Below the pieces are notes generated by a model that saw only the letters and a program-made list of their open reading frames with translations, had not been told where the DNA came from and searched no databases. Below are positions 1 to 35,824 of a stretch of DNA of 35,824 nt, one piece after another. The translations under genes and the position numbers were made by a program. This DNA comes from Flavobacterium psychrophilum (GTDB lineage: Bacteria > Bacteroidota > Bacteroidia > Flavobacteriales > Flavobacteriaceae), in the NCBI GenBank assembly GCA_945866505.1, contig CAMBHH010000006.1, positions 1-35,824 on the forward strand, in the 5' to 3' direction. Numbering within the stretch: the stretch's first letter is position 1; each line of letters opens with the position of its first letter.

Positions 1-2075
1 GCTTGGCTGGCATAAGAAAAGCGCTCATTACTTATTTTTAATTCATCTTCTAGTTTTTTCCTTTCCGTGACATCTTGCATGGCCCCAATCAATCTTATTG
101 CTTTGCCTTCGTCATTTCTAATGATGACTGCTTTGTCATTAACATAAGCATAAGTTCCATCTGATTTTAAAAAACGAAACTCATCTGCCCATTTGTCAAT
201 GGTCTTATCTTTTAAATGATTAATAAAATTAAGACTGCATCTTTCCATGTCTTCTGGATGCATTAAACTGCCCCATTCTGACAACAAAAGAGTATTGTTC
301 TCAACCTGATGTCCAAAAATTTTAATGTAATTTTCCCCAAAAGAAATTTTGTTAGTACCCATATCCCAATCCCAAATTACATCCGAAGTGGCTTGGCTGG
401 CATAACTAAAACGCTCATTACTTACTTTTAATTCGTCTTCAATTTTTTTAAGTTCCGTAATATTATTAAACGATACTACAGCATAAAGGAAGGTTCCTAA
501 ATCATCAAATACAGGAACCGCATCAATTAAAATCCAGACATTATCCCCATAAATAGGACGATAAACGCCCATAACTACATCTTTTACCGGCTTTAATAAT
601 TGGATTGCTTTAGGTCCAGGATGTTCCTCGGGAGGAAAATCAGAGCCGTCAGGATGAATTACTTTCCAATGTTCGTCAAACGATGTCATCCCATTCAACT
701 GATTGCTGGTCAGACCTAACATTTCGCAAGCGGTAACATTGCTTTGTAAAATTTCGAATTGAGACCCTTGTATTATAACTCCAACAGCTATATTGTCCAG
801 AATACTACGAAGCAGTTGTTTGCTCTTAAGAGTTTCTTCTTGTATTTTTTTATTTTCGGTGATATCAACGGCAAATCCAACCATCATTTCAAAAGCCCCG
901 TTTTTATCAAAAACTGGCTTCATTCTACGATTATGATAGTAAGTCAAACCTGTAAATGGACTAATCATACGCTCTTCCCATTGCATCAAATTTTTAGATG
1001 CTATGGTTTGCAAAAATCTTGCTCGTCTATCTTTCGCCGCGGAATCATCTCTGCCGGTGTGTTTTGCATATTCAAAATCATCTTTGCCTATTATAAATGC
1101 CCTAAGTTCATCGTTCTTTATGGCAGCTTGATTCAAATAAAGGTATTTATGATCTTGGTCAAATACAGCTACATCGGTTGGCATTTGATCTAGTATTTTT
1201 TCATAAAATTCTTTTTGTTGTATAAGTTTTTGTTTAGCCTCAACATAATTGGTAATGTCCCTACAACTTCCAATAATAACTTGTCTACCTTCCTTTTCTG
1301 AAAATTTTACATTGGAAGAATGCCAAACATAATGACCGTCTTTATGCAAAACGCGATATACAAGTTCCTTTTCGAAATTGCCCGTTGTAACGATTGTATT
1401 CAAATGCGCTACACACATTTCTAAATCTTCGGGATGTATAAATAATGCGATGTTTTTTCCTAGAGCTTCTTCAATTTCATGGCCAAGAAAAGTAGTCCAA
1501 TTTTTAGACACATAACTATAGACTCCATCTGAATCAATTTCATAAACGATTTCTTTTGAATTGTCTACAAATAATTCTAATTGCGCATCTTTCTCTACTA
1601 ATTTATTTGACTGAACTTTAATTTGTTCAAATGCTGCTAATTTGTAACTAATTTGTTGGGCAGCATATTCCAAGGATTTTAACTGCGAAATCGAAAGCTT
1701 TTTCGCTTTCAAATCTACAATGCAAATTGAGCCAATAACTACATTTTGAGCATCACATATAGGTAATCCCACAAAAAAATTGAAGTCGGTTCCCGAATGT
1801 TTTGAGGTATTAGATTGCTGTTTTGAGTCTTTCTTTAGGTCAAAAATTGTGATAACGGTACCCTTTTGTATAACATTCTGATTGTAAAGCAAAATCTCTT
1901 CCGGGATTGCTACGGAATCAAATCCCATTTTTGTTATGATTAGCGAATCGCTAGCATCGCGATGGGTGATAAAAGCAAACGGAACTTCACATACTTCTGA
2001 TACAAAAGTTAAGCTGTCCTTAAATGCCTGATCAAAATTGATACAGTCATAGGATGTACGAGTTTCTGGATTCAT
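1..2075 (-). CDS. GAF and multi-PAS sensor protein (3' part outside window)
   Basis: The frame is open from an ATG at 2075 to the left edge (691 codons, no stop). I translated it by hand. Residues about 1-160 look like a GAF domain (motif GFDSVAIPEEI, then a region reading VGLPICDAQNVVIGSICIVD). At least four PAS units follow, starting near residues 165, 293, 423 and 554, and a fifth begins at about 681. They carry PAC-like ends such as GSCRDITNY, GFAVDITENK and GAMQDVTERK. No transmembrane helix is visible, so the sensor part is probably cytoplasmic. The output domain lies beyond the edge; a histidine kinase is the usual partner, but that is inference. The fourth PAS and the start of the fifth are near-identical in DNA (period 390 bp), which indicates recent module duplication. 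The gene is probably monocistronic, with a promoter-like -7 box at 2133-2140. Confidence 0.85.
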   Translation of the reverse strand, partial: MNPETRTSYDCINFDQAFKDSLTFVSEVCEVPFAFITHRDASDSLIITKMGFDSVAIPEEILLYNQNVIQKGTVITIFDLKKDSKQQSNTSKHSGTDFNFFVGLPICDAQNVVIGSICIVDLKAKKLSISQLKSLEYAAQQISYKLAAFEQIKVQSNKLVEKDAQLELFVDNSKEIVYEIDSDGVYSYVSKNWTTFLGHEIEEALGKNIALFIHPEDLEMCVAHLNTIVTTGNFEKELVYRVLHKDGHYVWHSSNVKFSEKEGRQVIIGSCRDITNYVEAKQKLIQQKEFYEKILDQMPTDVAVFDQDHKYLYLNQAAIKNDELRAFIIGKDDFEYAKHTGRDDSAAKDRRARFLQTIASKNLMQWEERMISPFTGLTYYHNRRMKPVFDKNGAFEMMVGFAVDITENKKIQEETLKSKQLLRSILDNIAVGVIIQGSQFEILQSNVTACEMLGLTSNQLNGMTSFDEHWKVIHPDGSDFPPEEHPGPKAIQLLKPVKDVVMGVYRPIYGDNVWILIDAVPVFDDLGTFLYAVVSFNNITELKKIEDELKVSNERFSYASQATSDVIWDWDMGTNKISFGENYIKIFGHQVENNTLLLSEWGSLMHPEDMERCSLNFINHLKDKTIDKWADEFRFLKSDGTYAYVNDKAVIIRNDEGKAIRLIGAMQDVTERKKLEDELKISNERFSYASQ

Positions 2076-2132
2076 GTCAAGATAAGTAAGTTTGTGGGGG
2101 AACAAGCTTTCAGATTTGCTGCTTTACGGATG

Positions 2133-2140
2133 CAAAAATA
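2133..2140 (-). promoter_or_regulatory. Putative -7 promoter box of the GAF-PAS gene
   Basis: The minus strand reads TATTTTTG, an exact match to the Bacteroidota -7 consensus TAnnTTTG, about 58 nt before the ATG at 2075. I see no well-spaced -33 TTG, so only the -7 box is supported. Confidence 0.45.
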
Positions 2141-2179
2141 ACATTTATTTGTCAATTAGCTATGGTATTAACTGTCTAT

Positions 2180-2191
2180 TTGACATGTCAA
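2180..2191. promoter_or_regulatory. 12-bp perfect palindrome, possible operator
   Basis: TTGACATGTCAA is a perfect inverted repeat with no spacer, about 105 nt upstream of the GAF-PAS start codon and 40 nt upstream of its putative -7 box. It could be a dimeric regulator site. No family is assigned, and it could be chance in AT-rich DNA. Confidence 0.25.
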
Positions 2192-2308
2192 TATAGATTG
2201 CGAAATAGCATATACCCGATCCTGCAAGCACAAATAAATAAAACAGCTAGACCAATAGCGCTGGCTCGTGCCCAACATCATTAAGTTAAGGAAAATTGAC
2301 TCTAATTT

Positions 2309-2367
2309 TGTCATTTCGACGGAGGAGAAATCACATAACGTGAGCAACTAACTTGCGATTCTTCCTT
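2309..2367. repeat. Flavobacterial intergenic palindromic repeat (REP-like)
   Basis: The segment begins TGTCATTTCGACGGAGGAG and folds imperfectly: AGGAGAAATC (2323-2332) against GATTCTTCCT (2357-2366). Sequences of the form TGTCATTTCGACnnAGGAG recur between genes in Flavobacteriia as I recall them, so I call it an interspersed repeat. The GGAGGAG inside it is not a ribosome binding site because no open frame follows. The rest of 2076-2660 holds the palindromes listed here and no credible gene. Confidence 0.5.
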
Positions 2368-2534
2368 AGTCAGACACGACCGAAGCGAACTGGTGAAGCA
2401 ATTACAAATAAAGATTAACGAATTGACGCCTATCTTTGTGCCTCTTTGTGAAAAAAAACAAGCAAAAAAAACCGCCAATCAAAGGTCTTAATTATATATG
2501 ACAAGCCTTTAATTATACAATTTCTATTAAGAAA

Positions 2535-2619
2535 CACAGATGACACGTATTCTAACTGATAAAAACCTATTTTTAAAAACAAATCAGCGCAAATCCGTTT
2601 TATCTGCGTCATCCGTGTG
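2535..2619. repeat. Imperfect inverted repeat in the 2076-2695 spacer
   Basis: CACAGATGAC (from 2535) and GTCATCCGTGTG (to 2619) form imperfect arms around an AT-rich centre. The wording (...ATCTGCGTCATCCGTGTG...) resembles a common Bacteroidota intergenic repeat. Short open frames across it have no recognisable protein content. Confidence 0.35.
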
Positions 2620-2660
2620 CCATTACTGAATTACTGGTTCGCGTAGCGGACAGCCGTAAA

Positions 2661-2690
2661 AACAAAAAAAAAACCGCCTTTCGGCGGTTT
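2661..2690 (-). terminator. Rho-independent terminator of the 229-aa gene
   Basis: On the minus strand AAACCGCC-GAAA-GGCGGTTT forms an 8-bp stem with a GAAA tetraloop, followed by a T-rich tract (complement of the A run at 2661-2673). It starts 5 nt after the stop codon of the gene ending at 2696. Confidence 0.9.
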
Positions 2691-2695
2691 CAATT

Positions 2696-3385
2696 TTAAG
2701 CAGTAGGAGTAGGCACATCGCCAGCTCCACCATTCCCCGAGCGCATACGCTCAATAATTTTTGTAATCGTATATTCCTTCGCTTTCGGCGTTCCTTTGTA
2801 CATAATTTTCCCATCATTCGCAATCTCAGCAACATAATCATACAAAGCATCGTACTCCGCCTTATTCACAATATACAAATCCGAAACCTTATTTTTAACC
2901 TCATTCTGCAACACATTCTGTACCTCCAGATAATCTCGATCAGCCGTCAAAGTCACCGCAAAATTTGCAGCCATACCCTTGCTAATCAAAGCAGCTGCAT
3001 TAATTTCAATCAATTCAACAACACCAGCAATTTTAGCGATAGCACCCTCAATATTACGAGCAGTCAAATCTTTTTTCACTTGACTCAAAATTTTAGTTTC
3101 AAGGTTACACTTTTTAAAATAGCTACTCAAAAAATTAAACTCAACATTCACACTATCAGCCTTCAAATACAAATTCGCAGTAGCCTGCTTCTGCGCTTCG
3201 GTTAGCACCAATGCCCCCTGAATCTGCTTTACTGTTGTAATTTGCGATTCAAACCCAACCAAATATTCCGGAGTATACTCCGCAAATCTAGTTACCAATT
3301 CTTCCCGGTCTCTAATAAAACTTGTTTTAATAAACAAAGCACCCGGTAAATACTCTTCCTGCAAAAATTGTTTTCCTTTACTCAT
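2696..3385 (-). CDS. Unrecognised 229-aa cytoplasmic protein
   Basis: I do not recognise the family. The protein has no signal peptide and no transmembrane segment. It looks mainly alpha-helical: the middle (about residues 50-150) is rich in A, I, L, K and E, for example EAQKQATANLYLKAD and IEGAIAKIAGVVELIEINAAAL. The tail is short, flexible and Gly/Pro rich (GNGGAGDVPTPTA). A single Cys is present in FKKCNLETK. The ATG at 3385 has no strong Shine-Dalgarno site, as is normal here. A promoter (3443-3474) and a clean terminator (2661-2690) bracket it, so it is probably a real, single-gene transcript despite no identified function. Its neighbours on both sides are repeat-rich DNA, which fits an accessory gene in a core region. 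Confidence 0.75.
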   Translation of the reverse strand: MSKGKQFLQEEYLPGALFIKTSFIRDREELVTRFAEYTPEYLVGFESQITTVKQIQGALVLTEAQKQATANLYLKADSVNVEFNFLSSYFKKCNLETKILSQVKKDLTARNIEGAIAKIAGVVELIEINAAALISKGMAANFAVTLTADRDYLEVQNVLQNEVKNKVSDLYIVNKAEYDALYDYVAEIANDGKIMYKGTPKAKEYTITKIIERMRSGNGGAGDVPTPTA

Positions 3386-3442
3386 ACCTTTAAATAATTA
3401 AATTAAACTATATTTCCCAAACTCCACAACAAAGTGATTAAG

Positions 3443-3474
3443 CAAAGCTAAAGTAAAAAACAAAATAATACCAA
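3443..3474 (-). promoter_or_regulatory. Putative promoter of the 229-aa gene
   Basis: The minus strand has TTG (3472-3474), a 21-nt spacer, then TAGCTTTG (3443-3450), matching TTG-N(17-23)-TAnnTTTG. The predicted leader is about 50 nt to the ATG at 3385. Confidence 0.6.
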
Positions 3475-3843
3475 CCAAATAGTAAGAATAAAATTATTTT
3501 TCATCACTTAAAGTACAAAGAATCAATTAGTGTCGTTTTGTAACAATTATCTATTTAATAGCACCACATAACACATATAAGCGATTCAATCAAAAACTTA
3601 AATGTACTTAAATGCCTTATATGGTAAAAAAAACGACAATACTTTGTTCTCATTCTTTATTTTATAAAAAACACAAATAAAATCATCGTTTACCAATACT
3701 TAATCGCCACAATAGCAATGGTATTGGCTACAAAAGAACCAAAAAAGCCCACTAAAAACCTATTTACCTCAATCAACAAAAATGAGTAAACCACTCCCGA
3801 ACTTCCGCAGCAAACGCAAAGCGTGGGAATGGTCACTAACACA

Positions 3844-4029
3844 GTCCATTTGGTAATTAATAAGGTACTTTTAAAAAAAAGCAACGTCCATTGGCATATT
3901 TCAGGGTCCTTTTCAAAAAAAACAACGTCCATTTCATCATTTACAACGTCCATTTCAAAAAAAGCAGCGTCCGTGTGTATATTTCGTGGTCCATTAGCAT
4001 ATTTCAGCGTCCAAGCCAATAAAATAAAG
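3844..4029. repeat. Degenerate 20-21 bp tandem repeat, nine units
   Basis: Units begin GTCC (once GTAC) at 3844, 3865, 3886, 3906, 3927, 3948, 3969, 3989 and 4009, a spacing of 21,21,20,21,21,21,20,20. Most units read GTCCATTT followed by one of two bodies: an A-rich run (...CAAAAAAA-CAAC) or ...CATATTTCAG. GTCCATTGGCATATTTCAG (3886-3904) recurs as GTCCATTAGCATATTTCAG (3989-4007). The 20-nt units break any reading frame, so the frames across it (heptad-like DVVFFEM on the minus strand) are by-products. The rest of 3386-4132 is AT-rich with no gene that I can support. Confidence 0.8.
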
Positions 4030-4132
4030 GGTTCTTCTAAAAAACAAAATCGATGTTCCAAGAAAAAGCCTGCCATTTTAAATCTAGTGTACAAACGGAT
4101 TTTAATATTTTAGTATATGCTTTAAATCTTTG

Positions 4133-4140
4133 TATCTTTG
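4133..4140 (+). promoter_or_regulatory. Putative -7 box of dnaG
   Basis: TATCTTTG matches TAnnTTTG and lies 30 nt before the TTG start at 4170. The -33 region (about 4108-4112, TTTTAG) is a weak match. The box sits inside the longer in-frame extension that begins at 4053, which argues against that earlier start. Confidence 0.5.
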
Positions 4141-4156
4141 AATTTTTACAATACTT

Positions 4157-4163
4157 AGGAGGA
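4157..4163 (+). promoter_or_regulatory. Strong Shine-Dalgarno site of dnaG
   Basis: AGGAGGA lies 7 nt before the TTG at 4170. It complements the CCUCCU of the 16S rRNA tail over six bases (AGGAGG). It decides the start codon, because the frame has an ATG upstream (4053) but family homology begins at this TTG. Nearly all other start sites in the window lack such a site. Confidence 0.85.
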
Positions 4164-4169
4164 AACAAA

Positions 4170-6158
4170 TTGATTTCAAAAAACACCATAGATACCGTTT
4201 TCGAAACTGCCCGCGTTGAGGAAGTCATTGGGGATTTTGTACAATTAAAACGCGCTGGAAGCAACTTCAAAGGCTTGAGTCCATTTTCAGACGAGCGTTC
4301 ACCCTCATTTATGGTGTCACCAGCCAAAGGAATTTGGAAAGATTTCAGCTCGGGAAAAGGCGGAAATGCAGTAGCTTTCTTGATGGAACATTCCCATTTT
4401 ACTTATCCAGAAGCCATTCGGTTTTTGGCCAAAAAATACAACATCGAAATCGAAGAAACAGAACAAACCGATGAAGAAAAAGCCAATACCGATGTGCGCG
4501 AAAGTATGTATTTAGTTTCTGAATTTGCTAAAGATTATTTTCACAACACCCTTTTACATTCCGAAGAAGGCAAAGCCATTGGGCTTTCTTATTTCAAAGA
4601 AAGAGGATTTACTAGCGAAACGATAAAGAAATTTGCGCTTGGTTATTCATCTGAAACTTGGGATGCTTTCACCAAAGAAGCTTTAGGAAAAGGCTATAAA
4701 TTAGAGTTTCTAGAAAGCACTGGTTTAACAATTCCGAAAGAAGATAGACCTTTCGACCGTTTCAAAGGAAGAGTGATGTTTCCCATTCAAAGTATGTCGG
4801 GAAGGATTTTGGGTTTTGGAGGAAGAATTCTAACCAATGACAAAAAAGCGGCAAAATACCTCAATTCACCCGAAAGTGAAATTTACCACAAGAGTAAAGT
4901 ATTATATGGAATTTTTCAAGCCAAACAAGCCATTGCCAAAGAAAACAATTGTTATTTAGTCGAAGGGTATACCGATGTAATTCAGTTCAATCAAGCGGGT
5001 ATAGAAAATGTAGTCGCTTCGTCGGGAACGGCTTTGACACCAGACCAAATCCGATTAATCAATAGATTAACAAAAAACATTACTGTACTTTTTGACGGTG
5101 ATGCCGCTGGATTGCGCGCTTCTGTTCGTGGAATCGACTTGATTCTCGAAGAAGGAATGAACGTAAAAGTATGTGCTTTCCCTGATGGCGAAGATCCGGA
5201 TAGTTTTGCTAAGAAAACACCTTATGAAGAATTGGTCAAGTATCTTAATGAAAATTCCAAGGATTTTATCCAGTTCAAAGCCTCTTTGTTGATGAATGAT
5301 GCCAAAAATGACCCCATTAAAAAAGCGGATTTAATTCGGGATATGGTGGTGAGTATTTCTAAAATCCCAGACCGGATTCAGCGGGAAATCTACATTCAGG
5401 AATGTTCTCGAATTATGGATATTTCAGAGCAAGTTTTGGTGAGCACTTTGGCACAATTAGTTCAAAAAGACATTTCTGAACTTGGAAAAAAACAAAAAAA
5501 TCCCGCAGCTTCGGGACAAAAAGCTTTTGAAGTTGTCAAAAACGAAACGCCAATTCAGATCCAAAAAGTTGATATTCTTTATGGTTTAGAAAGAAAAATT
5601 ATTGAAATTCTTTTGCTGTACGGCAATAAAACGGAGGAATTTGAAGATGTACTTCTGAAAACAAATGAAGCTGGGGAAATCGAAGATGTAATTGAAAAGA
5701 AAGAGTACAAAGTATTTCAACGCATTTATTTGAGTTTACAAGAAGACGAAGTCGAACTCGCAAATCCGTTGTTCAGGGATATTTACAACAACTTGATAAA
5801 CTATTTTAATCAAAGCGAAAATTTTAGCATCGAACAGTATTTAATGCATTTACATCCTGACTTTGCTCAGGAAGTAACCGATATTTTGATGGCGGACGAA
5901 AAAGCAGTATTGCATAATTGGGAAGGACAAAATATTTTTCCCAAAACAAAAGACCAAACCATAAATCAATATGTTTCTGAAACTATCCTAACTTTACGAT
6001 GGTATTTGGTCGATCGAATCATCGAAGAAATAAAAAGCTCAATATCATCAGAACCTGATTCTGATAACATTGAGCCTTTATCTATGGCTATGGATTATTC
6101 TAAACTTATCAATTCCTTTTCGAAAAAACTAGGACGAGTAATGTCGCGATACAATTAA
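4170..6158 (+). CDS. dnaG: DNA primase DnaG
   Basis: Synthesises RNA primers at the replication fork. The TTG start (662 aa) is chosen because AGGAGGA precedes it and MISKNTIDTVFETARVEEVIGDF is where family similarity begins. Domains in order: an N-terminal CHC2-type zinc-binding fold (about 1-100); a catalytic RNA-polymerase core with Toprim motifs EGYTDV (265-270), DGDAAG (309-314) and PDGEDPD; and a C-terminal helicase-interaction region (about 450-662), weakly conserved. Oddity: all four usual zinc ligands are replaced. The CPFH position reads S37-P-F-S40, and the second pair reads D58-F-S-S61. The flanking motif (SPSFMVSPAKG...GGNAVAFLME) is intact, so the fold is probably kept without zinc. 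The gene converges on the response regulator, and the two stop codons overlap by 3 nt. Confidence 0.97.
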   Translation: MISKNTIDTVFETARVEEVIGDFVQLKRAGSNFKGLSPFSDERSPSFMVSPAKGIWKDFSSGKGGNAVAFLMEHSHFTYPEAIRFLAKKYNIEIEETEQTDEEKANTDVRESMYLVSEFAKDYFHNTLLHSEEGKAIGLSYFKERGFTSETIKKFALGYSSETWDAFTKEALGKGYKLEFLESTGLTIPKEDRPFDRFKGRVMFPIQSMSGRILGFGGRILTNDKKAAKYLNSPESEIYHKSKVLYGIFQAKQAIAKENNCYLVEGYTDVIQFNQAGIENVVASSGTALTPDQIRLINRLTKNITVLFDGDAAGLRASVRGIDLILEEGMNVKVCAFPDGEDPDSFAKKTPYEELVKYLNENSKDFIQFKASLLMNDAKNDPIKKADLIRDMVVSISKIPDRIQREIYIQECSRIMDISEQVLVSTLAQLVQKDISELGKKQKNPAASGQKAFEVVKNETPIQIQKVDILYGLERKIIEILLLYGNKTEEFEDVLLKTNEAGEIEDVIEKKEYKVFQRIYLSLQEDEVELANPLFRDIYNNLINYFNQSENFSIEQYLMHLHPDFAQEVTDILMADEKAVLHNWEGQNIFPKTKDQTINQYVSETILTLRWYLVDRIIEEIKSSISSEPDSDNIEPLSMAMDYSKLINSFSKKLGRVMSRYN

Positions 6159-6784
6159 ACGATTTCTAGTGTTTTGGCTTTGTTAACCAAATCTACTAAA
6201 TTAGTAACGTTCAATTTTTGCAATAGTCTTAGTTTGTAAGTACTTATTGTTTTCTCGTTGAGACCTAAAATTTTGGCAACCTCATTGTTTTTCTTACCGT
6301 CACTCAAATAACGTAGCACCTCTACTTCGCGATTAGAAAGTTTACGGTACAAACGCTCGCTTTTATTTTGCTTCGCAATTAGAGCCATATTTTTCTTTAC
6401 GGTTTCGTCAATGATAATTTTACCTTGATTCACTTTGATAATTGCCTGACCCAAAGTTTCTAGTTTTTCTTTTTGAGAAACGAATCCAGCAACACCTGCT
6501 TTTATAGCGTTTGGCGCATAAATTTGCTCTGAAAGATCACTAAATATAATAATTTTGGTTTTAGGAAAATTTTTCAAGATATTTTTAACTTCAAAAATAC
6601 TAGAAAGACCTTCTAATTCAAGATCCAAAATCAAGACATCAATCTCCTTAGTAAGGAGAATATCTCTTACCATTAAAAAATTCCCTACATTGGCGACTAT
6701 TGAGATACCGTCGTGATCTTTAAAATACGATTTTACCCCGAAATGCACAACCGGATGGTTATTTGCGAAACAAACTTTTATCAT
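6155..6784 (-). CDS. NarL/LuxR-type response regulator with atypical acidic pocket
   Basis: 209 aa. The receiver domain spans about 1-120, with the phospho-acceptor D54 in LILDLELEG, a Ser in the Thr/Ser position (IIFSDLSEQ) and Lys in GFVSQKEK. A LuxR-type helix-turn-helix spans about 145-205 (LSNREVEVLRYLSDG...KTISTYKLRLLQKL). It is therefore a DNA-binding regulator. Oddity: the pair of acidic residues that normally bind Mg2+ near the N-terminus is N8-N9 (CFANNHP), so phosphorylation may be weak or absent. No histidine kinase is adjacent. It lies 89 nt downstream of nadE on the same strand, with only a weak AT hairpin between them. Confidence 0.92.
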   Translation of the reverse strand: MIKVCFANNHPVVHFGVKSYFKDHDGISIVANVGNFLMVRDILLTKEIDVLILDLELEGLSSIFEVKNILKNFPKTKIIIFSDLSEQIYAPNAIKAGVAGFVSQKEKLETLGQAIIKVNQGKIIIDETVKKNMALIAKQNKSERLYRKLSNREVEVLRYLSDGKKNNEVAKILGLNEKTISTYKLRLLQKLNVTNLVDLVNKAKTLEIV

Positions 6785-6827
6785 AATATTAATTTTTAAA
6801 ATTGCCTATATTTTAACAATTAGTAAA

Positions 6828-6849
6828 ATTAATAAAAAAATTTATTAAT
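6828..6849 (-). terminator. Weak AT-rich hairpin downstream of nadE
   Basis: ATTAATAAA (6828-6836) and TTTATTAAT (6841-6849) make a 9-bp stem with a 4-nt loop, followed on the minus strand by TTTTAC. It is pure AT, so termination would be leaky at best. It lies 25 nt after the nadE stop. Confidence 0.3.
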
Positions 6850-6873
6850 CCCACAAAAAATATTAGAAAAATA

Positions 6874-7680
6874 CTACTTAATATCGTTTGCGATAAAACA
6901 AACTGGAATTTCATTCATTTTATGCTGGTTTATGGAATTCAATTTCTTATAAATATCGAACACGATTTTTTCCCTTCCTGAAAAATTTTCGCTGATTTTT
7001 CCCTTTTCATCCTCCAGCATCGCCCACTCTAGTTCATCATAACTAGCACCTAATTGATCTTCATCTGTTCGGTCATCACCAAATAATCCGTCGGTTGGTG
7101 ATGCCTCTAAAATAGAGTTTGGAATTTGCAGATATTTGCCCAAAGCATACACATCCGATTTCATCAAATCTGCAATTGGACTTACATCTACTCCTCCATC
7201 GCCGTATTTTGTGTAAAAACCAACTCCAAAATCTTCCACTTTATTTCCTGTACCAGCAACTAAATAACCATGAATCCCTGCAAAATAATACAAAGTGGTC
7301 ATTCGCATACGAGCTCGAGTATTGGCTAAAGACAAATTTACTTTGTCTACATCGGAAACAACAGGAACAATAGTTTTAAAAGTTTCAAAAAACGGAGTCA
7401 AATCGGCTTTAATAGTAGAAACGTTTGGAAATCTTTTTTTCAATTGTTCAATATGCTCACGACCACGGCTTACGTGACTTGGCGCTTGATGAATAGGCAT
7501 TTCGACACATAAAGTTGGCAAACCAGTTTGCGCACAAAGCGTCGAAGTAACTGCCGAATCGACTCCACCAGAAATCCCTACAACAAAACCATTTACTTTT
7601 GCGTTCTCAGCATAGGTTTTTAACCAATTGACAATATGAATATTTACTTTTTCGACTTGTAGTGTACTTATTTTAGACAT
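6874..7680 (-). CDS. nadE: NAD+ synthase, ammonia-dependent
   Basis: Converts deamido-NAD+ to NAD+ with ATP and ammonia, the last step of NAD biosynthesis. The 268-aa form starting MSKISTLQVEKV is preferred; a longer frame to 7722 would run through the promoter region. The ATP-pyrophosphatase loop SGGVDS is at residues 37-42. Other family motifs present are GTGNKVEDFGVGFYTKYGDGG, DLMKSDVYALGK and PTDGLFGDDRTDE. There is no glutaminase (nitrilase) domain, so it is the short ammonia-using type. It is divergent from gldB, sharing a 150-bp regulatory region. Confidence 0.96.
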   Translation of the reverse strand: MSKISTLQVEKVNIHIVNWLKTYAENAKVNGFVVGISGGVDSAVTSTLCAQTGLPTLCVEMPIHQAPSHVSRGREHIEQLKKRFPNVSTIKADLTPFFETFKTIVPVVSDVDKVNLSLANTRARMRMTTLYYFAGIHGYLVAGTGNKVEDFGVGFYTKYGDGGVDVSPIADLMKSDVYALGKYLQIPNSILEASPTDGLFGDDRTDEDQLGASYDELEWAMLEDEKGKISENFSGREKIVFDIYKKLNSINQHKMNEIPVCFIANDIK

Positions 7681-7685
7681 AATAG

Positions 7686-7719
7686 TTTGGGTTTTTAAAA
7701 TGAAGGTATTGTATATTTG
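7686..7719 (+). promoter_or_regulatory. Putative promoter of gldB-gldC
   Basis: TTTG (7686-7689), a 22-nt spacer, then TATATTTG (7712-7719) fits the Bacteroidota consensus. Transcription would start near 7726 and give a leader of about 100 nt that carries the palindromic repeat at 7738-7816. Confidence 0.6.
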
Positions 7720-7727
7720 CAAAAATA
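7720..7727 (-). promoter_or_regulatory. Putative -7 box of nadE
   Basis: The minus strand reads TATTTTTG, matching TAnnTTTG, and directly abuts the gldB -7 box on the other strand. The leader to the nadE ATG would be about 33 nt. No good -33 box was seen. Confidence 0.5.
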
Positions 7728-7737
7728 ATAATTTTCA

Positions 7738-7816
7738 GGAGCTATTCCCGCTATCCGCTGTAATCTTTTACTTTTTAAAGAAAAAAGTAAAAGGATTTCC
7801 ACTGCTATCGGGGCTA
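7738..7816. repeat. Large palindromic repeat in the gldB leader
   Basis: The core AATCTTTTACTTTTT (7762-7776) pairs with AAAAAGTAAAAGGATT (7782-7797) with one bulge. Outer arms AGC..CCCGCTATC..C and GCTATCGGGGCT extend the fold imperfectly. This wording is a recurrent flavobacterial intergenic repeat as I recall it. It would sit in the untranslated leader, ending 11 nt before the gldB ATG. Confidence 0.6.
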
Positions 7817-7827
7817 AAAAAAATAAA

Positions 7828-8793
7828 ATGAGAAGAATCCTTTTTATAATTACCATAATAATTGCTTTCGTTTCTTGTGACAAAAAATCGAAAGTTGAAA
7901 AAGCAGTCGAAGAAATCCCTATGGAACTCAAAGTAGAACGCTTTGACAAACTGTTTTTTGAAACTGCGCCAGAAGATTTAGGTCAACTAAAGAACCAATT
8001 TCCGTTTTTTTTTCCATCAGGAAATAATGATAGCGTATGGCTCAATAAAATGAAAGATCCACTTTGGCGGGAATTGTATACCGAAGTGCAAAAAAAATAC
8101 TCCAATTTTGACCCTGTTCAAAAAGAACTGAACACTCTTTTTAAACACATAAAGTTTTATTTTCCGGAAAGTAAAACTCCAAAACTAATCACCGTAATTT
8201 CGGAAATGGATTATAACAATAAGGTTATTTACACGGACAGTTTATTAATTATTTCTCTAGAATTGTATTTGGGCAAAAACCATAAGTTTTATCAATTCCC
8301 CAACTATCTAAAACAAAATTTCGAGCAAAAACAAATCCTTCCGGATGTAGTTTCGAGTTTTTCTGCGCAAAAAATAGCACCAATTAGAGATACGTCTTTT
8401 TTGAGTCAGATGATCTATTTTGGAAAACAATTGTATCTAAAGGATTTACTTCTGCCTGACTTTTCAGATGGGGACAAAATAGGTTATACACCAGAACAAA
8501 ATAAATGGTGTGAGGAAAACGAAAGCTATATGTGGCGGTATTTTCTGGAAAACGAATTGCTGTATAGCAAAGATCCAAAATTGGGTAATCGCTTTATAAA
8601 TACTGCTCCATTTTCTAAATTTTATCTCGAAATTGACAATGAATCTCCAGGAAAAGTCGGCACTTGGATAGGTTGGCAAATGGTGCGGTCTTATATGAAT
8701 AATAACGATGTGCCGCTAGAAACAATGCTAAAAATGAATGCAAAAGAACTATTTGAAAAATCTAAATACAAACCTAAAAAAAATGGCGAATAA
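7828..8793 (+). CDS. gldB: Gliding motility lipoprotein GldB
   Basis: 321 aa, the usual length of the family. The N-terminus MRRILFIITIIIAFVSC is a lipoprotein signal peptide with the lipobox ending at C17, so the protein should be lipid-anchored in the cell envelope. The rest matches GldB-type wording (MELKVERFDKLFFE near the start; GTWIGWQMVRSYM near the end). GldB is required for gliding in Flavobacterium johnsoniae; its exact biochemical role is not settled. The reading frame overlaps gldC by 11 nt, so the two are co-translated from one mRNA. Transcription probably begins in the shared promoter region with nadE. Confidence 0.95.
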   Translation: MRRILFIITIIIAFVSCDKKSKVEKAVEEIPMELKVERFDKLFFETAPEDLGQLKNQFPFFFPSGNNDSVWLNKMKDPLWRELYTEVQKKYSNFDPVQKELNTLFKHIKFYFPESKTPKLITVISEMDYNNKVIYTDSLLIISLELYLGKNHKFYQFPNYLKQNFEQKQILPDVVSSFSAQKIAPIRDTSFLSQMIYFGKQLYLKDLLLPDFSDGDKIGYTPEQNKWCEENESYMWRYFLENELLYSKDPKLGNRFINTAPFSKFYLEIDNESPGKVGTWIGWQMVRSYMNNNDVPLETMLKMNAKELFEKSKYKPKKNGE

Positions 8794-9118
8794 CAATACA
8801 TCCCAAATTAAGATAAATGTCCAATTAGACGAAAACCGAGTTCCCGAAAAACTGTCGTGGGCTGCGGTTGAAGGCGGAGTAGAACTTGAAGAAGCAAAAG
8901 CATTTATGCTTTCAGTTTGGAACAGTGACGAAAAATCGACAAAATGTATCGAATTGTGGACAAAAGATATGGCTGTTGATGATATGAAAATCTTTTTTCA
9001 TCAAACCTTGCTTTCGATGACAGAAACTTTTCAAAGAGCTACGGGCGACGAAAAAATGTCGGCAACGATGCAAGACTTTTGCGATTATTTTGCAGAGAAA
9101 TTGGAATTGAAGAAATAG
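8783..9118 (+). CDS. gldC: Gliding motility protein GldC
   Basis: 111 aa starting MANNNTSQIKINVQLDENRVPEK. The longer frame back to 8738 would lie inside gldB and is not needed. There is no signal peptide, so it is a small cytoplasmic protein. Family features are the KINVQLDENRVPEKLSWAA opening, the EAKAFMLSVW motif and the C-terminal DFCDYFAEKLELKK. In F. johnsoniae gldC is in an operon with gldB, and its loss makes gliding weaker rather than abolishing it. A palindrome at 9131-9185 probably ends the transcript. Confidence 0.95.
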   Translation: MANNNTSQIKINVQLDENRVPEKLSWAAVEGGVELEEAKAFMLSVWNSDEKSTKCIELWTKDMAVDDMKIFFHQTLLSMTETFQRATGDEKMSATMQDFCDYFAEKLELKK

Positions 9119-9130
9119 AAATCTAAAAGG

Positions 9131-9185
9131 AAATTCCAAATTCCTATTGTAATGATTGGAATTTGGAATTTGGAATTTGGAATTT
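9131..9185. terminator. Heptamer-built palindrome between convergent gldC and ysxC
   Basis: AATTCCAAATTCC (9132-9144) pairs perfectly with GGAATTTGGAATT (9158-9170) across a 13-nt loop. The right arm continues as a tandem GGAATTT heptamer, four copies at 9158-9185. The position between two converging genes suggests a bidirectional transcription stop. The 13-mer AAATTCCAAATTC recurs at 28501-28513 by the 3' end of rpoD. Confidence 0.6.
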
Positions 9186-9205
9186 TAATTTTTGGAATTT
9201 CCGTT

Positions 9206-9826
9206 TTAAAACTCACTATTGTTCTTAAAAACTTCTTGATTTACTTCCTCAATATAGCTTAAAACTTCCTCTTTTCCTGTAGATTCGGTTGCAGAAGTAA
9301 CAAAATACTGAGGCATTTCCGCCCAATTATTGGCAAACATTTGCTTTTTGTAAGCTGCAATGTGCGAATCAATTTTTACTTTACTGATTTTATCGGCTTT
9401 GGTAAAAATGATGCAAAACGGAATTTCACTTTCGCCCATATACGCCATAAATTCGATATCGATATTTTGCGCTTCGTGCCGAATGTCAATCAAAACAAAA
9501 GCACAAACAAGTTGCTCTCTCGTCTCGAAATAATCAGTGATAAATTGTTGAAAAACAGACTTTGTTTTCTTCGAGACTTTGGCATAACCATAACCAGGCA
9601 AATCGACCAAAAACCAATTGTTATTGATTTTAAAATGATTGATCAATTGTGTTTTACCGGGTCTTCCTGAAGTTTTTGCCAAATTTTTATGATTGGTCAG
9701 CATATTTATCAAGGAAGATTTCCCAACATTGGATCGGCCTATAAAAGCATATTCTGGCAAAAAGTCTTTCGGACATTTATACACTTCGGAGTTGCTAACA
9801 ATAAATTCTGCTGTGTTAATTTTCAT
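9206..9826 (-). CDS. ysxC: Ribosome biogenesis GTPase YsxC/EngB
   Basis: 206 aa, the normal family length. Essential GTPase that acts in assembly of the 50S ribosomal subunit. GTPase motifs: G1 GRSNVGKSS (about 30-38), the G2 region SGRPGKTQLINHF, G3 DLPGYGYA, G4 TKADK and G5 TSAT. It starts only 11 nt after the stop of the upstream alpha/beta hydrolase on the same strand, so the two probably share a transcript. It ends convergently with gldC. Confidence 0.96.
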   Translation of the reverse strand: MKINTAEFIVSNSEVYKCPKDFLPEYAFIGRSNVGKSSLINMLTNHKNLAKTSGRPGKTQLINHFKINNNWFLVDLPGYGYAKVSKKTKSVFQQFITDYFETREQLVCAFVLIDIRHEAQNIDIEFMAYMGESEIPFCIIFTKADKISKVKIDSHIAAYKKQMFANNWAEMPQYFVTSATESTGKEEVLSYIEEVNQEVFKNNSEF

Positions 9827-9837
9827 GAGTTAAGTAC

Positions 9838-10611
9838 TTAGTGTGCTTTTAAATGAGTATTAGAAAGCCATTCTTCAAGCAAACGATTGAACTCATCGGG
9901 GCGTTCCATCATTGCGGCATGTCCACATTTTTCGATCCAATATAAGGTCGTATTTGGCAATAATTCGTTAAATTCTTCTGCAACAGAAGGTGGTGTCACA
10001 AAGTCATTTCTTCCCCAAATTAAGCAAGTTTGAACATGCATTTTTGGCAAATCTTTCGCCATATTATGACGTATAGCACTTTTTGCAATGGTCAACGTTT
10101 TTATCAATTTGATTCTATCGTTTACCGATGCATATACTTCGTCAACAAGTTCCTTAGTAGCCATTTTTGGGTCATAAAAAACATCTTGCGCTTTCTTTTT
10201 TATATATTCATAATCCCCTCTTTTAGGATAACTGTCACCCATAGCACTTTCATAAAGCCCTGAACTACCGGTTAGTACAAGACCAGCCACTTTTTCAGGG
10301 TACATCTTTGTATGGTACAAAGCGATGTGTCCCCCAAGTGAATTCCCCAACAAAATAACTCTGTCAAATCCTTTGTACGTAATAAAATCCTTCACATACC
10401 TTGCAAATGCCTTCACATTAGTTTTTAAAATACTTTGAGTGTAAATTGGCAAATCGGGTATTACAATTTTATATCCTTTCTCAGAAAAATGATTGGCGAC
10501 AGCATCAAAATTGCTCAAACCTCCCATTAAACCATGCAAGACAACAATTGGAGTTCCTTCGCCAGCTTCATAATAGCTGTATTTACCATCTTTTTTATAG
10601 TGCTTTTCCAT
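9838..10611 (-). CDS. Alpha/beta hydrolase
   Basis: 257 aa, a single alpha/beta-hydrolase domain without signal peptide, so cytoplasmic. The oxyanion-hole motif LHGLMGG is at about 24-30, the nucleophile elbow GNSLGG is near residue 90, the acid is in IWGRNDFVTPP and the catalytic His is in KCGHAAMMERPDEF. The substrate cannot be read from sequence; the MhpC-like family contains esterases, C-C hydrolases and lipases. It is the first gene of a probable two-gene operon with ysxC. It is divergent from mraZ, with 372 bp between. Confidence 0.9.
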   Translation of the reverse strand: MEKHYKKDGKYSYYEAGEGTPIVVLHGLMGGLSNFDAVANHFSEKGYKIVIPDLPIYTQSILKTNVKAFARYVKDFITYKGFDRVILLGNSLGGHIALYHTKMYPEKVAGLVLTGSSGLYESAMGDSYPKRGDYEYIKKKAQDVFYDPKMATKELVDEVYASVNDRIKLIKTLTIAKSAIRHNMAKDLPKMHVQTCLIWGRNDFVTPPSVAEEFNELLPNTTLYWIEKCGHAAMMERPDEFNRLLEEWLSNTHLKAH

Positions 10612-10639
10612 ACGATTTATCGCAATTTTTCAATTTCAA

Positions 10640-10647
10640 CAAATATA
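10640..10647 (-). promoter_or_regulatory. Putative -7 box of the hydrolase-ysxC operon
   Basis: The minus strand reads TATATTTG, an exact TAnnTTTG match, 28 nt before the ATG at 10611. No spaced -33 TTG is visible. Confidence 0.45.
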
Positions 10648-10787
10648 GGTTATAAAAAATTAAAAAGAATTTTTGAAATCAAATTTTATGCATTTAAAGT
10701 AATAAAAATTGTTAATAACTATATCGATTTCTTTTTTTAGAATTTCTAAATATAGTTCTTTCAAATTTCAATTTAAAATAATTTTTT

Positions 10788-10858
10788 TGCATTATTATAA
10801 CCGATTTGTTTCTGAAATTCAACAATTCTTAACAAAGTATTAAAAATCGGCTAATGCA
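10788..10858. repeat. Imperfect inverted repeat upstream of mraZ
   Basis: TGCATTA (10788-10794) and CCGATTT (10801-10807) are mirrored by AAATCGG (10844-10850) and TAATGCA (10852-10858), with unequal gaps. It lies mid-way in the 372-bp gap between the hydrolase and mraZ. It could be a regulator site or an old repeat. No gene is visible in this gap. Confidence 0.4.
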
Positions 10859-10890
10859 CTGATTCACTAAAAACTAGTCGTTTTTAATGA

Positions 10891-10940
10891 GAAGTGGTAA
10901 AACTTATTAACAAAGTGGTAAATTGTGGTAAATTGTGGTA
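10891..10940 (+). promoter_or_regulatory. Putative MraZ operator: four GTGGTAA repeats
   Basis: GTGGTA occurs at 10894, 10915, 10925 and 10935, spacing 21,10,10. The last three form 7+3 units (AAAGTGG-TAA, ATTGTGG-TAA, ATTGTGG-TAA). MraZ proteins of other phyla bind tandem 10-bp-spaced direct repeats upstream of their own gene (TGGGN-type in E. coli, AAAGTG[T/G]-type in mollicutes). The array ends 10 nt before the -7 box and 44 nt before the mraZ start, so it overlaps the -33 region, as expected of an autorepressor site. Confidence 0.75.
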
Positions 10941-10950
10941 ATAAATTTTA

Positions 10951-10958
10951 TATTTTTG
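10951..10958 (+). promoter_or_regulatory. -7 box of the mraZ/dcw promoter
   Basis: TATTTTTG matches TAnnTTTG. The nearest upstream TTG elements lie inside the GTGGTAA repeats, at spacers of 15 and 25 nt, neither ideal. The predicted leader is about 20 nt to the TTG start at 10984. Confidence 0.6.
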
Positions 10959-10983
10959 CTCAACATCTTTTATAAATTTCACC

Positions 10984-11454
10984 TTGAATACTATTGTCGG
11001 AACATACGAGTGTAGAGTCGATGCCAAAGGAAGGCTACTTCTGCCTGCGCCTTTGAAAAAGCAATTGGCTTCGTCACTTCAAAACGGTTTCGTCCTAAAG
11101 CGTTCTGTATTTCAACCTTGTTTAGAATTGTATCCAATGGAAGAATGGAATTTGATGATGCAAAAAATCAACAAACTCAATCGATTCGTTAAGAAAAACA
11201 ACGACTTCATTCGCCGATTTACAGCTGGTGTCAAAGTGGTTGAAATCGATGCTTTAGGAAGATTATTGGTGCCAAAAGATTTGGTGATTTTTGCCAACAT
11301 TTCGAAAGATGTTGTTTTCTCATCGGCAGTGAATATTGTGGAGATTTGGGATAAAGATTTATATGAAAAATCGATTAGCGGTGAAGATGTAGATTTTGCA
11401 GATTTAGCCGAAGAAGTAATGGGAAACACAAATGACGACAATGGAATATCATAA
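10984..11454 (+). CDS. mraZ: Transcriptional regulator MraZ
   Basis: 156 aa, the first gene of the division and cell-wall cluster. It has two tandem AbrB/SpoVT-like half-domains, each with the family signature: VDAKGRLLLPAPLK (about 13-26) and VEIDALGRLLVPKDL (about 87-101). MraZ forms ring-shaped oligomers that bind DNA upstream of its own operon. The start is TTG (no in-frame ATG fits the family N-terminus NTIVGTYECRVD) and lacks a Shine-Dalgarno site. The tail overlaps rsmH by 23 nt. The tandem GTGGTAA array 44 nt upstream is the likely target, making this an autoregulator. Confidence 0.95.
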   Translation: MNTIVGTYECRVDAKGRLLLPAPLKKQLASSLQNGFVLKRSVFQPCLELYPMEEWNLMMQKINKLNRFVKKNNDFIRRFTAGVKVVEIDALGRLLVPKDLVIFANISKDVVFSSAVNIVEIWDKDLYEKSISGEDVDFADLAEEVMGNTNDDNGIS

Positions 11455-12337
11455 TCCAGTTTTGCTTCAGACATCGGTAGATGGTTTGAACATTAAACCC
11501 GACGGCGTTTATGTTGACGTGACTTTTGGAGGTGGCGGACATTCAAGAGAAATTTTGAGTCGATTAGGTCCAAACGGTAAATTGTTTGCCTTTGATCAAG
11601 ATGAAGATGCTTTAGCCAATACTATCCGCGACGAACGATTTGCTCTTATTAATGAAAATTTTAGATTCATAAAAAGGTTTTTGCGGTTTTACGGAGTGAA
11701 AAGTGTCGATGGGATTTTGGCCGATTTGGGTGTTTCCTCTCATCAATTTGACGTCGCAGAAAGAGGTTTTTCAACCCGTTTTGATGCTGATTTGGATATG
11801 AGAATGAGTCAAAAAAATGATTTGAACGCCTTTAGAGTAGTTAATGAATATGATGATGCCAATCTAAAAAGAGTGTTTTTGGATTATGGAGAATTAAAAA
11901 ATGCACCGGCTTTGTCAAGAACAATTATTGAAGCTAGAGAATACCAACCTATTAGTACTACAAATGAACTGAAAGATGTTTTGGCAAAATATTTACCTGA
12001 GAAAGTCAGAAATAAAGTGTTGGCACAAATTTATCAAGCGATCCGCATTGAAGTCAATCAGGAAATGGATGTTTTGAAAGAATTTCTAGAACAATCGTTA
12101 GAGATTTTAAATCCCGGCGGGAGACTAAGCGTCATTTCGTATCATTCATTAGAAGACCGATTGGTAAAAAGATTCATCAAAAACGGAATGTTCGAAGGGG
12201 AACCAGAGCGTGATTTTTTTGGAAATTTTTCAGTTCCATTCAAATCTATCGAAAAATTGATTGTTCCTGATAATGCCGAAATCAAAATCAACAATAGAGC
12301 AAGAAGTGCCAAATTAAGAATAGCAGAGAAAAAATGA
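11432..12337 (+). CDS. rsmH: 16S rRNA (cytosine-1402-N4)-methyltransferase RsmH
   Basis: 301 aa; also called MraW. SAM-dependent enzyme that methylates C1402 in the decoding centre of 16S rRNA. The SAM-binding motif DVTFGGGGHSREIL and the family motifs GILADLGVSSHQFD, ERGFSTRFDADLDMRM, QAIRIEVNQE and SYHSLEDRLVKRF are all present. The start could be 11432 (ATG) or the ATG three codons later at 11441; both overlap mraZ. It ends with ATGA, the stop overlapping the ftsL-like start. Confidence 0.96.
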   Translation: MTTMEYHNPVLLQTSVDGLNIKPDGVYVDVTFGGGGHSREILSRLGPNGKLFAFDQDEDALANTIRDERFALINENFRFIKRFLRFYGVKSVDGILADLGVSSHQFDVAERGFSTRFDADLDMRMSQKNDLNAFRVVNEYDDANLKRVFLDYGELKNAPALSRTIIEAREYQPISTTNELKDVLAKYLPEKVRNKVLAQIYQAIRIEVNQEMDVLKEFLEQSLEILNPGGRLSVISYHSLEDRLVKRFIKNGMFEGEPERDFFGNFSVPFKSIEKLIVPDNAEIKINNRARSAKLRIAEKK

Positions 12338-12684
12338 AAAACGGAGTGTATGGCATATTGAAAGCACGTTTTCTTATTCAAGATGATGCAATAAAAAGCT
12401 GGCGTTTCATCGTTTTTTTGATTGTTCTTGCTATAATAATGATTGCTAATACGCAGCGTTTTGAGCAAAAAATATTTAAGATTGCCGAGCTGACAAATCA
12501 GGTAAAAGAACTTCGTTCAGAATTTGTAGATAGACGTTCGGAATTAATGAAACTAAAAATGGAATCGACTGTTTCAGAAAAAATGGCTGAAAAACAAATT
12601 TTTCCATCGACAGTCCCTCCAACAAAAATTAAAGTCAAAAAAATAGTAGAAAAGAAAAATTTCTTTCAAAAATTATGGCAGTAG
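12334..12684 (+). CDS. ftsL: FtsL-like divisome protein
   Basis: 116 aa. A short cytoplasmic N-terminus, one membrane helix (about residues 24-40, FIVFLIVLAIIMIAN) and then a predicted coiled coil (about 45-85, QKIFKIAELTNQVKELRSEF). This bitopic, leucine-zipper-like layout and the position between rsmH and ftsI are those of FtsL, which joins FtsQ and activates the FtsW-FtsI synthase. The sequence itself is too divergent to prove identity. The C-terminus is Lys rich (KIKVKKIVEKKNFFQKL). It overlaps rsmH by 4 nt and ftsI by 10 nt. Confidence 0.85.
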   Translation: MKNGVYGILKARFLIQDDAIKSWRFIVFLIVLAIIMIANTQRFEQKIFKIAELTNQVKELRSEFVDRRSELMKLKMESTVSEKMAEKQIFPSTVPPTKIKVKKIVEKKNFFQKLWQ

Positions 12685-14681
12685 AAGATAAAAACATATC
12701 CTACAGAATATATCTAGTGGCAGTCATCATTTTTTTGATGGCTCTTGCTATTGCTATTAAATTGACTAATATCCAATGGGTCGAAGGTAATTATTACCGA
12801 AAATTAGCCAAAGAAAGAACCGTTAAAAATTTTGTAATTCCTGCCAATAAAGGAAATATTTATTCAGCAGATGGAAGCTTGCTAGCGACTTCTATTCCAA
12901 ACTATGAAATACGATTCGATGCTGTAGCTCCAAAATCGGAAGTATTCGAGAAAAATGTTAAACAATTAGCTGATTCACTCTCCCTTCTTTTGAGAAAACC
13001 CAGTAGTTTTTTTCTCCACGAATTGCGAAAAGCCAGAGCCAACAAAAATAGATATTTTTTAGTAGCGCGCGATTTGAGTTATACCGAATTCGTAAAAATC
13101 AAAGGGTTTCCATTATTTAGATTAGGAGCTTTCAAAGGAGGAATTATCATTGAACAAGAAACGGTTAGAGAACACCCCATTGGTGGAATAGCAGAGAGAA
13201 CCATTGGTTATGAAAGAAAAAATCCTGATGGAACACCAGATGGAAAAGGAATTGAATGGGCTTACAGAAAATATCTCAACGGTAAAGATGGTAAAATACT
13301 GAAACAAAAAATTGCAAAAGGGCAATGGAAACCTATTAGTGATGCTACCGAAGTTGACCCACAAGATGGCTATGATGTAGTTTCAACGATAGACGTTTAC
13401 ATTCAAGATATTGCGCACCACGCTTTGTTAAAACAATTAGAACTTTATCAAGCGGATCATGGTTGTGTGGTCGTTATGGAAACTAAGACTGGAAAGATAA
13501 AAGCGATTTCAAACTTAGGGAGACATACAAATGGTTCGTATTACGAAACCACAAATTATGCATACGCTGAGTCGCACGAGCCAGGCTCCACTTTTAAACT
13601 AGTGGATTTAATGGTTCTTTTGGAAGACAAAAAAATAGATACAAGTGCCGTTTTTAATACCTACGGTGGTGTAATTAAATATTCAGGAAAATCAGTAAGA
13701 GATTCACACGATGGCGGTTATGGAAAAATATCATTAGCACGTGGATTCGAGGTTTCATCAAATACTGTTATGGTCCAAGCTGTTTATAATAATTACAAAA
13801 ACAATCCATCACAATTTGTCGATCACATCAACGCTATTGGTCTAAATAAAAAATTAGGCCTAGAATTCAAAGGTGAAGGCGCACCGTTTATACCTCAACC
13901 AAGCGATAAAAACTGGTCGAATCTTTCACTTCCCTGGATGGCTTTTGGTTATGGTGTTTCTGTAACTCCACTGCAAACGCTCACTTTATATAATGCTGTT
14001 GCCAATAATGGTGCAATGGTAAAACCACAAATCGTTACCGAAATTAAAAAATGGGATAAAACCATCAAAAAATATGATAAAGTAGTACTGAATTCTAAAG
14101 TATGTTCTAAAGAAACTTTATTGAAAATAAAGGCAGTTTTAGCAAATGTTGTGAAAAAAGGAACGGGTAAAGCACTTTATTCTAAAGATTTTTCTATGGC
14201 AGGAAAAACGGGAACTGCGCAAGTAAATTATGCAAAAAACGGAGGCTCCGAAAAATATTACGCTTCTTCATTCGTAGGATATTTTCCAGCTGAAAATCCC
14301 AAATATTCTTGCATAGTTGTAGTTCACAAGCCTAATACTTCAAAAAACAATTATTACGGTGCTGATGTTGCAGGTCCAGTTTTCAAACGAATTGCACAAA
14401 AGATTTTTACTGATGCACCTTCAACAAATGAGATTAACAACATCAACAAAAAAATACTAAAACAAGAAAAAGACTATGATTCTTACTATGCTAAAGAGCA
14501 GAAAGAACAAAGGTCAACAATTCCAAACGTAAAAGGAATGGCAGGAATGGATGCGGTAGCCTTATTTGGAAATCTTGGATTGAAAGTAAAAATAATTGGC
14601 ATAGGAAAAGTCAAAAGACAATCCATTCAAGCCGGCGAACCATTAGACAAAAACACAACTATAACATTAGAATTATCGTGA
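12675..14681 (+). CDS. ftsI: Division-specific penicillin-binding protein (FtsI/PBP3-like) with PASTA domain
   Basis: 668 aa. Transpeptidase that crosslinks septal peptidoglycan. An N-terminal membrane anchor (about 11-30, IYLVAVIIFLMALAIAI) precedes the pedestal domain (NKGNIYSADGSLLATS) and the transpeptidase domain with the active-site S305 in STFK (305-308), SSN (361-363) and KTG (511-513). The C-terminus (about 604-668, IPNVKGMAGMDAVALFGNLGL) is one PASTA domain, which Gram-negative proteobacterial FtsI lacks but Bacteroidota and Gram-positive enzymes often have. It starts inside the ftsL frame and ends in the GTGA that opens murE. Confidence 0.94.
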   Translation: MAVEDKNISYRIYLVAVIIFLMALAIAIKLTNIQWVEGNYYRKLAKERTVKNFVIPANKGNIYSADGSLLATSIPNYEIRFDAVAPKSEVFEKNVKQLADSLSLLLRKPSSFFLHELRKARANKNRYFLVARDLSYTEFVKIKGFPLFRLGAFKGGIIIEQETVREHPIGGIAERTIGYERKNPDGTPDGKGIEWAYRKYLNGKDGKILKQKIAKGQWKPISDATEVDPQDGYDVVSTIDVYIQDIAHHALLKQLELYQADHGCVVVMETKTGKIKAISNLGRHTNGSYYETTNYAYAESHEPGSTFKLVDLMVLLEDKKIDTSAVFNTYGGVIKYSGKSVRDSHDGGYGKISLARGFEVSSNTVMVQAVYNNYKNNPSQFVDHINAIGLNKKLGLEFKGEGAPFIPQPSDKNWSNLSLPWMAFGYGVSVTPLQTLTLYNAVANNGAMVKPQIVTEIKKWDKTIKKYDKVVLNSKVCSKETLLKIKAVLANVVKKGTGKALYSKDFSMAGKTGTAQVNYAKNGGSEKYYASSFVGYFPAENPKYSCIVVVHKPNTSKNNYYGADVAGPVFKRIAQKIFTDAPSTNEINNINKKILKQEKDYDSYYAKEQKEQRSTIPNVKGMAGMDAVALFGNLGLKVKIIGIGKVKRQSIQAGEPLDKNTTITLELS

Positions 14682-16141
14682 TTATTTTAAAAGAAATCAT
14701 TTACAAAGTAGCCATCGAAGCCGTAAAGGGTTCGACAGATACTGCTATTAATAAAATAGAATTTGATTCTAGAAAAATTGTCGAAAATGATGCTTTTGTA
14801 GCAATTCGAGGTACGATTTCAAACGGTCATGATTTTATTGCAACGGCGATTCAGAATGGTGCTATTGCCATAGTTTGCGATATTTTACCAGAAATTTTAA
14901 CGCCTGGAATTACCTATATTCAAGTAAAAGACACCAATAAAGCATTAGCTTTTATGGCTGCAAATTATTTTGAAAATCCTTCACAAAGTTTAAAATTAGT
15001 TGGTATTACAGGAACGAATGGGAAAACCACAATTGCGTCTTTATTATTCCAATTATTTAAAAAAGCAGGTTTCAAAGTTGGATTATTATCAACAGTAAAA
15101 ATATTGGTTGATGAGGTAGAATATAAAGCAACGCACACCACGCCAGATTCATTAACAATAAATCATTATCTAAAAGAAATGGTTGAGGCTGGCGTGGAAT
15201 ATTGCTTTATGGAAGTGAGTTCCCACGGGATTCATCAAAAACGCACTGAAGCATTGCATTTTGTTGGCGGGATTTTTACTAATTTGTCTCACGATCACTT
15301 GGATTATCACCCCACTTTTGCAGCATATCGAGATGTAAAAAAATCATTTTTTGACCATTTGCCAAAAACGGCTTTCGTACTATCAAACATTGACGACAAA
15401 AACGGTCAAGTGATGTTGCAAAACACCTCAGCCAAAAAAAAGACTTACGCTCTAAAATCGTACGCCGACTATAAAGCACAAATTCTCGAAAACCAATTGT
15501 CCGGCTTGTTGTTGAAAATTAACGGTAACGAAGTTTGGGTAAAGCTAATTGGGACTTTCAATGCCTATAATTTGTTAGCCATTTATGGAACAGCCATCGA
15601 ACTAGGATTAGAAAGTCTGGAAGTACTTCGATTATTATCTGATTTAGAAAGTGTTTCAGGTCGCTTTCAATTCATTGTTTCCAATTCAAATATAACTGCA
15701 ATTGTAGATTATGCTCATACGCCCGACGCATTAGAAAATGTACTAAAAACGATTAATGATATTCGAACAAAAAACGAACAATTGATTACAATTGTGGGCT
15801 GTGGCGGCAATAGAGACAAAGCCAAACGACCAGTAATGGCGGGTATTGCAACTGAATTAAGTGACAAAACAATCATAACATCAGACAATCCTCGAAATGA
15901 AGACCCAGAGGTTATTATTAACGAAATGGAGCAAGGTATTGAACCTCAAAATTTCAAAAAATCATTATCAATAACCGATAGAAAGCAAGCAATCAAAACA
16001 GCTTGTCAACTCGCACAGGCCAACGATATTATACTAATTGCAGGAAAAGGCCACGAAACTTACCAAGAAATCCAAGGTGTACGTCACGATTTTGACGATA
16101 TGAAAATTGTAAAAGAAATTTTGAACCAAATGAATAAATAA
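14678..16141 (+). CDS. murE: UDP-MurNAc-L-Ala-D-Glu:meso-diaminopimelate ligase
   Basis: 487 aa. Adds the third residue to the peptidoglycan stem peptide with ATP, in the cytoplasm. The ATP-binding motif GTNGKTT is at residues 112-118 and TTPDS follows about 40 residues later. The motif DNPR (403-406, in SDNPRNEDP) is the known signature for meso-diaminopimelate rather than lysine. The start codon is GTG, within the overlapping GTGA at the ftsI stop, and no alternative ATG matches the family start. The 81-nt gap before mraY carries a tandem heptamer repeat. Confidence 0.95.
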   Translation: MIILKEIIYKVAIEAVKGSTDTAINKIEFDSRKIVENDAFVAIRGTISNGHDFIATAIQNGAIAIVCDILPEILTPGITYIQVKDTNKALAFMAANYFENPSQSLKLVGITGTNGKTTIASLLFQLFKKAGFKVGLLSTVKILVDEVEYKATHTTPDSLTINHYLKEMVEAGVEYCFMEVSSHGIHQKRTEALHFVGGIFTNLSHDHLDYHPTFAAYRDVKKSFFDHLPKTAFVLSNIDDKNGQVMLQNTSAKKKTYALKSYADYKAQILENQLSGLLLKINGNEVWVKLIGTFNAYNLLAIYGTAIELGLESLEVLRLLSDLESVSGRFQFIVSNSNITAIVDYAHTPDALENVLKTINDIRTKNEQLITIVGCGGNRDKAKRPVMAGIATELSDKTIITSDNPRNEDPEVIINEMEQGIEPQNFKKSLSITDRKQAIKTACQLAQANDIILIAGKGHETYQEIQGVRHDFDDMKIVKEILNQMNK

Positions 16142-16181
16142 ACCAATTTAAGATTAAAGGACATGGGTTTCATGCTTGATT

Positions 16182-16216
16182 GAAAATCTAAAATCTAAAA
16201 TCTAAAATCTAAAATC
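16182..16216 (+). repeat. Tandem heptamer TAAAATC, five units, before mraY
   Basis: One GAAAATC (16182-16188) and four exact TAAAATC units (16189-16216) end 6 nt before the mraY ATG at 16223. This is one of three heptamer arrays in the window lying directly before a start codon; the unit sequence differs in each. Confidence 0.9.
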
Positions 16217-16222
16217 TTTACT

Positions 16223-17452
16223 ATGCTATACTATTTATTTGAATATTTAAACAAAACGATGGATATTCCTGGTACAGGAGTTTTTCAATATATCACATTT
16301 AGATCAGCATTGGCTTTCATCCTTTCTTTGCTCTTGTCCACCATTTATGGAAAAAGAGTAATTGGCTTTTTGAGGAAACAACAAATTGGAGAATCCGTTC
16401 GCGAACTAGGATTAGAAGGTCAAAAAGAAAAAGCAGGAACCCCAACAATGGGTGGGTTAATTATCATTTTTGCTACGTTAATTCCAGTATTTCTTTTAGC
16501 AAAACTTCAAAATATATACATCATATTGCTGATTGTCACTACTTTGTGGATGGGAATCATCGGTTTTATAGATGATTACATCAAAATTTTCAAAAAAGAC
16601 AAAGAAGGTCTAAAAGGAATATTCAAAGTCTTTGGCCAGGTAGGACTGGGTATAATTGTGGGTTCAGTACTGTATTTTAACCCCGATGTCACCATAAGAA
16701 CTGAAACCGCAAAGAATAATGTCCTAAAAGAAGTATCAGTAAACGAAATCAAACCAGCACCGGTTTATGAAAAATCAACAGCTACGACGATCCCTTTTGT
16801 AAAAAACAATGAATTTGATTATGCCGAAGCTTTATCCTGGATGGGAGATGGTTATAAAAAATGGGCTTGGTTAATATTTATTCCGATGGTAATTTTTATT
16901 ATAACTGCAGTTTCAAACGGCGCAAATTTAACCGATGGTATCGACGGTCTAGCAGCCGGAACATCAGCAGTCTCAGTCCTGGCGTTAGGAATTTTCACCT
17001 TCGTTTCAGGAAATATTATTTTTTCAAATTATTTGAACATTATGTACATCCCCTATTCAGGCGAAATGACAGTATTTATTTCGGCATTTGTAGGGTCATT
17101 GATCGGATTCTTATGGTACAATTCCTATCCGGCATCAGTATTTATGGGAGATACGGGCAGTTTAACTATTGGTGCTGTGATTGCAGTATTGGCTATCGCG
17201 GTTAGAAAAGAATTGCTCATACCATTATTATGCGGAATCTTCTTGGCTGAAAATTTCTCTGTTATTGTGCAAGTAGCTTATTTCAAATACACAAAAAAAC
17301 GTTTTGGCGACGGCCGACGAATATTTCTAATGGCGCCTTTACACCATCATTATCAAAAGAAAGGCTATCACGAAAGTAAAATTGTCACCCGATTTTGGAT
17401 TGTCGCCATCATGCTTGCCATCGTATCAATAATTACTTTAAAATTAAGATAA
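16223..17452 (+). CDS. mraY: Phospho-MurNAc-pentapeptide translocase MraY
   Basis: 409 aa, a polytopic inner-membrane enzyme that moves phospho-MurNAc-pentapeptide to undecaprenyl phosphate to form lipid I. Around ten membrane helices are evident. Signatures: the N-terminal [13 protein letters not shown], the first aspartate motif [37 protein letters not shown] and [12 protein letters not shown]. Compared with the roughly 360-aa proteobacterial form, it has an extra polar stretch of about 50 residues (about 155-210, [11 protein letters not shown] to [12 protein letters not shown]) in a periplasmic loop, which is usual in Bacteroidota. It shares one base with the murD start (TAATG). Confidence 0.96.
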
Positions 17453-18789
17453 TGAGATTAGTAATCCTTGGTGGTGGCGAAAGCGGAGTTGGAACGGCTA
17501 TTTTGGGCAAGAAAAAAGGATATGATGTTTTTGTGTCTGATTACGGAAAAATTAAAGAAAATTACAGAGAAGTTCTTGTCGATAATGGCATTGCTTGGGA
17601 AGAAGAAAAGCATACAGAAGAACTGATTTTAAATGCAGACGTGGTGATGAAAAGCCCCGGAATTTCTGAAAAAAAATCAGCAATTGTAATTAAACTTGTC
17701 GAAAAAGGAATTCCAGTTATTTCAGAAATTGAGTTCGCTGCACCATTCACAAAAGCAAACACAATAGCAATTACAGGAAGTAATGGAAAAACAACAACGA
17801 CAATGTTGACCTATCATCTGCTAAAATCAGCAGGACTGAATGTTGGCATTGGTGGCAACATCGGAAAGAGTTTTGCTTTGCAAGTTGCAGAAGATAAATA
17901 CGATAGTTACGTTTTAGAAATCAGTAGTTTTCAGTTGGATGGAATTATAAATTACAAGCCACATATTGCGATAATTACTAACATCAGTCCAGATCATTTA
18001 GACCGATATGACTATAAATATGAAAATTATATCGCATCAAAATTTAGAATAACAATGAACCAAACGGAGGAAGATTTCCTTATTTACGATGCAGATGACG
18101 AAGCTATCGGAGAATGGTTAAAAAACAATAAAACAAAAGCACAATTAATTCCTTTTTCGCTAACAAATACATTCGAACTTGGAGCCTTTATAAAAGAAAA
18201 AACAATGGAAGTAAACATCATCAACGAGGAAGAATTCACAATGGAAACCGAAACTATGGCACTTGAAGGAAAGCATAATATGAAAAATGCAATGGCAGCA
18301 ACTTCTGTAGCAAAATTGATGAAAATTAGAAATGCGACCATTAGAGAAAGCTTATCCAATTTTCAAGGAGTGGAACACCGTTTAGAAAAAGTGCTTAAAA
18401 TTCAAAATGTGCAATACATCAACGATTCGAAAGCCACTAACGTCAATGCAACTTTTTTTGCACTGGACAGTATGACTACACCAACCGTTTGGATTGTGGG
18501 TGGCGTTGACAAAGGAAATGATTACAACGAATTGATGTGGTTGGTTCGTGAAAAAGTAAAAGCTATTATTTGTTTGGGAGTTGACAATAAAAAAATAATA
18601 GATGCTTTTGGCAATGTGGTCGATATGATGATTGAAGTCAATACTATGGAAGATGCGGTTAAAATGTCTCAAAAATTATCAGAAAAAGGAGATACGGTTT
18701 TATTATCTCCTGCATGTGCTAGTTTCGATTTATTCGAAAATTATGAGGATAGAGGTAATCAATTTAAGCAAGCGGTAAAACATTTATAA
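17452..18789 (+). CDS. murD: UDP-MurNAc-L-alanine:D-glutamate ligase
   Basis: 445 aa. Adds D-Glu to UDP-MurNAc-L-Ala. The start ATG at 17452 ([12 protein letters not shown]) overlaps the mraY stop by one base; a frame extending to 17395 lies within mraY and is not used. The N-terminal Rossmann motif LGGGESGVG binds the UDP part, and the ATP-binding motif GSNGKTTT is at about 108-115. Further Mur-ligase motifs are EISSFQLDG, NISPDHLDRY and NDSKATN. The C-terminal motif LSPACASFDLFENYEDRGNQF is typical of MurD. Confidence 0.95.
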   Translation: MRLVILGGGESGVGTAILGKKKGYDVFVSDYGKIKENYREVLVDNGIAWEEEKHTEELILNADVVMKSPGISEKKSAIVIKLVEKGIPVISEIEFAAPFTKANTIAITGSNGKTTTTMLTYHLLKSAGLNVGIGGNIGKSFALQVAEDKYDSYVLEISSFQLDGIINYKPHIAIITNISPDHLDRYDYKYENYIASKFRITMNQTEEDFLIYDADDEAIGEWLKNNKTKAQLIPFSLTNTFELGAFIKEKTMEVNIINEEEFTMETETMALEGKHNMKNAMAATSVAKLMKIRNATIRESLSNFQGVEHRLEKVLKIQNVQYINDSKATNVNATFFALDSMTTPTVWIVGGVDKGNDYNELMWLVREKVKAIICLGVDNKKIIDAFGNVVDMMIEVNTMEDAVKMSQKLSEKGDTVLLSPACASFDLFENYEDRGNQFKQAVKHL

Positions 18790-18821
18790 AAAAAGCACTA
18801 CGTTAAGGTGTTAGGTCCTAG

Positions 18822-18856
18822 ACCCAAAACCTATATCCCATAACCCACAACCTATA
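18822..18856 (+). repeat. Five degenerate heptamers directly before ftsW
   Basis: ACCCAAA, ACCTATA, TCCCATA, ACCCACA and ACCTATA run head to tail, and the last ends at the base before the ftsW ATG (18857). The unit differs from the mraY array but the 7-nt period is the same. Confidence 0.85.
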
Positions 18857-20158
18857 ATGAAAGAACTAGTAAACAATCTTAAAGGAGACAGAGTAATATG
18901 GACATTCGTGTCTCTGTTAGCTTTGTTTTCATTTATGCCTGTTTTTAGTGCGAGTAGTAATTTGGCATACATTGGGCAAGGAACAGGAAATACAATAAGT
19001 TATTTATTAAAACATTTAGCTCATATTTTTATTGGGCTTATCATCATTTATTGGGTTCATAAAGTACCGTTTCATTATTATCGCGGACTTTCAAAAATTG
19101 CTTTACCAATAGTTTGGTTATTGCTAGTCTATACTTTAATAAAAGGAACTGTAATAGCTGGTGCCAACGCAAGTCGATGGATACAGTTACCCTTTATTGG
19201 CGTGTCATTTCAAACATCTACGTTAGCAGCTATAGTATTATTTGTATTTGTAGCGCGGTATTTATCGAAAAAAAATGACGAACCAATAACCTTTCAGAAA
19301 TCAGTTATAGAGCTTTGGATTCCCGTTTTTATCACTTTAGGCTTAATTCTGCCTGCCAATTTCTCTACTACAGCATTAATTTTTTCCATGGTAGTAATGA
19401 TCACTTTCGTTGGAAAATATCCTTTGAAATATTTAGGTTTAATCATTGGAACTGGAATTGTAGCCTTAATTCTTTTTTACGGAATGTCAAAAGTGTTCCC
19501 AGATTCCAATTTGTTTAGTAGAGTGAATACATGGGAAAGTAGAATTGAAAACTTCAGCACTGACAAACCCGGAGAAGATGATTATCAAATAGAAAAAGCA
19601 AAAATTGCCATTGCGTCGGGAGGAATTTACGGATTAGGTCCTGGAAAAAGCGTGCAAAAACACTTTTTACCACAATCCTCATCTGATTTTATATATGCAA
19701 TTATTGTCGAAGAATGGGGATTAATCGGTGGTCTCGGAATATTGCTTTTATATTTACTATTGTTTTTTAGATTCGTTATAGCAGCTCATAAAGCCAACTC
19801 GCCATTTGGACAACTTTTAGTTGTAGGATTAGGATTTCCAATGATCTTCCAAGCGATGATCAACATGGCTGTTGCGGTAGAATTATTGCCTGTAACAGGA
19901 CAAACATTACCTTTAATAAGTAGCGGAGGAAGTTCTATTTGGATGTCGTGTATCGCCTTAGGAATTATCATCAATGTCACTAAAAAAGAAGAAGAAATTG
20001 CACAAGAATTAAGCGATAAAGCAAGAAGAGAAGCGGCTTTACAAAAATTGATTGACAAGCAGTTAGAAGAAGAAAATGAAGCAGAAATGGCTGCTGATGA
20101 AAACTATTCTATCGAAGATAAAACCAATAATCCAATGAATGCTGTGCTGAATAAATAA
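18857..20158 (+). CDS. ftsW: Septal peptidoglycan glycosyltransferase FtsW
   Basis: 433 aa SEDS-family membrane protein with about ten helices; polymerises lipid II into septal glycan together with FtsI. Family motifs: GANASRWIQLPFIGVSFQ, LPANFSTTALI, LGPGKSVQKHFLPQSSSDF, IVEEWGLIGG and PVTGQTLPLISSGGSS near the last helices. The C-terminal 60 residues after the final helix are charged and coiled-coil-like (KKEEEIAQELSDKARREAAL), probably a cytoplasmic tail. It follows murD by 67 nt, with the heptamer array filling the leader. Confidence 0.96.
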   Translation: MKELVNNLKGDRVIWTFVSLLALFSFMPVFSASSNLAYIGQGTGNTISYLLKHLAHIFIGLIIIYWVHKVPFHYYRGLSKIALPIVWLLLVYTLIKGTVIAGANASRWIQLPFIGVSFQTSTLAAIVLFVFVARYLSKKNDEPITFQKSVIELWIPVFITLGLILPANFSTTALIFSMVVMITFVGKYPLKYLGLIIGTGIVALILFYGMSKVFPDSNLFSRVNTWESRIENFSTDKPGEDDYQIEKAKIAIASGGIYGLGPGKSVQKHFLPQSSSDFIYAIIVEEWGLIGGLGILLLYLLLFFRFVIAAHKANSPFGQLLVVGLGFPMIFQAMINMAVAVELLPVTGQTLPLISSGGSSIWMSCIALGIIINVTKKEEEIAQELSDKARREAALQKLIDKQLEEENEAEMAADENYSIEDKTNNPMNAVLNK

Positions 20159-20192
20159 GAACTTGATTGGTTAAAATAATCTTTTAGGAAAA

Positions 20193-21281
20193 ATGGAAAA
20201 TTTAAAATTCATATTAAGTGGTGGCGGAACTGGTGGACATATCTACCCAGCCGTCGCGATTGCCAATGAACTAAAATCTCGTTTCCCTAATGCCGAATTC
20301 CTTTTTGTTGGAGCAAAAGATAAAATGGAAATGCAAAAAGTACCTCAATCAGGATACAAAATCAAAGGACTTTGGATTGCTGGTTTACAACGAAAATTGA
20401 CCCTACAAAACGCACTCTTTCCATTCAAATTAATCAATAGTTTATGGAAATCGCGCAAAATAATTAAAGAATTCAAACCCAATGTAGTCATAGGAACTGG
20501 CGGCTTTGCTTCAGGACCCCTTTTGCAAATGGCCAATGTGTTGCATATTCCAACTGTGATTCAGGAACAAAATTCCTATCCCGGTATTACAAATAAAATT
20601 TTAAGCAAAAAAGCCAATAAAATTTGTGTGGCTTATGAAAATCTTGAGCGTTTTTTTCCAAAAGAAAAAATGATTTTGACCGGAAATCCAGTTCGTCAAG
20701 ATTTAATCGACATCGAAAGTAAAAAAGCAGAAGCTATTCACTATTTCAATTTAGATACCAATAAAAAAACGCTATTGGTTCTTGGCGGAAGCCTTGGCGC
20801 ACGAAGAGTAAACCAATTAATTGAAAAAGAATTGGCTAATCTAGAAACGCTAAATGTTCAAATTATCTGGCAATGTGGAAAATTATATTTTGAAGATTAT
20901 AAAAAATACAATTCGAATAATGTACAAGTTTTAGCGTTTATAGATAGAATGGATTTGGTTTATGCCGCTGCTGATATTGTTATATCTAGAGCTGGTGCAT
21001 CATCGGTTTCTGAATTGTGTATTGTAGGGAAACCCGTGATATTTATTCCATCTCCTAATGTTGCCGAAGATCATCAAACCAAAAATGCAAAATCAATTGT
21101 AGATAAAAAGGGAGCTTTAATGCTAAAAGAATCCGAGTTGGATACACAATTCAGCATTGTTTTTGAAGCATTATTGAAAGACAAAGGAAAACAAGAGCAG
21201 TTGAGCAAAAATATCAAACATTTGGCTTTGCCAAATGCAACAAAACAGATAGTTGACGAAATTGTGAAACTAATTAAATAG
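20193..21281 (+). CDS. murG: MurG: UDP-GlcNAc transferase forming lipid II
   Basis: 362 aa peripheral membrane glycosyltransferase (GT28) that adds GlcNAc to lipid I. The N-terminal glycine-rich motif [16 protein letters not shown] and the GTGGFASGP loop are present, then [22 protein letters not shown] and the UDP-GlcNAc-binding region [21 protein letters not shown]. It lies 34 nt after ftsW. AGGA a few bases before the ATG is a weak Shine-Dalgarno-like site, clearly shorter than those of dnaG and rpoD. Confidence 0.96.
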
Positions 21282-21364
21282 CAATATCAATGTCAATTTA
21301 GAAGTTGCATATCGAACGTGTTAAAAAATGAATTGTCATTTACATTGAAATTAAAATAAAAAAA

Positions 21365-22714
21365 ATGAATTTAAATCAAATACAAAATGTCTATTTTATA
21401 GGAATCGGAGGAATCGGGATGAGTGCTTTGGCGCGCTATTTCAAAGCCATCGGCAAGAATGTATCTGGTTATGACAAAACAGAAACTGAGCTCACCAAAG
21501 AGCTAAATCAGCTGGGAATTGCTATTCACTTTGAGGATAAAATCGATTTAATTCCTGATGATTATTACGTAGAAAATACCCTTGTCATTATTACACCAGC
21601 GGTTCCAAAAACACATTCGGAATGGAATTATTTTGTGGAAAGAAATTATGAATTAAAAAAAAGAGCTGAAGTTCTAGGACTTATAACGAAAGACACTTTT
21701 TGTTTTGCAGTGGCTGGAACTCACGGAAAGACAACTACTTCTAGTATTTTAGGACACATTTTATATGAAAGTGGCGCAGATGTAACAGCATTTGTTGGAG
21801 GAATCGTAGAAAATTATAATTCAAATTTAATTGGAAATGGTAAAACAATTACCGTTGTCGAAGCCGACGAATTTGACCGTTCCTTTTTGCATTTACACCC
21901 AGATATTGCCTGCGTAACCTCAATGGATGCAGATCATTTGGATATTTATGGAGACAAGGAATCAATTGAAGAATCTTTCCGAGAATTTGCTGATAAAATA
22001 GAAGACAAAAGCAAACTTTTCATCACAAATGAACTATCTCTAAAAGGGCTTACTTGTTCCGTAAATGAAGCTGCTGATTTCTCTGCTTTTAACATTAGAA
22101 TAATAAATAGTCAATATGTTTTTGATGTGAAAACGCCATCCGAAACCTTAGTAAACTTAGAATTTGGTTTGCCAGGAAAACACAATTTAACGAATGCCCT
22201 AATGGCATTAGCAATGGCAAAAACTTTCGGCATCACAACTGAAAACATTGCTAGTGCTCTACACTCATTTAAAGGAATAAAGCGACGATTTTCATACCAA
22301 ATCAAAACTGATAATTTAGTTTATATAGATGATTATGCACACCATCCAACCGAAATCAATGCAGTGCATCAAGCGGTTACAGAATTGTATCCAAACCAAA
22401 AAGTTTTAGCTGTTTTTCAACCCCATTTGTTTAGCAGAACTAAAGATTTTGCCGACGATTTTGCCAAAAGTTTAGCTGCTTTTGATGAAGTAATTTTATT
22501 AGATATTTATCCCGCAAGAGAATTACCAATGGAAGGCATTACTTCAAGTTGGCTATTAGATAAAATAGGAAATTCAAATAAGAAATTGGTTTCAAAACAG
22601 GAATTGATTCCAACAATTTTGGAAAGTCAAGCAACCGTTATTGTAACCATAGGTGCAGGAGATATTGGCGAAATGGTATCAACAATTAAAAAAGCATTAA
22701 ATGAAACACTTTAA
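21365..22714 (+). CDS. murC: UDP-N-acetylmuramate:L-alanine ligase
   Basis: 449 aa. First ligase of the stem peptide, adding L-Ala to UDP-MurNAc. The N-terminal motif FIGIGGIGMSALARY is the Rossmann loop. The ATP motif GTHGKTTTS has the His typical of MurC, and later motifs are EADEFDRSFLHL, DADHLDIYGDKES, GKHNLTNALMALA, DDYAHHPTEI and QPHLFSRTKDF. An 83-nt AT-rich spacer without repeats separates it from murG. It overlaps ftsQ by 14 nt. Confidence 0.96.
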   Translation: MNLNQIQNVYFIGIGGIGMSALARYFKAIGKNVSGYDKTETELTKELNQLGIAIHFEDKIDLIPDDYYVENTLVIITPAVPKTHSEWNYFVERNYELKKRAEVLGLITKDTFCFAVAGTHGKTTTSSILGHILYESGADVTAFVGGIVENYNSNLIGNGKTITVVEADEFDRSFLHLHPDIACVTSMDADHLDIYGDKESIEESFREFADKIEDKSKLFITNELSLKGLTCSVNEAADFSAFNIRIINSQYVFDVKTPSETLVNLEFGLPGKHNLTNALMALAMAKTFGITTENIASALHSFKGIKRRFSYQIKTDNLVYIDDYAHHPTEINAVHQAVTELYPNQKVLAVFQPHLFSRTKDFADDFAKSLAAFDEVILLDIYPARELPMEGITSSWLLDKIGNSNKKLVSKQELIPTILESQATVIVTIGAGDIGEMVSTIKKALNETL

Positions 22715-23426
22715 TTGGACAAATATTCGATTAATACTAATGTTTTCATTGGTCATCTTTTTGTATTCGTTTACATCGGATCGCAATAATAACAGAAAAT
22801 TGTCAAAATCTACGGTTGTTTTTGTAGGAGAAGACGCGCCGTATGTGAGTCAAGAAACGGTTAATAAATTGTTAATAGAAAATAATAAAGACGCTAAAAG
22901 TATAGGTAAAGATAAATTAAATTTGAACAAATTGGAAAAAAGGCTGAACTCACACGAAATGATAGAAAAATCTGATGTGTTTGTGAGCATTGATGGGGTA
23001 ATGAAAGCAGTAGTGAAACAAAAAACTCCAGTAGCTCGAGTTTTTGATGGAGACAATTCTTTCTACATTGATTATAAAGGGAATAAGATGCCATTATCGG
23101 CAAATTATACAGCTAGAGTTCCACTTGTTTCGGGGGTAATAAATAAAAAAAACAGCGAAAAATTAGCCAAATTATTTCGTATCATACATGACGATGAGTT
23201 TTTGAAAAAAAACATCATTGGTGTTCAGATTATGCCAAAAGGAAGCTTAATATTATTGAACAGAAATTATAATTATCAAATTGATTTTGGTGGAACAGTA
23301 AGAATGAACGCCAAACTGAATAATTATAAAGTTTTTTTTCAAAAAGCGATTTTAGATAGTTCGTTAAATAAATACAAAACCATCGACTTGAGATTTGCGC
23401 AGCAAGTGGTATGTACTAAAAAATAG
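22701..23426 (+). CDS. ftsQ: FtsQ-like cell division protein
   Basis: 241 aa. One membrane helix near the N-terminus (about 9-25, IRLILMFSLVIFLYSF), then a periplasmic part. In FtsQ proteins that part contains a POTRA domain followed by a beta domain that binds FtsL and FtsB. Sequence conservation is low, as is usual for the family, so the call rests on topology, length, the ending MPKGSLILLNRNYNYQIDFG...KTIDLRFAQQVVC, and position between murC and ftsA. It overlaps murC by 14 nt and is 3 nt from ftsA. Confidence 0.88.
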   Translation: MKHFNWTNIRLILMFSLVIFLYSFTSDRNNNRKLSKSTVVFVGEDAPYVSQETVNKLLIENNKDAKSIGKDKLNLNKLEKRLNSHEMIEKSDVFVSIDGVMKAVVKQKTPVARVFDGDNSFYIDYKGNKMPLSANYTARVPLVSGVINKKNSEKLAKLFRIIHDDEFLKKNIIGVQIMPKGSLILLNRNYNYQIDFGGTVRMNAKLNNYKVFFQKAILDSSLNKYKTIDLRFAQQVVCTKK

Positions 23427-23429
23427 AAA

Positions 23430-24797
23430 ATGGAAAAAGAGAATATTGCAGTAGGACTTGATATTGGGACAACAAAAATAGTTGCCATGATAGGCAAAAA
23501 AAATGAGTACGGTAAACTAGAAATTCTTGGCGTTGGAAAATCCAAAAGTCTTGGCGTAGCTAGAGGTGTTGTTAACAATATCACTCAAACCATTCAATCT
23601 ATTCAGCAAGCGGTGCTTGAAGCAGAAAACAAATCAGGTTACAAAATAAATAATGTGGTTGTAGGAATTGCAGGCCAGCATATTCGTAGTATTCAACATA
23701 GTGATTATATCATAAGAAACAATGCAGAGGAAGTGATTTCTGGAAATGACATTCAACTTTTGATAGAACAAGTAAACAAGTTGGCTATGTTGCCGGGCGA
23801 AGAAATTATACATGTTTTGCCACAAGAATACAAAATCGACGGACAATCCGATATTAAAGAACCTATAGGAATGTATGGCGGCAGATTAGAATCGAGTTTC
23901 CACGTAGTGGTAGGACAAGCATCGTCAATTCGCAACGTTGCAAGGTGCGTTCAAAGTGCCAACATTGAACTCTCAGGCTTAACTTTGGAACCACTTGCTT
24001 CGGCAAATGCGGTTTTAAGCCAAGAAGAAAAAGAAGCAGGTGTTGCATTGATAGATATTGGAGGTGGAACAACAGATTTGGCGATTTTCAAAGACGGCAT
24101 TATTCGCCACACAGCCGTAATCCCTTTTGGTGGAAATGTAATCACCGATGACATTAAAGAAGGATGTTCTATTATTGAAAAACAAGCTGAATTATTGAAG
24201 GTTAAATTTGGATCAGCTTGGCCTGGAGAAAATAAAGACAATGAAATCGTTTCAATTCCAGGTTTAAGAGGAAGAGACCCAAAGGAAATTTCGCTAAAGA
24301 ATTTGTCAAAAATAATTCACGCACGTGTTGTTGAAATAATTGAACAAGTATTTACAGAAATCAAAGAGTACGGACACGATGATCCACGAAAAAAGTTGAT
24401 CGCTGGAATAGTTTTGACTGGTGGAGGTTCTCAATTGAACCACATCAAACAATTAGTAGAATATATTACAGGAATCGATACTAGAATTGGCTATCCAAAC
24501 GAACATTTAGCTGGCAACTCTGATGAGGAAATATCCTGCCCATTGTATGCAACCGTAGTAGGCTTGGTGATGAATAGCATTGAAAACAAAACGCAAAGTG
24601 CTGTCAAATTAGAACAACATACAGAAGCTAAAATCGTTAGACCGCCAATAATTGAAATTATTGAAGAGGAGATAATAAAAGATGAGATACAAAATAAAAT
24701 AACACCTCAACCTGTAACAACTTCAAACAAAAAAAACTTTTTTGACTTAAGCGGTTACTTGGGAAAAATTAAAGAATTCTTAGACAACGCAGAATAA
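23430..24797 (+). CDS. ftsA: Cell division protein FtsA
   Basis: 455 aa actin-like ATPase that tethers FtsZ to the membrane. Phosphate-1 motif VGLDIGTTKIVAMIG (about 8-22), phosphate-2 motif LIDIGGGTTDLAIF and adenosine motif GIVLTGGGSQLN. The SHS2-type 1C domain follows the first motif (GVARGVVNNITQTIQSIQQAV). After a linker rich in Glu, Ile and Pro, the C-terminus FFDLSGYLGKIKEFLDN forms an amphipathic helix, the usual membrane-targeting sequence. It is followed by a 39-nt AT-rich gap before ftsZ that contains about 2.5 copies of TAAAATAA (24807-24826). Confidence 0.96.
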   Translation: MEKENIAVGLDIGTTKIVAMIGKKNEYGKLEILGVGKSKSLGVARGVVNNITQTIQSIQQAVLEAENKSGYKINNVVVGIAGQHIRSIQHSDYIIRNNAEEVISGNDIQLLIEQVNKLAMLPGEEIIHVLPQEYKIDGQSDIKEPIGMYGGRLESSFHVVVGQASSIRNVARCVQSANIELSGLTLEPLASANAVLSQEEKEAGVALIDIGGGTTDLAIFKDGIIRHTAVIPFGGNVITDDIKEGCSIIEKQAELLKVKFGSAWPGENKDNEIVSIPGLRGRDPKEISLKNLSKIIHARVVEIIEQVFTEIKEYGHDDPRKKLIAGIVLTGGGSQLNHIKQLVEYITGIDTRIGYPNEHLAGNSDEEISCPLYATVVGLVMNSIENKTQSAVKLEQHTEAKIVRPPIIEIIEEEIIKDEIQNKITPQPVTTSNKKNFFDLSGYLGKIKEFLDNAE

Positions 24798-24836
24798 AGA
24801 AAAAATTAAAATAATAAAATAATAAAAACCCATAAG

Positions 24837-26771
24837 ATGATGAGCAACTCAGAATTTGGCAGTATTTCTTTTGATTTACCAAAAAACCAATCAAATGTAA
24901 TAAAAGTTATAGGTGTTGGTGGAGGCGGAAGTAATGCCATAAACCACATGTTCAAGCAAGGTATTAGAGGCGTAGATTTTATCGTTTGCAATACCGATTC
25001 TCAAGCTTTAGACAACAGTTCAGTGCCTAATAAAATTCAATTAGGCGTTCACTTAACTGAAGGACTTGGTGCAGGAGCAAATCCTGATGTAGGACAACAA
25101 TCAGCGATAGAAAGTATTGCTGAAATAGAAAAAATGCTTGACAGCAACACCAAAATGGTTTTTATCACCGCAGGAATGGGTGGAGGAACGGGTACAGGTG
25201 CAGCGCCAGTAATTGCTCAATTGGCGAAAGAAAGAGATATTTTAACAGTAGGAATCGTAACATTGCCGTTTTCCTTCGAAGGAAAAGTTCGACTAGAACA
25301 AGCACAGAATGGTATTAACAAACTGCGCAAACAAGTCGATTCTTTGATTGTAATCAATAACAATAAACTTAGAGAAGTATATGGAAATTTAGGCTTCAAA
25401 GCCGGATTTTCTAAAGCCGATGAAGTTTTGGCTACAGCCTCAAGAGGTATCGCAGAAGTAATCACACACCACTATACTCAAAATATAGATTTAAAAGACG
25501 CCAAAACAGTTTTGGCCAATAGTGGAACAGCGATAATGGGATCCGCAGTTTCTACTGGTGCTAATAGAGCAAAAGAAGGTATAATTTCAGCTTTAGATTC
25601 TCCTCTATTAAACGACAATAAAATTACTGGAGCCAAAAACGTATTGTTGCTCATCGTTTCTGGTGCAGATGAAATCACAATTGATGAAATTGGAGAAATC
25701 AACGATTATATCCAAAATGAAGCAGGACACAATGCCAATATTATTATGGGTGTAGGTGAAGATGAGACTCTAGGAGATTCAATATCTGTAACCATAATTG
25801 CAACCGGTTTTGATATCGAACAACAACGCGAAATTGTAAATGTTGAACCTCCAAAGATTATTCACACACTTGGTGACGATCAAAAAAACGAGTACGATTT
25901 GACAAAAACAACAGTTCCCTCATTTCATCATGAAACGGAAACGCCTGTCTCTAAAACCGAAGACCGAATTGTCTTTGAACTTTTAGAAGAAGAACAAGAA
26001 GTTGTTGAAGCCCCTGCAAAAGTTATTCTAAAAAGCGAGGAACTCATGGGTATGAATGAGTTTATTAAAAATTTAGATGTGACATTCGAAATTATTTCAC
26101 CTATTAAAGACTTAGATTTTGTTGTATCATCAGCAGAGGTTAAACAAATAGAAGTTGTTGAAGCAAAAATATATGAAAAGGAAGAACAAGCTACTTTATC
26201 ATTCGAATTACCACTTTTTAAGACTGAAACAGCAAAAAAGGAAGAAACTAGAACTTTATTTGAACTAAGTAATGAAACAAGGGATATTAAAGTAAATGAA
26301 CCAATACAATTTGTTCCAGTAACTGAACTGACAGAAAATGGAATCATACGCTATACTCTTGAAGAATATACCGAAGTGGAAAATGCATTGCTAGGCTCAA
26401 AACCTGCTACAGCAATAGTTGTAGAAGAAATTCCAGAAGAATTAAATATCACCATGAAAAAGATTAATGTCACCGACAACGAAGTTGTTACTTTTGAACA
26501 TATTTCTCCAATGGATATGACAATTAAGGAATCGATGAAATTAAGAACTGATGAAAGAAGAAAAAAATTAAAAGAATTTAATTATAAATTCCATAATTCT
26601 ATTTCAAAAGTGGACGAATTAGAAAGAGTACCTGCTTATCAAAGACAAAATATAGAACTTTCAAAAGGACAAACCACTGGAATGAATTCAAGAATTTCAT
26701 TGGGAACAGACAGCAATGACGACCTTCAATTGAGATCAAACAACTCGTTCCTGCATGATAATGTTGACTAA
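24837..26771 (+). CDS. ftsZ: Cell division GTPase FtsZ with long C-terminal extension
   Basis: 644 aa, far longer than the typical 350-400. The tubulin-like GTPase domain (about 15-325) has GVGGGGSNAINHM, the tubulin signature GGGTGTG at 115-121, NNNKLREVYG and the T7-loop region DEIGEINDYIQNEAG. The linker (about 326-597) is acidic and rich in E, V, I and T, and probably disordered. The motif VPAYQRQ (598-604) looks like the conserved FtsA-binding tail (consensus PAFLRKQ-like). A further 40 residues follow, ending DSNDDLQLRSNNSFLHDNVD, a wording I associate with flavobacterial FtsZ. Two starts (ATG ATG at 24837 and 24840) are possible. It is the last gene of the cluster, with a strong terminator after it. 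Confidence 0.97.
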   Translation: MMSNSEFGSISFDLPKNQSNVIKVIGVGGGGSNAINHMFKQGIRGVDFIVCNTDSQALDNSSVPNKIQLGVHLTEGLGAGANPDVGQQSAIESIAEIEKMLDSNTKMVFITAGMGGGTGTGAAPVIAQLAKERDILTVGIVTLPFSFEGKVRLEQAQNGINKLRKQVDSLIVINNNKLREVYGNLGFKAGFSKADEVLATASRGIAEVITHHYTQNIDLKDAKTVLANSGTAIMGSAVSTGANRAKEGIISALDSPLLNDNKITGAKNVLLLIVSGADEITIDEIGEINDYIQNEAGHNANIIMGVGEDETLGDSISVTIIATGFDIEQQREIVNVEPPKIIHTLGDDQKNEYDLTKTTVPSFHHETETPVSKTEDRIVFELLEEEQEVVEAPAKVILKSEELMGMNEFIKNLDVTFEIISPIKDLDFVVSSAEVKQIEVVEAKIYEKEEQATLSFELPLFKTETAKKEETRTLFELSNETRDIKVNEPIQFVPVTELTENGIIRYTLEEYTEVENALLGSKPATAIVVEEIPEELNITMKKINVTDNEVVTFEHISPMDMTIKESMKLRTDERRKKLKEFNYKFHNSISKVDELERVPAYQRQNIELSKGQTTGMNSRISLGTDSNDDLQLRSNNSFLHDNVD

Positions 26772-26793
26772 CTAAATCAAACGCAAGTTTTTT

Positions 26794-26827
26794 AACCCGA
26801 AAATTGAATCAATTTTCGGGTTTTTTT
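26794..26827 (+). terminator. Rho-independent terminator of the dcw cluster
   Basis: AACCCGAAAATTG (26794-26806) pairs perfectly with CAATTTTCGGGTT (26810-26822), a 13-bp stem with a 3-nt loop, followed by TTTTT. It begins 23 nt after the ftsZ stop. Confidence 0.95.
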
Positions 26828-26852
26828 GTCAATATACTAGTAAAGTAAACTG

Positions 26853-26883
26853 TTGCTAATTCCATTAAAATACTATAAATTTG
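26853..26883 (+). promoter_or_regulatory. Promoter of yqeY
   Basis: TTG (26853-26855), a 20-nt spacer and TAAATTTG (26876-26883) is the best consensus promoter in the window. The leader of about 90 nt holds a short hairpin, CCCGAATCTTCGGG (26934-26947). Confidence 0.7.
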
Positions 26884-26949
26884 TTCTCCGATTGTTAAAG
26901 AGACTTTTTGTTTTTAAAAATCTGAAATATGATCCCGAATCTTCGGGCT

Positions 26950-26977
26950 TACAATCTAAAATCATAAATTATAAATT
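26950..26977 (+). repeat. Four heptamers before yqeY
   Basis: TACAATC, TAAAATC, ATAAATT and ATAAATT run head to tail and end 3 nt before the ATG at 26981. TAAAATC is the same unit as in the mraY leader. Confidence 0.7.
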
Positions 26978-26980
26978 AGC

Positions 26981-27430
26981 ATGAGCTTATCAACACAAAT
27001 AATGGAGGATATCAAAACCGCCATGAGAGCCAAAGATACTGTAGCATTAGAAGCTTTAAGAGCGATTAAATCTGAAATTCTTTTAGCGCAAACCGCAACA
27101 GGATCAAAAGAAGAAATCTCCGCAGCAGATGAAATTAAATTACTTCAAAAATTAGTGAAAACCCGCAAGGACAGCGCTAAAATTTTTACGGAACAAAACC
27201 GTATGGATCTTGCTGAACCAGAATTGGCTCAAATTGCCGTTATCGAAAAATTCCTTCCGGCACAAATGAGTGAAGCTGAAGTAGAAGCTGTAATTGCAAA
27301 AATCATTGCGGAAACAGGCGCATCAGGCATCGCTTCTATGGGAAAAGTAATGGGAATCGCATCTGCACAATTGGGAGGAACTGCCGAAGGGAAGACGATT
27401 TCGACAATTGTTAAGAAACTTTTGGTTTAA
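26981..27430 (+). CDS. yqeY: GatB/YqeY domain protein
   Basis: 149 aa, the usual length of stand-alone YqeY proteins. They share a helical domain with the tRNA-binding C-terminus of the amidotransferase subunit GatB. The exact role is unknown; a link to tRNA-dependent amidation has been suggested from the fold only. Motifs: MEDIKTAMRAKDTVALEALRAI near the start, KLLQKLVKTRKDSAKIF in the middle and SMGKVMGIASAQLGGTAEGK near the end. No membrane segment or signal peptide. It has its own promoter and leader. The tRNA-Arg gene begins 81 nt after the stop. Confidence 0.93.
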   Translation: MSLSTQIMEDIKTAMRAKDTVALEALRAIKSEILLAQTATGSKEEISAADEIKLLQKLVKTRKDSAKIFTEQNRMDLAEPELAQIAVIEKFLPAQMSEAEVEAVIAKIIAETGASGIASMGKVMGIASAQLGGTAEGKTISTIVKKLLV

Positions 27431-27511
27431 TTTTAGAAAATAGAATATAGACTTAATTCAAAAAAAGCTAGTCTTTTCTCTTTGTTCTATTTTCTTTTCT
27501 CTTTAAATATT

Positions 27512-27585
27512 GGCTTCGTAGTTCAACTGGATAGAATTTCAGATTTCGGCTCTGAAGGTTGCAGGTTCGAACCCTGCCGAGGTCA
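27512..27585 (+). tRNA. tRNA-Arg (anticodon UCG)
   Basis: The cloverleaf folds by eye: acceptor GGCTTCG with CGAGGTC plus discriminator A; D arm GTTC/GAAT; anticodon stem TCAGA/TCTGA with loop TTTCGGC, giving anticodon TCG; T arm GCAGG-TTCGAAC-CCTGC. It reads CGA/CGN codons. The CCA end is not encoded (CAC follows the acceptor). It would be transcribed alone or by read-through from yqeY and is followed 3 nt later by a hairpin. Confidence 0.95.
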
Positions 27586-27588
27586 CAA

Positions 27589-27620
27589 AAAATATCCGAA
27601 GTTAACGCTTCGGATATTTT
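27589..27620. terminator. Bidirectional terminator between tRNA-Arg and rpe
   Basis: AAAATATCCGAAG (27589-27601) and CTTCGGATATTTT (27608-27620) form a 13-bp stem with a 6-nt loop. The A-rich left and T-rich right ends serve both strands: tRNA-Arg on plus and rpe, ending at 27642, on minus. Confidence 0.85.
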
Positions 27621-27641
27621 GTATAAAACAACTTTATAATT

Positions 27642-28304
27642 TTAGAAACAAGTCAACTTCTTCAATTCGGAGATAGTTTGAATCGGGTTTTCCGCTTTAA
27701 AAACAAAGTTTCCAGCGACCAAAACATCTGCTCCAGCATCTACTAATTGCTTTGCGTTTTTATTGTTCACACCGCCGTCAATTTCGATAATGGTATTTGC
27801 TCCTTTTCTATTGATTAAATCTTTTAATTTTCTAACTTTAGAATAGGTGTTTTCAATAAACGATTGTCCGCCAAAACCAGGATTCACACTCATTATGCAA
27901 ACCATATCGATATCATTGATAACTTCTTCTAATAAATCGACATTCGTATGTGGATTTAAGGCAACACCAGCTTTCATACCTTCTTCTTTGATGGCCTGCA
28001 AGGTTCTATGAAGATGTGGACAAGCTTCGTAATGAACCGATAAGATATTCGCTCCTAATTCAGCAAAAGTTTTGATATATCGATCTGGATCCACAATCAT
28101 CAAATGAACATCAATTGTTTTCTTGGCGTGTCTTGCAATAGCATCTAAAACAGGCATCCCAAAAGAAATATTAGGAACAAAAACACCATCCATAATATCA
28201 ATGTGAAACCAATCGGCTTCTGAATTGTTAACCATTTCGATGTCACGTTGTAAATTAGCAAAATCTGCTGCAAGAACTGATGGTGCGATAAGTGTATTCT
28301 TCAT
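27642..28304 (-). CDS. rpe: Ribulose-phosphate 3-epimerase
   Basis: 220 aa TIM-barrel enzyme interconverting D-ribulose 5-phosphate and D-xylulose 5-phosphate in the pentose phosphate pathway. Metal and catalytic residues are in their expected motifs: APSVLAADFANL (start), WFHIDIMDGVFVPN (His/Asp), DVHLMIVDP (His) and IEIDGGVN (Asp), with the phosphate loop SVNPGFGGQSF. Full length, cytoplasmic, single domain. It has its own promoter at 28361-28394 with a palindrome over the -33 box, and is not linked to a carbon-pathway operon here. Confidence 0.97.
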   Translation of the reverse strand: MKNTLIAPSVLAADFANLQRDIEMVNNSEADWFHIDIMDGVFVPNISFGMPVLDAIARHAKKTIDVHLMIVDPDRYIKTFAELGANILSVHYEACPHLHRTLQAIKEEGMKAGVALNPHTNVDLLEEVINDIDMVCIMSVNPGFGGQSFIENTYSKVRKLKDLINRKGANTIIEIDGGVNNKNAKQLVDAGADVLVAGNFVFKAENPIQTISELKKLTCF

Positions 28305-28360
28305 TTTATGCTGAATTTATTTCAGCATCTTTTAATACTGAAAATAGTTAATTATTTGTA

Positions 28361-28394
28361 CAAAAGTAAATTATAATTAGAGAACTTGAAACAA
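28361..28394 (-). promoter_or_regulatory. Putative promoter of rpe
   Basis: The minus strand has TTG (28392-28394), a 23-nt spacer and TACTTTTG (28361-28368), matching the Bacteroidota consensus. The leader is about 50 nt. Confidence 0.55.
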
Positions 28395-28398
28395 GTTC
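28382..28398. promoter_or_regulatory. Perfect inverted repeat over the rpe -33 box, possible operator
   Basis: GAACTTG (28382-28388), AAA, CAAGTTC (28392-28398): a perfect 7-bp inverted repeat with a 3-bp centre that covers the predicted -33 element. No T run follows on either strand, so a regulator site is more likely than a terminator. Confidence 0.45.
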
Positions 28399-28401
28399 AG
28401 G

Positions 28402-28436
28402 TTAAAAAATAAAACCTCGGTAATCAGCCGAGGTTT
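28402..28436 (-). terminator. Terminator of rpoD
   Basis: On the minus strand AAACCTCGG and CCGAGGTTT (28412-28420 with 28428-28436) form a 9-bp stem, followed by TATTTTTTAAC. It lies about 120 nt after the rpoD stop. Confidence 0.85.
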
Positions 28437-28493
28437 CAATCATCAATCAAAAAACGAACAGTTAATCAGACCGTCGTTAACGTTAAAGTTCCA

Positions 28494-28542
28494 AAATTTG
28501 AAATTCCAAATTCTAAATGTGTGCGAATGGAATTTGAAATTT
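28494..28542. repeat. Inverted repeat at the 3' end of rpoD
   Basis: AAATTTGAAATTCCA (28494-28508) against TGGAATTTGAAATTT (28528-28542), 14 of 15 paired. It shares AAATTCCAAATTC with the gldC-ysxC palindrome, suggesting a dispersed family near gene ends. It lies 12 nt beyond the rpoD stop. Confidence 0.6.
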
Positions 28543-28554
28543 GTCTGTTGGAAT

Positions 28555-29418
28555 TTATCCTAAATAGGTTTTCAATATTTTACTTCTTGAAGTATGTTTC
28601 AATCTTCGGATGGCTTTTTCTTTAATTTGACGAACGCGCTCACGAGTCAGGTCAAAAGTTTCCCCTATTTCTTCTAATGTCATTGGATGTTGATCGCCAA
28701 GACCAAAATACAAACGAACCACATCAGCTTCTCTTGGCGTCAATGTCTCTAATGAACGCTCGATTTCAGTGCGTAATGATTCTTGGATTAAGTTTCTATC
28801 TGGATTTGGAGATTCCCCAGAACGCAATACATCGTATAGATTCGAATCTTCTCCTTCAACAAGCGGTGCATCCATAGAAAGGTGACGACCTGAGTTTTTC
28901 ATAGATTCTCTAACGTCATTTACGGTCATATCCAATTCTTTGGCGATTTCCTCAGCTGTTGGTGGTCTTTCGTTAGATTGCTCTAACAATGCATACATTT
29001 TATTGATTTTGTTGATAGAACCAATTTTGTTCAATGGCAAACGAACGATACGAGATTGTTCTGCCAATGCTTGTAAAATCGATTGACGAATCCACCAAAC
29101 GGCATACGAAATGAATTTAAAACCACGGGTTTCATCAAAACGTTGTGCAGCTTTTATCAAACCTAAATTTCCTTCATTAATCAAATCGGGAAGTGTCAAT
29201 CCTTGATTTTGGTATTGTTTGGCCACCGAAACAACGAAACGTAAATTGGCTTTTGTCAATTTTTCTAATGCTGCCTGATCACCGGCTTTTATCTTTTGTG
29301 CCAATTCCACTTCTTCATCGGCTGTAATCAAATCTACCTTTCCAATTTCTTGTAAATACTTGTCTAACGATGCAGTTTCCCGATTGGTTACCTGCTTGGT
29401 GATTTTAAGTTGTCTCAT
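28555..29418 (-). CDS. rpoD: Primary sigma factor RpoD (Bacteroidota type, no region 1.1)
   Basis: 287 aa from the ATG at 29418 ([14 protein letters not shown]), chosen over the frame to 29466 because GGAGGA precedes it and family similarity starts here. Region 1.2 (about 17-45), region 2 (about 59-115, [19 protein letters not shown]...[11 protein letters not shown]), region 3 (about 120-200) and region 4 (about 235-287, [14 protein letters not shown] ... [18 protein letters not shown]) are complete. Region 1.1 and the long non-conserved insert of E. coli sigma-70 are absent, as in other Bacteroidota, whose primary sigma recognises TTTG/TAnnTTTG promoters. It is monocistronic with its own terminator. 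Confidence 0.97.
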
Positions 29419-29426
29419 GTTTTTGT

Positions 29427-29433
29427 CTCCTCC
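29427..29433 (-). promoter_or_regulatory. Strong Shine-Dalgarno site of rpoD
   Basis: The minus strand reads GGAGGAG, with 8-10 nt to the ATG at 29418. Together with dnaG it is one of only two such sites before genes in the window, and it identifies the start codon. Confidence 0.85.
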
Positions 29434-29466
29434 ATTTTTAAGTGTACGAATGGTTATACGTATCAA

Positions 29467-29516
29467 GTTACAAAAAAGTTACAAAAAATATAAAATAGTT
29501 ACAATTCTTGCGCAAA
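29467..29516 (-). promoter_or_regulatory. rpoD promoter region with three TTGTAAC repeats
   Basis: The minus strand has TTTG (29513-29516) and TATTTTTTG (29482-29490), a near match with one extra T. The heptamer TTGTAAC occurs at 29498-29504, 29478-29484 and 29467-29473, spacing 20 and 11, about two turns and one turn of the helix. The repeats overlap the predicted -7 region and the start of the transcript. Confidence 0.4.
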
Positions 29517-29602
29517 AAACAGAATTTAGACAATGAAGATGGCAAAAATAGAGATTATTGAAAAAGCTTTCAAGATACTAGCAGTTAGTCAAATTAGTTA
29601 GC

Positions 29603-30310
29603 CTAAAACTCTAAGAAATTTTCAACATCTTTACCATTCCACTTCCCTAAAAATTTATAGGGAACAAATCTAGCAAACAGTTCTTCTTTATACCACTTGA
29701 GTTTTCTGGTCAGACGCACAACCTCTTTATGCTTTTCGTTTTTATAGGCATAATCAATCATTTCGGACTGCGTTTTCCAAATACTTAATGTAGCTTGCTG
29801 TATTAAAGGCCATTCGCCAACACCGATTGATAGCGCTAATCCATCGTAATCTTCCAAACTTTTACTTACCTGCCCTACTTTTCTCCAAAAGGAAATCAAT
29901 TTTGAAAGCCGAATACTGGCTCGTGTCAAAACCATAACTGGCTTATCTAAAGCTAAAGTTGCAGTAGAAGTAAAAGGTTGTTTTGCGTCCCATTTTCCGT
30001 GGGCTTCTGCTGCGTGTGCAAAAACGGTGAATGATTCAGCGCTTCTCGTTTTATAGTTATTAAAAAATAAATTGTTTTCAAAAAAAACAGCCGCCTGGAA
30101 TTCTGATTCCCAAACACATAATAATGCATAAGTTCCAAAGTTTGGTTTTGAACTAAAACCATTTTCAGCGCCTGAGCCCAACAGTTTGTAGAATACCAAT
30201 CCATCGATGTTTTTAAAATGAGCGTGACCTAATTGCATTTGAGCGAGTGCCCAAAGCTTGTTTGAAAAACTTTCTAATTTAAAAAAAGTACAAGTAGTTA
30301 TTTGGCTCAT
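29603..30310 (-). CDS. crtA: CrtA-type carotenoid oxygenase (spheroidene monooxygenase family)
   Basis: 235 aa from the ATG at 30310 (MSQITTCTFFKLESF); a longer frame to 30343 adds residues that do not look conserved. The family pattern is visible in KLWALAQMQLGHAHFK, LGSGAENGFSSKPNFGTYALL and the block LVFYKLLGSG. Members introduce oxygen at C-2 of acyclic carotenoid ends. In flavobacteria a CrtA homologue is known to hydroxylate C-2' on the way to myxol, and the neighbouring cruF and crtD genes make that role more likely than spheroidene oxidation. Last gene of the carotenoid operon, 61 nt after crtZ. Substrate assignment is inference. Confidence 0.85.
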   Translation of the reverse strand: MSQITTCTFFKLESFSNKLWALAQMQLGHAHFKNIDGLVFYKLLGSGAENGFSSKPNFGTYALLCVWESEFQAAVFFENNLFFNNYKTRSAESFTVFAHAAEAHGKWDAKQPFTSTATLALDKPVMVLTRASIRLSKLISFWRKVGQVSKSLEDYDGLALSIGVGEWPLIQQATLSIWKTQSEMIDYAYKNEKHKEVVRLTRKLKWYKEELFARFVPYKFLGKWNGKDVENFLEF

Positions 30311-30371
30311 GAATTTTCGTGCTACATTATGTGTTCGTCTCAAGAAAAATGTAAAATTCTATTTGTAGATC

Positions 30372-30854
30372 CTACGAAGCGGATGCTGTTTTGGCTTGTT
30401 TGAATGCTTGTTGTATGTATTTACTTTTGATAATTAACATTCCAAAACTTTCGCCACCATGTTTTCCGATGTTTTTATGATGCATTTTGTGTGCACGACG
30501 CAAGGCTAAAACATAGACATTATTTGATTTAGTAAATACTTTAAAGCGTTGGTGGATAACTAGATCGTGTACAAAAAAATAGGCTAAACCATATAGTAAA
30601 ATACCAAAACCAACCCAAGTGTACCAAGCAAATTGGTTTTTCATTCCGAACATAATTAATAACCAACTCGGTACGGCATAAATGATAAAAAACAAATCAT
30701 TTCGTTCAAACCAACTTTTATGATCTTTTTTGTGATGATCAGCGTGAAAGTACCACATAAAACCATGCATTATGTATTTATGATTTGCCCAAGCAGAAAA
30801 CTCTGTTAGTATGAAAGTGACTAAAACTATGCTTAAATTAAATACTATTTCCAT
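30372..30854 (-). CDS. crtZ: Beta-carotene 3-hydroxylase
   Basis: 160 aa di-iron membrane hydroxylase of the fatty-acid hydroxylase superfamily. It adds the 3-hydroxyl to beta-ionone rings. The histidine clusters are complete: HKYIMHG, HADHHKKDH, HDLVIHQRF and HKMHHKNIGKHGGESFG. About four membrane helices alternate with the clusters, with an N-terminal one (VFNLSIVLVTFILTEFSA). It is one base from the cruF stop, so it is translated from the same mRNA. In a monocyclic pathway it would act on the single ring. Confidence 0.95.
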   Translation of the reverse strand: MEIVFNLSIVLVTFILTEFSAWANHKYIMHGFMWYFHADHHKKDHKSWFERNDLFFIIYAVPSWLLIMFGMKNQFAWYTWVGFGILLYGLAYFFVHDLVIHQRFKVFTKSNNVYVLALRRAHKMHHKNIGKHGGESFGMLIIKSKYIQQAFKQAKTASAS

Positions 30855-30855
30855 G

Positions 30856-31482
30856 TTAAATAAATAAAAATAATGAGGTGAAAAATATAATTTGTAGAAT
30901 CAATATGGTTAAAGAAGCAATAAATTTACCCTTTATAATTGTCGGGTAAAAAAGGTACGAAGAAAAAAACGCAACGCCAATCCAACTCAAATAATTTTGT
31001 AAACCTGGTAATCTTCCTTCGAATTGCCAAAAGTCAAGTTTCGGAGCCACTTGTTCAATAAGTACATCAATAGACGTTACCAGAATAGCAGCCACAAACA
31101 AAACAATTATTTTATTTGCAAAGATACGACTTACTACTATAATTCCTGCACAAATAAGCATTGCCCAATTGATAGAGATGATTAGAGGAACATTGAATAA
31201 TTTATATCCCAATGCATTTCCGTAAGCATATTTTCCGAATATTAACCCAGTTTTTACACCAATTATTTCTATAATAAAACCACAAAATGCTATAGAAAAA
31301 AAGGCAACAATAAATTTTTTGTCTGCTATGGGGTTATGAATTAAAAAAACAAAACAGGTAAGTAATAATGTATAAGGTGTAAAAGGGCTAAAAAAAGACG
31401 GGTTGACTATAAACCCAATCGAGCCCGAGATATATACAAGAATTAAAAAATATAAAAAATAGGATTTGTATGCTGCTTTCAT
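30856..31482 (-). CDS. cruF: CruF-like carotenoid 1',2'-hydratase (COG2324/DUF422 family)
   Basis: 208 aa with six to eight membrane helices. Family wording: GVKTGLIFGKYAYGNALG, FNVPLIISINWAML, then LDFWQFEGRLPGLQNYLSWIG. CruF and bisanhydrobacterioruberin hydratase of this family add water across the 1',2' end of gamma-carotene-type or acyclic carotenoids. A heterodimer-type lycopene cyclase (CrtYcd) is the main alternative; the GxYxYG and FWxF..G..P..NYxxW motifs favour the hydratase. The start codon overlaps the crtD stop by 4 nt (ATGA). Functional name medium confidence. Confidence 0.8.
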   Translation of the reverse strand: MKAAYKSYFLYFLILVYISGSIGFIVNPSFFSPFTPYTLLLTCFVFLIHNPIADKKFIVAFFSIAFCGFIIEIIGVKTGLIFGKYAYGNALGYKLFNVPLIISINWAMLICAGIIVVSRIFANKIIVLFVAAILVTSIDVLIEQVAPKLDFWQFEGRLPGLQNYLSWIGVAFFSSYLFYPTIIKGKFIASLTILILQIIFFTSLFLFI

Positions 31483-32951
31483 TTTCTTTCACGTTCTACT
31501 ATAAGTTGACTGGCTATTTTTGCACTAAACAAACACAGTGGAATTCCTCCTCCAGGATGAACACTTCCTCCTACAAGAAATAAATTTTTAATACTTGACG
31601 AAAAATTAGCGTGTCGTAAAAATGCGGCAAATTTATTATTGCTAGAATTACCGTAAAGTGAGCCACCAAAAGAAGAAGTTTGGTTTTCGATATCAATTGG
31701 ACTTAAGGTACTTTCGGTAATAATATGTTTTTCGATATTGGTCTTCAACATCTTATTAATTTTTTCGATTACATTCGTTCTGATCGCTGCTGCATAATTG
31801 ATACTTTCGCTTTTATTGTGGGGTACATTTACCATTACAAACCAGTTTTCGCAACCTTCTGGCGCATCGTCCTTGCAATATTTTGAAGTAATGTTGATGT
31901 AAATCGTAGGATCATCGGTTGGAAATTGTTCTGAAAATAAGTAATCAAATTCCTTTTTATAATCATCACTAAACAAAATATTATGTAATCCTAATGCCGC
32001 AAACTCTTTGTTTATTCCCCAATAAAAAACAAATGCACTACTTGATTTTTCTTGTTGGATTAACTTTTTAGGGGTAAATGCTTTTGGTAATAAATAATTG
32101 TAAAGCATATGAATATCAACGTCACTTGCCACGATATCAAAGGGATAATCTACACCATTATTCTTGATGGAATCAATACGGTTATTAGATCCTACGTTTA
32201 AAGCCTCAACGGATGAATTATATTTAATTTCCACCTTACATTCTTTGGCTAGTTTGACCAAATGTGTTGTAATTTGATGCATCCCTTTTTTAGGTAGATA
32301 AGCACCAAGATTAAATTCTAAATGCGAAATCATATTCATTAAAGCAGGTGCTTTGTATGGATTTGAACCATTATAGGTTGCAAATCGATTGAATAATTGC
32401 ACTGTTTTTGGATTAGAAAAGGTGTTTGAATTTTGCTTATTCATGGTTTTGAATAATCCCAAGAATGGAGAAAGCAAGATTCCTTTTAGCGTCTTAAAAT
32501 TAATAAAGTTTTTTAACTGATGCAGCGATTGTTTCAAAAACAAATCTTCAGTAGTTTTAAAATAAAAAGCATTGCGCTTGATGTGTTTTAAAACAGTTTC
32601 TTTTTTTTCATTTAATTTTAAATGTACTTCTTCAGCAAAATCTTCCAAATTAGCGGATGCTTTTAGCTGTGTTCCATCTGCATAAAAATAGTTAGTAATG
32701 ACCTCTAATTTTTGGTATTCAAATTGATGTGCACTTCCTTGCAAATTTGTTAATTCGTCTATTAACGAAGGCATTGTAAACAACGATGGCCCTTTATCAA
32801 ATCGAAAGCCATCCAAAATGAGTTCACTCAATTTACCACCTGCATAACTATTTTTTTCAAAAATTGTTACTTTAAACCCTTGATTGGCTAGCCGAATTGA
32901 CAATGCAAGACCTGCAATTCCAGCGCCAATTATACCAACAGTTTTTGCCAT
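31479..32951 (-). CDS. crtD: CrtD-type carotenoid 3,4-desaturase (phytoene-desaturase family)
   Basis: 490 aa FAD-dependent oxidoreductase. The N-terminal dinucleotide-binding motif GIIGAGIAGLALSIRL (about 6-21) and YAGGKLSELILDGFRFDKGPSLF are general CrtI-family features. The C-terminal FAD motif is NLFLVGGSVHPGGGIPL. The internal motif RFATYNGSNPYKAPALMNMISHLE matches the CrtD branch (1-hydroxycarotenoid 3,4-desaturases) better than CrtI. With cruF next, the likely reaction is 3',4'-desaturation of a 1'-hydroxylated gamma-carotene derivative. First gene of the operon; a -7 box lies at 32974-32981. Confidence 0.88.
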   Translation of the reverse strand: MAKTVGIIGAGIAGLALSIRLANQGFKVTIFEKNSYAGGKLSELILDGFRFDKGPSLFTMPSLIDELTNLQGSAHQFEYQKLEVITNYFYADGTQLKASANLEDFAEEVHLKLNEKKETVLKHIKRNAFYFKTTEDLFLKQSLHQLKNFINFKTLKGILLSPFLGLFKTMNKQNSNTFSNPKTVQLFNRFATYNGSNPYKAPALMNMISHLEFNLGAYLPKKGMHQITTHLVKLAKECKVEIKYNSSVEALNVGSNNRIDSIKNNGVDYPFDIVASDVDIHMLYNYLLPKAFTPKKLIQQEKSSSAFVFYWGINKEFAALGLHNILFSDDYKKEFDYLFSEQFPTDDPTIYINITSKYCKDDAPEGCENWFVMVNVPHNKSESINYAAAIRTNVIEKINKMLKTNIEKHIITESTLSPIDIENQTSSFGGSLYGNSSNNKFAAFLRHANFSSSIKNLFLVGGSVHPGGGIPLCLFSAKIASQLIVERERK

Positions 32952-32973
32952 TTATATTACTTTGAATGAACTG

Positions 32974-32981
32974 CAAACTTA
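32974..32981 (-). promoter_or_regulatory. Putative -7 box of the carotenoid operon
   Basis: The minus strand reads TAAGTTTG, an exact TAnnTTTG match, 22 nt before the crtD ATG. The nearest TTG upstream is 28 nt away, too far for a standard -33 box. Confidence 0.45.
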
Positions 32982-33056
32982 ATTTATTTTAAAATGATAT
33001 TAGTTCTACAATCGTTAAAAAAAACTATAAATAAACTGTTGATAATGAAAATAATT

Positions 33057-33242
33057 TAACCCGTTGGGTGTAATTATTAAAAACGTCAGTTCGAGTGTTT
33101 TTTGTGAAGTAAAACGGAACAAAAAATGTATCGAGAACCGTTTTTAATGAAATTTTTCTTGTTCTCGATACTATTTTCTATCGAAAATCACTCGAACTGA
33201 CGAAAAAATATCATCAAAAACTAATTACACCCAACAGGTTAA
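33057..33242. repeat. Nested three-tier palindromic element (MITE-like)
   Basis: Three inverted pairs are nested: outer TTAACCGTTGGGTGTAATTA (33057-33076) with its complement at 33222-33242 (one gap); middle CGTCAGTTCGAGTG (33084-33097) with CACTCGAACTGACG (33189-33202); inner GTATCGAGAAC (33128-33138) with GTTCTCGATAC (33161-33171). No coding content. The rest of 32982-33352 is AT-rich with nothing else recognisable. Confidence 0.8.
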
Positions 33243-33352
33243 TTTAATATTTAGGCCAGCACTATTTCATAAAGCGCTATTAATCTTCACGTGTAAAATA
33301 CATCAAAAAAAACCGTTTCTATTAATTGAAATGGAGTTACAGTATTAAAACA

Positions 33353-34837
33353 CTAAAACTTATATGTTAGCCCAGGCTGAACCGAGAAGCTATAGGGTTT
33401 TGAAGTATTGCCCTGCTCTTTGAATAAGCTTGGATAATATTTGAAAATTGGATTGAAATCGATTAGAAATTTTTCATTTAGTTTATAGTTTAGATTCAGC
33501 CCTAGCGTATAGCTAATATTTACACTTGAAATATTTTTTTGAAGACCAATATTTAAGTTTTTTATTTCATTTGATGAAAGATAAAGCCTATTTTCATCAC
33601 GAATCATCAAACTAAATCCAGAGAAAACATCAAGTCCAAATTTTTTATCATTTTTTAATATTGAATAATTAAATTCTAATGGAAGTTCGTAAAAAGAAAT
33701 TTTTTGAATTAAATCCACTTCATCATCTCCCTTGAATGTGTTGTTTATTGTAACTACTGATGTGTTGCTGTTCAACTCAATATTAGAATAATTTTGTATC
33801 ATTTGATTTTTGTTCAGCCTAGTTGACATTTCTAAATTTATTTTAGAAATACCTGCTCTAAAGCCAATTTTGTTGTACATCGTTTTAGCATAAAACCCAT
33901 AAAAAGAGGTTATAGGATGACTTTTAGCCAAATTTGTAAAGCTAGGATTTATCATAGACTCTCCTGATAATGAGCCAAAAATAGTTGGTCCGTAGAATAC
34001 AGTGAAATAAAAATCTGGATTCAATTCTTCTACATAATTGGTTGAATCCTTTTTAAATTCTCTTTTTACCGTTGTTTTCTTCTTTGAGGTATTGTCAATA
34101 GTAGGTTCTTTAATTGTATCTGTTTTTTTAATTAACACTGAACCTTCATTTTCAGTAATTTTTTTTATGCTTTCATTGCTGTTAACGGTGTCTAATGCCT
34201 TATTGCTAGGTGATGCAGCCGTTTTCTTAGTCTCGGCTAATTCGCTTTTCTTTTTTATATGGTTACCTTTTGGACTGCTTTTTTGGACAACTTTATTTGG
34301 TTTTATTTGAGTCTTTGTATTTGAGTTTTTATTTACTTTAGTAACTGTTGTGGTTTTTTTTATGACAACTTTATATTTTTTTATTACTTCGTATTCTTCT
34401 TTTTCGTCCGTCGAGACTATTAATTTGGAAGATTGTTTTATAAGTTTCTCTGTTCTACTTTTGTTTAGGCTGGTCGTTTCACTTGATTCAGAACTCTTGT
34501 TTCTAGTTATCTTTAACGGATTTGAACTATTTAGTTTTGAAGTTTTGTCTGCTTTATTTCCTTGTATGCCATCTTTTTGCTTTATTTCTTTAGCCAAAAC
34601 AGTTTCTTTTTTCAAATTATTGTCACTGTTTTTACCTTGATTATTTTGGTTCAAAACTAGTATAAAAGATAGAATGCCAATAAACGCTACGCTAGAAATA
34701 AACCAGAATAAAGTTTTTCTTTTCTTTCTTTTATCCAAATCTTTTTCGATGGCATTCCATAGGCCGTCATTAGGTTCTTTATCTAAACCAGCGAGTTTCG
34801 TTCTAAACAGTTCTCCGATGTTTTTATTATCTTCCAT
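33353..34837 (-). CDS. Single-helix plus outer-membrane beta-barrel protein downstream of an ECF sigma
   Basis: 494 aa in three parts. Residues 1-42: a cytoplasmic head (LFRTKLAGLDKEPNDGLWNAIEKDL), a pattern common at the start of Bacteroidota anti-sigma-like and barrel proteins. Residues 43-62: one membrane helix. Residues 65-270: a Lys/Ser/Thr/Asn-rich low-complexity linker (for example KKTTTVTKVNKNSNTKT). Residues 275-494: a PorT-like beta-barrel with amphipathic strands, ending in F (PGLTYKF). The start follows the sigma stop by 3 nt, so they are co-translated. The likely roles are regulating the sigma factor from the envelope or acting as a structural barrel; neither is proven. No cleavable signal peptide is seen. 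Confidence 0.8.
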   Translation of the reverse strand: MEDNKNIGELFRTKLAGLDKEPNDGLWNAIEKDLDKRKKRKTLFWFISSVAFIGILSFILVLNQNNQGKNSDNNLKKETVLAKEIKQKDGIQGNKADKTSKLNSSNPLKITRNKSSESSETTSLNKSRTEKLIKQSSKLIVSTDEKEEYEVIKKYKVVIKKTTTVTKVNKNSNTKTQIKPNKVVQKSSPKGNHIKKKSELAETKKTAASPSNKALDTVNSNESIKKITENEGSVLIKKTDTIKEPTIDNTSKKKTTVKREFKKDSTNYVEELNPDFYFTVFYGPTIFGSLSGESMINPSFTNLAKSHPITSFYGFYAKTMYNKIGFRAGISKINLEMSTRLNKNQMIQNYSNIELNSNTSVVTINNTFKGDDEVDLIQKISFYELPLEFNYSILKNDKKFGLDVFSGFSLMIRDENRLYLSSNEIKNLNIGLQKNISSVNISYTLGLNLNYKLNEKFLIDFNPIFKYYPSLFKEQGNTSKPYSFSVQPGLTYKF

Positions 34838-34840
34838 TGA

Positions 34841-35377
34841 TTACTTTAAAATTAGTGAAGCTTGCTTTGATTTTATTTTTTCTTTTAAAATAATTTTAGC
34901 CCTGTGTAAATTAGATTTTGACGTGCTTTCGGTTATGGAAAGCATGTTTGCAATTTCTTGATGAGAAAAATCGTCCAATTCATATAAGCAAAATACCAAA
35001 CGATACTGATTAGGCAACTCCTGAATTAGTGATAAAATATAATCTATCGAAAAATCCATTTCATGTTCTTCGATAGTAGTTTCTTGAAAATAATCGTCTT
35101 TTATGGGCAACAAACTGAAAGACTTTTTATAGCTTTCAATGGCTTTGTTAATGGTTATTCTTTTCATCCATCCTTCAAAAGAGCCAATTCCTTTGTAATT
35201 TTTGATATTCATAAAAATTTCAATAAATGAATCATGCAAATTATCTTCGGCTTCAACTTCGTTTTGGCAATATTTCAGACATAACGCAAAAAGAGTTTTT
35301 TTGTACAATTGATACAACTCTTTTTGTGCTTGTCTGTTTTGCTTAATGCAATCTTTTATGAGGTTTTCTGTTGACAA
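34841..35377 (-). CDS. ECF-family RNA polymerase sigma factor
   Basis: 178 aa. Region 2 spans about 18-85 (LYQLYKKTLFALCLKYCQNEVEAEDNLHDSFIEIF ... GWMKRITINKAIESYK), split here by the usual short linker, and region 4 about 120-170 (LPNQYRLVFCLYELDDFSHQEIANML, SITESTSKSNLHRAK). Regions 1 and 3 are absent, as in ECF factors. The start is TTG at 35377 because no in-frame ATG precedes residue 50. It is followed by the membrane/barrel gene after 3 nt, which is probably its partner. It lies 33 nt after the DUF1566-like gene and no promoter is visible there, so the three may form one operon. Confidence 0.93.
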   Translation of the reverse strand: MSTENLIKDCIKQNRQAQKELYQLYKKTLFALCLKYCQNEVEAEDNLHDSFIEIFMNIKNYKGIGSFEGWMKRITINKAIESYKKSFSLLPIKDDYFQETTIEEHEMDFSIDYILSLIQELPNQYRLVFCLYELDDFSHQEIANMLSITESTSKSNLHRAKIILKEKIKSKQASLILK

Positions 35378-35410
35378 TAAATGTATATTTAAAAAAGTTA
35401 CGTCTTTTGT

Positions 35411-35824
35411 TTAAAAATATCGTACCGCTCTTGCTCTTATGTTGTTAGGCACAGGAATTTTAATTTGAGGCGCGGCAATTCCAGTTTTAAAATCGATCGT
35501 TTCCACAGTATTGGCATCTATCTGACTAGAAGTCCAATACTTTGAATCTGAAAAACCGCCTAAACTTTTCAAATATAAGTTTTCATAAACTAAATTCAAT
35601 TCATCTTTAGAGGGTAAAAACCAATCTTTGTACTTATTCAATTCAAACAAAACTGCCTTTTGAGAAACAACTGTTCCATTATTCATCATATTACATACCG
35701 AAGGATTGAGATAAAAATTTAATAAATCGTCGTGGTAATTAGTGATTTTTACTGAATTGTAAAATCCTTTACCTATTGCAGAACTATCAGAATCTACTAT
35801 CTGCGATCCCAAACAACCCCACTC
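35411..35824 (-). CDS. DUF1566/Lcl-domain protein, C-terminal part only
   Basis: The frame is open to the right edge (138 codons; upstream codons read EWGC before LGSQIVDS), so the 5' part is outside the window. The domain has the family pattern: W-G-C...G, then WFLPSKDELNLVYENL, SLGGFSDSKYWTSSQ and the final IRARAVRYF. Such domains are extracellular or surface-bound in Bacteroidota and are often repeated or attached to lipoproteins; the function is not known. A short TTG-start reading (35812) is not needed because the frame continues. The stop lies 33 nt before the ECF sigma start. Confidence 0.85.
   Translation of the reverse strand, partial: EWGCLGSQIVDSDSSAIGKGFYNSVKITNYHDDLLNFYLNPSVCNMMNNGTVVSQKAVLFELNKYKDWFLPSKDELNLVYENLYLKSLGGFSDSKYWTSSQIDANTVETIDFKTGIAAPQIKIPVPNNIRARAVRYF

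Follow-up and report, generated by a model that had tools for sequence, protein, structure and literature searches.

A conserved ECF-type promoter motif upstream of rpoD in Flavobacteriales and a candidate sigma factor that co-occurs with it

The window analysed here, a stretch of 35,824 nucleotides of Flavobacterium psychrophilum DNA (contig CAMBHH010000006.1), carries the genes for primase (dnaG) and the primary sigma factor (rpoD), whose start regions are detailed in Table 1. An earlier note on this DNA had claimed that these are the only genes in the window with strong Shine-Dalgarno (SD) sites, AGGAGGA before the TTG of dnaG and GGAGGAG before rpoD, and that murG has AGGA only. On these points the note was accurate: both sites are present, none of the other starts among the 29 that we scored reaches -4 kcal/mol, and murG pairs at -2.7 kcal/mol. 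For the final bases of the 16S tail, the score uses those that we presume to be there. It is a gapless nearest-neighbour helix score of our own rather than free_scan, and its values are only roughly comparable with those of McNutt 2023.

Table 1. Features of the dnaG and rpoD start regions in the window
Feature	Positions	Strand	Basis
TAnnTTTG box (TATCTTTG), housekeeping -7 type, 5' of dnaG	4133..4140	+	sequence match to published consensus
AGGAGGA, SD-like site of dnaG, 6 nt before TTG	4157..4163	+	-8.49 kcal/mol; absent from 80/80 relatives
dnaG coding region, TTG start	4170..6158	+	translation, orthologues
rpoD coding region, 287 aa primary sigma factor	28555..29418	-	translation, RpoD model matches, orthologues
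Presumed transcript start and short leader, between -10-like element and rpoD start	29419..29453	-	sequence
GGAGGAG, SD-like site of rpoD, 8 nt before ATG	29427..29433	-	-6.86 kcal/mol; moderately conserved in Flavobacterium-like genomes
CGTATAA, putative -10-like element, 17 bases after TGTAAC	29454..29460	-	conserved in rpoD upstreams
TGTAAC, putative -35-like element of rpoD promoter	29478..29483	-	exact with CGTA in 85/98 rpoD upstreams

Sequences of this kind also turn up elsewhere. GGAGG occurs 29 times on the two strands of the window, against 19.5 expected. In 1.06 Mb of relatives' DNA, AGGAGG stands at SD spacing before an open reading frame of at least 100 codons in six cases, four of which have at least 75 open codons upstream (371 in one) and thus lie within longer frames; an occasional chance AGGAGG site per genome is therefore to be expected. 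Two further candidates were rejected. The engB orthologues pair at -4 kcal/mol or better in 20 of 65 cases, but the helices stop 15-17 nt short of the start, and the strong score of rsmH (-14.7) rests on orthologue positions that are non-homologous starts. In each of five sets of control genes (52 to 80 members), zero or one start was SD-like.

The dnaG site is ruled out as a conserved signal: no SD-like site precedes the gene in any of 80 relatives, not even AGGA, GGAG or GAGG within 22 nt. On this comparison, the site is private to the lineage of this genome, and the relatives would translate dnaG from a bare TTG. Their start codon is TTG in 74 cases and ATG in six. The weak TTG start had been held to increase the dependence of dnaG on its SD site; because TTG is conserved without any SD, it is no sign of such dependence.

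The rpoD site, by contrast, has counterparts in relatives. At a cut of -4 kcal/mol, 33 of the 44 Flavobacterium-like loci have an SD-like element before rpoD, as do six of 14 more distant loci. Of 59 related starts, 39 reach this cut, against one in 59 when a mock window is placed farther upstream; a broader orthologue set that overlaps the first gives 49/86 and 4/86. The element comprises 5-7 bp in the 33 Flavobacterium-like loci (-5.2 to -7.1 kcal/mol), and the best pairing among relatives is -7.36 kcal/mol. Its letters vary (GAGGAG, AGGGAG, AAGGAG, AGGAG), and it lies 8-11 nt from the start. In Chryseobacterium-like leaders, read by eye, GAGG may form one arm of a small hairpin. The rpoD site thus appears to be an SD-like element of moderate strength, kept at the level of the clade, and may give slight help to initiation. 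It is possible, if somewhat doubtful, that the matter ends there, with rpoD alone having a working SD in Flavobacterium, a modest translational input that might be sensitive to bS21. The excess over both mock sets, the changing letters at steady spacing and the near-empty control sets argue for this reading; against it stand the 11 of 44 Flavobacterium-like loci that fall below the cut (two of them at -3.97), the possible hairpin arm, and the engB set, which keeps GGAGG at a distance unfit for an SD.

Farther upstream, at -65 to -36 of rpoD, lies a motif of the ECF-sigma type, TGTAAC-N17-CGTATAA, which shows the AAC-type -35, the CGT -10 and the fixed spacer of such promoters. Exact TGTAAC and CGTA are found upstream of rpoD in 44/44 Flavobacterium-like, 14/14 other, 19/20 Chryseobacterium-like and 8/20 fourth-group cases, and the spacer in these 85 upstreams is 17 bases in 76 and 16 in nine. 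A strict form of the pattern occurs in 96 of 196 genomes of the order, and its reversed control in none. Exact sites in 12 genomes number 14, with 10 at rpoD and four elsewhere versus eight control matches; when one mismatch is allowed, there are 23, with 12 at rpoD and 11 elsewhere versus 11 control matches. In these 12 genomes, rpoD is the only place where the motif exceeds the reversed control. The idea that rpsU shares the promoter was rejected, since the motif was not seen in the 70 nt inspected for each of 21 rpsU leaders. In many Flavobacterium rpoD leaders, conserved letters (TTGTACACTT) follow the promoter block. Our search of titles and abstract openings found neither an SD claim for dnaG or rpoD, nor an ECF-type rpoD promoter, nor any account of rpoD gene control in Bacteroidota.

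One unnamed ECF sigma factor, labelled ECF-B here, follows the distribution of this motif. It has 183 residues, where ECF sigma factors have about 180-200, matches the models of sigma region 2 and region 4, PF04542 (43.5 bits) and PF08281 (47.1 bits), over cut-off, and belongs to the ECF superfamily by its TIGR02937 score (104.3 against a cut-off of 42.9); its best-scoring named model is SigW, at 125.5 bits, below that model's cut-off of 209. The ECF-B profile is bimodal, splitting the 196 genomes into one mode at 2.4e-43 and better and another at 5.6e-32 and worse. Among the 176 genomes with RpoD, 89 have both promoter and ECF-B, seven the promoter only (G057, G059, G091, G142, G147, G156 and G186, by the strict pattern), nine ECF-B only and 71 neither, 31 of these last being smaller than 1 Mb. 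Eight of the nine ECF-B-only genomes were examined further: three have an exact site farther upstream and five a one-base variant. The look for variants covered the five leftover ECF-B-positive and 16 ECF-B-negative genomes, with one match among the latter. In all, 92 of 98 ECF-B-positive genomes have an exact site and five a one-base variant, versus eight of 78 ECF-B-negative genomes with a site, the eighth being G151, whose exact site has an N16 spacer. Further, all 13 of the 98 rpoD upstreams that lack the site come from ECF-B-negative genomes. Across the class as a whole, the strict site is rare, with seven of 80 genomes and 5/40 ECF-B-positive upstreams; a looser motif was present in 18/40 ECF-B-positive versus 3/20 ECF-B-negative upstreams, and in 0.75 of 60 shuffles.

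What has been observed is the motif with its fixed spacing, its conservation, how close to unique it is in the 12 genomes, and that it is distributed together with ECF-B. As to what this means, the conserved control of rpoD is probably transcriptional, exerted through an ECF-type promoter that ECF-B most likely reads. ECF-B would bind TGTAAC and CGTATAA, 16-17 bases apart, upstream of rpoD; this would be the main rpoD promoter, followed by a short leader, and rpoD would be the only recognisable consensus site of ECF-B above background.

A different ECF sigma factor, or several, might read the promoter, ECF-B merely sharing its ancestry. The promoter-only genomes, including G151, speak for this, as does the suggestion, in part of Guerin 2021, that ECF regulons of F. 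psychrophilum overlap. The RpoD tree holds about four independent promoter/ECF-B contrasts, all of which agree (p 0.125); because they are so few, kinship could explain the correlation. We nonetheless regard this alternative as unlikely, since the profile over the 196 genomes agrees with ECF-B, and since, among 16 small genomes, ECF-B is present in nine of 10 with the site and none of six without (a comparison of all fetched sigma loci, six of nine for G037). Another ECF sigma, "A", was rejected as the reader because it occurs in both kinds of genome.

It is improbable that the block is instead an operator or a variant housekeeping promoter. The further conserved letters behind the block in Flavobacterium would fit such a reading; however, the conserved letters fall into two blocks that are always 16 or 17 bases apart, and TAnnTTTG is absent. 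The promoter consensus of Bacillus SigW and SigX, moreover, is very similar to the rpoD motif. A CGT -10 box has also been interpreted as ECF-type in Bacteroidota, in the part of Guerin 2021 drawn on here, and the SM6 promoters of F. psychrophilum and SigP of P. gingivalis share this likeness; the genes listed there concern type IX secretion and others, and rpoD does not appear in the selection of F. psychrophilum ECF-type promoters that is shown.

The earlier note had further proposed that shared strong sites co-regulate dnaG and rpoD. In E. coli, rpsU, dnaG and rpoD form one operon; here, 22 kb separates dnaG from rpoD, which is on the other strand, and, judged by conservation, their strong sites have no relation to one another and their leaders no conserved element in common. 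The rpoD half of the proposal survives in weak form. The dnaG half falls by a yardstick that the note itself had set, conservation across relatives: because none of the 80 relatives has an SD-like dnaG site, a regulon that joins dnaG and rpoD is not supported. The model for such control is the autoregulation of rpsU by ribosomes lacking bS21 in F. johnsoniae, which rpoD resembles in that its SD-like element, too, is conserved in genomes that are poor in SDs. The rpsU sites, however, are extended where an SD is present: pairing reaches -16.6 to -19.3 kcal/mol in 10 leaders with the canonical tail and -13.2 in 13 leaders with an alternative tail, whereas dnaG and rpoD of the window and rpoD of the relatives all miss the extended-SD threshold (stronger than -13 kcal/mol). 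Further, the rpsU site covaries with the alternative anti-SD, and rpoD shows no clear covariation: in the alternative anti-SD set (18 of 20 genomes showed the alternative tail), 12 of 20 rpoD leaders pair worse with the alternative than with the canonical tail, seven better and one with neither. Six alternative-tail genomes do favour the idea, with rpoD leaders at -8.3 to -9.2 with their own tail versus -5.4 with the canonical one. According to the part of McNutt 2023 (PMC9976891) used here, AGGA before tuf was without effect in bS21 mutants, AGGAGGU had a more than 2-fold effect, and the outlier gene in 200 Flavobacteriales was typically one, rpsU. Because AGGAGGU responded, the AGGAGG at the window's dnaG could respond in this one organism. 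A bS21 link of rpoD is doubtful, since its pairing (mostly -5 to -7) is far below that of rpsU, AGGA was inert and rpsU is the typical lone outlier. Even granting that both sites exist, it is thus very improbable that shared strong SDs couple dnaG, rpoD and rpsU to the pool of bS21-less ribosomes.

For transcription of rpoD by ECF-B, the closest parallel comes from Streptomyces. There, the in vitro targets of ShbA reported in the part of the source consulted (PMC9205884) are hrdB and shbA only, so that an ECF-type sigma is aimed at the principal sigma gene and has very few targets. The best reading, by analogy, gives ECF-B the role at rpoD that ShbA has at hrdB, a likeness that we claim for function only. 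The systems differ in phylum, and the ECF-B case is known from motif and co-distribution. They may also differ in self-transcription: shbA is among the targets of ShbA, and no exact TGTAAC-N15-19-CGT was found before ECF-B in eight loci whose upstream was covered in part (in four Flavobacterium-type loci the ATG used was internal). In those eight of 12 loci where ECF-B was located, no anti-sigma beside it was recognised by eye; such a neighbour is common among ECF sigma factors but not universal. Bacillus SigW and SigX serve a large regulon for envelope stress and have an anti-sigma, which is not the picture seen for ECF-B.

The ECF-B gene itself might be read by the RpoD holoenzyme, closing a mutual loop. 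We put forward tentatively, as a nearly balanced judgement, the full model in which ECF-B mainly transcribes rpoD, RpoD reads the ECF-B gene, and this two-sigma loop sets the supply of primary sigma factor, with Flavobacterium adding a moderate SD as a translational input. It would hold in much of Flavobacteriales and more loosely in other Bacteroidia.

On this evidence, dnaG falls out of any bS21 regulon, and a lone strong SD in one genome is weak evidence without relatives. RpoD and promoters are unusual in Bacteroidota, and the supply of the primary sigma factor decides how transcription is divided among all genes. A conserved, apparently single-target ECF-type promoter, together with one candidate sigma factor, would offer a model for the control of that supply that can be tested directly in a laboratory species, and that has its counterpart, a phylum far away, in ShbA-hrdB.

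An earlier note placed strong Shine-Dalgarno (SD) sites before dnaG and rpoD, and the sequence confirms both positions. Further, the note limited such sites to these two genes, and that limit holds among the 29 window gene starts scored: with pairing to the 16S tail expressed as a gapless nearest-neighbour helix score and a cut-off of -4 kcal/mol, only dnaG (AGGAGG, -8.49 kcal/mol) and rpoD (GGAGG, -6.86 kcal/mol) reach the threshold. GGAGG itself is frequent in the window (29 copies observed vs. 19.5 expected); thus, what is special about the two sites is their position. A seven-codon frame (ATGGAGGAGACAAAAACATGA) includes the SD-like site of rpoD and overlaps the rpoD start as ATGA; its ATG is lost in most of the relatives displayed, which have TTGAGG in its place. 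Among 30 genomes searched, three have an RpoD with 100% identity (rounded) to that of the window (loci L003, L005 and L011; L numbers denote fetched loci of relatives, and G numbers denote genomes of the order).

Features of the window discussed in the text
Feature	Position	Strand	Source
SD-like site before dnaG TTG (AGGAGGA)	4157-4163	+	
Gene corresponding to the engB orthologues	9206-9826		
Seven-codon frame	29415-29435	-	
SD-like site before rpoD ATG (GGAGGAG)	29427-29433	-	
-10-like element (CGTATAA)	29454-29460	-	rpoD upstream comparison
-35-like element (TGTAAC)	29478-29483	-	rpoD upstream comparison
494-aa protein	33353-34837	-	
ECF-type sigma factor	34841-35377	-	

By comparison with relatives, the dnaG site is private to the lineage of the window. 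The relatives were the best 80 of 544 stretches confirmed in a DnaG scan of genome contigs; the titles of these loci are mostly Flavobacterium, a few being other genera or a family name only. In all 80, the 22 nt next to the start lack AGGA, GGAG and GAGG, which speaks against a conserved SD before dnaG, and the strongest pairing among them is -1.3. Their start codon is TTG in 74 and ATG in six. Across 1.06 Mb of dnaG loci, AGGAGG occurs at SD spacing ahead of open reading frames of at least 100 codons in six cases, nearly all of them within longer open frames.

The rpoD site is retained in many relatives: 39 of 59 starts pair at -4 or better, vs. one in a mock window. By group, these are 33 of 44 Flavobacterium-like loci (L081-L109, L111-L125) and six of 14 others (L126-L139); the second tandem rpoD copy in L114 scores -3.97, narrowly under the cut-off. 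The core letters vary (GAGGAG, AGGGAG, AAGGAG, AGGAG, AAAGGAG), and the start follows at a steady distance of 8-11 nt. In a wider orthologue count the figures are 49/86 vs. 4/86 for the mock, in rows that are non-independent, as loci of different searches overlap. Control orthologue sets of at least 52 members yielded 0/80 (dnaG), 0/75, 1/66, 0/60 and 0/52 at -4. Thus, the SD-like element of rpoD is real but moderate. In the engB control set, 20 of 65 orthologues reach -4 or better with helices ending 15-17 nt before the start, and GGAGGU is kept in a subclade (e.g., L033, L036, L063, L079) 16 nt from the engB start. This spacing is too long for an SD, and the sequence is possibly another kind of element.

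As the dnaG site recurs in 0/80 relatives, these sequences do not support the shared dnaG-rpoD regulon, which the earlier note had tied to bS21 and rpsU. Of 30 rpsU leaders fetched, 29 were scored: ten pair with the canonical 16S tail at -16.6 to -19.3, 13 pair with the alternative tail at -13.2, and six lack an SD. Tails were read in 28 of 36 genomes searched (ten canonical, 18 alternative), with CCTTT or CATTT as the last letters covered; the final bases used in scoring are those we take to follow. The alternative type is found in 18 of the 20 genomes of the Chryseobacterium-like set (L160-L179). There, the alternative tail gives weaker pairing than the canonical one for 12 of 20 rpoD leaders (11 at -1.4 to -3.1 vs. 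-4.0) and stronger pairing for seven (six at -8.3 to -9.2 vs. -5.4); one leader pairs with neither. By eye, a small hairpin is possible at the beginning of the rpoD leader in L160-L175 and in G087, G174, G212 and G222, with arms that change together between clades (CTC/GAG, AACCT/AGGTT, GTCC/GGAC; uncounted); the GAGG of several Chryseobacterium-like leaders could be the 3' arm of such a hairpin. Neither dnaG nor rpoD is mentioned in the main text of McNutt 2023 (PMC9976891) or in the available part of PMC8710568.

The more conserved feature beside the rpoD SD is, from its sequence, a putative ECF-type promoter, the elements of which span 65 to 36 nt before the window's rpoD start. With rpoD upstreams set side by side, TGTAAC, 17 or 16 bases and CGTATAA are much better conserved than the SD element. 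The pattern TGTAAC-N15-19-CGTA, counted in 98 upstreams, is present in 44/44 Flavobacterium-like, 14/14 other Flavobacteriaceae-like, 19/20 Chryseobacterium-like and 8/20 mixed-set sequences, the groups being named here by RpoD identity and by the titles of the loci. A 17-base spacer accounts for 76 upstreams and a 16-base one for nine. Among the former, CGTA is followed by TAA at 92-96% conservation, these three letters being left free by the search pattern. Across the order, 178 of 196 genomes have an RpoD match, and the site, written as one pattern, lies directly ahead of the rpoD start in 96 of 196 (reversed control, 0). Exact sites across 12 whole genomes numbered 14 (ten at rpoD, four elsewhere), vs. 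eight control hits; a slightly extended pattern with one mismatch, in 12 partly different genomes, gave 23 (12 at rpoD, 11 elsewhere), vs. 11. A degenerate regulon may lie under the sensitivity of these scans. We take the TGTAAC-N17-CGTATAA consensus to be ECF-like, near the sites of Bacillus SigW and SigX. For F. psychrophilum, which has seven ECF sigmas, Guerin 2021 (PMC9723704) interpreted a -10 box with CGT as ECF-type; in the available part of that paper, rpoD is absent from the selected promoter table and from the main text.

Further variation was seen around rpoD. L114 (genome G216) carries a tandem pair of rpoD-like genes, one with the full ECF-type promoter and the other with a degenerate upstream; G132, G139, G163 and G197 have extra full-length RpoD-like genes (~80-82% identity to the window's RpoD) beside the main one. 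Where the exact site is missing, the sequence just ahead of rpoD is often the end of a different coding frame, whose C-terminal stretch, judged by eye, is similar from genome to genome (L155, L156, L159, L237, L238, L241, L338-L340); rpoD in such genomes may thus be read from an upstream gene.

A strong candidate for the sigma factor that reads the rpoD promoter emerges from co-distribution. Sixteen small genomes, of which ten have the rpoD site and six lack it, were screened for sigma region 2, and the loci of the hits were fetched (in G037, six of nine non-RpoD sigma loci); the status of G025 came from its rpoD upstream and the genome-wide scan, not from the 96/196 pattern draw. One ECF sigma factor, here labeled ECF-B, is present in nine of the ten (at least 78 bits) and in none of the six (best, 51 bits). 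A profile built from the nine sequences splits the 196 genomes into 106 at 2.4e-43 or better and the rest at 5.6e-32 or worse, or without a match. Once the 18 genomes that lack RpoD and two whose sigma match is no more than weak are set aside, the other 176 divide into 89 with both, seven with the promoter only, nine with ECF-B only and 71 with neither (Fisher 1.5e-30, uncorrected for kinship, 31 of the 71 being smaller than 1 Mb). Among the nine, three have an exact site farther upstream (G031, G047, G198) and five a one-base -35 variant, with G042 outside this count. The relaxed pattern, run on 16 ECF-B-negative upstreams, found only G151, which has an exact site with an N16 spacer 38 nt ahead of its start; on that footing the site or its variant is known in 97/98 ECF-B-positive vs. 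8/78 ECF-B-negative genomes, the relaxed form having covered only some of the latter. For genomes of at least 2 Mb the counts are, in the same order, 62, one, three and 24, and the three are the genomes whose site lies farther upstream.

A quick-method tree of 86 RpoD genes gave on average 3.7 independent concordant contrasts, none opposed and 2.3 without difference (p 0.125), which is consistent with the link but not decisive. In a class draw of 80 genomes, ECF-B was found in 59 at 1e-36 and the strict pattern in seven, every one ECF-B-positive. Sixty class upstreams were fetched (40 ECF-B-positive, 20 negative), that of the best RpoD alone where several genomes had more than one. A looser TGNAAC-N16-18-CGT within 400 nt occurs in 18/40 vs. 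3/20 (Fisher p 0.025; shuffles, 0.75 of 60), and the stricter TGTAAC-N16-18-CGTA in 5/40 and 0/20.

Both Pfam and NCBIfam identify ECF-B as a true ECF sigma. Among the 25 NCBIfam models listed of 90, the superfamily model alone exceeds its cut-off, the best named model being SigW (125.5 bits vs. a cut-off of 209); names in a protein search go no further than "RNA polymerase sigma factor" or similar. Twelve loci were fetched for context, and ECF-B was located by script in eight. With gene names read by eye, a lipA-like gene follows in five of these and a glycosyltransferase-like gene precedes in four; no anti-sigma gene was recognized beside it in the eight, nor was an exact rpoD-type site found upstream of the ATG used. 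TAnnTTTG boxes are visible upstream in three (L333, L334, L336), and translation in Flavobacterium-type loci probably starts at a TTG ~97 nt upstream of that ATG. An ECF-type sigma is also encoded in the window itself (sigma regions 2 and 4 by Pfam), and the next gene specifies a 494-aa protein with no Pfam or NCBIfam match; the ECF-B signature is absent from this sigma's sequence.

From the observed motif, spacing, conservation, near-uniqueness and co-distribution, we propose that ECF-B binds the candidate promoter and would transcribe rpoD, and that RpoD would in turn transcribe ECF-B. In the available part of PMC9205884, the in vitro targets of Streptomyces ShbA are hrdB and shbA only. ECF-B and rpoD would work like ShbA and hrdB, a similarity of function that claims no membership or orthology. 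The proposed loop of ECF-B and RpoD would steady the supply of the primary sigma factor, to which the rpoD SD may contribute a small translational input in Flavobacterium.
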